Below are positions 1 to 43,421 of a stretch of 43,421 bases of DNA, piece after piece. The stretch comes from a virus. The number at the start of each line of letters is the position of its first letter. The first letter of the stretch is position 1. The DNA is taken from IMG/VR virus record IMGVR_UViG_3300012354_000002, positions 1-43,421 of that record. One strand, 5' to 3'. The notes beneath the pieces were generated by a model. That model did no database searches and was not told the DNA's origin. It saw nothing but the letters and a program-made list of their open reading frames with translations. Made by a program: the position numbers and the translations under genes.

Positions 1-56
1 CGCGGACCATTACGTGGTCCGGTTGGTGCAAGGTCGAGGACTGGCGGGCGGCTTAG
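1..56 (+). CDS. 3' fragment of the gene that is whole at 43194-43418
   Basis: This encodes the last 17 residues of the 74-aa protein that is complete at the right end of the window, ending at TAG 54-56. It is not a separate gene; it is here because the terminal 59 bases are duplicated. On the circle this gene runs convergent with the minus-strand holin-like gene and their stop codons overlap by two bases. Confidence 0.95.
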   Translation, partial: RTITWSGWCKVEDWRAA

Positions 57-59
57 CCA
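1..59. repeat. 59-bp terminal direct repeat, left copy
   Basis: The first 59 bases are identical to the last 59 (43363-43421). The repeat lies within the 3' end of a plus-strand gene, including its TAG stop at 54-56, so the ends can be joined without disturbing any reading frame. This is what a circular contig or a circularly permuted genome gives after assembly; a true short terminal repeat is less likely because it would split a gene. Confidence 0.97.
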
Positions 60-301
60 GCCCTGAAGAGGGCGCGCCAGTCGAGTCCGGCCAGAAGGAA
101 ATGCTGGCCCAACCACAGCCATAAGCCCAGGCCGATGAAGTAGATCGGCGGGGCCGACTGGATGACCGGACGTAGATGCGCGGTCAACTCGTTGTGCGAA
201 TGGTTGACCAGCGTCCAGGTTTCGAGGACGAAGAAGAACGCGATCCATGCCAGCCAGGCGACAGTCCAGCCATCGAACTTCCAGGCAGACCAGTTAACCA
301 T
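53..301 (-). CDS. small two-helix membrane protein, holin candidate
   Basis: The 82-aa product begins MVNWSAWKFDGWTVAW and has two strongly hydrophobic stretches, about residues 11-28 and 52-72, separated by a polar segment rich in His and Asn. A short protein with two membrane helices, immediately after another small membrane protein at the distal end of the late region, is the usual setting of phage holins, which release the endolysin by permeabilising the membrane. The ATG at 301 lies inside the 3' end of the upstream gene (8-bp overlap), implying coupled translation. The reading frame stays open upstream to 487, but that part is a shadow of the neighbouring gene. The endolysin candidate is far away at 31 kb, so the lysis role is inferred from topology only. 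Confidence 0.7.
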   Translation of the reverse strand: MVNWSAWKFDGWTVAWLAWIAFFFVLETWTLVNHSHNELTAHLRPVIQSAPPIYFIGLGLWLWLGQHFLLAGLDWRALFRAG

Positions 302-500
302 TCCCGCCTCCGGTCTTGAATCCGAACCAGGCCGCGGCCAGTCCAGCCACAGGACTGGCCGACAGCGCCGTCCAGAACTGCCAGCGCTTAGCGCCCCGCG
401 CCTCAAGCGCATCCAGGCGAAGGTTGGCCACCGCGATGTGCGTGTCCACCTTCTTGTCGACCGCCACCAGCAAGTCGTAGATCTCATCCGTAGTCTTCAC
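294..500 (-). CDS. small membrane-anchored protein, holin-accessory-like
   Basis: The 68-aa protein has a charged helical N-terminal half (about residues 1-40, with heptad-like Leu/Val spacing) and one hydrophobic segment at about 41-60, ending in a Gly-rich tail. This order resembles XhlA-type holin accessory proteins, which place an amphipathic helix before one membrane span; that is a resemblance in layout, not in sequence. Start is GTG at 500 with an AGGTG-type ribosome site seven bases upstream. It follows the tail protein gene by three bases and overlaps the next membrane gene by eight, so the two probably act as a pair in lysis. Confidence 0.7.
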   Translation of the reverse strand: MKTTDEIYDLLVAVDKKVDTHIAVANLRLDALEARGAKRWQFWTALSASPVAGLAAAWFGFKTGGGNG

Positions 501-503
501 GCT

Positions 504-2378
504 CTACACCTGCTTCAGGATGACGTTCAGCGTGCCGCCGAACTTGTTCGACGCCGACAACCCCACGTCCTGCCGGAACTGGGCACGCGTGACCTCGGCC
601 TGATAGTTGATGCCCAACACCCTGTCCTGCACCGTCACCTGCTCCGAACGCCGCGCCAACGCCTGCAACGGCAGAAACCGGTCCCTCGCATACCCCAGAT
701 AGCCGACCTCCGGCTGGCCGATCGGGGTTTCCCGATCCCAACACATCAACGGCAACGTCACCTCGGGGAATCTGGTCGGCACAGGCTTCGCCTTCATCTG
801 CCAGCTGCGCAACAGCACACCATTCCCAGCGCCGGCGTCCCGCAACGTGAAATGCAGGCGGAACGCCTGGCTCGCGGCCAGGCCCTGGCAGGAGAACTCG
901 TAGTTTTTGGCGCCGCCCATGATGTTGAACTCGACCGTCTCGGCTTCCGCGTTCTCAACCACCACGGTCAGCACCGAATCGACGCCACCCACCACAGGGA
1001 AGTCGCCCTCCACCGTGATGTAGTGCAACCGCTTAGGCTCGGTCGTGCCGAAGCGGGCCCACGAAGTGGTTAACGTGGCCGTGTTCGGCGCGTACGATGG
1101 CTGGCTGATGAGCTGACCGGCCGAGGACGTGGCGAACACGAGCCCGCCCACGTACACCTCAATGTCGGTCAGCTCATCGCTGGGATCAGCGCCCACACCC
1201 GTGCCCGCGCAGGCATAGGCGTAGCCGCCAACCTGATCGATGGACGTGGACAAGTCAATCCACCACACGCTGTCCCGCGCCCCCACGTAGATGAGCGTCC
1301 CGTCGCCCGTGAGCGACGTGCACGGGGTGTCCTTGATGAGCAGTGTCCCCATCTGCGGTTGGCCGTACGGGGTGAACGAGCCCACGCGGCAGCCGTTGGT
1401 GGTGGCTAGCGCGAACAGGGAACCCACATAGAAGAAGACGTCGTTGACGAGTTCCCGCGGCGGCATGCGCAGCTGCACCACGGGCGGGCCCAACACGATG
1501 GTGCCGGCCGACTCGGCCACCGACATGGATGACACGTCGGATCGGGTACCGCTGTAGCCGCTGAGGTAGATGCCGTTCGGGCCTTCCGACACCGACGTGT
1601 AGATGTAGTCGGTGCTGGGGTTGATGTAGTGGGCCGCACCCACCGCAACGGGCGGCACCGAAGGGTTGGGGTCCAGCTCGTACACCTTGTTGGCGACACA
1701 CACGATCAGCCGTTGCTTGGCGAACCCCATCGTGACTGGGCCGGTGAAGGTGAGGGTGTGCGTGTTGGTGGCCACGCCCGCCGAGTTGACCCGGTAGATC
1801 TTGTCTGCGATGGCGACATACACGTTCACGCCATCCGTGGTCATGGCGGTCGGGACACCCGACGCGCCCAACGTGATGGTTGTGGACCCGGTCAGGCCGG
1901 GCAGGGTGGCCGCGAAGATCTGGTTGGCGCTGGTGCTGGCTGTCACCAGCTTCGGCGTGCTCGCCCACGTGACCTGCTCGCACAGGCCGCGGCCCAGCGC
2001 GGCCGACGTGAACTGGCCGGCGATGCCCAGCTCGCCCGGCACATGTGGGTAGGCAGCCGACGACGTATCAAAGCGGATACGTGAGACGTCGGGGTCTCCC
2101 GAGTCGATGTAGCGCTGGCCGGCGCCACCGTGGAAGCTGGACTGGCTGCGCAGCCACCAGTCACCGAAGCTGTTTTCGCCCGCCTGCTGCGAACTGTCGA
2201 ACTGTTCCTTCTCCGAGGTGCGCAGGTCGTACAGGAGCGGGTCCTCCTGCGACGGGTCCACCCGGAACGGGATGCCGCCGATCACGACGTCGGGCTGCGT
2301 GCGGCCCTGCTCGATGAGCGCCAGCAACTGCCCGGAAAGTACGACCGGAACCGTTGGGGGCAGGGTGTTGGTGGCCAC
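504..2378 (-). CDS. large virion/tail protein with propeller-like repeats
   Basis: A product of about 624 aa when started at the GTG at 2378, whose G is shared with the TAG of the upstream fibre gene. The frame stays open to 2828, but the extra N-terminal 150 residues are Arg- and His-rich shadow sequence opposite a real gene, so I reject that start. From about residue 110 to 400 the sequence is a run of short hydrophobic beta-strand-like units with recurring Val-Tyr-Val and Ile-Tyr patterns, as in beta-propeller tail proteins (for example GVNVYVAIADKIYRVN). The last 100 residues are a different, likely capping, domain. No enzyme motif is visible. Its position next to the repeat fibre suggests a tail-tip or host-contact protein. 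Function is inferred. Confidence 0.75.
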   Translation of the reverse strand: MATNTLPPTVPVVLSGQLLALIEQGRTQPDVVIGGIPFRVDPSQEDPLLYDLRTSEKEQFDSSQQAGENSFGDWWLRSQSSFHGGAGQRYIDSGDPDVSRIRFDTSSAAYPHVPGELGIAGQFTSAALGRGLCEQVTWASTPKLVTASTSANQIFAATLPGLTGSTTITLGASGVPTAMTTDGVNVYVAIADKIYRVNSAGVATNTHTLTFTGPVTMGFAKQRLIVCVANKVYELDPNPSVPPVAVGAAHYINPSTDYIYTSVSEGPNGIYLSGYSGTRSDVSSMSVAESAGTIVLGPPVVQLRMPPRELVNDVFFYVGSLFALATTNGCRVGSFTPYGQPQMGTLLIKDTPCTSLTGDGTLIYVGARDSVWWIDLSTSIDQVGGYAYACAGTGVGADPSDELTDIEVYVGGLVFATSSAGQLISQPSYAPNTATLTTSWARFGTTEPKRLHYITVEGDFPVVGGVDSVLTVVVENAEAETVEFNIMGGAKNYEFSCQGLAASQAFRLHFTLRDAGAGNGVLLRSWQMKAKPVPTRFPEVTLPLMCWDRETPIGQPEVGYLGYARDRFLPLQALARRSEQVTVQDRVLGINYQAEVTRAQFRQDVGLSASNKFGGTLNVILKQV

Positions 2379-3871
2379 TATGTCACCGTCCACTCCACCG
2401 ACATGTACGACTGATTCTCGCTTATCACGTTGGTGTTTATTGAGCCGCCCGCATTGTGCCAGGCCTCCAGGCGGATGATGTCGCCAGCCGAACAGTCCGT
2501 GGTGATGGACCGGGCCGGAACGACAAGGTTGACGGACGAGTCGTTGGCTACCGCGCACGAGCCCCGTGCGATCGGGGACCCGTTGCGGGTCCACCGCACC
2601 TGCCGACCGCCGCCCACCGCAGCATCGAACGCCATCCCGCCCCGCAGCTTGTACTTGCCCGACCAGCCCGTGGGGATCACATACTCGGCGGCGTTCGCGG
2701 CGTGCCCGTTGTGCGAGTCGTAGTCTTCGGTTTGGAACAGTAGCGCCGTGAACGTGCTGGACCCGATCGACTGGAGGGTGCTTTGCCGCAGCTCCGCCCG
2801 CGGCACGAACGGTGCGGTACGCACCCACGCCGACCCGTTGTAGCGGTACATCATGCGCTCAGCCGCAACCCACACAAGCTGATCAGTGATGGGGCTCACC
2901 ACGTCGGTGGTGGCGTCCACCTCGATGATGGCGCGCTTCCCGCCGTAAGCAGTGACTTGTCCCACCGCCGCCAGGTTGGCGGCCGTCACGTCGCCCGACG
3001 CGGTGACAGTTCCAGCGGTCACCGTGCCCGTCAAAGTCGAGGTGCCGTCCACGATCAGGTTCGCGTCAGTGTCGATGTTGCCGTTGGCGTGGATCGTGCC
3101 CGTCGCCGTCACGTTGCCGGAGGCGGTGACCGTCGGTGCGCTCACCGTTCCGGAAGCGGTGACGGTGGTGGTGCTGACGCCACCGTTGAGGTTCGCCGCA
3201 CCCGACACGGTCACCGCGCCCCCGGCCGTGACCGCCCCATCCAACTGGGTGGTGCCGCGGCTGCGCAGCCCCGGCCGCGTCGAGGCGCTGGGCGTGAGGT
3301 CAACGGTGCCATCGTTGAATACCTGCACCCGGTCCGTGCCGGACTGCTGGAGCAGGAACCCGCGGCGGTCAACGTCGCCCGCCGTGTTCTTGTGCACGAA
3401 CCCGTCCCGCGCCGACGCGTTGTCGGCCACCGACTCGTAGGAGGCGGTCACGCCAACCGGTAGGGCATCGGTGAAGTTGGATTTGTGGGCGCCCCGGAAC
3501 GTCTTGTCCTGCACCGTCTGGGCGCCCTGCGTGCCCACCACCACCCCGGTCACGCCGTGGGCGTTGGTGGCCGCCATGTGCTGCTCTGTGCGGTTGAAGA
3601 AGTCCGCGGGCACCGGATGCTCGAACGAGACGCCGGCACCGTGCGAAGTGGCGGCCGTGCCACCCTGCCCGCGAGCGATGGTCAGGACCGCCCCGGCCAC
3701 GTTGGTGACCCGCACGATCTCCGCCGAGGCGGTCCCCTTCTCCAGCTCGCCCCAGAACGGGGCGGCAGGCCAGCCCGTGTAGGAGGCCACCGTGAAGGTG
3801 AGATCGGATGGCCCGACCGGCGCCGCGGTCGTGGCCGTGGATGCCGTGTTGACGTAGTTCTCGCCGCTCAC
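2378..3871 (-). CDS. tail fibre / receptor-binding protein with VTASG repeats
   Basis: The 497-aa protein has three visible parts. Residues about 1-110 resemble a fibre-attachment domain and include the sequence FFNRTEQHMAATNAHG, a type of pattern common where fibres meet the particle. Residues about 205-310 are a low-complexity stretch of short beta repeats of the form VTASGxVxAxTVTASG, which would form a trimeric beta shaft. Residues about 345-497 form a compact C-terminal domain rich in aromatics (EYVIPTGWSGKYKLRGGMAF), likely the host-binding head with a jelly-roll fold. ATG start; its start overlaps the stop of the upstream gene (ATGA), and its stop overlaps the next gene, giving a tightly coupled tail module. 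Specificity for a host receptor is inferred. Confidence 0.8.
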   Translation of the reverse strand: MSGENYVNTASTATTAAPVGPSDLTFTVASYTGWPAAPFWGELEKGTASAEIVRVTNVAGAVLTIARGQGGTAATSHGAGVSFEHPVPADFFNRTEQHMAATNAHGVTGVVVGTQGAQTVQDKTFRGAHKSNFTDALPVGVTASYESVADNASARDGFVHKNTAGDVDRRGFLLQQSGTDRVQVFNDGTVDLTPSASTRPGLRSRGTTQLDGAVTAGGAVTVSGAANLNGGVSTTTVTASGTVSAPTVTASGNVTATGTIHANGNIDTDANLIVDGTSTLTGTVTAGTVTASGDVTAANLAAVGQVTAYGGKRAIIEVDATTDVVSPITDQLVWVAAERMMYRYNGSAWVRTAPFVPRAELRQSTLQSIGSSTFTALLFQTEDYDSHNGHAANAAEYVIPTGWSGKYKLRGGMAFDAAVGGGRQVRWTRNGSPIARGSCAVANDSSVNLVVPARSITTDCSAGDIIRLEAWHNAGGSINTNVISENQSYMSVEWTVT

Positions 3872-4776
3872 GATGCCAGCTCCTTGTGGGGGCGGACCGG
3901 CCAGCGGTCCAACAGTTTGCGGCGCTCGACGCTCAGCCTCTGCGCGAACAGCTCCTGGAAACGCCTCGATGCGGCAGTCGCAGACCAGCCCTGCAAGGCG
4001 CGCGAACGCTCACCCTGCTCAACCGAGGCCTGCTGGGTACGTGCCGCCTCCGGCGACAGAATCAGTTGCGACTTCGCGAACAGACCCGGCAGATCCGAGG
4101 CCGTAGACGGCAAGCCGGTGGACGCCCACGTGGCCGCCAGATTGGCGGGGTCGGGCACGACAACCGCGGCGCGATAGGTGACCCGCATCGTCACCCCCGA
4201 CAAGCCCAGCGGATACAACCGCAGATACCTTTTGCCGTCCGTGTTGGTGACATCCACCGTCCAAGACTGGATAGCCCGATGCATCTGCGTCGGGCCCAAG
4301 TCCTCCAAGGTCACGTTCAACACCGAATCGCAGTTCGCCGGCAGTTCATAGTTGGACTGCTGCGGAGTGGTCACGTACTCGGCTTCCGCGACGGCGAACA
4401 AGTCTTCGGAGATGGCGTTGATGCCCTCCACCAGTTTCCGCGCGACCTGATAGCGGGCCCAGATCGGATTCACAATCACCCTACTGTTGGGGGGTATTGT
4501 GTCACTGGCCGCGGTGCCCAGTTGCGCCCGAAACCAGGGCGGACAGGTGGTGGTAGAACCGTCCAGCGCGTAATGGGAGACGTGCACGATCTCACCAGTC
4601 GACAGCTCGATGTGGGTGTCGGACAAGTCGGTGGCCACATCGGCGAGCTGGATGCCGACGATGGCGTTCGCGTCGTTGCGGGCCCAGCCGACGAACGTGC
4701 CGGTCCGTTCCGGGCTGGTCGAGTATTGGCGGAGGTCGCCCACGACCTCTTCCGCCAGCTCGCCTAACGTAGTCAT
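3868..4776 (-). CDS. structural protein, possible head-tail adaptor
   Basis: The 302-aa product starts MTTLGELAEEVVGDLRQYST, which resembles the N-termini of phage connector or adaptor proteins that begin with a short helix of the type LxxLxxxVxxxL. The middle is beta-rich (GEIVHVSHYALDGSTTTC) and the C-terminal third is helical with QxxxExxRxRALQGW and a basic end. No catalytic motif is seen. It overlaps the fibre gene by four bases (ATGA), so the two are co-translated. In short-tailed phages a protein in this position commonly attaches the tail to the portal, but I cannot assign the family. Call is inference from context. Confidence 0.65.
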   Translation of the reverse strand: MTTLGELAEEVVGDLRQYSTSPERTGTFVGWARNDANAIVGIQLADVATDLSDTHIELSTGEIVHVSHYALDGSTTTCPPWFRAQLGTAASDTIPPNSRVIVNPIWARYQVARKLVEGINAISEDLFAVAEAEYVTTPQQSNYELPANCDSVLNVTLEDLGPTQMHRAIQSWTVDVTNTDGKRYLRLYPLGLSGVTMRVTYRAAVVVPDPANLAATWASTGLPSTASDLPGLFAKSQLILSPEAARTQQASVEQGERSRALQGWSATAASRRFQELFAQRLSVERRKLLDRWPVRPHKELAS

Positions 4777-4779
4777 CGC

Positions 4780-5061
4780 CTATGCACCGGTCGCAATCTT
4801 GGATGCCTCGACAGCGGTACGCCGAATCGACTTCGGCTGAATGCCCTGCTTCCGCACCTTGCGGTACTCGGCCAGATTGGCTTCGAGCCGGCGATTGGCA
4901 TCGACCACGTCACCGACGAGAGTCGACAGGTTGGCGGAGCGAGCACACTCGCCCCACGTTTCGTGATCTTTGGTCGGGCATCCGCTCCGACAGTTCTCAC
5001 CCGGCAAGAGTCTCAACCTCAAATCCGTAGCTAAGCCACAGGTTTTTGACGGCGGGATCAT
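4780..5061 (-). CDS. small Cys-containing structural-region protein
   Basis: The core of this product is about 75 aa, reading GENCRSGCPTKDHETWGECA and then a helical, basic C-terminus. The three close cysteines (CxxxCxxxxxxxxxxC) could bind metal; I recall short proteins of this pattern in structural regions of actinobacteriophages but cannot name a function. The start is uncertain. ATG at 5061 overlaps the upstream gene by 65 bases; TTG at 5007 overlaps it by only 11 and gives the conserved-looking core, so I favour 5007. Only three bases separate the end from the next gene. Confidence 0.6.
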   Translation of the reverse strand: MIPPSKTCGLATDLRLRLLPGENCRSGCPTKDHETWGECARSANLSTLVGDVVDANRRLEANLAEYRKVRKQGIQPKSIRRTAVEASKIATGA

Positions 5062-5869
5062 CGGTCGTGTTCACGTGCCCGCCATACCAAATGTACTTGG
5101 TGCCGAAAGGGATAGCGCCGTAACTGTCGGAGCCCGGCGACCTGCTGCCCTGCGCTGTCGTGAACAGGCCGGCCTCGTCACCGAACACCGTCGCCTCACG
5201 ATAGGTGCTCGTAGAGAGCGAGCCCTTCAACGTTCGCTTCTCCCGGATGGTGGGCATCACCAGGCGCCAAACCTCTTGAACCACCACGGGAACAGGCGGG
5301 GTCGGGGTGAACGAGAACCGTCCACGGACGAGCAGCGGAACATCCTTGAATCGTTGAATCGTCCTGAACATCGGCGGCCATACGGCCGAAGGAACAGGTG
5401 TCGTCGTCGGTAGTAGCGTGAAGAACATGCCACCACGAACGGCCGGCAGAATGACACGCCTACGTTTCACGGCGCCAGGCGTGGAAGTCAAGGTCCGCGG
5501 TGTCGGGGCGAAGTCGCCCCGCCTCGCCGGGAAGGCGAGCGGGCGACGCCGTGTCCACATGCGCGGCACGCCACTCGGCGATACAGGCGCTTGCCCTGCC
5601 AACGGAACCGTGAAGAACGACGAGTCCCGCCTGATGCCAGGCGGCCGAGTTCTACGTGACAGGAACTGTGACAGGTTGGGTGGCGCCGAAGGGGCCTGGC
5701 CAACCATGGGCTGCTGCTGGAAGTCGCCCGCCCTTGGTCGAACAAGCAGGCGAACCCGCTGGCGAGTTAGGCGCGGCGGAACAGGGCCTGCCCCTGCCGG
5801 TTGCGGCACGGGTGTCGCAAACCGGCGAGAGCGGCCCTTGACCGGCAAACCCCGCCAACGGTAGCCCAT
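4997..5869 (-). CDS. proline/arginine-rich repeat protein with a C-terminal structural domain
   Basis: The 290-aa protein is unusual. Residues about 10-215 are made of roughly 30-residue units rich in Pro and Arg, each with a core like RRR-x-x-x-P-x-x-RG-x-F followed by Pro/Thr/Val runs (for example RRVILPAVRGGMFFTLLP and RRRPLAFPARRGDFAPTP). Residues about 225-290 form an ordinary compact domain, ending YIWYGGHVNTTDDPAVKN and a short tail. The base composition of the repeats matches the neighbours. Its place between tail and decoration-type genes makes it a virion component by inference; the repeats could be an extended, positively charged arm or a nucleic-acid- or cell-wall-binding tether. 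I do not recognise a named family. The ATG at 5869 is eight bases after the upstream gene's stop. Confidence 0.65.
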   Translation of the reverse strand: MGYRWRGLPVKGRSRRFATPVPQPAGAGPVPPRLTRQRVRLLVRPRAGDFQQQPMVGQAPSAPPNLSQFLSRRTRPPGIRRDSSFFTVPLAGQAPVSPSGVPRMWTRRRPLAFPARRGDFAPTPRTLTSTPGAVKRRRVILPAVRGGMFFTLLPTTTPVPSAVWPPMFRTIQRFKDVPLLVRGRFSFTPTPPVPVVVQEVWRLVMPTIREKRTLKGSLSTSTYREATVFGDEAGLFTTAQGSRSPGSDSYGAIPFGTKYIWYGGHVNTTDDPAVKNLWLSYGFEVETLAG

Positions 5870-5877
5870 CTAGCTGC

Positions 5878-6345
5878 TTACTCTTCCCACTCGACGCTTA
5901 GCACGAAGCTGTGCGAGGCCGGCAAAGCGTTGTCCCGGTTCACGAACACGACCGGGTTGGCCGTGCCCACATCGGACACGAACTCCTCCAGCAGCTCCCA
6001 CGGCAGATCCACGCCCGACTGGGTGTTGAAGCTGACACGGAACTGGTCGGCCGCCGCCAGCGTCGGCACGACAGACCAGACTGTGTCCATGCCGGTGATG
6101 CCGGAAGCCGCGGAGCGCGGGTCTAGTCTCTGGCCGGCGACCGTGGTGGTGGCTGTGCCGCGGGCCGTGCCGCGGTTGATGCTGACCGTCACCTGTTGAC
6201 TGGTTGGGGTGGTGGCGCCAGCGACCACCCCCAGAGTCACACGTCGGATCTTGCAGGCCACCGCGGCGGCCGGAACGATTGCAGCGAAAGCCGTGTCCAC
6301 GGCCAAAGCCGCGGCAGACTTCACCTGCGCTGAGTATCGAGCCAT
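5878..6345 (-). CDS. virion structural protein (unknown)
   Basis: A 155-aa beta-rich protein starting MARYSAQVKSAAALAVDTAF, with alternating hydrophobic strands (QQVTVSINRGTARGTATTTV) and ending in a Val-Glu-Trp segment. No membrane span or catalytic motif. It is preceded by GGGAGCAACT-type spacing with a ribosome site and lies in a run of Thr/Ala-rich proteins typical of tail or head-decoration genes. Co-transcribed with neighbours; gap of 15 bases to the upstream gene. I cannot choose between tail and capsid decoration. Confidence 0.65.
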   Translation of the reverse strand: MARYSAQVKSAAALAVDTAFAAIVPAAAVACKIRRVTLGVVAGATTPTSQQVTVSINRGTARGTATTTVAGQRLDPRSAASGITGMDTVWSVVPTLAAADQFRVSFNTQSGVDLPWELLEEFVSDVGTANPVVFVNRDNALPASHSFVLSVEWEE

Positions 6346-6360
6346 GTGGAGTTGCTCCCT

Positions 6361-7050
6361 TTAGAAGAATCCGCCCGAAGCGGAGATGACGTAGGCGGGC
6401 ACCGCGGGCGCCGCCGTGGACGTCGACTTGATGGAGAGGGTGCAGACGCCGCCCACGTCATGGTTGGTGGACGGGGTGAACGTCTTCGCCCCCGACGGGG
6501 TGGACGGGTTCTGCAGGTAGGCGACGGTGAGCGAAGTGAATGTGGACGACTGAATGTCGACCACCTCGGTCATCCCCGATGGGGGAGTCCACGTCAGGGC
6601 CCCGCCCCCGCTGGCCCCGTCAGTGCAGGCGATGCAGATCAGCAGATCGTTGCCGGCGTTCGGGGTGATGGTGGGTGCGCTCACCGCGCCCGCTCCGGCC
6701 GTCAACGCGTTCGGCGCCACCTGGGCGATTGTTGGCGTCGAGTCGTGGCCGGTGATGCGCAGAAGCGCGCCGGCTGAGTCGGAGCCGCCGCCGCCAGCGA
6801 ACGTGTAGTTGGCCGGCTCACTGGATGCGATGCGGTAGCCGAGGGCGATGTGCACGGTGTTGGTGCCGCCGTCGTAGCGGGACGTGGTTAACGCGGTGAA
6901 CCCGGCCGGCACGCCTTCGTTGGCGAGCGTGTCCCAGTCGGACGCGTTGATCGCGATCAGCAAGTCTCCGTTGGCGGTACCTGCCGGCACGTTGACCGTG
7001 TAGTTCACGGCCGCCGCATTCGATGCGACAGTGGCGACTGTGGCGGTCAC
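6361..7050 (-). CDS. virion structural protein, Ig-like/beta-sandwich
   Basis: The 229-aa product is almost entirely Ala, Thr, Gly, Val and Ser with regular strand-like alternation (AVNYTVNVPAGTANGDLLIA), as seen in phage Ig-like or beta-sandwich surface proteins. It starts with GTG at 7050 behind a good AAAGGTGAGG ribosome site. The C-terminus ends in a Phe-Phe pair. It is the first gene after the terminator-like hairpin that follows the capsid gene. A decoration or tail surface role fits, but nothing in the sequence proves it. Confidence 0.65.
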   Translation of the reverse strand: MTATVATVASNAAAVNYTVNVPAGTANGDLLIAINASDWDTLANEGVPAGFTALTTSRYDGGTNTVHIALGYRIASSEPANYTFAGGGGSDSAGALLRITGHDSTPTIAQVAPNALTAGAGAVSAPTITPNAGNDLLICIACTDGASGGGALTWTPPSGMTEVVDIQSSTFTSLTVAYLQNPSTPSGAKTFTPSTNHDVGGVCTLSIKSTSTAAPAVPAYVISASGGFF

Positions 7051-7081
7051 AACACCTCACCTTTCGACGCAGAGCAGAGGA

Positions 7082-7110
7082 AGGGCCCGACCCCCGAAGA
7101 GGCCGGGCCT
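7082..7110 (-). terminator. hairpin downstream of the capsid gene
   Basis: Arms AGGGCCCG (82-89) and CGGGCCT (104-110) pair with one bulged G, giving a short GC-rich stem immediately after the major capsid gene stop at 7116. There is no T-run. It could be a partial terminator or a processing site that sets the high capsid level relative to downstream genes. Confidence 0.4.
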
Positions 7111-7115
7111 GACCG

Positions 7116-8096
7116 CTACGCCTTGCCGTCGACCGCAGGCGTGGAGCCGGCGAAGAAGACGGTGTCGATGGTGGAGCTGGACTTCACGATCTGAAGAGCG
7201 TTCTCGCGGTAGCGAGACACGCCCAGCAGCGCGTACCAACCCACCCGGTAGAAGCGCTTCAGGGCGTCGATCGGGTCCGCCACGACGATGCGCACGTCGT
7301 CGCCGACAGCCTCGAACAGGGCTTCCTTGTCGATGAAGTAGGTGTTGTACACGTCGTTGGTGCCAGTCACGACGGTGCACTTCGAGTTCTCCACGAAGCG
7401 GCAACCCATGTAGTCGCCCAGCACCCGGTTGTAGATGGGCGCGGTGTCGACCATTTCGTGTGGCTGCTTCCAGGTGTTGGTGCCCGACTCCTGGAACAGG
7501 TCGTGCGCCACATCCGGGTGGATGACCACGGCCGACTTGTCGCCGAACCGCGGCATCGCGTTGCGGCGCCGCAGAAGACCCTTCGCCGTGGCGATGGCCG
7601 GAGACACGAACTTCGTGGTGGACGCGGCGGTCGGGTTGGCCAGCTGAAGACCGCCAGCCGCCATGTAGGCGACGTTCGCGGCGCCGTCCAGAACGGCACG
7701 GTAGATGGCGTCGATCGAACGGGTCGCGTTGAGACCCAGTTCCTGGCCGATCTCGCCGGCAGCGGACTGAGACCAGTCGGTCCGGCGCAGAAGGTGCGTG
7801 TCGACGATCGCGTTGCCGTACTCCTGCATCGTCACGTTGAACTGGCGGTCGGCCGGCGCGGCAACCGAGTCCACATCGAGCGACTCGGACAGCGGCGTGG
7901 TAGCCAGGGCCAGCTCGCCGCGAATCGTCTTGGTGACGACCTTGCCGGGGTAGGACTGTCGCTCGGGCTTCGAGTCGGTGAAGGCCCGGAAGACGGGCTC
8001 TTCCCGGAGATACGTCGCCACCTCAAGGTCGAGGGCGGTGGCGACGCGAGTGGTCCACGAGGTGGTGGTGTTGAGGGTTCCCTGGGGAACAGGCAT
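7116..8096 (-). CDS. major capsid protein (HK97-fold, N4-gp56-like)
   Basis: The 326-aa protein forms the head shell by inference. It reads like N4-gp56-type or HK97-fold capsid proteins: an N-terminal helical arm (ATALDLEVATYLREEPVF), a basic strand region with KVVTKTIRGELALATTPLSE, a long helical stretch ending in RSIDAIYRAVLDGAANVAYM, an A-domain with FGDKSAVVIHPDVAHDLFQ, and a C-terminal strand set (YYVGWYALLGV-like, here RVGWYALLGVSRYRENALQI). Length is normal for the family. A scaffold gene lies directly upstream in the operon and a hairpin directly downstream, the usual arrangement. ATG at 8096 with AAAGGATGAGCC upstream. The family name is from memory of the pattern; capsid identity itself is well supported by context. 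Confidence 0.85.
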   Translation of the reverse strand: MPVPQGTLNTTTSWTTRVATALDLEVATYLREEPVFRAFTDSKPERQSYPGKVVTKTIRGELALATTPLSESLDVDSVAAPADRQFNVTMQEYGNAIVDTHLLRRTDWSQSAAGEIGQELGLNATRSIDAIYRAVLDGAANVAYMAAGGLQLANPTAASTTKFVSPAIATAKGLLRRRNAMPRFGDKSAVVIHPDVAHDLFQESGTNTWKQPHEMVDTAPIYNRVLGDYMGCRFVENSKCTVVTGTNDVYNTYFIDKEALFEAVGDDVRIVVADPIDALKRFYRVGWYALLGVSRYRENALQIVKSSSTIDTVFFAGSTPAVDGKA

Positions 8097-8167
8097 GGCT
8101 CATCCTTTGGAGGGGATCGGTCGACCGAATCAGGGAGATCCGGTCTTCCTGGAGCCGCCTGAGGCTT

Positions 8168-8674
8168 CTAGTACTCCGCGAGTTGGGTTGCCCGGTAGTA
8201 CTCGGCTTTGGCGGCAGCGAGGTCCGCTCCCGACAACGACTTGGCGGCCTGCTTCGCTTTCGCGGTGACAGCGTCGAAGCTGTCGGTCAGCGCATCGGAG
8301 CCGAGGCTTGTCGCCTCCTGGTACCGTTCCGCAGCCTCGCGGTGTTCACGCTGCTGCTCGGTTTCCTGCTCCTGCCCTGCCGGCGCCTCCTCGTTCGCCT
8401 CAATGTTGAAGAAGCCCTTGCTGGCTTCCCACCACGTCTTGATGGCGTCGGGAGTCTTGTCGCCGTTGTAGAGTCCGCGATAGAACTCAGGCACCTGAAG
8501 TTCGTCCCAGGCCGACTTGATGACGGTGTTCGTCTTCTCAGACTTGAGCGCCTCGTTCTCCGCCTTGAACTGGTTCAGCAGTGCTACTGCCTGCTCCAGC
8601 TTCTGACGCAGAGTTCCGCCGCTCTGGTTGGCGCCGTCGGTGTCGTCCAGAACAAACTCGTTCGTGTCAGGCAC
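8168..8674 (-). CDS. capsid scaffolding protein
   Basis: About 168 aa when started at GTG 8674, which has GAAAGG eight bases upstream; the frame stays open to an ATG at 8728, but that adds a basic stretch with no ribosome site. The protein is highly charged, acidic at the N-terminus (NEFVLDDTDG), predicted helical and coiled in the middle (LEQAVALLNQFKAENEALKS), with a long Glu/Gln-rich segment (about 100-130) and a helical end. Acidic, coiled, low-complexity proteins just upstream of the capsid gene are typically scaffolds that guide shell assembly and are then lost. No protease is recognisable. Confidence 0.75.
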   Translation of the reverse strand: MPDTNEFVLDDTDGANQSGGTLRQKLEQAVALLNQFKAENEALKSEKTNTVIKSAWDELQVPEFYRGLYNGDKTPDAIKTWWEASKGFFNIEANEEAPAGQEQETEQQREHREAAERYQEATSLGSDALTDSFDAVTAKAKQAAKSLSGADLAAAKAEYYRATQLAEY

Positions 8675-8792
8675 GGTATTTACCTTTCGCCCTCTGAAGC
8701 CGCCGAGCAGGCGAGGGGACACCTGCACGGGATTGCTGTCTAGCCGCCTATTCGGTTACGCCACCGTTCACCTAGGCTCGTGACGGTAGGAG

Positions 8793-8866
8793 TGGCGGGA
8801 GCCGGATTCGAACCGGCGACCTACGGGTTATGGGCCCGCTGCGCTACCTAACTGCGCCATCCCGCT
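8793..8866 (-). tRNA. tRNA-Met (CAT), initiator-like
   Basis: A complete 74-nt cloverleaf on the minus strand. Acceptor arms AGCGGGA and TCCCGCC pair except at position 1-72 (A opposite C). D stem GCGC/GCGC, anticodon stem GCGGG/CCCGT, loop CCCATAA with anticodon CAT, T arm GCCGG-TTCGAAT-CCGGC. The unpaired 1-72 position and the three consecutive G:C pairs next to the anticodon loop are the hallmarks of initiator tRNA, although the C11:G24 pair is elongator-like. Position 33 is C where nearly all tRNAs have U. CCA is not encoded. It sits inside the late operon between the scaffold and internal-protein genes. Confidence 0.85.
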
Positions 8867-8871
8867 GTATA

Positions 8872-9001
8872 GTGATCCACCCGGAGTCGAACCGGGGTTA
8901 CCGCGCCGGGGCCACTTCCCTTTCGGGTTCGAGCTGTGCACAGCTCTGGGGTCTCGATCCCCACGGAACGCGGCGTCTTAGGCCGCTGGACTATGAACCA
9001 C
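8872..9001 (-). tRNA. tRNA-like gene with a ~56-nt insertion in the anticodon loop
   Basis: The two halves form a good tRNA: acceptor TGGTTCA/TGGATCA (extendable by a G/C pair at the end), T at position 8, D-arm GTCC...GAC, anticodon stem CCGCG (minus strand, from 8973) with CGCGG (to 8901), variable loop TAAC, T arm CCCGG-TTCGACT-CCGGG. The D-arm and variable-loop text resembles tRNA-Glu of actinobacteria. Between the anticodon-stem halves lie 63 nt (8906-8968) instead of 7. The extra sequence folds into three hairpins, including a perfect GAGCTG/CAGCTC stem and a CCC-GAAA-GGG tetraloop. If it were spliced out, the loop could read CCG or CCC, so the amino acid is uncertain. It is too short for a group I intron. 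It may be a degenerate or repurposed tRNA. Confidence 0.55.
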
Positions 9002-9049
9002 TAACCAATATGTTACGCGTACGCCGTACCCCTATCCCGACCTGCGGGT

Positions 9050-9997
9050 TTAGTAGGAGCCGGCCTTGTTGCTCGACAGGCTCGACTGGGTGCCCAGGTA
9101 GTTCTCGTTGAACCGGGCCTCGTCCGTGTTCAGCACCTTCTTGCGCTGCTGCTCGGCACGCTGGTCGCCCAGCAGGGCGGCATCCTCCTGGTCCTTCAAG
9201 TCCAGCCGGACGCCCGCAGTCTTCGCCAGGAAGCCCTCGTAGTCCTGGCGGGCCGCGATGTCCTTGTAGCCCTTCTCAGCGTCCTGCTTGGTCACGCCAG
9301 CGTCGGCCAGATAGCCGAGACGCTCGGTGTTCAGGGCGGAGTCGTTGCCGAAGGCGTTCACGCTGGCGGCACCCAGCGAGTAGACGGCCGCGTTCCGCTT
9401 CAACGTGGTCTCGCTCACCGACGGGTCCATGAGCGCCTTGATGGCGTCCCGCGGGGTGAGTCCGTGCGCGGCCCAGGCGTCCTTCACCTGTAGCGGCTGC
9501 GTGTCCCAGTTCTCCTGGTATAGGGACAGCCGGTCGTTCAGCTCCTGCGGGCTGAGGTCGCCCGCAATCCACTTGTTGAGGTTGTCCTGCGAGTCATACT
9601 CACCCGACCCCACATATCGACGGACCACATCCTTCAGGCTGGTCTCGGTCGACAGAAACTCTGCCTCGCTCAAGGCGGGCAGCCCGTTCTTGATGCGGTC
9701 CAGGTTGCCCTTGAACCGGGTCTTGTAGGCCTCCGTCTCGCGCAGCTTGATGGGGATGACGTCGGCGCTGTCGCCCGCGGTCAACATGTCCTGCACGTTC
9801 GAATACAGGGAGGTGAGACCCCACTGGCCGAGGAGCGCCTGAAGCATGACGAAGGCGTTGTTGTCGAACGTGGGCGTCAACGGGTCCGCCGTAGGCGGCT
9901 GCGCGCCGGGAAGGGCCGGCGCGGCCGGCAGTCGTGTCGTCTGCGTCACGCCACCCAGGCTGGGGGTGACGCCGTCGATCAGTCGAGGTGTCGTCAT
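9050..9997 (-). CDS. putative internal virion protein
   Basis: A 315-aa protein with a Pro/Thr-rich N-terminal 45 residues followed by a mainly helical, charged body (LRETEAYKTRFKGNLDRIKN; TKQDAEKGYKDIAARQDYEG). The ETEAYKxRFxGxxxRxxxGLPxLSEAEF pattern recurs, as I recall, in internal or tape-measure-adjacent proteins of actinobacteriophages. No membrane helix or enzyme motif. It overlaps the upstream gene by four bases (ATGA), so the two are coupled. Likely packaged inside the head and ejected with DNA, by analogy with T7-type internal proteins; this is inference. Confidence 0.65.
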   Translation of the reverse strand: MTTPRLIDGVTPSLGGVTQTTRLPAAPALPGAQPPTADPLTPTFDNNAFVMLQALLGQWGLTSLYSNVQDMLTAGDSADVIPIKLRETEAYKTRFKGNLDRIKNGLPALSEAEFLSTETSLKDVVRRYVGSGEYDSQDNLNKWIAGDLSPQELNDRLSLYQENWDTQPLQVKDAWAAHGLTPRDAIKALMDPSVSETTLKRNAAVYSLGAASVNAFGNDSALNTERLGYLADAGVTKQDAEKGYKDIAARQDYEGFLAKTAGVRLDLKDQEDAALLGDQRAEQQRKKVLNTDEARFNENYLGTQSSLSSNKAGSY

Positions 9998-10896
9998 CCG
10001 ATCATCCCAAAGGCTTTGCCGATCACCGTCGCCGTTTCAGCGGCGGACTGACGTGCGTTCTGCGTGAAGCCCCAGCGCGGGTCTTTGCGAAGATCCTGCT
10101 GCGCCTGCCACACCGCGGTAGCCGCGGGCGGCTTACCAGCCTCCGACCTGCCCTGCAACCACTGCTGGATGAACTTGTCGTCCAAGCCCACATCGTGCGG
10201 ATTCACTTCCAGCGTCTGGCTGTACATGTCGATGTAGGGCTGGGCGATATCCATCACCGTCTCGCCCTTCTGAATGCGGTCCGCGAACGGCGCGAACTTT
10301 GATGCCGCATAGTTTTTCAGCTTGTCCATCCAACCCGACATGGAGGCGTCGCCCGCCTGTCCCGCGGTCAGCGAACCGCCCACCGCGTTCTTGATCTGAC
10401 TGTCCAAGTCGGCCGGCGTGTAGCCATACGAGTAGGCCAGCTCGCGGGCCTGCTGTGTACGGGCCCCGAACTCGCCACCCGTGGGAGTCTGGCCGTTGGC
10501 CAGGCCCCAGTCGTACAGGGCGTTCCAGGTGAGCTGCTGCATGCCCTCCTCGTCGTAGCCCTTCAGCTGACCGTCGAGCCAGATCTTCTGGAACGTCGAC
10601 TGCGGGATGTTGCCGAACCCGAACCGCATGGCGTAGCCGCCGATACGTTCGGCGCCGACCGTCATGGCGCGCTGCGCCTCGGCCGGGTCGGCAACCTGCT
10701 GGGTCACCCACTGCCGGGTGGGTGCGGACGTTGTCTTCCACCAGTTGGTGGAGGCCACAGCCATCTGGAACCGTTCGGCCGTCCACTTCTCGTTGACGGC
10801 CTGCTGCATGAGCCCGCCAATTTCGGGCACGGCCTGCGCCAGCATGGCCACGAAACCGTACTGCGCGCGAATGTCCTCAGGCGTAGGAGTGGTCAT
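9994..10896 (-). CDS. putative internal virion protein
   Basis: The 300-aa product begins MTTPTPEDIRAQYGFVAML and is helical throughout, with repeated aromatic/charged patterns (FQMAVASTNWWKTTSAPTRQ). The LxxAVxxxWxxxRFxxxVxxTxWWxxT pattern is one I associate with internal or tail proteins of actinobacteriophages that carry a large ejected protein. ATG start three bases before the end of its upstream neighbour's spacer, and overlapping the downstream gene by four bases. No catalytic residues identified. Role as an ejected or core protein is inferred from position between the giant internal protein and the scaffold. Confidence 0.65.
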   Translation of the reverse strand: MTTPTPEDIRAQYGFVAMLAQAVPEIGGLMQQAVNEKWTAERFQMAVASTNWWKTTSAPTRQWVTQQVADPAEAQRAMTVGAERIGGYAMRFGFGNIPQSTFQKIWLDGQLKGYDEEGMQQLTWNALYDWGLANGQTPTGGEFGARTQQARELAYSYGYTPADLDSQIKNAVGGSLTAGQAGDASMSGWMDKLKNYAASKFAPFADRIQKGETVMDIAQPYIDMYSQTLEVNPHDVGLDDKFIQQWLQGRSEAGKPPAATAVWQAQQDLRKDPRWGFTQNARQSAAETATVIGKAFGMIG

Positions 10897-10898
10897 CG

Positions 10899-12548
10899 TC
10901 AGCTAACCCCCGGAAGGAACTGGGAGGAACCCATCATCTGCACGAACTGAGCCGCCAGGTTCCCGTACTGATTGGCCGCGGCCTCCTGCCCGAAGTGGCC
11001 TGTCACCCACGCCACCGCTTGACCTTCCGGGTCCAGTTGGGTGTTCGACTGACCCGCGTAGTAGGCAGCAGTGTTCTGCTCTTCCAGTCCGTGATAGTAG
11101 GCAACGAACTGGGCGGCTTCGTCCGCCGTCAGCTCGCGGCCCATGCGCTGGCGGCCGATAGATCCGACCAGGGACGTGAGCTGGGTGGCGTCCGTGTAGC
11201 GCACAGCACCACCCCCGCCGCTCCCACCTCCGCCATAGCCGCCACCGCCATGTCCGTAGCCGCCCTTGCCACCACTGCCAAAGTCGCCGTTGGCCTGCTC
11301 TTGCGCCGTCACATCGGCGGCCTGAGCGGTCAGCTCGGCGATGCTGTCATCGATCGCCACCTCGTCACCCTGGTTCTGCAAGATGGCCACCTGATTGGCC
11401 AACTGCTTCAACGCCGACAGATCCTCGGACGAGACGAACGCCTTTACCGGGTTGCCGTTCGCATCGGTGACGATGCGGGTTCGCTGCGCCTCCGCGGTCG
11501 AATCGGAACCGTATGCGGACGTCATGGCCATGGCTGTGATCATGTTCGCGGCCAGTTCGGGATCATGCCGCATCTCCGCGAACTTCGCTTGAATCCACTT
11601 GTCTGCCGTCTCGACATGGAGCAGGCCATGCTCATCTCGGATGACGAGGTAGGGCGACAGATTGCCAGCGCCAGTCACGTCAGAGAAAGAGCCGCTGTCA
11701 ACCAGGCCGGGATAGGTGCCATCACCCCCGTCACCTTCGGGGCCAAGCATCTTGTGCTTGCGCTCCTGCCAAGCCGCATTCTTCAGGCGATAGGTGGACC
11801 ACACGGACAGGTCGTTGAGCGTCGCCAGGAACGGGTTCTCGGTCAAGTCCTGATCGGTGAAGTACTTGGCCTTGGTGTCGTCACGGAAAGCGTTAGCCAG
11901 ATCCTGGCCGGCCAGAAACCGGTCGGCATTCTGAAGGGGGTCCTTCTTGATGTCGTCCAACATCTGATTGACGGTCTTGGCAACCTTGCCACCCTCGGCC
12001 GTTTCCTTGACATTCCTGCGCACCTGCTCCTGCTGCTGCACCGGCAGGTCCAGGTAACGGTTGACTTCGGGCGCGTCACGCTTCTGCCAGTCCGCGATAC
12101 CCACATAGCCGGCGCCCGCAGTACCAGGCAGCGGCGTGCCAGGCTTGCCGGTCTTCTCGTCCACCGCCCGCGGGGTCGTGGTGTCCGGCGTCAATGTCGC
12201 CGGTTCCGGGTTCGTGTAGCTACCGAGGATCTCCGGAATGCCGCCAACCGACACCTGCTCGTTGAAGCCGGGCCCCTGGATCGGCTTGCCGTCGGGACCG
12301 ACCAGCCGCCCGAACGGATCGTGATGCATCTTGATCTCGGATGGCGGGGGCGGGCTGAACACTCGCGCGCTGGGCCCAGCCGGAATCGGCTTGCCGGGCG
12401 CCTTACCCTTGGGTGGCTTCGGCGGGGTTCGGCGGCGCAGCATGTCGGCTGCACGGGCGGCGTTGGCGGCCCGCTGATTGGCTAGCTGGGTGGCGCGAGA
12501 CAGGGCGCCGGTAGAGCCGCCAGCCTTATAGGCATCGGGATCAGGCAC
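10899..12548 (-). CDS. structural/internal protein with glycine-rich linker
   Basis: The 549-aa protein has a basic, Ala/Pro-rich N-terminal 70 residues, a charged helical middle, and at about residues 425-450 an almost pure Gly linker with Tyr, His and Ser (GGYGHGGGGYGGGG), followed by a compact C-terminal domain (TSLVGSIGRQRMGRELTADE) of about 100 residues. The linker implies two mobile domains. The C-terminal segment contains the RxLTxDEAxxFVAYYHxLE pattern seen, as I recall, in large structural proteins of actinobacteriophages. ATG start with only four bases to the end of the upstream giant gene. No lytic or protease motif is evident. Likely part of the ejection complex. Confidence 0.65.
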   Translation of the reverse strand: MPDPDAYKAGGSTGALSRATQLANQRAANAARAADMLRRRTPPKPPKGKAPGKPIPAGPSARVFSPPPPSEIKMHHDPFGRLVGPDGKPIQGPGFNEQVSVGGIPEILGSYTNPEPATLTPDTTTPRAVDEKTGKPGTPLPGTAGAGYVGIADWQKRDAPEVNRYLDLPVQQQEQVRRNVKETAEGGKVAKTVNQMLDDIKKDPLQNADRFLAGQDLANAFRDDTKAKYFTDQDLTENPFLATLNDLSVWSTYRLKNAAWQERKHKMLGPEGDGGDGTYPGLVDSGSFSDVTGAGNLSPYLVIRDEHGLLHVETADKWIQAKFAEMRHDPELAANMITAMAMTSAYGSDSTAEAQRTRIVTDANGNPVKAFVSSEDLSALKQLANQVAILQNQGDEVAIDDSIAELTAQAADVTAQEQANGDFGSGGKGGYGHGGGGYGGGGSGGGGAVRYTDATQLTSLVGSIGRQRMGRELTADEAAQFVAYYHGLEEQNTAAYYAGQSNTQLDPEGQAVAWVTGHFGQEAAANQYGNLAAQFVQMMGSSQFLPGVS

Positions 12549-12552
12549 AAGC

Positions 12553-15500
12553 TTACCTACCCTCGGTTACGCGCATGAGATTCCACAAGCCAGCCAGTGG
12601 GGTTTCCAGCCACTTCACATCGCCCGCATGCTGATACTGCTTGTTGGTGGTGGCACGGCCGGCATTGTTGTAGTAGTCGACCTTCATGTACCGCTGGCGG
12701 TACGACTGGTAGTCGGACCACATGGTGTTGATTTGCGGGCGCAGCTCGGTCAGCGACTGCGGAAGCGGGTCCGTGCCATCGGCCATGCGCTGCAAACTGG
12801 GGGCGATTTCAGAGTGAACGAAGTCGGGGTTTGATCGCCTGTTCAGCTCGGCCGATGCCAGCGGGTGCGAACGGCGCCAGCCGTCCTCCCAATCATCCAT
12901 CTTAGCGTAGACAGACTTGGCTACCGACGGCTCCGACTTGGCCGCGGTGAAATACCGGGAACGAGTGTCGTAGTACTCGCTGATGTCGTCCGACAGGGTG
13001 ACGTCGTTGTAGAACTCTTCGATGCTCTTGTGCGTCCTGACGTCCGACTTGAGCTGAAGCTTGTACGCCTCATTCGAGAAGTCGCCGTTGGAGGTGTCCT
13101 TCGGCATCAGGGCGATAGCTACCGTCGGGTTGTCCTGAACGAACTGCTTGTTGTCCAGCAGCCACTTCGTAGCCGCGATCGTGTACGGGGCGAAACCCTC
13201 TTCGGCGCCGGCAACCTTCGTGGAGCCGGTGGAGAACGCGGCAGGGTTCACGATCAGCTCGCCCGGATACCTGCGGGCGAACTCGGCCACCGCCTCGCTG
13301 TCGGCCCGGAAGAAGTTGTCGGGGTAGACGCGGGACATCTCGTTGCGGATCTCGAAGAACTCGCTGCGCAAGTTCGGCAAATGCTGTGCCCTCGCTACAG
13401 CGTCCAGCTCGACATCGTTGGGGTCGGCCACCTGCGGGGCGGCCGGCAGGAACGTGCCGAACACGGCACGCTGCAACATGATGTTCGTTGCCGTGGCCTT
13501 CACGCCATCCAGGTAGCGGGAACGCTCGGCCGGGCTGGCGTCCGGTCCCGGCGTCTGGCCCGCGGCCTCCGCATACATGAGGGCGGCGCGCATGGCCGAC
13601 TGGAACTGGCCATCAGCGTCATCCTGCGAGGCGAACACGGAGAACCTGGAGAAGGCGGAAGGCAACAGGTTCCGCCACGCCAGTGGCCCGTCGGTCCCCT
13701 CGAAGTCCGAGCCGCCCGAGAAGCCCCGCTTCAACCGCTCCAAGTCCACCGTGGCGGAAGGCCACAGCTTCTCGGCCGCCGTCATAGACAGGCCGAAGAT
13801 GGGGTTGGCCGAGAACTGTAGCGGGTTGGAGAAACCGGGGTTGAGGAACCGCACCTGCGACTTGAGCCCATCGAACTGGGGCACCCGCAACAGCTCGTCC
13901 GGCGCCAGACCGAGACCGACGGCAGCGTCAGCCATGACGCGTTGAGCCAGGGCCGTGCCGGGGTAGGCGAAGGTGAGATGGTATTCGGTGTTGCCCTCTT
14001 CATCCTGGTACGGCTCGTAGTGCACGATGCCGGTGTGGACGCCGGCCTGCATTAGAATGTTGGCGCGAGCCAGACCCTCGGGGTGGGCCTTAGTGGCGGA
14101 GATGAGGCGGCGCAGGAAGTCCTCTTGCGCCCGCTGGAACATCAACCACTTGTCGGCCATCTCGGAGAAGACGCTCTTCTCGATCGGATTGTCGGTCCCC
14201 ATGAACACGCGGCTAACCGCACGATTGTTGACCGTAGCCTCAAGCAGGTGGGCGGCCTGGCCCTCCGACATTCCCTTGTCCACGAGAGCACTCATGAGTG
14301 GCGCCAACTCGTCCTGTGCCAGGCGGCGTTGGGCGACGAACGCGGGCATCATGAACAGCTTGTCCAAGGGCTCGGCCACGACGGCGCCGTAGGCGCGCGT
14401 AGCGAGATTGGACAAGCCGTGGGTGAAGCCCTGCTTCTCGGGGATCATGGGTGCGTAGATGGGGGCAACCATGCCCTCGGGTCGGACATCGGCCGGCAGC
14501 TTGCCCAGCTCGGCTGCGGACAGCTCCTTGCCGTCAGCCAGCTTGCGCAGCAGCGGCTCCACCTCGTCCGGGAAGTGGATCGAGACGCTGTCGCCGGACC
14601 GCTGCACCTTCCCGCCCATGTGGTGCACCAGGTCATCCACGGCACGCTTGGCCGCGGTCTCGGCCGCCACGATACGGTCCGCGTGGGACACGACAGGCTT
14701 GCCGTTGGGCAGGTACTGCAAGGCGGCGCCGTTGGAACGCATGCTCGCGCCCAACTCGTGCTCCGCGTACAGGTGCGCCATCAAGTTGTCGGGGCTGCCC
14801 AGGCGGGCGGGGTCGACCGGCAGGCCGTCCGGATAAAGCTTGCTGAGATTGTCGATCGCCAACTGATCCAAGTCTGGGGCGTGCGTTGGCGCCACGGCAG
14901 CCTTCGGATTCCCCGCCGCCGCGGGAACAAGAATGTTGTGCCTGTCCGTTCCACCCAGCTTGATCGCGGCTGCTCGCTGATCGTCGGTGAGGGAACGCTG
15001 CATGGCTTCCCCGACGATGTTGACGCCGTTCTTCCCCGAAAGGTTTTTCAGTGCGACATCAACTTCGGCGCGAGTCAAACCGGGAAGAAGGTCGCGTACA
15101 TCCTTCAACGAATGGTAGTCGGCGCCAGTCTTGGAGCCGGCGCGCTGCTCTATCTGGCGTACCGCCTGGACTACCTGGTCCTCGTGGGACAGGGGAGCGT
15201 TTTGAACGCTTCGCGCACGCTCGTCGACCGGCACCAGGTGACGGTGCGCGATCCATCGCATGACCAGATCACCGGTCGGGTCGGCCTGTCGACGGCCCAA
15301 CTCCGCGGCCCACAACTGCGGGTTGGTGTCGGCCCACTCATACCCGTTCACGATCTTCACCGGTCGGAACGAGACGTTCCTGCCCGCGGCATCGGTGATG
15401 CGCTTGCGGTCGGCATGCGTGGCTCGCTCCGCCATGGTCCATGCGTAACTGTCGGCGGCACTGCCGAAGCCCTTCGCCGCGGCCTGCAACATGTCGGCCG

Positions 15501-18498
15501 CCATCTCGCCATCCAGATATTCGGATAGTGGCGAGTCTCCGACGGCGCCGCCCTTCCTGGCGGCGCGCTCCGCACGAACCCTACGCAGGCGGTCGACTGG
15601 TCCCAGCATGGCCAACCTGCGCACGCGGGACTCGCTCTTGCTGGCCAGCATGGCGCCGTACTCGGTCAGATCCACGTCCTGCCCGAGGCGGGCCAGGATC
15701 TCCGCGGCACCAGGGTTGAAGCCGTCACGCTGAAGCATGGCCGACACAGTGGACACATACTCCTCAGGCTTGCTGCGCCGCACAGACTCCAACGCGTGCA
15801 GGTCGTCCGGCGTCAAGTTGTTGACGTGGTTAGCGAGACGCTCCAGGTCGTGGTCCGCGACCTTTCGCGTGAGCACGTCAGCCTTCACAGCCTGGCGCGC
15901 CTCCCGCGCGCCCTTCAACACGGCCGGGTCACGCCAAGCCGTGAACAGCCCCAGTTCGCCGCCCTGCCGGAACATGTTGGACCAGGTGGTGACCTTGCTC
16001 GACTTCCATGCCCTGACGAGGGCGTTGGCTGTCTGGCCGTCCGCCGTTCTGGTGACGGCGTTCAACAACCAGTTGCGGTTCGCCAAGCCTCGCAGCTCGC
16101 GCCAGTTCGGCAGCTCGATACCTTCTGACAGCTGCCACGGGTGCACCGCGGCAGGCATCTTCAGGTCGCCGACACGGATGTTGTTGTTATCCGGCGTGGT
16201 GTAGTACTCGCGGGCGCCAGCCTTGTAGCCGTTGATGTACTCGCCCTCGGGCACCAAGCCCTTGGTGAGCTGGTCCACGATCTTCTGCGCTTCGGGCGTG
16301 TTGCGCAGGTTCATCACATTCAGCAGGGACCCCATGGTCTGCCGGGTCATCACCCAACGCTCGGCCGGGTTGGCACCCGCATACATGGTGGTCATCATCT
16401 GCGCTTGACGCTTCGGCATGAACTGCGAAACCAGCTGCCCGAACACCTTCGGCGAGTCGGGCGAGGTCGGCACGATCACCTTGTTGGAGAAGGTGCGCTC
16501 GAAGTTCCGCCAGCCGCGGGAGAACATGTGGGAGATGCCGAACGTGTAGTTGTTGCGCAGCCACTCCGAAGAGTCCGGCGAGACCAACTGCTCCCAGCGG
16601 CCCTTGTCGTCCGCCAACACATGTCCGTTCAGGTCGATCGGCTTCTTGCCGACCTCCTTCAGCTGCTTCATCACCGACGCGTCGCGCCGCGTGAACGCCT
16701 CCAAGACGGGCGCAATCTTGTCGCGGATGGCGCCGTTGATGGAGAGCTGGCCGGGCAGCAGCAGGCGTGAACCGGTGATCTCGCGGCCAGCCGCCATCGC
16801 ATCCAACAGGACGAATGTGGACAGTTCGTCAGCTATCTTGGCGCGCTCACCTGCGCGCTCCTCAGCGTCCAGCTTCGTGCCGTCGTCCTTGGTGAACCGC
16901 CACAGCGGTGCACCATCGCCCTTGACGTCGATAACCCAGGGCTGCACGCCGCGCGCCTTGTCGGCCGCGGCCTTCGCCTCGTCCTTCAACTCGTCCATGG
17001 TGCGGGCGCGAAGCGTGCCGACAGCGCCCGTGCGCTGCCCGATCAGAACATCCAGCGTCTTGTCGTAGCCGGGGTAGCGGCGAAGCCAGGACTGCCGCAG
17101 CTTCGCGGCATCAGGCGTGGACACGCCAGCCTGCGCGATGTCATCGGCGGTCTGCATGGCCTCATCGAAACGCTTGGCCACCGTGCCCTTCGGCATGTGG
17201 GCGTCATCGGACGCCTTCAACATCTGCAACGTGTTGTCGACGCGATCAGCTGGCATGCCGGCCACACCCCAACGGGCCGCGCGTACAGCCGCATAGCCTT
17301 TCGATGCCACCACCAGGGGGTCCAGGTTCCAGGTGACGATGGTGTCCACGATCGAAGAGGCAATCTGCCGACTGGTGGAGCCGGGTGCGAAGAACTGGCC
17401 CGGCTGCTGCTCCGACTCGGGAACGAAACCCTTCAAGATGCCCCAGCCAAGGGAGGCCTGCGAAGAATCGCCAACCTCCGATAGTAGCTCCTGGGCGTTC
17501 TTACCCTTGTCGCTGTTCGAGGCGCGCAGGATCAAGTCCTGGGCTTGCGGGGACAGGGCAGTGAAGGAGCGCCCCAAGTCTTCCATGGCGCCCGAGGTGA
17601 CGATTTCGCGTGCGGCATCCACGTCGTCGGGGGCCCACCGACCCATGCCCTTGATCTTCTGGATGTTCTCGTCGGTGACGGGCGCCCGAACCTCGCCGAA
17701 GTCCTGGCTGTAGAAGTTGACTCGATCCCCGAAACGGTCGGGATTCAGTCCGCCCTGTTGGATGTCCCGTCGCTGCGCGTCGGAGACGTCTCCGGTGGTG
17801 CCACGGTAGATGCCCTCGCCCCAGTTTTCGGCACCCTGTACCAGGCCCAGGCCGAGGGAGGCCAGTCCACCGAGGACGGGCACGCGGTCCACCCAGTCGT
17901 TGGCTGTGTTGAGGGCTTTGTCGGCGGCGTTGTCGGAGGCGTAGCCCGCGGCGAGCGGGCCGGCCACGGCCCGGTTCCAGGCCCAGGTGGCGCCTTCCGC
18001 TACCGCCCCACCCACCGTCTGGGCAGCCTGTCCCACGTCCAGGGCGCGGTCGGCCAGCCAGCCCAGCGGGCCGGTGGTGCTGTCGGGGCGCTTGGCTTTG
18101 TCGCGGTTCTCGAGTTCTTTGACGCGGCCCTCGAACGTGGTTGCGGCTAAGCCGCCAGCTTCCCGCTTGGGGCGGGCCACATTCTCTTCACGTGAGGTGA
18201 AGCCGGCGCCTGCGATCTTCTTGTCTGTGTCGCGAACCTTGGACGCGTAGTAGGCGTCGAAGCCTCTCATAGCCAGGGCAAGCGGGACGTTCTTGTCCAT
18301 CAGGCCCTTGAAGATTTCGGGTTCGTCGCGGAAGAGGCCGGCGCGCTGAAGGGCGGTGCTGTACCGCACCCGGTCGTCTTGGACGGGGCGAGCTGCTGCC
18401 TTGACGATGGCGTCAGGGTTGTCGATCTTCTGCCACCAGTACTTGCCAGCCGTGGCTACTGCCCTCCTTGTTGCGCGAATACGCCTATTTCGCCGCAT
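12553..18498 (-). CDS. giant internal virion (ejection) protein
   Basis: At 1981 aa this is the largest gene, 14% of the genome. The N-terminus is very basic (MRRNRRIRATRRAVATAGKY). A small-residue hydrophobic stretch at about 210-225 (VLGGLASLGLGLVQGAENWG) could insert in a membrane. The rest is long, mostly helical and charged, without the periodic coiled repeats of a siphovirus tape measure. In short-tailed phages the giant protein of the late operon is an internal head protein that is ejected to form a conduit for DNA; phage N4 instead carries a virion RNA polymerase. I looked for polymerase motifs and saw none that I could defend. ATG at 18498; next gene starts five bases after its stop. 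Confidence is high for the gene, moderate for function. Confidence 0.8.
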   Translation of the reverse strand: MRRNRRIRATRRAVATAGKYWWQKIDNPDAIVKAAARPVQDDRVRYSTALQRAGLFRDEPEIFKGLMDKNVPLALAMRGFDAYYASKVRDTDKKIAGAGFTSREENVARPKREAGGLAATTFEGRVKELENRDKAKRPDSTTGPLGWLADRALDVGQAAQTVGGAVAEGATWAWNRAVAGPLAAGYASDNAADKALNTANDWVDRVPVLGGLASLGLGLVQGAENWGEGIYRGTTGDVSDAQRRDIQQGGLNPDRFGDRVNFYSQDFGEVRAPVTDENIQKIKGMGRWAPDDVDAAREIVTSGAMEDLGRSFTALSPQAQDLILRASNSDKGKNAQELLSEVGDSSQASLGWGILKGFVPESEQQPGQFFAPGSTSRQIASSIVDTIVTWNLDPLVVASKGYAAVRAARWGVAGMPADRVDNTLQMLKASDDAHMPKGTVAKRFDEAMQTADDIAQAGVSTPDAAKLRQSWLRRYPGYDKTLDVLIGQRTGAVGTLRARTMDELKDEAKAAADKARGVQPWVIDVKGDGAPLWRFTKDDGTKLDAEERAGERAKIADELSTFVLLDAMAAGREITGSRLLLPGQLSINGAIRDKIAPVLEAFTRRDASVMKQLKEVGKKPIDLNGHVLADDKGRWEQLVSPDSSEWLRNNYTFGISHMFSRGWRNFERTFSNKVIVPTSPDSPKVFGQLVSQFMPKRQAQMMTTMYAGANPAERWVMTRQTMGSLLNVMNLRNTPEAQKIVDQLTKGLVPEGEYINGYKAGAREYYTTPDNNNIRVGDLKMPAAVHPWQLSEGIELPNWRELRGLANRNWLLNAVTRTADGQTANALVRAWKSSKVTTWSNMFRQGGELGLFTAWRDPAVLKGAREARQAVKADVLTRKVADHDLERLANHVNNLTPDDLHALESVRRSKPEEYVSTVSAMLQRDGFNPGAAEILARLGQDVDLTEYGAMLASKSESRVRRLAMLGPVDRLRRVRAERAARKGGAVGDSPLSEYLDGEMAADMLQAAAKGFGSAADSYAWTMAERATHADRKRITDAAGRNVSFRPVKIVNGYEWADTNPQLWAAELGRRQADPTGDLVMRWIAHRHLVPVDERARSVQNAPLSHEDQVVQAVRQIEQRAGSKTGADYHSLKDVRDLLPGLTRAEVDVALKNLSGKNGVNIVGEAMQRSLTDDQRAAAIKLGGTDRHNILVPAAAGNPKAAVAPTHAPDLDQLAIDNLSKLYPDGLPVDPARLGSPDNLMAHLYAEHELGASMRSNGAALQYLPNGKPVVSHADRIVAAETAAKRAVDDLVHHMGGKVQRSGDSVSIHFPDEVEPLLRKLADGKELSAAELGKLPADVRPEGMVAPIYAPMIPEKQGFTHGLSNLATRAYGAVVAEPLDKLFMMPAFVAQRRLAQDELAPLMSALVDKGMSEGQAAHLLEATVNNRAVSRVFMGTDNPIEKSVFSEMADKWLMFQRAQEDFLRRLISATKAHPEGLARANILMQAGVHTGIVHYEPYQDEEGNTEYHLTFAYPGTALAQRVMADAAVGLGLAPDELLRVPQFDGLKSQVRFLNPGFSNPLQFSANPIFGLSMTAAEKLWPSATVDLERLKRGFSGGSDFEGTDGPLAWRNLLPSAFSRFSVFASQDDADGQFQSAMRAALMYAEAAGQTPGPDASPAERSRYLDGVKATATNIMLQRAVFGTFLPAAPQVADPNDVELDAVARAQHLPNLRSEFFEIRNEMSRVYPDNFFRADSEAVAEFARRYPGELIVNPAAFSTGSTKVAGAEEGFAPYTIAATKWLLDNKQFVQDNPTVAIALMPKDTSNGDFSNEAYKLQLKSDVRTHKSIEEFYNDVTLSDDISEYYDTRSRYFTAAKSEPSVAKSVYAKMDDWEDGWRRSHPLASAELNRRSNPDFVHSEIAPSLQRMADGTDPLPQSLTELRPQINTMWSDYQSYRQRYMKVDYYNNAGRATTNKQYQHAGDVKWLETPLAGLWNLMRVTEGR

Positions 18499-18524
18499 GA
18501 GAAACGGGGCGAAAGGGGAAACGT

Positions 18525-18959
18525 TTACTGGCCCATGGAACTGAGCATGTTCACGAGGGCGGTCAAGCCCTCGTCACCGTTCGCGTACTCCGCGAGCTGG
18601 TCACTCACCCGCCGCAGAGGCTGCGGCGCCTGCCCGCCCACAACTTCGTTGCGGCCAGGGCCCATTGGGGCCCCCGCGGTGACCGGCACGGACGGATCTC
18701 CGGCGTCGAACAGGCCCGGCAAAGGCCGGGGTTCTGGCCCTGGAGCGGCCGGCTGAGCCTGGAGCTGGCGTGCCATGCTCGAAGGGCTAGGCCCAGGCGG
18801 CGTACTGGGCGCCGCAGCAAGCGGCGCGTCCTTCTGCTGCTGTTCGAACTGCTGTGCCTCCCCATACTTGGGGTCGGGCAGGGAACGGATCGGCTGCCCG
18901 CCAGCGTCAGTGCGCTGCGAGAGCGCGCCAGGGCCCGATACTTGGGCGGGGCTAGTCAT
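18525..18959 (-). CDS. Pro/Gln-rich structural-region protein
   Basis: The 144-aa protein is dominated by Pro, Ala, Gln and Gly (APSTPPGPSPSSMARQLQAQ), probably disordered until a helical last 30 residues (LAEYANGDEGLTALVNMLSS). It starts with ATG at 18959, overlapping the upstream 61-aa gene by eight bases, and ends 26 bases before the giant gene. Disordered linkers of this kind beside portal and internal proteins often serve as assembly connectors. No family recognised. Confidence 0.65.
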   Translation of the reverse strand: MTSPAQVSGPGALSQRTDAGGQPIRSLPDPKYGEAQQFEQQQKDAPLAAAPSTPPGPSPSSMARQLQAQPAAPGPEPRPLPGLFDAGDPSVPVTAGAPMGPGRNEVVGGQAPQPLRRVSDQLAEYANGDEGLTALVNMLSSMGQ

Positions 18960-19137
18960 CGGCGACCTCGTCGTGGAAGTCCGAGCCGGCGCCGAAGCCG
19001 ATGGCGCGAGCGCCAGTCGCCCTCTTGAGAAGGTCGGCGCAGTGCGTGGTCAGCTTCTGGAGGGCTTTGCGATCGAGGTCAACCTTCTGATTGACGGTGA
19101 CGACACCTTTACCTTCGATGGCGACCTGAATCTCCAC
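18952..19137 (-). CDS. 61-aa small protein downstream of portal
   Basis: Start is GTG at 19137, chosen because a near-perfect AGGAGGTG ribosome site lies at 19142-19149; the longer frame to 19251 overlaps the portal gene end and has shadow-like composition. The product begins with a beta-like segment (VEIQVAIEGKGVVTVNQKVD), then a basic helix, then an acidic tail with Phe-His-Asp-Glu. Function unknown. The strong ribosome site predicts abundant synthesis, fitting a minor capsid or decoration role, but that is inference. Confidence 0.7.
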   Translation of the reverse strand: MEIQVAIEGKGVVTVNQKVDLDRKALQKLTTHCADLLKRATGARAIGFGAGSDFHDEVADD

Positions 19138-19195
19138 TAGACACCTCCTGTGTAGCAGCGAGGAGTCCCGGCGATGCCATCTTCGATGAATCGCA

Positions 19196-21037
19196 TTATG
19201 CTCCGATCGCTCTCTTGCGGCTGATGCTTGCTTCCATGATTGGCCGGCCATTCCCGCGCAAAGAACTCAGCAAGCCCTGCACCGTGGGCATACCGCCCGG
19301 CGCCTGCCCCGCCTGCCCGTACGGCACGCCCTCCGTGAGGCCGTTGTCGCGTATCCCAGGCGGCAGTTCGGGCCCTCCGGGGCCCCCAGGCTGGGGCGGG
19401 CCGCCCTGCTGCGGGATGGCACCCTCAGGGGCGGCAGGCTCTTCCGGCTTCTCGGCCGGCGTGAAGGCTTTGATGAGCGCGTCTTCCATGGACGCGCCCT
19501 TCTTGCGCAGCGTCATCACCATGGCCATGGCTTTCAAGACGGGCAGCGGGTCCTGCCCCTGCATCACCATGGGCCCGAACGCCTGTGATAGGCCCATCAG
19601 GCCCTGGCGGGCGGCCTGCGCCATACCCTCCAAGTCGATCTGGCGTTGCTCCTCGTCCGGATCAAGATCGAACGGTAGCTGCCTGCGCGTGGTGTCCTGC
19701 GAGATCAGTCCACCACCCAGCAGTTGAAGCAGGGCAACGATGGCCTGCGCCGGGGTCTGGCCACTGGAGAACCCGTAGGTAACCTTGCAGCCGTAGGAGT
19801 CGCCGATGTCTTTGGCCGGCGTGTAAGTGACCTCGAACGGCTTGCCCGTCAACACGCCCGTGATCTTCTTCTGTGTGTTGGGCCACAAGGCCACGTCCAG
19901 GGCGAAGCACAGCTCCGTGACCTCTTCGAGGGCCCGCCCAATCACCGTTTGCATGGTGCGGACCTGGGTGTTCATGGTGCCCATCAGGGCTTCCACGCCC
20001 TGGCCCGTGATGATGTTGGCGGTAACCCCGCCAGTGCGGGCCTCCGGATACCGGGAGCCCTCCTTCACCGCCTGATCCAACTGGGCGGTGACCGCGAACA
20101 CGTCATCCGGGATGTCCAGGCGGACACGCTGGATCTGCTGCGGGTTCTGGGACCGTAGGGTGGCGTCGGGGCCGTACGGGAACTCCTGCACATCGTCAGG
20201 CAGGGCAATGGGCGCGTTGACCGCCTTGTCCGCGGCGTTCAACTGGTACTGCACCATCACGTGCTTGGCGAGCATGGGGAACACGGCGTCATCGAACTGA
20301 CCGCGGGGCGTGTCCTCCTGGTCGGGGCGCTCGGCGATGGCCACCAGCGCCATGCCGGTCGGGTTGTCCCACTCGGCCAAGACCGTGTAGCCGCAGTCCG
20401 GCAGGTAGACCACGTTCCGCTTCTGGTCCATGTAGGTGACCAGCTGAACAGTCTCGGAAGCGCTCCGCTTCCGGCCGTTCGTGTACTCGATGAACGCGGC
20501 GGAGTCGGGATAGCGGGAGATGAGGGTGAGCACGTCGACCCACGTCACCTTCGCGTACCAAACGACCCGGCCGAAACGATCCTTGTAGTAGTAGGCGCCG
20601 AACGGCGACTCCCAGCGGATGCGCGGGCACTGGGCCTTGAAGTCTGGCTCCACGATGTAGGCGCCGTGCGCGTACGCCAGGGCGCTGTCACAGAAGTTGA
20701 TGTTCTGGAGCGCCAGGCGTGAATGCTCCCAGTAGTAGGACGCGATCTTGTTCTTCTTCGCGGCGCGGGCAGTATCCGTCGCCGAAGTCATATTGCCCGA
20801 AGCGCAAGCCAGGGACGGCAGTGGCGCCACCAGCTCGGCCGTGTCTCGCGCGGCGTTGTCGATGGTGTTGGCAATCGCCATCTGAGGCATCTCATCGGCG
20901 AAGTGGCCAGGGAACTCCTCGTGCAAGCGCCCGCGGCGGACAGTGCGTACCAGGAAAGAGTCCCGGTCGCGGGTGGAGCAGCGCATGCGCATGTTCTCCA
21001 CATGGGTGTGGATGCTCTTCAGTTCCTCTGAGTCCAC
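19196..21037 (-). CDS. portal protein
   Basis: The 613-aa product directly follows TerL, the standard portal position, and has the composition of short-tailed-phage portals: an N-terminal helical region with RDxFxxRxVRRGxLxExFPG, a central segment with CPRIRWESPFGAYYYKDR (a pattern matching the portal clip/stem region), a helical run around 330-400 (KEGSRYPEARTGGVTANIIT), and a disordered Pro/Gly/Gln tail from about 530. The dodecameric portal is the DNA entry and exit channel and docks the terminase. Start is GTG at 21037, one base after the TerL stop, so the two are coupled. Slightly longer than siphovirus portals, as expected for a podovirus type. Confidence 0.85.
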   Translation of the reverse strand: MDSEELKSIHTHVENMRMRCSTRDRDSFLVRTVRRGRLHEEFPGHFADEMPQMAIANTIDNAARDTAELVAPLPSLACASGNMTSATDTARAAKKNKIASYYWEHSRLALQNINFCDSALAYAHGAYIVEPDFKAQCPRIRWESPFGAYYYKDRFGRVVWYAKVTWVDVLTLISRYPDSAAFIEYTNGRKRSASETVQLVTYMDQKRNVVYLPDCGYTVLAEWDNPTGMALVAIAERPDQEDTPRGQFDDAVFPMLAKHVMVQYQLNAADKAVNAPIALPDDVQEFPYGPDATLRSQNPQQIQRVRLDIPDDVFAVTAQLDQAVKEGSRYPEARTGGVTANIITGQGVEALMGTMNTQVRTMQTVIGRALEEVTELCFALDVALWPNTQKKITGVLTGKPFEVTYTPAKDIGDSYGCKVTYGFSSGQTPAQAIVALLQLLGGGLISQDTTRRQLPFDLDPDEEQRQIDLEGMAQAARQGLMGLSQAFGPMVMQGQDPLPVLKAMAMVMTLRKKGASMEDALIKAFTPAEKPEEPAAPEGAIPQQGGPPQPGGPGGPELPPGIRDNGLTEGVPYGQAGQAPGGMPTVQGLLSSLRGNGRPIMEASISRKRAIGA

Positions 21038-21038
21038 G

Positions 21039-22898
21039 CTATGCTACTTCCACTTGATCAAAGCGGTAAACACCGCGACGGGCAATGGCCCCGCGAGAAA
21101 CGTACTTCGACTTAGTGTGGGTCTGCTGACCCAAACCGCCCCGTAGATATTGTCTCACGCCCAGTTCGGCAAACCAGAGAGCCATCACCAGGTCCTGAAC
21201 CTGCTTCTTGTTGTCCGCATCCCACCGCTTCAACTGCTCGGTGAGCGTCTTCACGTGCGGGTTGCGCCGTGGCGCCGGGAAACAGATAGGGCCGGTACCG
21301 CTGGGTACCGCCACCAGGCGGTCCCCGATCTCCTCCGCGCACGGCAAGATGAGGGGAACCAGAGTTCCCTCCACCCCCATAATCGGGTCCCACTTGTTGT
21401 TGGTCGTCTGGTGCTCAACCAGTCGGGCGCCGTGGGCGGTCAGGAAGTCTCGAATCTCGGGTAGCTGGGTGATGAACTGCTGAACAGCGTTCTTCTCAAT
21501 CCGCCACTCGTTGACGCTGTACTTGACCGTCCAGTCCTTCAACAGCTGAATGGTGATGCGGGGCACCGCGCCCCGCTTGTTCCACACGTCCAGCACCCAA
21601 CGGTGAGCGCCTATGCCCTCGCGCTTGTCAACGCCCATCACGATCATCGCGTTGCACCCGGCAGACGACGCCGGGTCCCACGAGGCCACCACATACAGCC
21701 CTTGGTTGCCCTCACGTCTATGGCCCGGCGCCCCAGGCGTCATCACGCCGTGGAATCGGCGCTGATTGACCGCACCATCCACGCATTCGGTCGGGAAGGT
21801 GGCCTCATCCGACACGTCGGACTGCTGATAGACGAACTCGAAGCGCCGCGGGTCCGGCATCGACGCCTTCGCCTTCGCGATGGATCGCGGCGGCATGTGC
21901 TCAGGCCACAGCACCTCCCAATCGGCCGATGGGCCGGGGTAGCCGTCCAAGACGGCCGGCTGAGCGAAGTAGGTGTAGAACGGCCTGTCAAACTCGTCCT
22001 TCGCGTTGTCGCGCAGGTGACGGTAGATGTCCGTCACGGCGACGCGAGTGCCCAAGACGAGCAGAACGCCCGTCTTCTTGTCGAGCCGGGAGTAGATCGT
22101 CTGGCCGATGGTGGCGCCGTGCGCCTCATACTGGCTTGCGGTGTTCTCGTCCTCGATGTCGTCGAGGATCATCACGTCGAAACGGGTCCCGTAGATGCGA
22201 GAGCCCATCGACAGGGCCTCCACGGTCGGGTCCTTCATGCGCTTGGTACGGCCGCGCACGTAGATCATGTTCTCGCGCCAGGCCAGGCCCTCGGCCTTGT
22301 CCGTGGAGCGCCAGCCGCCAGCCGGCGCGAACGCCGCATGCAGCTCTGGATACATGTCCGGGCGGTCGAGGATCTCTTTCAACTCGAAAAGGAACTTCTT
22401 GGTCAGGTTCTGGCCGTTCGAGATGAACGCGATACGCACGTTCGGGTCCTTGGCGATCCGCCAGGCCGCGTACTGCACGCCCCACACCGTCGACTTGGCG
22501 TGCTCGGGCGGGAAGTTCATGATGACCTGGACAGTCTCGTCATCAGCGTCCCCAGCGCCCTGCTGGAACTCCATCGAGTCCCGCAGGTCCCGCGGTGGGC
22601 GGCCGTTCAGGACGTCCCACGCGCGCAGGTGGTGGTGCGGTAGCGCCTGATACAAGTACCGCTCGCAGAACTCGGGAAAGTCCGGCACTTCTGAGGTGGC
22701 CTTGTCTCCCGACTGGAGGGCGGCGTGAATCTTGTCGGCGCGTTCCTTGAACGTGGCGTCGTTCTTACGCCAGTCCTTCCACGTCTCATACGACCTGCCC
22801 ACGGCCTGCATGGCGTCCTTGACGGATACGCCAGCAGCACGCTTCGCGAGGACAATCTCCTTGGCCTCAGATGGGGAGATCTTCAAGAAGGGCTCCAT
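21039..22898 (-). CDS. terminase large subunit with N-terminal HTH (TerS-like) domain
   Basis: The 619-aa packaging motor. ATPase half: a degenerate Walker A at residues about 129-137 (FPPEHAKST), Walker B DVMILDDIED at about 241-250, and coupling motif LVLGTRVAVTD at about 280-290. Nuclease half: first catalytic Asp in VVASWDPASS (about 408), with further acidic residues downstream. Residues about 9-60 are an added helix-turn-helix (SPSEAKEIVLAKRAAGVSV...YETWKDWRK) like small-terminase or homeodomain-like DNA-binding domains. No separate terS gene is seen nearby, so the DNA-recognition function may be fused here. ATG at 22898; a long 5' leader of about 200 bases lies upstream, beginning at a CGAAAG-type element. 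Confidence 0.92.
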   Translation of the reverse strand: MEPFLKISPSEAKEIVLAKRAAGVSVKDAMQAVGRSYETWKDWRKNDATFKERADKIHAALQSGDKATSEVPDFPEFCERYLYQALPHHHLRAWDVLNGRPPRDLRDSMEFQQGAGDADDETVQVIMNFPPEHAKSTVWGVQYAAWRIAKDPNVRIAFISNGQNLTKKFLFELKEILDRPDMYPELHAAFAPAGGWRSTDKAEGLAWRENMIYVRGRTKRMKDPTVEALSMGSRIYGTRFDVMILDDIEDENTASQYEAHGATIGQTIYSRLDKKTGVLLVLGTRVAVTDIYRHLRDNAKDEFDRPFYTYFAQPAVLDGYPGPSADWEVLWPEHMPPRSIAKAKASMPDPRRFEFVYQQSDVSDEATFPTECVDGAVNQRRFHGVMTPGAPGHRREGNQGLYVVASWDPASSAGCNAMIVMGVDKREGIGAHRWVLDVWNKRGAVPRITIQLLKDWTVKYSVNEWRIEKNAVQQFITQLPEIRDFLTAHGARLVEHQTTNNKWDPIMGVEGTLVPLILPCAEEIGDRLVAVPSGTGPICFPAPRRNPHVKTLTEQLKRWDADNKKQVQDLVMALWFAELGVRQYLRGGLGQQTHTKSKYVSRGAIARRGVYRFDQVEVA

Positions 22899-23109
22899 GT
22901 TAACGAGCGTTAACCGCAGCCAGCGTGTTAGGTTCCGCTTCGCGGATATGTCCTACACGGATGACGAGGGGGTAGAAAAAGGGCCGGGAAAGTGACTGAC
23001 TGACCCGGCAGCGCGCTACTGGAAGCGCTGCACCGTACGAGCGGGAGCGAGTGCTTGACGGGGGCTGGAAGCCCCTCAGGCAGGAACACTTGGCCCCTTC
23101 GTAATACTA
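22899..23109 (-). promoter_or_regulatory. leader of the late (terL) operon
   Basis: No gene fits this 210-base stretch. On the minus strand it would be the untranslated leader of the terL transcript. It contains an inverted repeat around CGTTAAC near 22905, and a GGGGCTTCCAGCCCC-type hairpin around 23058-23072 that could act as an attenuator. At its far end sits the CGAAAG element (23110-23125). Confidence 0.45.
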
Positions 23110-23125
23110 GCAACCGCGAAAAGCC
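23110..23125 (-). promoter_or_regulatory. CGAAAG-element copy before terL
   Basis: On the minus strand the sequence is GGCTTTTCGCGGTTGC, a variant (one extra T) of the element AGCTTTCGYGGTTG found at other transcription starts in this genome, in the same orientation relative to the gene it precedes. It is followed by TAGTATTAC, which resembles a -10 box. It lies just after the preceding minus-strand gene ends, at the head of the terL leader. Confidence 0.55.
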
Positions 23126-23131
23126 ATACCC

Positions 23132-23419
23132 CTAGCTCTCCTTCACGACCCACTGAACCGGGGCCCCATGCAGGGCCGGACCGCGACACAACCTGCCCTC
23201 CACAGAACTCGAAGCCAGCAACTGCGCCTTCAGGCGCGGAGAGAAGATCGGGACCGACTCGTACACGGTCCCCTCCCACATGCCACTACCGACCTCGACA
23301 CGGGCATACACAGGCCACCGAGTCCCAAACGAGGTCAGCACCTCTCGCTCCTCCGAGATGGCCCGAATCCGCACCTGGCGCCCCTCGAAGAGGCGCTCCT
23401 TCCACATCGGCTTCTGCAT
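23132..23419 (-). CDS. 95-aa unknown protein
   Basis: The product starts MQKPMWKERLFEGRQVRIRA and looks like a small beta-barrel: alternating hydrophobic strands, a central VYARVEVGSGMWEGTVYESV and no Cys cluster except one in the C-terminal third. Codon third positions are GC-rich as in real genes here. It is a lone gene between the late operon and the control region; an AT-rich promoter-like block lies about 130 bases upstream and the long G-rich leader precedes it. I do not recognise the family. A late-region regulator is possible but unproven. Confidence 0.6.
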   Translation of the reverse strand: MQKPMWKERLFEGRQVRIRAISEEREVLTSFGTRWPVYARVEVGSGMWEGTVYESVPIFSPRLKAQLLASSSVEGRLCRGPALHGAPVQWVVKES

Positions 23420-23546
23420 GTATCCAGCCTAGAAACCACCCTGACCCCTATCGAGGGATTCCATCCCCCCGTTCCCCCCGCCATCCCCCCACGCCAGGAG
23501 CCCATCCCACCCCACGCAGAATCACCACACATTTGTACGCGGAGAG

Positions 23547-23574
23547 TATATATATAACACACTACTAGTAACAA
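23547..23574 (-). promoter_or_regulatory. promoter candidate, minus strand
   Basis: On the minus strand TTGTTA, a 16-base spacer and TATATA. This is a fair sigma-70-type match (-35 four of six; TATATA close to TATAAT) in the most AT-rich stretch of the genome. It would transcribe the 95-aa gene at 23132-23419 through a long G-rich leader. The same island reads TATATATATA on the plus strand, so direction is not certain. Confidence 0.4.
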
Positions 23575-23606
23575 ACAGGGGGGTGCGCTCGCGCGCCCGC
23601 GCTAGC

Positions 23607-23622
23607 CAGCGGCCGGCCGCTG
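23607..23622. repeat. 16-bp perfect palindrome
   Basis: CAGCGGCCGGCCGCTG reads identically on both strands. It is flanked by CGCGC-rich sequence. A dimeric protein site, cruciform or part of an origin are possibilities; nothing specific is shown. Confidence 0.6.
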
Positions 23623-23669
23623 CACCTGTGCTGACCTGCATAAATACACAGATGTAAGATCATGTACTA

Positions 23670-23691
23670 CCCCTCCCCCCTCCCCCCACCC
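23670..23691 (-). other. G-quadruplex-capable run
   Basis: Four C-runs of 4, 6, 6 and 3 bases with single-base loops (minus-strand G4, G6, G6, G3). This meets the usual G-quadruplex rule on the minus strand. A second set of three G6 runs with 3-6-base loops lies at 23465-23490 on the same strand. Confidence 0.5.
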
Positions 23692-23721
23692 GGGGTATCT
23701 GTCCCGACTATGAGGGTAGAT

Positions 23722-23742
23722 AACCGGAGAGTGCCTCCGGTT
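23722..23742. terminator. perfect hairpin, possible terminator
   Basis: AACCGGAG (23722-23729) pairs with CTCCGGTT (23735-23742) across a 5-base loop. Eight GC-rich pairs without a T-run. It lies before the plus-strand small-gene cluster and could end leftward transcripts or form part of a leader. Confidence 0.4.
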
Positions 23743-23835
23743 CGAGAGGTCGGACCGGTTCAGCGGTATGTGTGACTCGCGGTAACAGGTAGCTCCAGCT
23801 GGGCTCTCTCGCCGTGACCGTATCGTGACTTGACT

Positions 23836-23890
23836 GGCGCTAGCTTTCGCGGTTGTCTTGTGTGGCAGCAAGCAGGACAGCACGAAAGCT
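23836..23890 (+). promoter_or_regulatory. CGAAAGCT inverted-repeat operator/promoter before the plus-strand cluster
   Basis: GCTAGCTTTCGCGGTTG at 23839-23855 and CACGAAAGCT at 23881-23890 form an inverted pair (AGCTTTCGCG against CACGAAAGCT) about 30 bases apart, immediately upstream of the first plus-strand small gene (ATG 23902). The left copy matches the element found before terL, the 36.4 kb and 37.4 kb genes, in the same orientation to transcription. Confidence 0.6.
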
Positions 23891-23901
23891 CGGAGGCGGA
23901 G

Positions 23902-24066
23902 ATGGACAGGATGTACGGGTTCACCAGTCAGGGTGAGCGGGTGCGCATCTACCGCCACGTGTCGGCCAATGACCACTACGTGGTGCGCCTGGTCCTGGGC
24001 AACGGCCGGGTGCAGCGCCTGGCCCGCACGCTGCCGGCGAGCGAGATCACCTTGGAGGAGAAGTGA
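23902..24066 (+). CDS. 54-aa small basic protein
   Basis: Starts at ATG 23902 behind GGAGGCGGAG; the open frame continues upstream to 23830 but crosses the operator element, so I reject the longer start. The product reads MDRMYGFTSQGERVRIYRHV and continues with Tyr-Val-Val-Arg-Leu strands, a compact basic beta-type peptide. Its end overlaps the next gene's GTG (GTGA). First gene of a rightward cluster of small genes, so likely early expressed. Function unknown. Confidence 0.7.
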   Translation: MDRMYGFTSQGERVRIYRHVSANDHYVVRLVLGNGRVQRLARTLPASEITLEEK

Positions 24067-24275
24067 TCATGGACATGGCGGAGGCTCGGTACCTGGTGAT
24101 CGAGGACACGAGGGAGCAGGACCCTGACCGGATGAAGGGCCGGCCGGACGTCGAAGTGTTGGCGTTCGTCACGGCCGAGTTGTCGGGTGACACGGCGACG
24201 GTGGACATGGTGACGGAGGACGACCCCCAGCTGGGGGCGGCGTACCGCCTAGTGCTGGGCATGACTGTCTCCTGA
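24063..24275 (+). CDS. 70-aa acidic small protein
   Basis: GTG at 24063 overlaps the previous stop; ATG at 24069 lies at better spacing from the GGAGGAG site at 24054-24060 and gives 68 aa. The protein is acidic with two strand-like segments (PDVEVLAFVTAELSGDTATV) and a C-terminal AAYRLVLGMTVS. No motif recognised. Acidic small early proteins of phages often bind host proteins, but that is speculation for this one. Confidence 0.65.
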   Translation: MIMDMAEARYLVIEDTREQDPDRMKGRPDVEVLAFVTAELSGDTATVDMVTEDDPQLGAAYRLVLGMTVS

Positions 24276-24342
24276 TCGGGTTGGGTGGTGCTCGCCGGCA
24301 CGCGAGCACTCGCCCTGTTCGATCAAGTACTTTGAGGAGAGA

Positions 24343-24576
24343 GTGAACGCGATGGGTTGCACCTGCGGTATCCCGAACCTAGCTAACACCCACTACTGCG
24401 TGATCATCGGCAAGGGTGACTCGCGCACTGGTACCGAGACGGACTACGTGAACATCTACGTGTGCTCCGCTCACGACCCCGGTACCGAGGACTTCGACGA
24501 CGTTCGGACCCTTTTCGCCTTCGACGGGCCCGACGAGTGGGACGTGCTTGAGGTCACTCGTACCGAGATCCGCTGA
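24343..24576 (+). CDS. 77-aa Cys-containing unknown protein
   Basis: GTG at 24343 or, with better spacing from GAGGAGAG at 24331-24338, ATG at 24352 (74 aa). The N-terminus reads MGCTCGIPNLANTHYC, giving CxCx10C, with a further Cys in NIYVCSAHDP: four Cys/His that could hold a zinc ion. The C-terminal half is acidic. No family recognised; co-oriented with the other small genes. It is separated from the previous gene by 67 bases that contain nothing obvious. Confidence 0.65.
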   Translation: MNAMGCTCGIPNLANTHYCVIIGKGDSRTGTETDYVNIYVCSAHDPGTEDFDDVRTLFAFDGPDEWDVLEVTRTEIR

Positions 24577-24646
24577 GCAGCTTGCGCCATGCATGTTCGG
24601 GGACGTGTGTGGCGCTGGAAGTTCAGCGATGCGAGAGGATGGGAAC

Positions 24647-24826
24647 ATGAGTGAATTCCGATTGGTGATCAAGACTGACAACGCCGCCTTCGAGGACTAC
24701 CCGCGTGAAGTGGCGCGCATACTGCGCCTAGTCGCCGACAAGGTGGAGGACGGTGAACCAACGGGTTCGGCCCGCGACGCCAACGGCAATACGGTGGCCG
24801 CGTTCGGGCCCGAGGGCCAGCTGTAG
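24647..24826 (+). CDS. 59-aa small protein
   Basis: Starts at ATG 24647 with GAGAGGATGGGAA upstream; the upstream open frame to 24548 overlaps the previous gene and is rejected. The product begins MSEFRLVIKTDNAAFEDYPR, then a helix with ARILRLVADKVEDG and a Gly/Asn turn, ending AAFGPEGQL. A one-domain alpha/beta protein of this look (short strand, helix, strand) recurs in actinobacteriophages without known function, as I recall. Confidence 0.7.
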   Translation: MSEFRLVIKTDNAAFEDYPREVARILRLVADKVEDGEPTGSARDANGNTVAAFGPEGQL

Positions 24827-24837
24827 TAGTCGAGGTA

Positions 24838-24880
24838 GCCCGGAAGGTCAACTGCGCCGGTTCGACTCCGGCGCCGGGCA
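24838..24880 (+). other. tRNA-like minihelix (acceptor stem plus T arm only)
   Basis: Acceptor arms GCCCGG (24838-24843) and CCGGGC (24874-24879) enclose a perfect T arm GCCGG-TTCGACT-CCGGC (24856-24872) with the conserved TTCGA loop, then A-C-G-A. Only 12 bases take the place of the D and anticodon arms. I tried a full-length cloverleaf from 24808 and found no anticodon arm. It is either a degenerate tRNA, a structured RNA, or the 3' end of a host tRNA as in phage attachment sites. The recombinase gene is 16 kb away, which argues against the last reading. Confidence 0.4.
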
Positions 24881-24976
24881 CGACAGTGACGGAGTCATCT
24901 GTCGCTGAGGACCGGTCGAAAACGCGACGGTCTGAACACGTACTGGAATCCCCTGAATTTGTGAGGTGTGTTTGTC

Positions 24977-25180
24977 ATGCGCAAGAACTTCAAGAGCGCG
25001 CTGCTGGTGGCCGCAGTTGCGGCCGTGGCCCTGGCCGGCGTGTCGGTGGGCGTGTTCGCCTACGCGCAGTCGCTGCACGTGGAGCCGGCTCCGGTCACGG
25101 TGACTGGCTGCCCCACCGAGGACAGCTGCATCGTGGACTACAGCCACGGTGCGTGGACCATCACGCAGGCGACCCCGTGA
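24977..25180 (+). CDS. secreted or membrane-anchored 67-aa protein
   Basis: ATG at 24977, about nine bases after GAGGTG. Residues 1-5 are basic (MRKNF), then a hydrophobic segment at about 8-30 (ALLVAAVAAVALAGVSVGVF) like a signal peptide or membrane anchor, and a short exported part with two Cys (TGCPTEDSC) that could form a disulfide. No lipobox Cys near the cleavage site. A surface or envelope-acting early protein, for example superinfection exclusion, is possible; there is no direct evidence. Confidence 0.7.
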   Translation: MRKNFKSALLVAAVAAVALAGVSVGVFAYAQSLHVEPAPVTVTGCPTEDSCIVDYSHGAWTITQATP

Positions 25181-25362
25181 GATGCGCACTGTGCGACCTG
25201 GCCGGCGAGCATGCGGACGAGGTGAGCGAGACCGTGTTCTGCGAGCAGCATGCCGGACCACTGTCGTGGCCGGACTGCACGGTGAACGTGTACTCGGCCG
25301 CGCTGCGCATGGCCGGCTACTACGACCAGGCGTTGCCACTACCGGTGAGGGGCGCGGCGTGA
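25177..25362 (+). CDS. 61-aa Cys/His-rich small protein
   Basis: GTG at 25177 overlaps the previous TGA (GTGA). The product starts VRCALCDLAGEHADEV and contains FCEQHAGPLSWPDC, giving CxxC and CxxH spaced about 16 apart: a likely zinc knuckle. The frame is open further upstream to 24886 but only as a shadow of the neighbouring genes. Tight coupling with both neighbours. Function unknown. Confidence 0.65.
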   Translation: MRCALCDLAGEHADEVSETVFCEQHAGPLSWPDCTVNVYSAALRMAGYYDQALPLPVRGAA

Positions 25363-25529
25363 AGGAGTACTACGTCCAGCGCGGCGACATCTACCTGGAC
25401 GCGCTGTTGGAGGCGCGGAAAGTGGTCGGAGAGCTGACCGGAGGGCAGGCCAGGGAGCTTCAAGATCAGGTCTCGGACCTGATCACGGCGGCGATAGCGA
25501 AGGTGGGCGAACTCGATGACCGATCGTGA
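25359..25529 (+). CDS. 56-aa coiled-coil-like small protein
   Basis: GTG at 25359 overlaps the previous gene's TGA. MKEYYVQRGDIYLDALLEAR then a helix of about 40 residues with Leu/Val/Ile at 3-4 spacing (ELQDQVSDLITAAIAKVGEL), so a dimerising helical protein is likely. No other motif. It overlaps the next gene's start at 25516. Confidence 0.65.
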   Translation: MKEYYVQRGDIYLDALLEARKVVGELTGGQARELQDQVSDLITAAIAKVGELDDRS

Positions 25530-25842
25530 TAAGACATCTGCGGAGCAGCGTGTAGGGAGACCGGATCTTCCTTCGGTCGACCGGCCATCCGGCGCGCCGA
25601 CCATGTCGGATGCGCAGCTGATCGACGCGCTCTCCACTGGAGCGCTCAGTCCCGTGACCACGTGCCCGTGTGGTGTTATGCGTTCGATCATGCCTGCCTT
25701 CCATCGTGCCGCGACTGACCACGACTGCGTGCACCATCCGCGCCGTAGCTGCGGTACCTGTCGCAGCGCTGACCGCATGTTGGCAGGGGTGGTGGCGCGA
25801 CTGCGGGCCGAGGTTGAGCACGGCCCGTTCATCGTCGCGTAG
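25516..25842 (+). CDS. 108-aa Cys-rich unknown protein
   Basis: ATG at 25516 inside the preceding gene. The N-terminal 30 residues are polar and disordered, then MSDAQLIDALSTGALS, and a Cys/His-rich part (TTCPCGVMR...HDCVHHPRRSCGTC) with CxC, C and CxxC, probably a small zinc-binding domain, followed by a helix. Last gene of the plus-strand cluster; its stop is directly next to the stop of the minus-strand gene at 25843 (convergent). Confidence 0.7.
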   Translation: MTDRDKTSAEQRVGRPDLPSVDRPSGAPTMSDAQLIDALSTGALSPVTTCPCGVMRSIMPAFHRAATDHDCVHHPRRSCGTCRSADRMLAGVVARLRAEVEHGPFIVA

Positions 25843-26163
25843 CTATCCTTCCCGGCCATTGTGCTCTGCCTCGTGCAGGTCGAGGACTTGCATGTCCTCC
25901 TCGTATCTGCCGCACGCATAGCACGTGTGGTACAGCCGGTTGATGTGCGCCTCTTTCGACTCGCCATCTAGTGGCTGTAGCCAAGGCTTGGACGGCGGAT
26001 AGTCGCCGGGCTCCGGCGTGTCGATGACGCGTGGAATGTAGGGCTCCGGTTCGACCACGCCGTTGACGATGCGTGCGGTAGCGGAGCTATCCGCCGCTGA
26101 CGCCAGCCCCTTCGCCGTGGCGATTATGCGCCGGACTCGCTCCGGTCCGTACGCGCCACTCAC
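25843..26163 (-). CDS. 106-aa unknown protein with CxxC
   Basis: GTG start at 26163 with GAGGGG seven bases upstream, and translation coupled to a 9-codon leader (26160-26189). The N-terminus is helical (RVRRIIATAKGLASAADSSA), the middle Pro-rich (PEPGDYPPSKPWLQPLDG), and the end carries Cys-His pattern HTCYACGRYEED then LHEAEH, a likely zinc site. No family recognised. It is served by the extended -10 promoter candidate at 26220-26228. Confidence 0.65.
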   Translation of the reverse strand: MSGAYGPERVRRIIATAKGLASAADSSATARIVNGVVEPEPYIPRVIDTPEPGDYPPSKPWLQPLDGESKEAHINRLYHTCYACGRYEEDMQVLDLHEAEHNGREG

Positions 26164-26189
26164 TGCGGCCCCTCATTCGCCCTGCTCAT
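26160..26189 (-). CDS. 9-codon leader peptide (MSRANEGPQ)
   Basis: A tiny ORF: ATG at 26189, stop TGA at 26160-26162, overlapping the GTG of the next gene (GTGA). It is preceded directly by GAGGAGGAGCG, one of the strongest ribosome sites in the genome, which would be wasted on anything other than initiating here. The likely role is translational coupling or attenuation of the 106-aa gene. Too short to be proven from one sequence. Confidence 0.5.
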   Translation of the reverse strand: MSRANEGPQ

Positions 26190-26219
26190 CGCTCCTCCTC
26201 GCGTTCTTGACCTGCGAGG

Positions 26220-26228
26220 ATTGTAACA
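26220..26228 (-). promoter_or_regulatory. extended -10 promoter candidate
   Basis: On the minus strand TGTTACAAT: TGn followed by TACAAT, an extended -10 that does not need a -35. The start of the leader ORF is about 30 bases downstream. It lies about 50 bases from a CGAAAGCTAG element (26274-26291), which could be its operator. Confidence 0.45.
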
Positions 26229-26273
26229 CTCGGGCCCATGCAATTGCAGATGCAATGGAACAGTGCGCATGTC

Positions 26274-26326
26274 TTGCAACGAAAGCTAGCGCAACGTAAG
26301 TTTCAACACGAAAGTCAACTCGAAAG
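26274..26326 (-). promoter_or_regulatory. cluster of CGAAAG elements
   Basis: CGAAAG occurs three times on the plus strand (26280-26285 within CGAAAGCTAGCG; 26309-26314; 26321-26326), so as CTTTCG on the minus strand. The first copy has the full CGAAAGCTAG text. The cluster lies between the divergent starts of the 26163 (minus) and 26335 (plus) genes and could control both. Confidence 0.5.
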
Positions 26327-26334
26327 GCGCTGAC

Positions 26335-26528
26335 ATGAACCACGTCATTGACGAAGCCAGGCTGGCCGAAGTCTCTTGGGCCTCGGCTTCATCGAACCAA
26401 CACGCAACGTAGATCAGGGACTCCGCGGCCTGATTGTCACGGTGGGCGTGCTCATATGTGGCGTGCTCGCCACCTACGCAGTAAGATCGGTACTCCGTCA
26501 ACGAAGGGAGGTCAGTCGCGAAGATTAA
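26335..26528 (+). pseudogene. frameshifted small membrane protein gene
   Basis: Starts at ATG 26335 with GAAAGG eight bases upstream and reads MNHVIDEARLAEVSWASA to a stop at 26412. The -1 frame from 26376 to 26528 reads LGLGFIEPTR, then a strong membrane span (GLIVTVGVLICGVLATYAV) and a basic tail ending VSRED. Joining the two at Ser gives a natural 64-aa one-span protein. Either an indel (real or sequencing) split one gene, or there is a -1 frameshift; no classic slippery heptamer is at the junction (TCTCTTGG). The minus-strand frame here is less plausible. Confidence 0.45.
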
Positions 26529-26546
26529 CTTCCGCATGACACAGCT

Positions 26547-26575
26547 GAGCCCCCGGCACGCTAGACCGGGGGCTC
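26547..26575. terminator. bidirectional terminator hairpin
   Basis: GAGCCCCCGG (26547-26556) and CCGGGGGCTC (26566-26575) form a perfect 10-bp stem with a 9-base loop, between a plus-strand and a minus-strand gene that converge here. No T-tract, as is common in high-GC genomes. Confidence 0.75.
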
Positions 26576-26587
26576 ACGCATGCACTG

Positions 26588-26710
26588 TTACTTCTTCTTG
26601 TAAGGCGGGGGCTTCTTCTTGTCCCCCGGCTTCTCGCCCTTCTTGGCGAAGGGGTTGGGCTTGCCGCCCTTGCCCTTGGGCGGCGGCGGCTTCTTCTTGG
26701 CATCTGCCAT
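26588..26710 (-). CDS. 40-aa lysine/proline-rich peptide
   Basis: ATG at 26710 follows GAGGAGGTGATCAGC, a strong ribosome site; the longer frame to 26857 lies opposite another gene and is rejected. The product is MADAKKKPPPPKGKGG followed by more Lys/Pro/Gly and a terminal KKKPPPYKKK, about 40% Lys. It is intrinsically disordered and extremely basic, so it would bind nucleic acid or other polyanions. Last gene of the leftward operon before the terminator. Unknown family. Confidence 0.7.
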   Translation of the reverse strand: MADAKKKPPPPKGKGGKPNPFAKKGEKPGDKKKPPPYKKK

Positions 26711-26741
26711 GCTGATCACCTCCTCACGTGTTCGACGTAAG

Positions 26742-27074
26742 TCAGGTGCCGAGGTCATCCCAGTTGGTGCCCTCAAAGTGCATGATGGCGAGAGCGTTGA
26801 ACACGACGGCGGCAAGATGATCCTCGTCCCGCTCGCCCAGGCGGTACGCCTCCACATGCCGCATCAGCGAGGCCATGAACCGGGACGAGGGCATGCCCAT
26901 CGCCCAGTTGTTGTCACCATACTTGACGGCGCCGCGCGCCATCAGCTCGGCCACCCTCTTGAGGGGTGCCGCTGCGATCAGGTCGTACCGCGGCTTACCT
27001 TCTTGCGTGTCACGTCTGGCGCCGGAATCGTACTCTTCCCGCTGGCCACTGTCCTTGGTGACGTACTCGGTCAC
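26742..27074 (-). CDS. dATP/dGTP diphosphohydrolase-like (DUF5664)
   Basis: The 110-aa product matches the DUF5664 pattern: GKPRYDLIAAAPLKRVAELM, then ARGAVKYGDNNWAMGM, a helix with FMASLMRHVEAYRLGERDED and a final HLAAVVFNALAIMHFEG. This family is related to the MazG-type all-alpha NTP pyrophosphohydrolases and acts on deoxynucleotides; the acidic pairs around residues 80-95 would bind Mg. In phages with 2-aminoadenine DNA the relative MazZ makes dGMP for PurZ, but no purZ is present here, so a role in adjusting host nucleotide pools is likelier. GTG start overlapping the DUF4406 gene by four bases. Confidence 0.8.
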   Translation of the reverse strand: MTEYVTKDSGQREEYDSGARRDTQEGKPRYDLIAAAPLKRVAELMARGAVKYGDNNWAMGMPSSRFMASLMRHVEAYRLGERDEDHLAAVVFNALAIMHFEGTNWDDLGT

Positions 27075-27385
27075 GCCGCCTTCACCTCATCGCCGAAGCC
27101 GTGCGTCCTGACCGGCATGCGCAAACTCTGAGCCACGTGCACCTCCAGCTGGGCGCCCCTGCTCTGCTCCCAGCCCGGGAGAGCAACAACCTCGTCGCAC
27201 TCAAGCAACTTGACCAAGTCGTAGCGAAGGTAGTCTTCCCACTCCCAGCCCTCGATCACGCCCTTGTCGGCCGGGTTCTCCACCTCGTAGCCCGCAGCGC
27301 GCAGCTGCTCCGCCGCGGCGTTGAAGGCGGGGAAGTTGTGGCCATTGATGCCGGACATCGGGCCCGACACGTAGACGCGCGTCAT
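27071..27385 (-). CDS. DUF4406 nucleoside deoxyribosyltransferase-like protein
   Basis: The 104-aa protein starts MTRVYVSGPMSGINGHNFPA, the signature YVSGPMSGI of DUF4406, and continues with FNAAAEQLRAAGYEVENPAD and DEVVALPGWEQSRGAQLEVH. The fold is that of nucleoside 2-deoxyribosyltransferases (Rossmann-like). The Gly-Pro-Met-Ser loop would bind the nucleotide and the late Glu acts as the nucleophile (GAQLEV). In phages these small enzymes are assigned to nucleotide salvage. It overlaps the exonuclease gene by four bases and DUF5664 by four, a compact nucleotide-metabolism module. Confidence 0.82.
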   Translation of the reverse strand: MTRVYVSGPMSGINGHNFPAFNAAAEQLRAAGYEVENPADKGVIEGWEWEDYLRYDLVKLLECDEVVALPGWEQSRGAQLEVHVAQSLRMPVRTHGFGDEVKAA

Positions 27386-28134
27386 GCGATACCTCGCTCA
27401 TCCACCCTGGCGATAGCCGTCTTGCCCCTTGACCATCCGCCACAGTCATTGCAGCGGTACTGCTGGAAGGTGGACAGTGCGGTGTAGGCGTAGCCTCTGC
27501 GCTCCAGATCCACGCTCGCGCACCTGTTGCAGCAGTGCTCCCGATCCGTGTACAGGCCCATGTGCGGGTGGTTGTGGATGCGGGGCAGCAGCCTGCGGTA
27601 CACGCCCTTGGTGAGACGTACGTCACCGATGTTGTATCGGCGCATGCGTGCCCACGCCCTCTCGTCGCCGGCCATGCACGCCATCCACAAGGCGTGACCC
27701 TCGTGCTTCACCTTCGAGCCCACGCCCAGCTGCTGCGCCACGTTGTCCAGCTTGTTCGACTCGAAGCGGAAGTGCTTACGCACCACTCGCAACAGGTCCA
27801 CGTCCAGGGTGGGTGACTCGACCGGCAGGCCGGCAACCTCGATCTCGGTACGCAGATGCGGTAGGTCGAAGGCGACCTGGTTGTATCCGACCGTGATGTC
27901 CGCCTCGTCCAAGAGGCGCCGGGCCTGCGACACCATCTCTTCCGTGCCGTGGTGGAACTCGGAGTAGAACTCCACCTTGGACTTGTCCTCCCAGGACGCT
28001 GCGAAGCAGATGGTGCGCCCGAACTGCTCCACCTGGGACAGTGGTGTCGAGTGCTTGTCGAACAGCCGCCACTTGTGGACGATGTTGGGTGCGCGTTCGA
28101 TGTCGAGCACCAGAATGCGCGGGCCTGTACTCAC
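27382..28134 (-). CDS. 3'-5' exonuclease (RNase H fold) with C-terminal zinc ribbon
   Basis: The 250-aa protein has the three DEDD motifs: ILVLDIERAPN (D10, E12), VGYNQVAFDLPHL (Exo II, about 85-97) and YNIGDVRLTKGVY (YxxxD, Exo III, about 170). This is like the exonuclease domain of family B polymerases or YprB-type predicted 3'-5' exonucleases, but no polymerase domain follows. Instead residues about 205-240 form a zinc ribbon (CNRC...CNDC). Such stand-alone proteins occur in actinobacteriophages, as I recall. Role in DNA end processing during replication is inferred. Overlaps both neighbours by four bases. Confidence 0.8.
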   Translation of the reverse strand: MSTGPRILVLDIERAPNIVHKWRLFDKHSTPLSQVEQFGRTICFAASWEDKSKVEFYSEFHHGTEEMVSQARRLLDEADITVGYNQVAFDLPHLRTEIEVAGLPVESPTLDVDLLRVVRKHFRFESNKLDNVAQQLGVGSKVKHEGHALWMACMAGDERAWARMRRYNIGDVRLTKGVYRRLLPRIHNHPHMGLYTDREHCCNRCASVDLERRGYAYTALSTFQQYRCNDCGGWSRGKTAIARVDERGIA

Positions 28135-28493
28135 GCGCCCGCCTCTCGCGCCGCACGCAACGCGGCCAGGCGCTGGGCTTCCGCCTGCTTGAACGCCTCG
28201 ATCTGGCGCAAGCGTTCCGCCTCGTCCGCGTCTCGCTGCCCGCCGTTGCGGATGCGATCCGCGGCACTAATGTCGTCCTCCGCCAAGGCGGGCACCTTCC
28301 CTTCGTCCACGATGGCCAAGCCGGAGTAGTCCCCATCCCCCGTCAGATGACAATGCACCTGCTCGACCGCGGCGCCCGCCAGCTCCTCCCGCAACGCCTT
28401 CTGGGCGAACGAGAAGAGGAGGGAAGACATGGTGTGTCTACGCATGTGATCCACCCTCACCATGAGTTGGTAGCTGACGTCTCCGGCGAACAC
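28131..28493 (-). CDS. 120-aa helical unknown protein
   Basis: GTG at 28493, directly after the previous stop; a later in-frame ATG at 28430 would leave a shorter product. The first 30 residues are atypical, the rest has a hydrophilic strand region (EQVHCHLTGDGDYSGLAIVD) and a long charged coiled-coil tail (RLRQIEAFKQAEAQRLAALR). No family recognised. Four-base overlap with the exonuclease gene. Confidence 0.6.
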   Translation of the reverse strand: MFAGDVSYQLMVRVDHMRRHTMSSLLFSFAQKALREELAGAAVEQVHCHLTGDGDYSGLAIVDEGKVPALAEDDISAADRIRNGGQRDADEAERLRQIEAFKQAEAQRLAALRAAREAGA

Positions 28494-28495
28494 GG

Positions 28496-28777
28496 CTAGC
28501 CGGCCGTCTTGCGTGGTCGACCAGGCTGGCGCTTGACTGGTGCCGCAACGGGCGGCTGCACATCGAGACCAAACTCTTCCCTCATTGCGGCCAGGTTGCT
28601 GGCTTCAGCGTCGCTGGCCGGCGTCTGCATCGGCTCGTATCGAGTGACAAGCCAGTCGATCAGGTCGCCGGCCAGCTCTTCCGACATCAGCCGACTGGAG
28701 TCGGGCTGATACAGGTACAGCGTGCCGTCCTCATTGAATCGGACGGTCACGCCACCAATGCGGACCTCGTTGCTCAC
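28496..28777 (-). CDS. 93-aa protein with AT-hook-like C-terminus
   Basis: GTG at 28777 (overlapping the previous TGA) behind GGGGAAG; the open frame extends to 29164 but only as a shadow of three real genes. The N-terminal half is a small beta unit (VRIGGVTVRFNEDGTLYLYQ), then an acidic helix, and the end is VKRQPGRPRKTAG, whose GRPRK core is the AT-hook signature that inserts in the minor groove of AT-rich DNA. This suggests a small DNA-binding regulator or replication accessory. Inference only. Confidence 0.65.
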   Translation of the reverse strand: MSNEVRIGGVTVRFNEDGTLYLYQPDSSRLMSEELAGDLIDWLVTRYEPMQTPASDAEASNLAAMREEFGLDVQPPVAAPVKRQPGRPRKTAG

Positions 28778-28980
28778 GACTTCCCCTTTTTGACGAGAAG
28801 GTAGATCGGGAATCCGACTACGAGCAGGGTTATGGCCCCCGCAATGGGGCCCCAGGTCGGAGCGAGTACACACCACCATGACCAGTCGATGACGTGCGTC
28901 AGCTTGAGCACGACGAAGGCCACGGTGAGCAGAGTGCTGAGTCCGATCCCGCCACTGCTCGAAGAAGTCTTCTCGCTCAC
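28774..28980 (-). CDS. small membrane protein, two spans
   Basis: 68 aa, GTG start overlapping the stop of the preceding gene. Two hydrophobic segments: about 12-28 (IGLSTLLTVAFVVLKLTHVI) and about 38-62 (PTWGPIAGAITLLVVGFPIY) with a Trp-rich turn (IDWSWWCVLAPTW) between, and a Lys-rich C-terminus. This Trp-Ser-Trp-Trp-x-Val-Leu-Ala-Pro pattern recurs in small phage membrane proteins of many hosts, as I recall, without known function. Candidates are holin-like, superinfection exclusion or membrane-associated replication. Confidence 0.72.
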   Translation of the reverse strand: MSEKTSSSSGGIGLSTLLTVAFVVLKLTHVIDWSWWCVLAPTWGPIAGAITLLVVGFPIYLLVKKGKS

Positions 28981-29168
28981 CGCCCAGCCGCCTTCTCGTA
29001 GTCACGGATAGCGCCGGCCAGCTGCCATTGCAGGAACAGTGCGTCCTTGATGTCGAGATCCGCGTGACATCCGAAGTCGGTAGAGATCCCTGAGATCCGG
29101 ACGCGAACGACCTCTTCGAGGGCGGAGAGGCGGAGGTAATACGCCTCAGCTTCCAGGTCTTCAATCAT
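28977..29168 (-). CDS. 63-aa small protein
   Basis: ATG at 29168, inside the end of the primase gene (8-bp overlap); the longer frame to 29237 is rejected. The product is MIEDLEAEAYYLRLSALEEV followed by a strand segment with VRISGISTDFGCHADLDIKD and a helix to KAAGR. Mixed alpha/beta, acidic, one Cys and one His. Unknown function, part of the replication operon. Confidence 0.62.
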   Translation of the reverse strand: MIEDLEAEAYYLRLSALEEVVRVRISGISTDFGCHADLDIKDALFLQWQLAGAIRDYEKAAGR

Positions 29169-29832
29169 GGCCCAGCACCTTTGCTCGAAGGGCCTGTGGC
29201 CCATGCTGAACGAGGAAGGAGGACACATCCTCGCCATCCGGAAACTGCACTACACGTGCATGATAGATCGACTGACCGACATTAGACGCGAACTTGTCCC
29301 GCGCCTTGTCGCCCGCCTTGAACCCGTCCTGAAGGCCTATCACTTCCTCGTAGCCCTCGAAGCAGTACTGCCAGTGCGGCTTCCAGTTCGTGCCGCCAGG
29401 GATACCCACCGCGGGCAGGCCCGACACATCGCAGGCCACCGCATCCAGCTCGCCCTCGGTCACGCAGATGAAGCGACTGTCCACCCAGAACTGGAGTGCT
29501 CCGAACAGGAAGAGGCCCTGCCCTTTCTCCCCGTCATACTTCGGATGCCCCTCGCATTTGCCTTCGCATTTGATGCACCTGAACTTCATGGCCATGGTGC
29601 CGGCCCTGCTCAGGTAGGGGATGGACAGGTAGCCCTTGAACCGCTCGTGCCCTGGCAACGGGTCCAGCACGTAGCCGAGTTGCCATCTGTCGATGATCTC
29701 GTCAGTCAGTCCACGGCTCTCCCGCAAATAGGTCCGAGCCAGGTCTACGCACTCCGCGTACTCTTTCGTGGCCCGGTCCAGCAAGCTCCTCCGCTTGACC
29801 GAGGGCAGTCTTAAAGTCGGTTCCTTCGACAT
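29161..29832 (-). CDS. DNA primase, TOPRIM (catalytic) part
   Basis: The 223-aa protein is the catalytic half of a DnaG-type primase. Residues 35-70 resemble the DnaG N-terminal part (RESRGLTDEIIDRWQLGYVL), about 85-105 carries a small Cys cluster (FRCIKCEGKCEGHPKYDGEK), and 115-145 is TOPRIM motif I (FICVTEGELDAVACDVSGLP) with the catalytic Glu, then VGIPGG. The usual DxD of motif II (often LDxDxAG) is altered here to LQDGFKAGD. It overlaps the CHC2 gene by 131 bases in the next frame. Either two subunits are made, or the primase is one protein joined by a frameshift. ATG at 29832. Confidence 0.8.
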   Translation of the reverse strand: MSKEPTLRLPSVKRRSLLDRATKEYAECVDLARTYLRESRGLTDEIIDRWQLGYVLDPLPGHERFKGYLSIPYLSRAGTMAMKFRCIKCEGKCEGHPKYDGEKGQGLFLFGALQFWVDSRFICVTEGELDAVACDVSGLPAVGIPGGTNWKPHWQYCFEGYEEVIGLQDGFKAGDKARDKFASNVGQSIYHARVVQFPDGEDVSSFLVQHGPQALRAKVLGHD

Positions 29833-30055
29833 GCATCAACAGCCCCACTGCATCTTCTGTCTTATCCAAACAGCCGGACCAGCAGAAGAAGCGATTGATC
29901 TCAAGGTTGACGGAACCGCTAGGCGACGAGTCCGGATGTAGCGGGCACAGGATTTTCGACCAGCCGCGGTGACGCGCCCTCGACAGGTCTGCCCCCAGGT
30001 ATTCCAGCACTGGCGCTATCGGCAGATTCAGGGGCTCGCGTGACCGTCGCGCCAT
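29702..30055 (-). CDS. primase zinc-binding (CHC2) domain protein
   Basis: ATG at 30055 with GGGGAGGAG upstream; the frame is open to 30070. The product carries a CHC2 zinc finger (KILCPLHPDSSPSGSVNLEI then RFFCWSGC), which reads the template for primer start. After FKTALGQAEELAG the sequence becomes Arg/Gly/Pro-rich and shadow-like, while the frame one base further (+1) continues the TOPRIM protein in good style. So this may be the N-terminal piece of one primase broken by a frameshift, or a truncated partner protein. It overlaps a small gene upstream. Confidence 0.75.
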   Translation of the reverse strand: MARRSREPLNLPIAPVLEYLGADLSRARHRGWSKILCPLHPDSSPSGSVNLEINRFFCWSGCLDKTEDAVGLLMHVEGTDFKTALGQAEELAGPGHERVRGVRRPGSDLFAGEPWTD

Positions 30056-30182
30056 CGCACTCCTCCCCATATGTCCGACCGTCTGGGTTCGGCCCGCTGA
30101 GGTGTTTCGGCCGGCAAGGGCAGTAGAGATCGCGGCACGTTTCGGCCATGCCAGCTACTGGCCACGAGAATGCGTCGATCAT
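29919..30182 (-). CDS. small Cys-rich protein overlapping the primase start
   Basis: ATG at 30182 overlaps the endonuclease VII stop (ATGA), which supports real translation. The first 45 residues look real and hold MAETCRDLYCPCRPKHLSGP, a CxxxxCxC cluster; the last 40 overlap the primase N-terminus in another frame and look like shadow. The real gene may well end as it does here, or be interrupted. Function unknown. Confidence 0.45.
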   Translation of the reverse strand: MIDAFSWPVAGMAETCRDLYCPCRPKHLSGPNPDGRTYGEECDGATVTRAPESADSASAGIPGGRPVEGASPRLVENPVPATSGLVA

Positions 30183-30622
30183 CGTCTCGCCTTTCTTCGA
30201 CGTGGCGCCGGTTCGGCATCCGGTACCACCCGAACACCGATCACGGCCACGGCGGTCGGCGCCTCCAAGTAGTCGGCTGCCCGACGCAACGTTTCAGGGT
30301 TGTCTCGTGCCGCGGTCAGCAGGCGCCCGTTGCACAGCCTGCAAAGCAGGCCCCTCACAACCCCGTCAGAGTGCCTGTGGTCCACGTTCAGGCGGTAGCT
30401 GCGCGTCTGCATGCAGATGGCGCAGGCGCCCTGCTGGGCGGCGAGGATGGCCGTGTACTCGTCGGCCGTGATGCCGTAGGTCTTGCCGATGCGGGCCGCA
30501 TGGTTGGTGGTGCGGGATCGGGTGCGCTGGCATGTCACACACACCCGACCCCGGGCACTCTTGTAGAAGCGTTCGGTCCGGCCCCTGCCGCACTTCTGGC
30601 AGGGCCTGCGCTTCTCGACCAT
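30179..30622 (-). CDS. endonuclease VII-like (HNH-fold) recombination nuclease
   Basis: The 147-aa protein has two Cys pairs at the N-terminus (CQKCGRGRTERFYKSARGRV then CVTC), the helical YGITADEYTAILAAQQGACA, then CAIC, LNVDHRHSDGVVRGLLC and CRLCNGRLL. This is the endonuclease VII pattern (zinc-bound, HNH-like DH), which resolves branched DNA such as Holliday junctions before packaging. A basic tail ends it. GTG/ATG start at 30622, overlapping the next gene's stop. Gene context in the replication operon fits. Confidence 0.85.
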   Translation of the reverse strand: MVEKRRPCQKCGRGRTERFYKSARGRVCVTCQRTRSRTTNHAARIGKTYGITADEYTAILAAQQGACAICMQTRSYRLNVDHRHSDGVVRGLLCRLCNGRLLTAARDNPETLRRAADYLEAPTAVAVIGVRVVPDAEPAPRRRKARR

Positions 30623-30912
30623 CAGTCGACTGCCTCGAAGGAGGCCGTGAACATCTCGTCAGTGCACGCACCCTTGCCCTCGCCCGACCTGTCGATGAGC
30701 CACTCGCCCACGTTGGCTATCCGGCTAGCGCCGGGGGCGCAGCCGGATATGAGCGTGAGAGAGGTGCTCCCGTCGGGGTAGTAGGTGATGGACGCACCCC
30801 ACCTGTCGGCGATGGCGGCCAGCTGAGCCAGGTCGCCTTCGACCTTCTCGGCGAAGATGGGCACAGCCTTCAGCTGGTACTCGCCGAGACCCTGTTTGCG
30901 CTGGTCGTTCAT
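30622..30912 (-). CDS. 96-aa unknown protein
   Basis: ATG at 30912 overlaps the TGA of the Acb2-like gene; the open frame to 31035 is rejected. The product begins MNDQRKQGLGEYQLKAVPIF, has a helix of AEKVEGDLAQLAAIADRWGA, a strand YYPDGSTSLTLISGC and an acidic helical end. Mixed alpha/beta, single domain, no motif. It lies between an anti-defence-type gene and endonuclease VII. Unknown function. Confidence 0.65.
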   Translation of the reverse strand: MNDQRKQGLGEYQLKAVPIFAEKVEGDLAQLAAIADRWGASITYYPDGSTSLTLISGCAPGASRIANVGEWLIDRSGEGKGACTDEMFTASFEAVD

Positions 30913-31133
30913 CAGAACACGTCCTCTGGCTTGGCGACGGAACGCACGAAGGCCATGAAGCCTTCCTGCAGGTGAGTCTTGGCCAGCGCCAGCCAGCGAC
31001 GATCGATGTCGTCGCGTCGGCTGATGGAACGCCACAGTAGCCCGACCTCGCGTTCGAGATCTTTGACGGCGTTGATGTCGCTCAGGTCGAAGTCCGACAG
31101 TTCGCGGTACCCACTGATCGGCTGGTCGGACAT
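30912..31133 (-). CDS. Acb2/Tad1-hairpin-domain protein, putative anti-CBASS
   Basis: The 73-aa product (ATG 31133, sharing bases with the lysin stop) reads ELSDFDLSDINAVKDLEREV, then two helices with RDDIDRRWLALAKTHLQEGF and MAFVRSVAKPEDVF. This is the hairpin pattern of Acb2-type proteins, where RxLALxxxxLExxxMxxxRxxxxPE forms two antiparallel helices; the conserved Ala-x-x-x-Leu-Gln-Glu-Gly-Phe-Met is the diagnostic part. Acb2 proteins form hexamers that sequester cyclic oligonucleotides and block CBASS and Thoeris-like defence. Whether the ligand-binding residues are all present needs alignment. Family call is from memory of the pattern, strong but not run against a profile. Confidence 0.68.
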   Translation of the reverse strand: MSDQPISGYRELSDFDLSDINAVKDLEREVGLLWRSISRRDDIDRRWLALAKTHLQEGFMAFVRSVAKPEDVF

Positions 31134-31990
31134 CAGCTGACCTGTCCCGTGTTGGGGTTGCCGTCGCGGTTGCGCCGGTCGATCTCGTCCACGATCTCGG
31201 CGGCCGAAGGCATCAACGGCAGGATCACCCGCGCCAGCTCGGCCAAGTCCACGCCGCCCAGCTGGAGCGCGTCGACCTGCGCCTTCACATCCTGCGCCAG
31301 CGACACGGCCGCGTTCACCCGGCCCACCACGTAGCCCAGCTGGCGAGAAAGGTTGCTCTGCTCGTAGTCCTGCCCGGACACCACCGTCTTCCAGACGGCG
31401 GCAAGGGCGGCGTCCTGCTCCGAGTTCATGTCTTCCTCCGTGATCGGTTTGAGAATCAGGTTGCGGTCGCAGGTGATCCCACCCACCTGGACCTGAACGT
31501 TGTTGTCCTGCCACACATGCACATGCCCGGCCACGTCCGAGCGCCGCCCCGACTGCCAGAAGTAGGAGGCGTGACCGAGCGCCAAGTCGACGGCGTTGCG
31601 GAAGCCGTACGCACCCACGCGCGACACGCTCAGCACCGACGCGGCGCCGTCCAGGTAGCCCCGCCATGCGCCAGCGTCGGGCACGGTGGTCCGGTCGTTG
31701 GTGAAGAAGATGGGACCGATGTAGCCCAGGTATTGCGCGCCCGCAAGCGCCCTGCGTGCGTGCTCCTGGCCCGCGAGGTAGCCGCCGTCAGATGCGGTGG
31801 TAGTGGTCTGCATCACCAGCAGCACGTCCAGGCCAGCAGCCTTGTGCGACTGGTACTCGGCCAGGTTGGTGTGCTTGGTGCCCAGGTTCGGCGGGCTGTC
31901 GATGTAGCGGATGGCTCCGCTATAGCCGGCCGCCTTGATGGTGTTGCCGGACAGACGCGCAGCTGAGTAGTCTAGGTAGTAGGGCATCAC
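31133..31990 (-). CDS. endolysin: glycoside-hydrolase-like DUF1906 protein
   Basis: The 285-aa protein starts MMPYYLDYSAARLSGNTIKA; ATG 31987 or GTG 31990 overlaps the previous stop. Residues 1-200 have the DUF1906 fold (rv2525c-like, glycoside-hydrolase barrel): YLDYSAARLSG, AIRYIDSPP, LVMQTTTTASDGGYLAGQEH, YIGPIFFTND, GAYGFRNAVD, FWQSGR and HVHVWQDN, ordered as strands of a TIM-like barrel with Asp/Glu in the expected positions. Peptidoglycan cutting is inferred from family context in actinobacteriophages. Residues about 205-285 are a helical C-terminus that may bind wall or partners. It is unusually far from the holin-like genes at 0-0.5 kb. Confidence 0.72.
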   Translation of the reverse strand: MMPYYLDYSAARLSGNTIKAAGYSGAIRYIDSPPNLGTKHTNLAEYQSHKAAGLDVLLVMQTTTTASDGGYLAGQEHARRALAGAQYLGYIGPIFFTNDRTTVPDAGAWRGYLDGAASVLSVSRVGAYGFRNAVDLALGHASYFWQSGRRSDVAGHVHVWQDNNVQVQVGGITCDRNLILKPITEEDMNSEQDAALAAVWKTVVSGQDYEQSNLSRQLGYVVGRVNAAVSLAQDVKAQVDALQLGGVDLAELARVILPLMPSAAEIVDEIDRRNRDGNPNTGQVS

Positions 31991-32175
31991 TTACCCCAGC
32001 TGACGGTGACCTTCACTGTCGACAGCAGTTCGTTGACCTTCTCGGCATCCTGAGTCGAGAAGTCCTCGCCCGCGAAGTAGTCCTCCGCCATCTCGTGGAT
32101 GATTAGCCATTCGATGTCGGTCGCGTGCTCCTCGATCAGGTACTCCGCGTACCCCTTCAATTCCTGCTCGGTCAC
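31987..32175 (-). CDS. 62-aa acidic helical protein
   Basis: GTG 32175 follows GGAGGAGGTGG; TTG at 32193 overlaps the ribosome site and is rejected. VTEQELKGYAEYLIEEHATD then a helix and DFSTQDAEKVNELLSTVKVT. Very acidic, one domain. The GTGA overlap with the previous gene couples it. Function unknown; small acidic phage proteins of this kind include inhibitors of host nucleases and DNA mimics. Confidence 0.7.
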   Translation of the reverse strand: MTEQELKGYAEYLIEEHATDIEWLIIHEMAEDYFAGEDFSTQDAEKVNELLSTVKVTVSWGK

Positions 32176-32327
32176 GAATCCACCTCCTCCCAATCCGCTA
32201 GCTCAACCTCCGGGTACTCAAGGTTGTCCCAGATGTACTCATCCAGTTCATCGAGTGTGACATCGGCAGGAATGTCAATCTCCTGCACCGTGGCCACCTC
32301 CGTACGCCAATACGCCCTGACCTTCAC
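32172..32327 (-). CDS. 51-aa acidic protein
   Basis: GTG at 32327 with GTTGGAG upstream, overlapping the previous stop (GTGA). The product VKVRAYWRTEVATVQEIDIP continues with a strongly acidic half (DELDEYIWDNLEYPEVELAD) ending WEEVDS. About one third Asp/Glu. It is too short for most gene callers. A DNA mimic or host-protein binder is a fair guess, not shown. Confidence 0.65.
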   Translation of the reverse strand: MKVRAYWRTEVATVQEIDIPADVTLDELDEYIWDNLEYPEVELADWEEVDS

Positions 32328-32467
32328 GGCTCCAACCTCTTCAAGTCTGCATAGTCGAGCGCATCACGCTCGCGCCCATAGAACTTGGCGAGGAGAACGT
32401 CATCCTCGTAAACCCACCAAGCATCACCGCGGTCGCAACTGACCGCTTCGACGTGGATCTCTCGCAT
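32324..32467 (-). CDS. 47-aa acidic/aromatic small protein
   Basis: ATG at 32467; ends in TGA sharing bases with the next GTG. MREIHVEAVSCDRGDAWWVY continues EDDVLLAKFYGRERDALDYA to DLKRLEP. Both the tight GTGA overlap and codon-like composition support a real gene. Function unknown. Third of three very small genes in a row, all coupled. Confidence 0.62.
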   Translation of the reverse strand: MREIHVEAVSCDRGDAWWVYEDDVLLAKFYGRERDALDYADLKRLEP

Positions 32468-32475
32468 GCGAATTC

Positions 32476-33249
32476 CTAACTCGCCATCATTCGCTCGTAA
32501 TCAACAGTCACCGGTACCCGCACGCCCAAACCCGAAGGATCGGCTGCGGCCTCACGACACTTCACCACCGACAGAAACACGGTGTCGGAGAATGCGCCCC
32601 GACACACCGTCAGCACGAGGCTCGACTTCTTGGTGGCCTTGAAGTTGACGCCGGCCAACGGGATCGTTGTCCGGCCGTCCTCGTACTGTCCGTTCACGTG
32701 CGCGAGAACCACGACGGCCGTGTTCGCTATCCGGGCCAGTGCACACAACGCCTGCTCCGCCTCCGAGTAGGCGGGGAACGATTCCTCCCCCGCCACATCC
32801 ATCATGTTGTCGACCACGATCAGATGCGGTAGTTCGCCCCACAGTTCGGCGAACGCCCACACCCTGTCACGAATCTCAACCATGTCGGGCGAGCCTGGGA
32901 AGTCCCAGCGGACGTACTCGTCAATGGTATCGAACGTCCTGCGGGCTTTCTGCGAAGTGATATCCAGTTCGGCTTCGGCCTCTTCACGGGTGAACCCGTT
33001 CCAGGCTTGTGTCACGCGGATGGACATGGAGGTTTCGTCCCCGTCCATCGCCAGATACAGGGTGGGCACGCCCGCGTTGATGGCCAGGTTGATGGCCAAC
33101 ACCGACTTGCCCACGCCTGGTGCTGAGGCCACCACATGCAGGTGGCCACGCCGGAACTGGACCTGCTTGTCCCCGAGGGTGCGGTAGACGGTCGGCAGTG
33201 GGAGTCCCGCACTCCCACTGCGCCGCGCCGCCTGACGAAGACTAGGCAT
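32476..33249 (-). CDS. DnaB/RecA-fold replicative ATPase (helicase)
   Basis: ATG at 33249 (overlapping the exonuclease stop); longer frames to 33396 are Arg-rich shadow. The 257-aa protein has Walker A ASAPGVGKS (about 41-49), a following helix (VLAINLAINAGVPTLYLAMD), and Walker B HLIVVDNMMD (about 142-151, D147), then VVVLAHVNGQ, an H-motif with Lys/Arg arrangement like DnaB and KaiC. The N-terminal primase-binding domain of DnaB is missing and the basic start is short, so it is a stand-alone RecA-like motor that probably works with the split primase. Length is half that of classical DnaB. Confidence 0.8.
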   Translation of the reverse strand: MPSLRQAARRSGSAGLPLPTVYRTLGDKQVQFRRGHLHVVASAPGVGKSVLAINLAINAGVPTLYLAMDGDETSMSIRVTQAWNGFTREEAEAELDITSQKARRTFDTIDEYVRWDFPGSPDMVEIRDRVWAFAELWGELPHLIVVDNMMDVAGEESFPAYSEAEQALCALARIANTAVVVLAHVNGQYEDGRTTIPLAGVNFKATKKSSLVLTVCRGAFSDTVFLSVVKCREAAADPSGLGVRVPVTVDYERMMAS

Positions 33250-33850
33250 CCTCGCCCTTGACGATGGCGTCGTACCACCGCATCGCCCAGCGAGCGTCAC
33301 CCTCGGCCGTGTGTCGCTCCTCCTCGGTCGGCGGCGACACGCCGCAAGCCTGAGACAGCGCGTCCGATTTCCACGGCAGGTCGACCGGCACGCCATGCCG
33401 GGCCGAAAGGTACCCGACGGCCAACGCCTCCACGTCGATGAGGTGGTAGTGCCACGCCGGGATCAACCCCTGCGAGCGAAGTAGCTTGTCGAGAACCTCG
33501 GAGTCGAAGTTCGGTACCGCTCCGACAAGGTGTGCACCATGAGTGAATTGGGCCACCCACTCCGCCGCTTGCGGCAAGGAGGTCAGGCCCGCAGCAGGGA
33601 TCGAGGTCTTCCGACTCAGGTATCGACCCTGCGGGTGACGGTCGTAGAACCCGCCGATCTTCAAGCCGAAGGGGTCTGCGTTCGAGAGATCCACGGGGAG
33701 CATGTAGTTCGCCACCCGTTCTTTGCCGTCCTCTTCGCGACGGATTATGGCGATCTCCCACGCATGGCGACCGGGATGTACACCCGTGGTTTCGGTGTCG
33801 ACGAATGCGAGAGCGGCCACGTCAGGCCGCCGACAGAGCGTCGATGGCAT
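33242..33850 (-). CDS. DnaQ-like 3'-5' exonuclease
   Basis: The 202-aa protein has the DEDDh set: AFVDTETTGVHPGRHAWEIA (Exo I, D and E), VGAVPNFDSEVLDKLL (Exo II) and HTAEGDARWAMRW (Exo III, His-x-Ala-x-x-x-Asp). It is like the epsilon proofreading subunit, but stands alone. Start ATG 33850 or, with only two bases between it and the upstream stop, GTG at 33820 (192 aa). A second exonuclease at 27.4 kb has a different (DEDDy) type, so the phage has two with no polymerase of its own. Confidence 0.8.
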   Translation of the reverse strand: MPSTLCRRPDVAALAFVDTETTGVHPGRHAWEIAIIRREEDGKERVANYMLPVDLSNADPFGLKIGGFYDRHPQGRYLSRKTSIPAAGLTSLPQAAEWVAQFTHGAHLVGAVPNFDSEVLDKLLRSQGLIPAWHYHLIDVEALAVGYLSARHGVPVDLPWKSDALSQACGVSPPTEEERHTAEGDARWAMRWYDAIVKGEDA

Positions 33851-34244
33851 CCTGCAAGGTGGCCTCGGACACCTTCATGCCCTTGGGGCCGTTGGCGTTG
33901 ATGCGGTCCTTGCTGGCGCCGTTGTAGGCGTTGAAGTAGACGCCGCCGAACTTGGACTTGCGCGCCTCGATGGTGTAGCCGTCGTGCTCGCCCAGCTTGA
34001 CGGCCTCCGGCTCCGCCTCCTGCCGGCCCTTGTTGCCGAAGCCGCCACTCGTGGGCTGAACCTCGGTGGTCTTGCCGAACGCCTTCTTCACGGTCTCGAC
34101 CGCGGCGCCGGTCGAGCCGGCCTCCGCCTTCAGCTCGCGCAGCTCCTGCTCCGCCGAGAGCAGCTCCTGGAACGTGTCGGCTTCTGCCTCCCAGTACTCG
34201 TAGGCGACGGGGCTTGCGACTCGGACGGTGTACTTCGTGGACAC
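33822..34244 (-). CDS. single-stranded-DNA-binding candidate
   Basis: GTG 34244 follows AGGAGA. The 140-aa product has a strand/helix N-terminus (YTVRVASPVAYEYWEAEADT, then a coiled helix QELRELKAEAG), a disordered middle (TSGGFGNKGRQEAEPEA) and a compact basic core (DGYTIEARKSKFGGVYFNAY then NGASKDRINANGPKG). It lies beside the exonuclease and Cas4-like nuclease, where phages often place ssDNA-binding or recombination proteins. It lacks the usual acidic C-terminal tip of bacterial SSB, so the assignment is weak. Confidence 0.5.
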   Translation of the reverse strand: MSTKYTVRVASPVAYEYWEAEADTFQELLSAEQELRELKAEAGSTGAAVETVKKAFGKTTEVQPTSGGFGNKGRQEAEPEAVKLGEHDGYTIEARKSKFGGVYFNAYNGASKDRINANGPKGMKVSEATLQDAIDALSAA

Positions 34245-34261
34245 AGGTGTCTCCTGTTTCG

Positions 34262-34318
34262 TTATTCGTGACTGTAGAAAACAATGACGAGGCAGACGAC
34301 AAGAATGGCTGCCAGCAA
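34262..34318 (-). CDS. 18-aa hydrophobic micropeptide
   Basis: After the Cas4-like stop at 34330, GAGAGG then TTG at 34318 starts LLAAILVVCLVIVFYSHE and stops at TAA 34262-34264. It is one membrane span with a His-Glu tail. The ribosome site and its place in the operon gap favour translation; a TTG start and 18 codons make chance possible. If real it may tune membrane potential or a host protein. Confidence 0.35.
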   Translation of the reverse strand: MLAAILVVCLVIVFYSHE

Positions 34319-34329
34319 CTTGCCTCTCT

Positions 34330-35142
34330 CTAATCCAGAAACCAGCGGCAGTGACGCTTGACGTCACACATCTGACACGCCTCGCCGGGGGCTGGAAGAA
34401 ACCAGCCTTCGCTAATCATGTGGGCCGACTGCACATGCATTGCGGCTAGCCGGTTCTCGTCCCAGTGCCGGTAGTCTTTCAGCTCAGTCGTGGTTCCACG
34501 GCGAGATTCATAATAGGCGGCATGACCGACATTAAAGCCGGCCTGACGCAGCGCCACCAGATAGGTGGGCAGCTGTGCGGTGACCCGCCTCTTGCTCCAC
34601 GTCTTGGTGTCGATAGCCACCAACTGGCCAGTCTCCGGTATCTGGAAGATGCGGTCTATCTTGACGATCTCCTCCACCCCCTGAAGGGTGTACTTGATCT
34701 CGAACTCGATGCCCGGAACCATGGTCCCGTCGTCATCCTCGAACATGTCCGCGATGAACCACGCCGTCTGCGCCCGCCAGCTGATGTACTTACGGATCAT
34801 GTCCGGGCCTACCTCGGACTGGAACTTGGTGAGCACCGCCTCATTGGCGTCCCGCTTGTGCGCCGGATTGTCCCAGTCTTTGAAGGCGAAGCCCGACTTC
34901 TCTTGCTCTTCGGCGATGAGTTCGCCGAGACGGTTCGAGTACCAGTCCTCGTGGCTGACGTCCTCGTCCAGGTCGAACGGCGGCGTGGTGTCGAACAGGT
35001 CGGTCCATTCGTGGAATGCGGTGCCGGCCACGGCGTAAATGGAGGGCGTGTAGGGCACCTTCTCGATGCGCTTGAGACGGTACATTTCGCCGCACTTGGC
35101 GTAGTCGTCGTAGCGACTGTGCGACATGCGAGGCAGGGTCAT
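34330..35142 (-). CDS. Cas4/RecB-like PD-(D/E)XK nuclease
   Basis: ATG at 35142 gives about 270 aa; the open frame to 35172 is slightly longer. N-terminal SHSRYDDYAKCGEMYRLKRI, with the first Cys of the iron-sulfur cluster, GTAFHEWTDL (His of motif), then GIEFEIKYTL and IDRIFQIPET leading to VAIDTKTWSK (Asp-x-Lys catalytic), and the C-terminal GEACQMCDVKRHC, which completes a Cys set (four Cys) typical of Cas4/AddB-type Fe-S clusters. Acts as a DNA exonuclease in recombination or repair; a fit with the neighbouring DnaQ-like and SSB-like genes. Confidence 0.82.
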   Translation of the reverse strand: MTLPRMSHSRYDDYAKCGEMYRLKRIEKVPYTPSIYAVAGTAFHEWTDLFDTTPPFDLDEDVSHEDWYSNRLGELIAEEQEKSGFAFKDWDNPAHKRDANEAVLTKFQSEVGPDMIRKYISWRAQTAWFIADMFEDDDGTMVPGIEFEIKYTLQGVEEIVKIDRIFQIPETGQLVAIDTKTWSKRRVTAQLPTYLVALRQAGFNVGHAAYYESRRGTTTELKDYRHWDENRLAAMHVQSAHMISEGWFLPAPGEACQMCDVKRHCRWFLD

Positions 35143-35390
35143 TCGGTGCTCCGAAAGTTCTGGTAGCCGCACCGTTCACACTTGAATCCGCCACGCCAAA
35201 TGTCGTCACAGACACAACACGCGTCAGGCACGTAGCCGACGCCGCCCTTCGTTCGGGCCCACGTACCGCACACCGCCCGCGCCAGGCGGCCCGGCCCAAC
35301 GCCGGGGTAGCAGCCCCAGCAGTAGTAGTGGGGCAGGGTCTCGTCGCGAGCCTGATCCTGCTCGGTCGCTTCCTCAGTGGGCGCTGTCAT
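35139..35390 (-). CDS. 83-aa Cys-rich zinc protein
   Basis: ATG at 35390 behind GGAG; four-base overlap with the next gene. MTAPTEEATEQDQARDETLP, then LPHYYCWGCYPG and DACCVCDDIWRGGFKCERCG: CxxC, CxxC and CxxC, two zinc knuckles. The acidic N-terminus is disordered. Likely a nucleic-acid or protein binder. Not recognised further. Confidence 0.68.
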   Translation of the reverse strand: MTAPTEEATEQDQARDETLPHYYCWGCYPGVGPGRLARAVCGTWARTKGGVGYVPDACCVCDDIWRGGFKCERCGYQNFRSTE

Positions 35391-35535
35391 GCCGCGACTC
35401 CAATCGTTGGAGTACACGGGTGGCGATGCGCCAGCCCAGCTTGCCGGCCAAGCCCAGCAGGAATGCGCCGATACCGAGTAGCGAGGCGCTGCGATGGGCG
35501 CAGCCCTGAGGACCGTAGTCCTTGCGAGTGCTCAT
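35374..35535 (-). CDS. 53-aa one-span membrane protein
   Basis: ATG at 35535 with GGAG eight bases upstream; too short for most callers. MSTRKDYGPQGCAHRSASLL, then a span (GIGAFLLGLAGKLGWRIATR) and a basic tail ending SRHDSAH. Overlaps the next gene's start by 17 bases. A membrane-tethered protein of unknown function. Confidence 0.65.
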   Translation of the reverse strand: MSTRKDYGPQGCAHRSASLLGIGAFLLGLAGKLGWRIATRVLQRLESRHDSAH

Positions 35536-35589
35536 CTACTTCGCTCCTACGAATTCGAACCGTGAGTGATAAGTCGAAAGGCTGTTGCG

Positions 35590-35919
35590 TCAGCGACTGC
35601 CGCTGAGTTGTTCGGTACTGGCCAGCGTGCTATCCACCATCACCAGATCGGTGCCGACAGCCACGGCCTCGCGGATGCGATGCGTCAGCCAGTCGCTGCA
35701 CTCCGGCACATAGATGACGTAGCCACCCAGGCGCCAGGCGTAGCGCTCCTCCGCCTTGCTGGCGGAGTCGTCGCCCGCCTTCAAGATGAGGTCGCCGCTC
35801 GTGGGGCGGGTGTCCTTGTAGGCCACGGTGAGGGTGATGTGCTGGAGCAGGTCGGCCGAGACTGCCTCTTTGAAGGCTTTGATGGTGCGGCTACCCCGCG
35901 CGTGAAAGAACGTGATCAC
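35590..35919 (-). CDS. 109-aa unknown protein
   Basis: GTG at 35919 overlaps the TGA of the 183-aa gene (GTGA). VITFFHARGSRTIKAFKEAV continues with a strand-helix pattern (LTVAYKDTRPTSGDLILKAG) and ends with GTDLVMVDSTLASTEQLSGSR. Looks like a compact alpha/beta domain resembling small Rossmann-type proteins; the Asp at the end of a strand (VMVD) is suggestive. Family not recognised. Confidence 0.65.
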   Translation of the reverse strand: MITFFHARGSRTIKAFKEAVSADLLQHITLTVAYKDTRPTSGDLILKAGDDSASKAEERYAWRLGGYVIYVPECSDWLTHRIREAVAVGTDLVMVDSTLASTEQLSGSR

Positions 35920-36467
35920 TGGACGACCTCGACGTACGGGCCGAATCGCGTGCTCACGTGGTCGCCCCACGGCATGCCCTCCTCGTCGTAGCCCTCGCCC
36001 CCGCGCCCCACCCACTCGCCGGGACCGTCTCGCAAGAGGACATCCCCTTCCTTGTCTCGCACCTCCTTGACGTGCGCCGGGGGCTCCTCGCTGCCATTGC
36101 CGGTCCACGGCTCGCGCACCTTCTGCGCGTCGGCGGCCGGAGTGCCCGGCACGGCGCCGACGACCTTGGAGATGCCCGCCAGAGACTCATGGCTGGCCCA
36201 GCCATTGGCGTCAAGACGCGCCCAGGGCCGACCGATTTCGTCGGGACCGTACGGCTCGTACCCGATATTGACGTACCGTCCCAAGCCGAACTCACGGATC
36301 GTTCCGCGCGGGTCCTCGCTCGGGTCGTCGACAGGCTTGACCAGCTCGATCACGCTCGCGTTGTCCTTCGTGTCCCAGTACGCGGTGGAGCCGAACCGGG
36401 TCTGGTACGTCACGTTGACCAGGTCCCCGTTGAGGGGCTCCCAGTCGCTCGGCTTGAGCTCGGTCAC
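35916..36467 (-). CDS. 183-aa beta-rich unknown protein
   Basis: GTG at 36467; GAAAGGTGAG lies thirteen bases upstream. The product is beta-rich and acidic (VNVTYQTRFGSTAYWDTKDN), with a middle PGTPAADAQKVREPWTGNGS and an acidic Gly-rich end. The first 60 residues look like a small beta-barrel. No signal peptide. First gene after the CGAAAG element (36501-36520) and terminator-like hairpin (36533-36556), so it heads its own transcription unit. Confidence 0.65.
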   Translation of the reverse strand: MTELKPSDWEPLNGDLVNVTYQTRFGSTAYWDTKDNASVIELVKPVDDPSEDPRGTIREFGLGRYVNIGYEPYGPDEIGRPWARLDANGWASHESLAGISKVVGAVPGTPAADAQKVREPWTGNGSEEPPAHVKEVRDKEGDVLLRDGPGEWVGRGGEGYDEEGMPWGDHVSTRFGPYVEVVQ

Positions 36468-36500
36468 GTCTCGTCACTCACCTTTCATCGCAACTGTACT

Positions 36501-36520
36501 TGCAACCACGAAAGCTAGCG
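36501..36520 (-). promoter_or_regulatory. CGAAAGCTAG element before the 36.4 kb unit
   Basis: On the minus strand CGCTAGCTTTCGTGGTTGCA, the best match to the shared element. It sits between the hairpin that closes the previous gene and the GTG of the 183-aa gene, in the same orientation as the copies before the 23.9 kb and 37.4 kb genes. Confidence 0.6.
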
Positions 36521-36532
36521 GGTAAAAAGTAA

Positions 36533-36556
36533 GGCGAGCCGGGTCCGGGGCTCGCC
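36533..36556 (-). terminator. terminator-like hairpin
   Basis: GGCGAGCC (36533-36540) pairs with GGCTCGCC (36549-36556) over an 8-base loop, directly after the stop of the minus-strand gene at 36568. No T-run. A CGAAAG element lies immediately downstream. Confidence 0.65.
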
Positions 36557-36567
36557 GCGGGTACTGC

Positions 36568-36768
36568 CTACGCGATCAGGTCTTCGATGTCCTCGGCCGG
36601 CAACAGGTCGATCGGGTCATCGGGCCTGTCGACCGTGGGCAGAAGGAAGGCTTTCACGCCGTCGATCACGGGCCCCAACGCCAGCACGTCATACCTGTCT
36701 ACGTCAGGCGGCAAGGTGACCGACCAGTTGCCGGTGCCGTCTACTTCGAACTGTGCCTTGAACGTCAT
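36568..36768 (-). CDS. 66-aa small protein
   Basis: ATG at 36768. MTFKAQFEVDGTGNWSVTLP then DVDRYDVLALGPVIDGVKAF and an acidic end with DLLPAEDIEDLIA. Beta-strand start, acidic helix end. No RBS of note in the 95 bases upstream (36769-36863), where no other gene is seen. Terminated by the hairpin at 36533. Unknown function. Confidence 0.65.
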   Translation of the reverse strand: MTFKAQFEVDGTGNWSVTLPPDVDRYDVLALGPVIDGVKAFLLPTVDRPDDPIDLLPAEDIEDLIA

Positions 36769-36863
36769 GCGACACCAACTGTCCAGATTGTTTCGAACCT
36801 ATTACCTGTCACGTCGGGTCGGATCTTGTCACTGTTACCGACCGTGAACGCTACTGACCGGTA

Positions 36864-37124
36864 TCACCCGAGAGGGTTAGTAACCCTGTCCACATGACAC
36901 TCTCCGTGGGTCCAGATACGTCCTGCCCAGACGCCAGTAGCAATACCGCACTCACGCAACGTGGCCTTGCGCTCCTCTTCGCACCAGTCACGCTGTGTGC
37001 AGCGAGTGACGCACTGACGTTCCGCCCACTTCCGCGCCGCGGCCGTGTTGTCGTCCTGCCATGGACCGGGATTCTGGTAGCAGGGCAGCTGCTGCTTCTC
37101 CTGATCGGAGAGTTCCCGATTCAA
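36864..37124 (-). CDS. WhiB-family Fe-S transcription factor
   Basis: WhiB proteins are found in actinobacteria and their phages and regulate transcription through region 4 of sigma factor. Seen here: the single first Cys in QLPCYQNPGPW, then CVTRC and WC (Cys-x3-Cys-x5-Cys), forming the four-Cys Fe-S cluster, followed by GVWAGRIW (the GVWGG turn) and a short basic C-terminus without a clear AT-hook. TTG at 37124 overlaps the preceding TGA with GAGG eight bases upstream; an in-frame GTG at 37151 adds nine residues with no ribosome site. Supports an actinobacterial host and gives the phage a regulator of host or phage promoters. Confidence 0.85.
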   Translation of the reverse strand: MNRELSDQEKQQLPCYQNPGPWQDDNTAAARKWAERQCVTRCTQRDWCEEERKATLRECGIATGVWAGRIWTHGECHVDRVTNPLG

Positions 37125-37453
37125 CGAGTGGCCTCGATGTATTGCACCCACTCGTCAGTCAGGTCGGCAAACAACTCCTCGTCGTGGCAGTTGAATCCCA
37201 TGTCGTAATCGGCGTTGTCGAACTCGTCGATTCCGAAGCTGCGAAGGATGTACTCCCAGATCGCCTCGTGTCCACCGGCCAGTTGACCGAGGACGCAACG
37301 AGTGCACTCCGACAGGTTCAGCCTGCCGAGGTTAATGCGCTGGCGCCAGCCGGGCGCACGCTCATCCAGGTAGGCCGCGCCACGAGCGATGCGCGCACCG
37401 AACTGACCGCTGGGTACCGCCACCTGAGTGGCGCCCGATGGTGTGTCTGTCAT
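37121..37453 (-). CDS. 110-aa unknown protein (WhiB operon)
   Basis: ATG at 37453; an upstream in-frame ATG at 37483 overlaps the CGAAAG element and is rejected. The product starts MTDTPSGATQVAVPSGQFGA, then a helix set with LNLSECTRCVLGQLAGGHEA (a CxxC) and an acidic end FGIDEFDNADYDMGFNCHDE. No RBS is evident between the element and ATG, so initiation may be leaderless. Overlaps the WhiB gene by four bases. Function unknown. Confidence 0.62.
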   Translation of the reverse strand: MTDTPSGATQVAVPSGQFGARIARGAAYLDERAPGWRQRINLGRLNLSECTRCVLGQLAGGHEAIWEYILRSFGIDEFDNADYDMGFNCHDEELFADLTDEWVQYIEATR

Positions 37454-37484
37454 GTGATCACTGTCGCTGAAGCATCGCGACAAA

Positions 37485-37509
37485 GCAAGACAACCACGAA
37501 AGTTAGGCC
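37485..37509 (-). promoter_or_regulatory. CGAAAG element before the WhiB unit
   Basis: On the minus strand CTAACTTTCGTGGTTGTCTT, matching the other copies with one change. It precedes the 37453 start codon by about 30 bases. Together with a similar text before the 23.9 kb cluster (TTTCGCGGTTGTCTTG) it supports a shared promoter or operator. Confidence 0.55.
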
Positions 37510-37625
37510 GAACAGACCAGGTGAGCGGCTAACACTCACACTCAGACGGTCCTGACAATACTCCATTCGAGTGAACCCGTAAGGCTGTCTTGACACGTGA
37601 TCGTCCGGCACGTCAGTCTTGTCTT

Positions 37626-37778
37626 GTGGATACAGGGTGGGCGACCATGGTCATCGCCCACCAGGTGCGCCGGCTCCGCCCGGCGCCAGCACCGCACCGG
37701 TATGGCCGGGCTTCCAGCCCCGGCCCAGCAACAGTACCTGTACTGGTCCAGCCGGCGCGGGGGCGCCGGACAGGGTGA
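37626..37778 (+). CDS. possible small Pro/Arg-rich ORF
   Basis: GTG at 37626 gives about 50 aa (VDTGWATMVIAHQVRRLRPA...). A 488-base stretch (37484-37971) otherwise lacks a gene. A long hairpin begins right at its stop codon. There is no clear ribosome site, the composition is shadow-like, and several other ORFs overlap it, so I give it low weight. Confidence 0.25.
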   Translation: MDTGWATMVIAHQVRRLRPAPAPHRYGRASSPGPATVPVLVQPARGRRTG

Positions 37779-37807
37779 GCAGCCAGCCCATAGGGCTGCT
37801 CACCCTG
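37771..37807 (+). terminator. strong hairpin, 14-bp perfect stem
   Basis: CAGGGTGAGCAGCC (37771-37784) pairs with GGCTGCTCACCCTG (37794-37807), loop 9 bases. One of the strongest inverted repeats in the genome. It lies in the gap between the leftward WhiB unit and the rightward 37972 gene, with a second hairpin (GAGGCT-CTTC-AGCCTC at 37818-37833) just after. Terminator or RNA structure; no T-run. Confidence 0.6.
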
Positions 37808-37955
37808 GTACACGCGCGAGGCTCTTCAGCCTCGTCCTTCGCCCCGGACTAGCGCGAAGCGCCACAACACCACAGTCATTGGGCCGTGAAAGATTCACCA
37901 CTCGCCGGACACGCTTGGTTATCTTCTGGTTTGTCTTGAGTTCGTGATCTCCACA

Positions 37956-37980
37956 AGCTTTCATTGCAACCATGAAAGCT
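37956..37980 (+). promoter_or_regulatory. inverted repeat across the start codon of the zinc-finger gene
   Basis: AGCTTTCAT (37956-37964) and ATGAAAGCT (37972-37980) are perfect inverted arms around TGCAACC. The right arm contains the ATG start codon itself. It is the CGAAAGCT element with one base changed in each arm. A protein bound here would block translation or transcription start; a leaderless or hairpin-occluded start is equally possible. Confidence 0.55.
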
Positions 37981-38685
37981 CGAACTGACACCTGCAACAC
38001 CGACGGCTGCTTTAAGACGCGGTGGCGCAAGGACCCGGGACTGTGCCAGGCCTGCGCACGCAAAGCCGGCCTGTACCCCGAGCTGGCCGAATGCGCCGAA
38101 GACGGCTGCACACGCAAGGCCCGCTCGCTCGGGGTGGGCAGCAGGTGTCGCAAACACGGCGGCCCCGCCCCCAAAGGGACAGTGCAGCCGGGGGAGACGA
38201 GCCTGTGCAAGGCTCGCGACTGTCGCTACCGGGCCGGCGAGGGCGGCCTGTGCGGCAAACACCGAAACGCCTCGGAGACCGCCCGGGACCGTTCCCGTTG
38301 CGTCACGCCCGCCTGCGTGAACGTTCGCAGCCGGGCGGGCGGCTACTGCTTCGTCTGCTACCGGCGCTACGGCTCCACCCTCAACACCTGCGCGCACCCA
38401 CTGTGTCAACACAAGACGGTTGACGAGTACTGCGAGTCGCACGACGTGGGCCTGGACTATGCCGCGGGCGACTGGTTCGACTGGGTTGCCGCGGAGCGCT
38501 TGTTCCACGGCAGCCACGGCAGTCGCAAGCCGACCGTCCCCGAGCTGCTCTGGGTTCTGGCCAAGGCCGACCGAGTGAACCTGGAGTACACGGTGTTGGC
38601 CGAGCGGATCGGCATTCAGCACAGGCTGATGGCGAGCTGGCGCAAGACCGCCGCCCGTATCGAAGAGGCGCGGGTGGCCGCATGA
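37972..38685 (+). CDS. five-zinc-finger protein with C-terminal HTH
   Basis: The 237-aa protein carries five tandem units, each with two Cys, a basic linker, Cys and then Cys or His: CNTDGCFKT (unit 1), CAEDGCTRKARS, CKARDCRYRA, CVTPACVNVRS and CAHPLCQHKT, every one closed by CxxC, CxxH or similar. Spacing is about Cx4C-x10-14-Cx2[C/H]. Such a string of small fingers is typical of sequence-specific DNA recognition. Residues about 155-237 look like a separate helical domain with AERIGIQHRLMASWRKTAAR, possibly a helix-turn-helix. ATG at 37972 lies in a CGAAAG-type inverted repeat. The gene directly precedes a DNA methyltransferase (ATGA overlap), so it may guide or regulate it. I know no named family. 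Confidence 0.75.
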   Translation: MKARTDTCNTDGCFKTRWRKDPGLCQACARKAGLYPELAECAEDGCTRKARSLGVGSRCRKHGGPAPKGTVQPGETSLCKARDCRYRAGEGGLCGKHRNASETARDRSRCVTPACVNVRSRAGGYCFVCYRRYGSTLNTCAHPLCQHKTVDEYCESHDVGLDYAAGDWFDWVAAERLFHGSHGSRKPTVPELLWVLAKADRVNLEYTVLAERIGIQHRLMASWRKTAARIEEARVAA

Positions 38686-39611
38686 GAATCGGATCACTCT
38701 GCACCGGCTACGGCGGGCTGGACATGGCCGCCCAGCGCGTCTTCGGCGGTCGCCTCAGGTGGGTGTCCGACGTGGACCCCGGCCCGATCGCGCTCCTAGC
38801 CCATCACTACCCCGACGTACCAAACCTCGGCGACCTCAAGACCGTCGACTGGGCCACCGTCGAACTCGTCGACCTACTCACGGCCGGCTACCCGTGCCAG
38901 CCCTTCAGCAACGCAGGGAAGCGCCTTGGAACCGAAGACCCCCGCCACCTCTGGCCCTGGATCGCCCGCGCCATTGGCGCACTACGACCCCGAATCGTCG
39001 TCCTGGAGAACGTCGCAGCCCACCTCCGGAAAGGGTTCGACGTCGTTCTCGCAGACCTTGCCGGCCTCGGGTATGACGTCGCGTGGTCGATTGTTCGCGC
39101 TTCCGACACCGGAGCCGCTCACCAAAGGGCCCGACTCTTCATCGTCGCTACCGACGCCGCTCGCGAACCTGTCGAAGGGAGCTTGGCCGAAGCAGTCCCG
39201 GCAAGGGGGGCCTTCCCTCCAGACGGCCTTGCTAGCCCTGTTCCCGACACCGAGAGCGTCGGACGGCGAGAAGGGGGGCCCCAACCAGCGCAGTTCGAGC
39301 GGGGACCCGATGCTGCCCACGATCGTGAACCGCTTGACTGGCAAGAGTTCGAACCAGCCATCCGCCAATGGGAACGCCGCTTAGGCCGGCCCGCTCCGGC
39401 TCCGTCCGTGTTCGGCCCGCGCGGCGGGGTGAAGGTGTCCCCAGCGTTCGGCGAGTGGCTCATGGGCCTGCCTGAGGGACGCATCACCGACGTGCCCGGC
39501 CTGTCGATCAACGAACAACTGAAGCTGGTCGGCAACGGTGTCGTGCCACAGCAGGCCGAGCACGCGATCCGGTATCTAACGGCTCAACTCGTAGTGCACG
39601 ATGCCGCATGA
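38682..39611 (+). CDS. C5 cytosine DNA methyltransferase
   Basis: The 309-aa protein has the ten-motif order: motif I SLCTGYGGLD (about 5-14, SAM binding), motif IV with catalytic Cys GYPCQPFSNAGKR (C72), motif VI ENVAAHL (about 109-115), motif VIII QRARLFIV (about 148-155) and motif X LKLVGNGVVPQQ near the C-terminus. The target-recognition region between VIII and IX is short. No restriction enzyme gene adjoins it, so it is an orphan enzyme, useful for escaping host restriction. ATG overlaps the zinc-finger gene by four bases and its stop overlaps the next HTH gene. A second frame open inside it is treated separately. Confidence 0.92.
   Translation: MRIGSLCTGYGGLDMAAQRVFGGRLRWVSDVDPGPIALLAHHYPDVPNLGDLKTVDWATVELVDLLTAGYPCQPFSNAGKRLGTEDPRHLWPWIARAIGALRPRIVVLENVAAHLRKGFDVVLADLAGLGYDVAWSIVRASDTGAAHQRARLFIVATDAAREPVEGSLAEAVPARGAFPPDGLASPVPDTESVGRREGGPQPAQFERGPDAAHDREPLDWQEFEPAIRQWERRLGRPAPAPSVFGPRGGVKVSPAFGEWLMGLPEGRITDVPGLSINEQLKLVGNGVVPQQAEHAIRYLTAQLVVHDAA
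38926..39384 (+). CDS. possible overprinted ORF inside the methyltransferase gene
   Basis: In the +1 frame relative to the methyltransferase an ORF of 152 codons runs through its middle. Its peptide has the segments SSSWRTSQ, TLPASGMTSRGRLFALPTPEP and FPTPRASDGEKGGPNQRSS; I associate the SSSWRTSQ...LPxSGM...LPTPxAxDG order with proteins found beside C5 methyltransferases in other phages and bacteria. The methyltransferase frame in the same bases has its own conserved motifs (ENV, QRARLF). If both are true this is dual coding. High GC makes open second frames common, so I score it as a candidate only. Confidence 0.35.
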   Translation: MEPKTPATSGPGSPAPLAHYDPESSSWRTSQPTSGKGSTSFSQTLPASGMTSRGRLFALPTPEPLTKGPDSSSSLPTPLANLSKGAWPKQSRQGGPSLQTALLALFPTPRASDGEKGGPNQRSSSGDPMLPTIVNRLTGKSSNQPSANGNAA

Positions 39612-39958
39612 GAACCCGTAGCTACGGCCGCGGCGGGAGCCGCGGTGTCCCCGACGGCTACGACACCTGGTATGACTGGGCACTCGTCTACCGCTACTGG
39701 CACGGCAACAATGCCGGCCTGCGCCAGCCATACCTTCTGGAGATTCAAGAGCTGCTGCGCCTCGGCGCAGACATGCGCGCCGAGGATCTGGCCACGCAGC
39801 TGGGCGTGTCCAGGCGCACCGTGGAGCGGTGGCGGTCCCAGCATCCCGGATGGTTCGACGCCACGCGATCTAGCCGGCAGGCGCGCACATGGCGCCAAGC
39901 TAACGCGCCAACATCGAAACGAGGCAGCGAAGCTGTCCTCGCCGAAGATGCCAGCTAG
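39608..39958 (+). CDS. HTH DNA-binding protein
   Basis: The 116-aa product overlaps the methyltransferase by four bases (ATGA). The N-terminus is Arg/Gly/Tyr-rich (RTRSYGRGGSRGVPDGYDTW). Residues about 55-85 are a helix-turn-helix, AEDLATQLGVSRRTVERWRS, as in MerR/Xre or terminase-like regulators, followed by a Trp-rich Gln/Ser tail. It may regulate the switch or act as a small terminase-like protein. Its stop overlaps the convergent repressor candidate. Confidence 0.72.
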   Translation: MRTRSYGRGGSRGVPDGYDTWYDWALVYRYWHGNNAGLRQPYLLEIQELLRLGADMRAEDLATQLGVSRRTVERWRSQHPGWFDATRSSRQARTWRQANAPTSKRGSEAVLAEDAS

Positions 39959-40392
39959 CGAGCTAGCATTGAGGGCCCGTCGCCGGGGCGACGATTCCGC
40001 AGCATGAAGCCCTTGTTGTAGTCGTACGTCAGCACGGCCTCGTGCGTGGCAAGGAACTCTTCCAGCTCCCGCATCCACCGCAGCTCTTGCGGGCTGACAC
40101 CTTTGCCTTGCCGCATCTTGCCGTAGGCCACGGCCGCCCTGTACACCCAGCCTTGCGCGTGCAAAGGACTGCGAACAACCCACGGCATCACGTACCTGGT
40201 CCTCGCATCCTCCTCATCGAGGATGCGTTGGACTCGCTGGCCAACGGCCTGTGGGGAGATGCGCCGGCCGCGTTCGGTGAACCAGTCGGCGATCTCCTTC
40301 TTGTTCAAGCCCTTGTCGAGCAGTTTCTGGATCTCTTCGTCTTCGATGCCTGAGCGCGGCGGCCTACGGTCGACAGCGTGCATGTCTTTCAT
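39955..40392 (-). CDS. HTH repressor candidate
   Basis: The 145-aa protein points away from the recombinase, across a 161-bp control region with direct repeats. It contains a helix-turn-helix, IQKLLDKGLNKKEIADWFTE (about 20-40) and a second helical part (RGRRISPQAVGQRVQRILDE), then a conserved-looking domain with VYRAAVAYGKMRQGKGVSPQ and Phe/Tyr-rich end. Layout is what is expected for an immunity repressor or a helix-turn-helix regulator of a lysis-lysogeny switch. Start at 40392 lies next to a direct repeat; no RBS is seen, so translation may be leaderless, or start at 40383. Confidence 0.7.
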   Translation of the reverse strand: MKDMHAVDRRPPRSGIEDEEIQKLLDKGLNKKEIADWFTERGRRISPQAVGQRVQRILDEEDARTRYVMPWVVRSPLHAQGWVYRAAVAYGKMRQGKGVSPQELRWMRELEEFLATHEAVLTYDYNKGFMLRNRRPGDGPSMLAR

Positions 40393-40553
40393 CGTACAAC
40401 TTGTGACAGGTTGCGTACAAGTGATAGCTGAGCTTGCAGATAAAGCTAACTTGTGCCAAAGTTTGCCCAGCTCAAGTGAACCGTCGTAGTCGTCCTCGAT
40501 TGATCGCGAAAGCTAAGCTTGCCAACTTTCGCTACGAAAGGTAACGTGAAAGC
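40393..40553. promoter_or_regulatory. divergent switch region with direct repeats
   Basis: No gene. CGTACAA occurs at 40393-40399 and 40414-40420, exactly 21 bp (two helical turns) apart, and AACTTGTG at 40398-40405 and again at 40448-40455, forming operator-like direct repeats beside the repressor start. Near the rightward genes CGAAAG occurs at 40507-40512 and 40535-40540 with an inverted CTTTCG at 40526-40531. This is the most complex control region of the window. Confidence 0.6.
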
Positions 40554-40694
40554 ATGAACTTGATCAGCCGGATGGTGGCAGCCTGGCGGCGATGGCGTAA
40601 AAGTCGTCGCGACCAGGCCGCGGAGCGGAACCGCCCGCCGCGTGAACGCCGCGACGATAGCCCAGACTTCGACTCCGAGTGGTGGGACTGGTGA
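40554..40694 (+). CDS. 46-aa basic/acidic small protein
   Basis: ATG at 40554 directly after the CGAAAG cluster, ending two bases before the recombinase ATG at 40697. The product is MNLISRMVAAWRRWRKSRRD followed by an Arg-rich middle and an acidic-aromatic end (DFDSEWWDW). The order (basic helix then acidic Trp tail) is striking. In this position an excisionase or Cro-like protein might be expected, but no HTH is visible. Confidence 0.55.
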   Translation: MNLISRMVAAWRRWRKSRRDQAAERNRPPRERRDDSPDFDSEWWDW

Positions 40695-40696
40695 AG

Positions 40697-41689
40697 ATGA
40701 GGGACCAGGTCAACAGGTACCTGGACCTGCGCAGGCCGTCGCTCAGCGCCGACACCTACAAGAACGTGTCCAGCGACCTGGTCCGCCTGGCCGGCGAGTG
40801 GGACAAGACGCGTCGCGTCCCCAACAACGTCAACGAGGACTGGCTGGTCGACTACCTCGCCTCCTACCGCCTCGGCCAGGTGGGTGGCAGGGGCCAGCTC
40901 GTCTCGCCCGCCTACTACAACAAGGCGATGGAGCGTTACGGCCAGTTCTTCACGTGGCTGGTGCGCCGCGGCGGCGCCTCACCGCAGGTGCTGGACGTGT
41001 TCCAGCGGGTCAGACAGGACCCGAAGGAGTACTTGCAGTTGTCGGCCGCACAGGTCGTGCACATGATCGAGACGTGTGAGAACCCGTGGGAACGGTGGGT
41101 GCTCGCGCTCGGTTCGCAGACGCTGGGCAGGGACAGTGAGCTGCTGAACCGCAAGATCCAGCACATGCACCTGGACCGCGGCCAGCTGGACTGGTACCGC
41201 CAGAAGACCACCGACCTGGACAAGCTGCCCGTCACCCAGCCGCTGGCCACCGAATACCAGCGTTGGCTGTACGAGTACCAGCGGAAGTGCGGCTCCATCC
41301 AACCGGATTGGCCGCTGGTGCCGCGCCGCACGGGCAGGCCGGGCAGGTGGGGTTACGAGACTGACGCCTCGCCCGCCAGGGGCCTGGCCCAGATCGTGCA
41401 GAGGCACGCTTCCCGGGTCGCTGGTCTGCCCCAGGAGGCCCTGAAAGGGCAGGGGGTACATATCCTGCGCAGGAGCATGGCTCGGGCCCTGTACGAGCGT
41501 TTGAGGGACGAAGGGCATGCCGAGCCGCTGCGGGTGGTGCAGGCCCTGCTGGGCCACGCGGACGGCAAGACCACGAGACGCTACATCGGGTTGAAGCCTG
41601 ACCGCGAGGAGCGGGACAAGCTGCTGGTAGGCAGCGACCTGCTCTGGGTGGAGAGAGGGAACGTCGTGCAGTTGAGGAGCGTGCAATGA
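40697..41689 (+). CDS. tyrosine recombinase (integrase-like)
   Basis: About 330 aa. The catalytic set is complete: Arg I in QTLGRDSEL, Lys in the following RQKTTDLDKL hairpin, HxxR in HILRRSMA, His in LLGHADGKT and Tyr in RRYIGL. Domains: N-terminal SAM-like core-binding domain (about 1-105) with LSADTYKNVSSDLVRLAGEW, then the catalytic domain. GTG at 40679 gives six more residues; ATG at 40697 starts after the small gene. Catalyses site-specific strand exchange; as in temperate phages it may integrate the genome, or act as a resolvase. No attachment site could be identified. It overlaps the next gene (ATGA). Confidence 0.85.
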   Translation: MRDQVNRYLDLRRPSLSADTYKNVSSDLVRLAGEWDKTRRVPNNVNEDWLVDYLASYRLGQVGGRGQLVSPAYYNKAMERYGQFFTWLVRRGGASPQVLDVFQRVRQDPKEYLQLSAAQVVHMIETCENPWERWVLALGSQTLGRDSELLNRKIQHMHLDRGQLDWYRQKTTDLDKLPVTQPLATEYQRWLYEYQRKCGSIQPDWPLVPRRTGRPGRWGYETDASPARGLAQIVQRHASRVAGLPQEALKGQGVHILRRSMARALYERLRDEGHAEPLRVVQALLGHADGKTTRRYIGLKPDREERDKLLVGSDLLWVERGNVVQLRSVQ

Positions 41690-42870
41690 CCGGGCCAGAC
41701 TGCGTGAGCGAGCAAGAGTTCGAGTTCCACGCCCACGAGCCCCACATGCAGGTCGTGAAAACCAAGGAATCCCTGTTCGTGTACCCCGACGGAGTGCGCC
41801 TGGTGTCGTCCGCCCTCAAGACGGGAATCAACCATCGCTCCGACAAGCGCTGGTGGAGATGGGAGCAGGTTAATGCCCGTGGGATTCGGACCAGCTCAAC
41901 CGGACTGCTGGTCCCCTACTGCGTCATGGGAAATGGAAAGTGGCGACGGCACTCGCCAGGGCAAGCGTTCGCGCCACTGAATCGCACGTTCACAACGACA
42001 GACGTGGCCTACCTGGACGAGCTGGCGGCGAAGTTCGGCGTTCGCTCGGTGCGCGACATCTACCCGATGACGCACCACTTCGGGATCGACCAATACGAGC
42101 GCATCCCATCCGGCCTGCACATGGCGATGCGCCAAAACTCCGGCGTCGACTTCGCCAACGCGGCCTTCGGCAAGTCCCTGTACCGGCGCGACCTCGTCAA
42201 GGCGTCCTGCTCCGCGGAACCCTGGGCAGTTGCGATAGCACGCGAGTTCCGGGGGCTCGCGCCCGCAGATTGGATCGTCGGCTACCTCAAAGGGGCTGAA
42301 CGCTATGGGCGGCCCACCTGCCGAACACGTGGACTGCGACAGGCGCTGCGTGGCCTGGACCCCAGATCCTACCGTTACCTGCTCAAGGACTGTCGACGTG
42401 ACGTGCCCGACTGGCTGGGCGACCTTCTTCGGATGAACGCCGGGCAACGGCTCTACGTGCGCTCCTTCGCGGAATGGCACGATGAGTTAGCGCGCGACTG
42501 GCGCAAGACTCCCCAGGTCGACATGGAGATACCTCAGACGAAGCTGGCCAAGCGCCTGCACGGTCTGAAGGCGGGGGACATGGAGGTGCGAACCGTCCAG
42601 ACCACGGCCGAGCTGGGCGACTGGGGCCGCGTCATGCACAACTGCATCGGCTCGTACACGCGCCACGCCCTGTCCGGACAGGGCGTCTACGCAGCCGTGT
42701 ACCGGGCCGGAAGCATGGTAGCCAACCTGGAAGTAGCGGGTGGCAGGCTGAACCAGCTACTCGGCCGCTTCAACCAGCGCCTACCCGATACTGATCGCAT
42801 CGCGATCGAGGAAAGCCTGGTGTCCAAAGGCGTGGATATCATGAACTACTGGGGCAGCGTGGCGGCCTAG
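41686..42870 (+). CDS. PcfJ-like protein
   Basis: The 394-aa product has a characteristic C-terminal domain with TTAELGDWGRVMHNCIGSYT (about 300-320), containing His-Asn-Cys-Ile-Gly-x-Tyr, then VYAAVYRAGSMVANLEVAGG and LGRFNQRL, as in PcfJ-like proteins first seen on the pCF10 conjugative plasmid and later in phages and plasmids. The biochemical role is unknown; the conserved Cys/His/Asn suggest an enzyme or nucleic-acid binder. The N-terminal 170 residues are less characteristic, with RSVRDIYPMTHHFGI. Coupled to the recombinase by ATGA. Confidence 0.75.
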   Translation: MTGPDCVSEQEFEFHAHEPHMQVVKTKESLFVYPDGVRLVSSALKTGINHRSDKRWWRWEQVNARGIRTSSTGLLVPYCVMGNGKWRRHSPGQAFAPLNRTFTTTDVAYLDELAAKFGVRSVRDIYPMTHHFGIDQYERIPSGLHMAMRQNSGVDFANAAFGKSLYRRDLVKASCSAEPWAVAIAREFRGLAPADWIVGYLKGAERYGRPTCRTRGLRQALRGLDPRSYRYLLKDCRRDVPDWLGDLLRMNAGQRLYVRSFAEWHDELARDWRKTPQVDMEIPQTKLAKRLHGLKAGDMEVRTVQTTAELGDWGRVMHNCIGSYTRHALSGQGVYAAVYRAGSMVANLEVAGGRLNQLLGRFNQRLPDTDRIAIEESLVSKGVDIMNYWGSVAA

Positions 42871-42891
42871 CCGCTGGAAAGAGATGATCCG

Positions 42892-43194
42892 ATGCCTGTA
42901 CGTGAAGTACCTGTCTGCGCCAAATGTGGCAGCGACATCGAAGAAGATCCGCTCCTCGGCGACCGGCAAGGTGGCCTGCGGGAGATCGTGCACCCCGGCA
43001 CCACCTGGCGCATCACACTATGCACCAAATGCGTGACGCCCCTGTTCGAGCTGTACGAAGAGTTCGTGGAACTGGTGAAGCCGGGCGGTACCGCGGTCGG
43101 GGCGGAGGTGCTCAAGTTCCTGCCCAGAGTGATCGTGGACGATGAGCAAGATGGTGCAGCCATCCAGCCGCCCCGGTTCAGCGAGGAGAGGTAA
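42892..43194 (+). CDS. 100-aa zinc-binding protein (two CxxC)
   Basis: ATG at 42892. MPVREVPVCAKCGSDIEEDP then GTTWRITLCTKCVTPLFELY: CxxC and CxxC about 33 residues apart, a zinc ribbon. After this comes a helix (LYEEFVELVKPGG) and an acidic C-terminus. Zinc ribbons of this size in phages bind nucleic acid or transcription machinery. TAA overlaps the next ATG. Confidence 0.72.
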   Translation: MPVREVPVCAKCGSDIEEDPLLGDRQGGLREIVHPGTTWRITLCTKCVTPLFELYEEFVELVKPGGTAVGAEVLKFLPRVIVDDEQDGAAIQPPRFSEER

Positions 43195-43418
43195 TGGGCG
43201 AGGAGCTTGTCCAGGTCGAGTACGCGATCGAATGGGTTGCGCCGAAGGACATCGCCGGCACCATGACGGTGATGGGTCAGGGCCAGTTCAATCGTGAACG
43301 GGCCGAGGGTTATATCAACATCTCGGCCAAGTTGCCAGGCGGGCAGCGCGGACACCTGATCTCGCGGACCATTACGTGGTCCGGTTGGTGCAAGGTCGAG
43401 GACTGGCGGGCGGCTTAG
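43194..43418 (+). CDS. 74-aa beta-rich small protein, whole copy
   Basis: ATG at 43194 shares a base with the previous stop; ribosome site GAGGAGAGG lies just upstream. MGEELVQVEYAIEWVAPKDI then strand-like GQGQFNRERAEGYINISAKL and GHLISRTITWSGWCKVEDWR with AA at the end. A small beta-barrel by eye. Its last 56 bases recur at the left end of the window. On the circle it is convergent with the holin-like gene at 53-301; the stop codons overlap. Confidence 0.72.
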   Translation: MGEELVQVEYAIEWVAPKDIAGTMTVMGQGQFNRERAEGYINISAKLPGGQRGHLISRTITWSGWCKVEDWRAA

Positions 43419-43421
43419 CCA
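43363..43421. repeat. 59-bp terminal direct repeat, right copy
   Basis: Identical to bases 1-59. It includes the 3' end and stop of the 43194-43418 gene and three further bases. Removing one copy gives a 43,362-bp circle. Confidence 0.97.

Follow-up and report, generated by a model that had tools for sequence, protein, structure and literature searches.

The described immunity systems closest to the locus analysed here are those of the cluster A phages (L5, Bxb1 and TipsytheTRex) and of Streptomyces phage R4. According to PMC9283540, L5 carries more than 20 13-mer sites, the orientation of which follows transcription; in cluster A, as described in PMC6550527, the site words vary by subcluster. 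IMGVR_UViG_3300012354_000002 is a 43.4-kb viral record; the whole stretch that was analysed, positions 1 to 43,421, is called the window. Like the window, the R4 system has sites in intergenic DNA, there that of streptomycete phages, according to PMC10276819.

The phage is a temperate relative of the Beephvirinae Streptomyces phages. Among the matches listed, its terminase and capsid share 37–42% and 33–37% identity, respectively, with those of Stella and others, and the gene order, by reading of the annotations, is similar. Different from the Stella annotation, which contains neither an integrase nor an immunity repressor, the window has both; CGAAAGCT, the element studied here, is absent from the Stella genome. 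We propose, with a probability of about three in four, that CGAAAGCT is the operator of the phage's own predicted L5/R4-type immunity repressor (39955–40392), which would bind it and repress there.

The predicted repressor and its neighbours

The protein encoded at 39955–40392 matches PHROG 3929, transcriptional repressor, with an E value of 4.6e-4. Its profile aligned with those of seven cluster A-type (L5/Bxb1) repressors over 124 columns, covering the HTH and the stoperator domain (hhalign Prob 97.9, E 4.7e-13), and with those of four R4-type repressors over 121 columns (Prob 94.4, E 9.5e-8); the protein thus has the two-domain architecture of an L5/R4-type repressor. For its structural model, the top VIA row was 7r6r_A, with a middling Z of 5.8, rmsd of 2.7 and 68 aligned residues; the match covers residues 74–145, on the stoperator domain. 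The best PDB match was the TipsytheTRex immunity repressor, which was weak (E 0.11, among 177,635 distinct sequences). Foldseek returned nothing at E ≤0.001, and tblastn of the window repressor among phage records gave no match. The profile alignments indicate that the predicted protein is a remote homologue of the L5/R4-type immunity repressors, stoperator domain included, and they support the initial annotation, which had named this HTH protein as the candidate ligand.

The adjacent HTH protein (39608–39958) could in principle be the ligand of an operator instead. It scores above the HTH_23 cut-off and is kept beside the repressor in two relatives, G002 and G012; however, its weak PHROG matches are to terminase small subunits and DNA-binding proteins, and known operator-binding homologues and start-adjacent sites belong to 39955–40392, which makes this assignment very unlikely.

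Table 1. Predicted genes and site-like words of the window
Feature	Positions	Strand	Remarks
CGAAAGCT	23842..23849	-	between TTGACT and putative -10; antisense to plus cluster
Promoter-like element	23830..23859	+	TTGACT 23830-23835, 18 bases holding antisense site, then TGTCTT (at a guess, the -10)
CGAAAGCT	23883..23890	+	immediately 5' of ribosome-binding site CGGAGG of 23902(+)
CGAAAGCT	26280..26287	+	upstream of 25843-26163(-)
CGAAAGTC and CGAAAGGC, two mismatches each	26309..26328	+	copies at 26309 and 26321
TGAAAGGT, two mismatches	36480..36487	-	sense copy over ribosome-binding site of 36467(-)
CGAAAGCT	36509..36516	+	upstream of 35916-36467(-); shortly after terminator-like hairpin 36533-36556(-)
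CGAAAGTT, one mismatch	37497..37504	+	upstream of 37121-37423(-)
TGAAAGCT, one mismatch	37956..37963	-	first of inverted pair at start of 37972(+)
TGAAAGCT, one mismatch	37973..37980	+	over start codon of 37972(+)
Second HTH protein	39608-39958	convergent with repressor gene	HTH_23 above cut-off
Putative ligand, L5/R4-type immunity repressor, 145 aa	39955..40392	-	N-terminal HTH and stoperator-like domain
Two degenerate site-like words, GATAGCTGAG and ATAAAGCTAA	40423..40449	+	near repressor start; by eye; weak
CGAAAGCT, exact	40507..40514	+	repressor-integrase gap
CGAAAGTT, one mismatch	40524..40531	-	repressor-integrase gap
CGAAAGGT, one mismatch	40535..40542	+	repressor-integrase gap
TGAAAGCA, weak copy	40547..40554	+	–
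Tyrosine integrase	40679..41689	+	PF00589 E 3e-9; PHROG 1 E 1.4e-20; divergent from repressor

Copies of the element in the window

Exact CGAAAGCT occurs five times, at 23842(-), 23883(+), 26280(+), 36509(+) and 40507(+), against a shuffle mean of 1.00; none of 100 shuffles reached five. All copies are in gaps or at a gap edge, that at 26280 touching a called gene, itself doubtful, at its edge. No exact copy (0/5) falls in the structural module (1–22900), and the initial annotation, too, had noticed none within structural genes. With up to one mismatch, there was no enrichment: there were 33 matches compared to a mean of 27.6, a count that 17 of 100 shuffles reached, and 22 of the 33 were inside called genes and 11 in gaps.

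The copies listed in the initial annotation were recovered as the five exact ones and as one-mismatch copies at 37497(+), 37956(-), 37973(+), 40524(-) and 40535(+), except for one placed before terL at 23110, which reads CGCGAAAAGCC and is no match at ≤1 mismatch. In a triple described at 26274–26326, the copy at 26280 is exact, and those at 26309 and 26321 carry two mismatches each. A longer shared text, TAGCTTTCGTGGTTG, is exact at 36503–36517, but reads TAGCTTTCGCGGTTG near 23842 and TAACTTTCGTGGTTG near 37497, one base off each. The sites had been placed at most transcription-unit starts, genome-wide, which is not supported: besides the repressor-integrase gap, they lie in some four further gaps. 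Their orientation had been described as following the gene downstream, which holds in part: outside the repressor-integrase gap, 7 of 10 sites have CTTTC pointing to the gene that follows and three have it the other way round (two-mismatch copies counted; ten sites are few). The cluster immediately upstream of the integrase gene might suggest integrase arm-type or excisionase sites; however, copies lie up to 17 kb off, at unrelated unit starts, and the pattern of G002 is the same, so that such a role is extremely unlikely.

In blind gap-word tests, the best word of the window reached P 0.01–0.07 against shuffled gaps and P 0.19–0.76 against non-overlapping gene samples. The latter replaced the overlapping samples of an earlier control, in which the best words of the window were ordinary (P 0.75–1.0); an earlier form of the test gave P 0.63, 0.033 and 0.12 against shuffles for 8-mers, 9-mers and 10-mers, respectively. 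When the repressor-integrase gap was used as bait, CGAAAGCTA was found in three of the 22 remaining gaps (P 0.024 and 0.023), but P against shuffled baits was 0.06–0.98 in the four other word settings. The density of CGAAAG is 2.21 per kb in the gaps of the window versus 0.33 in genes. In three relatives it is also two- to fourfold denser in gaps (0.54–1.05 versus 0.22–0.25 per kb), so gap composition accounts for part of the window excess. ACAAGT and CAAGTT each occur three times in the repressor-integrase gap, and CGAAAG is therefore one of several repeated hexamers there; at the unit-start segments of the window, TGAAAG is as frequent as CGAAAG. In the PWM listing, which serves as an illustration, 8 of the top 12 sites are in gaps in the window, 11 of 12 in G002 and 4 of 12 in G003. 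Taken together, the significance of the element from the window alone is modest and varies by test.

The 16S RNA 3' end can pair with GAAAG, and the copies near starts might be ribosome-binding sites and the remainder chance, a reading that fits the several sense copies abutting or overlapping ribosome-binding sites, the chance-level count at ≤1 mismatch and the gap density of CGAAAG in the relatives. We regard it as unlikely, since opposite-strand copies make up 7 of the 10 sites that lie beyond the repressor-integrase gap, AAG is preceded by phage-specific bases, and the word of G002 exceeds chance. Cluster K mycobacteriophages have start-associated sequences, a fixed motif beside the Shine-Dalgarno.

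A viral contig scan for CAACCNCGAAAGNTAG returned 86 stretches, with one match apiece among the 80 listed; judged from motif density, they were read as chance. The three stretches from a noncoding-pattern scan, in unrelated organisms, were likewise taken as chance. AGCT within the element was considered as target of the C-5 methylase at 38682–39611; it occurs 173 times versus 134 expected, and as it is not avoided, the idea lacks support.

Site words in related phages

Relatives were found by a TerL alignment scan. A repressor alignment scan gave only G003 and G002, both already among them; single-protein scans with the repressor or TerL as query found none, nor did the repressor alignment against genome contigs. 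G002, G003 and G012, which encode repressor homologues, were compared together with G004, G007 and G009; G001, G005 and G006 (4–8 kb) were left out. The three homologues are 49–58% identical to the window repressor (49% in G002); near-identical repressors were not found in any phage. Each of these phages has its own word, ATCAAGCATGAC in G002, CACAAG in G003 and TACAAG in G012, located in the repressor-integrase gap and at the corresponding unit starts. Judged by these words, the relatives most likely keep the places of the sites, each with a different word.

A single phage-specific word, scattered over intergenic DNA and also lying beside the repressor gene, stands out clearly in G002, moderately in the window and in part in G003 and G012. 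With ≤1 mismatch, all eight matches of ATCAAGCATGAC in G002 are in gaps, two of them in the repressor-integrase gap, and none (0/8) is in the structural module. None of 100 shuffles reached this word in any of the four blind-test settings; of 100 gene samples, 0–1 did so in three settings and 25 in the fourth. Taken as bait, the repressor-integrase gap of G002 gave P 0.004–0.064 against shuffled baits in five settings. Among nine gaps matched between the window (≤1 mismatch) and G002 (≤2), four have a site in both, one in the window only and four in neither (Fisher P 0.04). The counterpart place of the 36509 site has ATCAAGT in G002 and TACAAGT in G012.

In the 30-kb fragment G003, the blind tests yielded no dispersed word, nor did its repressor-integrase gap when taken as bait. 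In G012, TACAAGT ranked third among 7-mers, and the counterpart of 37121–37423 is located elsewhere in the genome. One of four settings gave P 0.04 against shuffles for G004, but 0.55 against genes; its repressor gene is at the contig start, so the repressor-integrase gap is missing. G007 and G009 both failed the most-gaps word test. In G009 (TerL 40%), ACTTACG occurs nine times in gaps versus 0.78 expected, but 33 times overall.

Leaving aside the repressor-integrase gap, the gaps of each of the four phages, the window included, hold the phage's own word at a higher density than the other three words. At unit-start segments, which were chosen by hand after the sites were seen, the own-word counts are 4, 3, 7 and 4 and the remaining twelve cells total 4; of the 24 word-to-phage assignments, only the true one reaches such a score. 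The plus-cluster TTGACT is kept in 4/4 phages and followed in each by the phage's own word, within the next 18 bases in two of them. The words behind it are CGAAAG in the window, CACAAG in G003, ATCAAG in G002, where it is absent from the 18 bases behind TTGACT, and CTCAAG and TACAAG in G012.

These data bear on the possibility that the element is not an operator, but a promoter motif read by a sigma factor of the phage or an alternative one of the host. Its position at unit starts, with CTTTC facing the next gene at 7 of 10 sites, would fit. However, the adjoining TTGACT is constant while the element differs between phages, both orientations are represented among the copies, some of which overlie start codons, and a sigma-70 scan, which is silent on other sigma factors, found no promoter at the element sites, 23830..23859 included (one found elsewhere, 2.8 expected). 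A promoter motif is thus improbable; where the initial annotation offered operator or promoter, the sites are operator-like.

Comparison with stoperators and proposed mechanism

By the same word count, R4 has TGTGYAAGTGTCGC-like words, as judged from its sequence alone. They differ from the window word and also occur among structural genes, which the exact sites of the window avoid. In R4, 20 of 23 words run along transcription (≤3 mismatches, chance matches included); in the window the orientation is mixed. Compared to L5, the window has 10 sites (≤1 mismatch, from the initial list) at five places, again in mixed orientation. The earlier comparison with L5-type stoperators is thus supported by repressor homology, but not by orientation or by the structural module. 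The sites of the window differ from stoperators: the structural module is without an exact site, one orientation does not predominate, and the sites are often paired, one on the promoter side and one at the ribosome-binding site.

The site positions, the remote repressor homology and the word replacement in relatives were computed; from them we infer binding, repression, a monomer mode and a block of elongation. In the prophage, the repressor would occupy the site cluster that separates its gene from that of the integrase and, at each of some four further early unit starts, one to three sites. It would probably act as a monomer, reading the asymmetric site through two DNA-binding domains. A site directly behind TTGACT, or just past a terminator, would block initiation; the second copy, which lies at the ribosome-binding site or start codon and faces in the direction of the gene, may block early elongation too.

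Tentatively, and at somewhat unfavourable odds, we suggest a lineage of temperate actinophages in which an L5/R4-type repressor would act on paired early-unit sites, antisense in or near the promoter and sense at either the ribosome-binding site or the start codon. The one repressor would block initiation as well as the earliest stage of elongation or translation, the structural operon would be without sites, and each member, with its own word, would form its own immunity group.

The operator reading would extend L5/R4-type immunity to an uncultured phage lineage. It would also supply four repressors as a natural series, in which the three of the relatives are 49–58% identical to that of the window and each of the four has a different word at corresponding places. 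This would allow tests of how DNA specificity changes in a two-domain repressor while all sites must change with it, and of what distinguishes a simple operator from a stoperator.

Genome layout

The record is 43,421 bases in length, the whole of the window, with a G+C content of ∼64%. Among the matches listed, Beephvirinae Streptomyces phages share 37–42% identity with it in TerL and 33–37% in the capsid, and the right part of the window (18500–43400) gave no megablast match in phage or plasmid records.

Main features of the window
Feature	Position	Strand
Structural genes	most of 1–22900	minus
Portal (structural module)	19196–21037	minus
TerL (structural module)	21039–22898	minus
Small plus cluster	starts near 23902	plus
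Genes including those for DNA polymerase exonuclease subunits, primase, endolysin, DnaB-like helicase, PD-(D/E)XK nuclease	after plus cluster	minus
Operon with C-5 methylase	between these minus-strand genes and repressor	plus
HTH protein (repressor)	39955–40392	minus
Tyrosine integrase	40679–41689	plus

The C-5 cytosine methylase gene of the plus operon (PF00145, 38682–39611) has no homologue listed in the related contigs G002 or G012. A tRNA-Met gene (8792–8866, minus strand) lies near the capsid gene; the corresponding region of phage Stella carries several tRNA genes in a row. G002, G003 and G012 all conserve a noncoding block found at 23530–23690 of the window (GCGGAGAGTATATATATAACACAC...AACAAACAGGGGGGT...AATACANNNATGTAAGATCAT...). 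Its place upstream of TerL corresponds to the start of the Stella record, so it may be a packaging or end site.

The dispersed element in the window

Exact CGAAAGCT, the candidate operator, occurs five times in the window, where shuffled sequences average 1.0; none of the copies falls within 1–22900. Five of the copies listed in the initial annotation were recovered at one mismatch and two at two mismatches, and that at 23110 is not a match at ≤1 mismatch. With one mismatch allowed, the 33 matches in the window are not above the 27.6 expected by chance, and 22 of them lie within genes. When words in the window gaps were ranked by count, AAAGCTA was the top 7-mer, CAAGACAA the top 8-mer and CGAAAGCTA the top 9-mer (four copies across four gaps, 0.03 expected). 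Corrected for the all-word search, the P-value of the best window word is 0.01–0.07 with shuffled gaps and 0.19–0.76 with gene samples. By itself, the window evidence after correction is modest and would leave the question open. The repressor-proximal half of the repressor-integrase gap (40393–40470) contains ACAAGT/CAAGTT words, similar to those of G003 and G012; the window repressor may accept CACAAG besides CACGAAAG.

Related phages carry words of their own

Relatives were located by TerL alignment, which gave seven contigs at 52–62% identity among the 80 kept; G012 was located later by a conserved noncoding pattern. G002 (46 kb), G003 (30 kb) and G012 (47.5 kb) are largely collinear with the window, and their repressor homologues are 49–58% identical.

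All eight matches of the G002 word, ATCAAGCATGAC, at ≤1 mismatch lie in gaps, the repressor-integrase gap accounting for two; once two mismatches are allowed, matches within genes become far more numerous. Of the four settings of the blind test, it passed in three (0/100 shuffles, 0–1/100 gene samples), the longest and loosest setting giving 0/100 shuffles but 25/100 gene samples. When the repressor-integrase gap served as bait, 5 of the 27 other gaps were found to share its 9-mer CATGCTTGA (P 0.004; 0.004–0.064 across five settings). These counts and tests show that the G002 word is not confined to the vicinity of the repressor gene but dispersed to other unit starts.

In G003, CACAAG occurs seven times in the repressor-integrase gap and three times at the plus cluster start, and no word passed the blind or bait tests. 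G012 has three copies of TACAAG in that gap and five in the remaining gaps, at a density there of 0.90 per kb, compared to 0.43 in genes. In another contig, G009 (loci L188–L190), ACTTACG/CGTAAGT has 33 copies in all, nine of them in gaps, where 0.78 would be expected, and may be the own word of that phage.

Different words occupy the same places

Upstream of the plus cluster, the promoter-like TTGACT is kept in all four phages. In the window and G003, an antisense copy of the own word lies within the 18 bases that follow it; in G012 these bases contain the variant CTCAAG, with TACAAG further down; in G002 they are without the own word, and words come later. The ribosome-binding site of the cluster is abutted or overlapped by a sense own-word copy in the window, G002 and G003; the corresponding G012 copy is TTCAAG. 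At corresponding places, one terminator-like hairpin is followed by TAGCTTTCG in the window (before 36467, minus strand), CTTGAT in G002 and ACTTGTA in G012, the window hairpin coming from a scan and the other two being recognized by eye.

Nine gaps could be matched between the window and G002; sites are present in both for four, in the window only for one and in neither for four (Fisher one-sided P 0.04). In every phage, gaps outside the repressor-integrase gap contain the own word at a higher density than any of the other three words. Part of the excess of the window word is due to composition, since the density of CGAAAG in gaps exceeds that in genes in all four phages. In the unit-start segments, own-word counts are 4, 3, 7 and 4, the twelve other cells totalling 4, and among the 24 word-to-phage assignments the true one alone reaches the observed score. 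The segments were picked after the sites had been seen, the window word was taken from the original finding, and the G012 counterpart of the 37423 (minus) unit is at a different place; this is therefore a check of consistency rather than a blind test.

The repressor as candidate ligand

A repressor profile built from the window, G003 and G002 sequences aligned with seven cluster A-type repressors, including Bxb1 gp69, over 124 columns spanning both the HTH and the stoperator domain (Prob 97.9, E 4.7e-13). Its alignment with four R4-type repressors covered 121 columns (Prob 94.4); the E-values of these alignments refer to single comparisons. The annotation of R4 gp29 notes a similarity to L5 gp71. 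In a PDB sequence search with a profile including the protein of contig G004, the TipsytheTRex repressor was the best match, a weak one (E 0.11). The predicted repressor model is of middling quality (pLDDT 72.6, pTM 0.46), and Foldseek returned no significant match to it. In a second look with VIA, 7r6r came out on top (Z 5.8, rmsd 2.7, 68 residues, model 74–145); the match falls on the stoperator domain, which PMC9283540 places at residues 75–181. Such a Z-score of a predicted model proves nothing by itself; it agrees with the sequence profiles. By tblastn against phage records, the window repressor had no match, and the G002 repressor had 12, all weak (E 0.4–0.9), of which 11 are Streptomyces phage records annotated there as repressor. 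A second HTH protein (39608–39958), encoded convergently with the repressor and likewise conserved in G002 and G012, is possibly a terminase small subunit or second regulator.

Comparison with known systems and proposed mechanism

A repressor-stoperator system has been described in R4-like phages, its intergenic sites numbering eight or more (PMC10276819), and L5 has >20 sites, whose orientation is tied to transcription and whose reversal abolishes function (PMC9283540). Counted as for the window, R4 yields TGTGYAAGTGTCGC-like candidate words, with 23 matches at ≤3 mismatches, chance matches included; several lie among structural genes, and 20 of the 23 run along transcription. The window resembles this kind in its repressor and dispersed word, and departs from it in the structural operon and in site orientation; it is thus a variant of the L5/R4 repressor-stoperator kind, and we would not name its sites stoperators.

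In the prophage, the repressor would occupy several sites in the gap that separates its gene from the integrase. At about four other early unit starts it would occupy one to three sites each, shutting the early promoters; the structural genes, themselves lacking an exact site, would then be silent for want of early products. Bound directly behind TTGACT, it would block the polymerase directly, and at the ribosome-binding site the sense copy may act as an added roadblock or simply as a second operator.

Repressor-site systems of this sort are expected in actinophages by a specialist. To our knowledge, neither the exchange of words at corresponding places across a series of four phages nor the paired layout has been described in this lineage, and both are directly testable.

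Follow-up and report, generated by a model that had tools for sequence, protein, structure and literature searches.

A probable Acb2-family sponge with a short connector, encoded beside the endolysin gene of an uncultured, probably actinobacterial phage

The stretch of DNA analysed here, referred to as the window, comprises all 43,421 nucleotides of the IMG/VR virus record IMGVR_UViG_3300012354_000002. On its minus strand, an ORF running from ATG to stop (30912-31133) encodes a protein of 73 amino acids (MSDQPISGYRELSDFDLSDINAVKDLEREVGLLWRSISRRDDIDRRWLALAKTHLQEGFMAFVRSVAKPEDVF), and it was at exactly these coordinates that an earlier reading, made without database searches (the sequence-only reading), had placed an Acb2-like putative anti-CBASS gene. 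The window contains one acb2 copy, which is listed together with its neighbours in Table 1.

Table 1. Features of the acb2 locus in the window
Feature	Position	Strand	Evidence or remark
acb2-like gene, product a stand-alone Acb2/Tad1 hairpin of 73 aa	30912..31133	-	ORF call, Pfam, PHROG, phmmer, fold
TGATG overlap of endolysin stop and acb2 start, A in common	31131..31135	-	sequence; putative translational coupling
TGATG overlap of acb2 stop with the start codon (ATG) of the next ORF (96 aa)	30910..30914	-	sequence
Endolysin with Rv2525c-like glycoside hydrolase domain	31133..31990	-	PF08924, endolysin PHROG
96-aa ORF downstream of acb2, same operon	30622..30912	-	no family in Pfam/PHROGs
Endonuclease VII, same operon	30179..30622	-	Pfam, PHROGs
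DnaB-like helicase, marks replication operon and actinobacteriophage affinity	32476..33252	-	Pfam, PHROGs

The endolysin gene lies immediately upstream of acb2, and the operon also encodes a DnaQ-like and a PD-(D/E)XK exonuclease, the endonuclease VII and a DNA primase on the same strand, which together with the helicase bears out the proposed setting among tiny genes of a replication operon next to the endolysin. Due to the TGATG overlaps at both of its ends, acb2 is tightly packed and probably co-translated with its neighbours. The helicase and the endolysin are closest to those of Mycobacterium, Gordonia and Rhodococcus phages. From these affinities an actinobacterial host is likely, and the window probably represents an uncultured phage infecting actinobacteria.

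For the 96-aa ORF that overlaps the end of acb2, a search in Pfam and PHROGs resulted in no family match; it could be either a partner gene or another counter-defence gene. Two further genes of the window should be mentioned. A DNA methyltransferase gene (PHROG 363) at 38682-39611 is located on the plus strand, opposite to most genes, and possibly also serves counter-defence. A small protein of 68 amino acids (PHROG 1374) is encoded at 28774-28980 on the minus strand; the DNA of this gene matches phages of Gordonia, Rhodococcus and Mycobacterium, in some of which it is labelled as a membrane protein.

For the analysis of selection, acb2 of the window was compared with homologues from three IMG/VR contigs (L002, L003 and L004), whose proteins are 73% (L002) and 66% (L003 and L004) identical to that of the window. 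dS could be estimated in two of the six pairs only, namely window/L002 (dN 0.23, dS 1.11) and L003/L004 (dN 0.02, dS 0.28), as synonymous sites were saturated in the other four (dN 0.28-0.29). In both estimable pairs dS clearly exceeds dN, and the window gene evolves under purifying selection. Across the nine closest sequences, the stretch THLQEGFM does not vary. A chance ORF could be ruled out by the family score, the selection and the TGATG overlaps.

The family assignment was verified with several sequence searches. The protein matches the Pfam family PF24729 (Acb2_Tad1_hairpin) with 59.6 bits (E = 3.4e-16), for which the curated cut-off is 27 bits, and PHROG 717, the family by which Jenson et al. 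defined the Vs.4 homologues (PMC10097602), with an E-value of 6e-15. A phmmer search against the PDB revealed p26 of phage PaMx33, which is Acb2 (E = 5e-8), and T4 Vs.4 (8e-4), and no other match below 1; the NCBIfam search gave no match. The hairpin match begins at residue 8 of 73, so that only seven residues precede it. The sequence-only reading had placed the protein among the Acb2/Tad1-hairpin proteins, of which the stand-alone Acb2 hairpin could be retained. Tad1 (Thoeris anti-defence 1) has the PF24729 hairpin in common with the window protein as its C-terminal part, but membership in Tad1 proper was ruled out, because the N-terminal beta-sheet domain of Tad1 is missing in the window protein.

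An AlphaFold model of the single chain, built from 43 aligned relatives, reached a mean pLDDT of 89.5 and contains two antiparallel helices (H14-38 and H45-67), in agreement with the two-helix hairpin described in the sequence-only reading; the core ALAKTHLQEGFM named there covers residues 49-60. The short N-terminal helix of Acb2 was not called by DSSP on this model. A Foldseek search of the model against the PDB retrieved eight Acb2/Vs.4 chains at a probability of 1.00, and the best match apart from these chains did not exceed 0.38, so that the structural match on which the Acb2 proposal had in part been made to depend was found. As modelled, the protein is a small stand-alone helical hairpin like the solved Acb2 proteins. 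The Acb2 identity is thus supported by independent tests on sequence and on predicted structure.

The ligand pocket was examined in an alignment of 95 relatives with PaMx33 Acb2 and one T4-type Vs.4. In the crystal structure of Vs.4, cGAMP is stacked on Y8 and F82 and bonded by Y8, H11, K23 and R79 (Jenson et al., PMC10097602). Y9, K24 and R64 of the window protein correspond to Y8, K23 and R79 and are kept in 93, 93 and 95 of the 95 relatives, respectively; the main cyclic dinucleotide contacts are therefore conserved. T53, which is kept in 92 of the 95, corresponds to Vs.4 T68, and the exchange T68M in T4 Acb2 weakens binding. F82 and H11 are replaced by A67 and L12 in the window protein, which counts against the sponge reading, although PaMx33 Acb2 likewise has A88 and L14 there. 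Judged from the alignment, these two residues appear to be specific to T4 and no defining mark of the Acb2 family.

The Vs.4 hexamer is held by L29, A66, A73 and A77 (Jenson et al., PMC10097602). Among these interface residues, A66 is retained as A51 in the window protein, A73 is replaced by G58 (G79 in PaMx33) and A77 by F62, a position occupied in PaMx33 by I83, which is likewise large and hydrophobic; V30 differs from the Vs.4 interface residue as well. Apart from Y9, K24, R64 and T53, the contact positions thus align with the PaMx33 pattern and not with that of T4. All 95 relatives retain R46, the counterpart of PaMx33 R67, and this position may take part in trinucleotide binding.

PaMx33 Acb2 (p26; PDB 8H2J, 8H2X, 8IXZ) shares with the window protein the Pfam family, the hairpin fold (TM 0.75-0.78 by query length) and the Y/K/R pocket including the A and L at the positions of F82 and H11, but the two are only about 34% identical over the structural alignment. 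T4 Vs.4 (Acb2; PDB 7UQ2) has the same fold with Y8, K23, R79, T68 and A66 conserved; it is 26% identical and differs at F82, H11, S74 and A77.

Acb2 proteins are small proteins that take up the cyclic-nucleotide alarm signals by which infected bacteria bring about their own death. Taken together with the pocket, we consider it highly probable that the window protein is an Acb2-family hexameric sponge that sequesters the cyclic oligonucleotides of CBASS. By homology with PaMx33 Acb2 and T4 Vs.4, the predicted 73-aa helical hairpin would assemble into a compact hexamer, in which cyclic dinucleotides would be bound between pairs of protomers via Y9 (base stacking and a hydrogen bond), K24 and R64. 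Such a hexamer would absorb the CBASS signal made by the cGAS-like enzyme of the host without catalysis, the CBASS effector would stay off, and the infected cell would live long enough for phage production. Hexamer formation, the identity of the ligand, the protection of the phage and CBASS as the target in preference to another cyclic-nucleotide defence are what we infer here. Since T4 Acb2 can be sensed by Panoptes, carriage of acb2 may be costly in some hosts.

A further difference from the solved proteins is the short connector between the two helices. By alignment columns, the interval from K24 to R46 comprises 21 residues in the window protein, in contrast to 40 in PaMx33, 37 in Vs.4 (T4-type RB32 copy) and 55 in JBD67. 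Compared with the solved Acb2 proteins of PaMx33 and T4, the connector is shortened by 16-19 residues. The 21-residue interval was found in 63 of 94 fetched loci, a sample biased towards the query, and also in Pseudomonas phage 5400. Because of the shorter connector, the hexamer geometry and any trinucleotide site of the window protein are not assured. It is conceivable, though rather unlikely, that the short-connector hairpins form a distinct Acb2 subgroup, in which shorter helices alter the assembly or the ligand range and yield sponges tuned to different signals; the trinucleotide site, for example, may be lost or changed. In the sequence search of the PDB, the solved Acb2 proteins were those of PaMx33 and T4 only, both with long connectors and without a short form among them. 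For this reason, the minimal 73-aa form lends itself to testing which hairpin parts hexamer assembly and the binding of the individual ligands require.

A sponge acting mainly against another nucleotide-signalling defence, with Thoeris gcADPR or type III CRISPR cA3 as the ligand, was weighed against the CBASS reading. The Pfam family spans Acb2 and Tad1, which have the hairpin domain in common, and sponges bind several signals: Tad1 binds gcADPR in addition to cyclic nucleotides, and T4 Acb2 binds 2',3'-c-di-AMP with a Kd of ~62 nM. However, the seven residues ahead of the hairpin match leave the window protein without the beta domain of Tad1, and its sequence and fold matches in the PDB are to Acb2 and Vs.4 and none to Tad1, which renders this explanation improbable.

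The closest relatives of acb2 are located at different sites in their phages. The homologue at L002:5001-5222 (contig G001) belongs to a sister phage, the major capsid protein of which is 87% identical to that of the window, and the portal, terminase and other structural proteins mostly 55-79%. There, acb2 lies in the structural module, between the capsid gene and further structural genes located downstream, about 24 kb away from the site beside the endolysin that it occupies in the window. No homologue of the replication-operon proteins of the window could be detected on the L002 contig, so a second acb2 copy in this phage is possible. The genes at L003:4025-4240 and L004:4186-4401 are embedded in an array of 19-20 tRNAs, where tRNA-Phe and tRNA-Tyr flank them, and apart from acb2 these two contigs have none of the tested proteins in common with the window. 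This suggests a counter-defence gene borne in a tRNA cluster. In Pseudomonas phage 5400, an acb2 homologue directly follows the endolysin. The differing sites among close phages and the tRNA arrays support the view of acb2 as a mobile counter-defence gene.

The endolysin neighbour in the window and in phage 5400, as well as the label 'Rz-like spanin' on one homologue (H3), would fit a diverged hairpin that has kept the fold and lost nucleotide binding, such as an accessory protein with a role in structure or lysis. Against this, the ligand residues are near-invariant, neither a lipobox nor a transmembrane segment is apparent in the window sequence, and the three close relatives described above adjoin a capsid gene or sit in tRNA arrays, away from an endolysin; this explanation is very improbable. 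The narrower reading as a lysis protein or spanin, drawn from the endolysin neighbour and the one public label, was ruled out by the Acb2 fold and family. That the protein instead regulates the cyclic dinucleotide physiology of the host (actinobacterial c-di-AMP or c-di-GMP) outside immunity is hardly probable: cAA is among the Acb2 ligands (PMC10419184), but the known members are counter-defence proteins and the neighbourhood gives no hint of a regulatory role.

As a probable Acb2-family sponge, the window protein can be compared with further short-form homologues, which belong to the same family and are similarly short, for example those of Pseudomonas phage 5400, vB_PaeS-D14B, the jumbo phages GAP32 and Munch, and the IMG/VR contigs L002-L004. 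The short forms of the named phages, mostly phages of proteobacteria, are at most 53% identical to the window protein and are annotated as hypothetical or mislabelled. Putative Acb2 proteins have been published for Microbacterium phage Statler and the mycobacteriophages Xandras and BigBubba (PMC13348362, PMC11953737), to which the window protein is likened by predicted function; among the matches in the phage collection at E <= 1e-5, no actinobacteriophage was named. The role of the Acb2-type proteins of mycobacteriophages was reported as unknown (PMC11953737). With the window protein, a probable actinobacterial phage gains a well-supported Acb2, and the already known family a short-connector example from such a phage.

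Two minor observations concern the homologues. In PP003914 (H3), MZ868717 (H64) and MK511060 (H113), Acb2 homologues carry the labels 'Rz-like spanin' and 'NAD/FAD-utilizing enzyme', which are probable mislabels. Just upstream of acb2 in L002, the end of the ORF 3605-4540 reads like a putative LAGLIDADG homing endonuclease (MADFDPVDLAYAAGIMDGEGT...).
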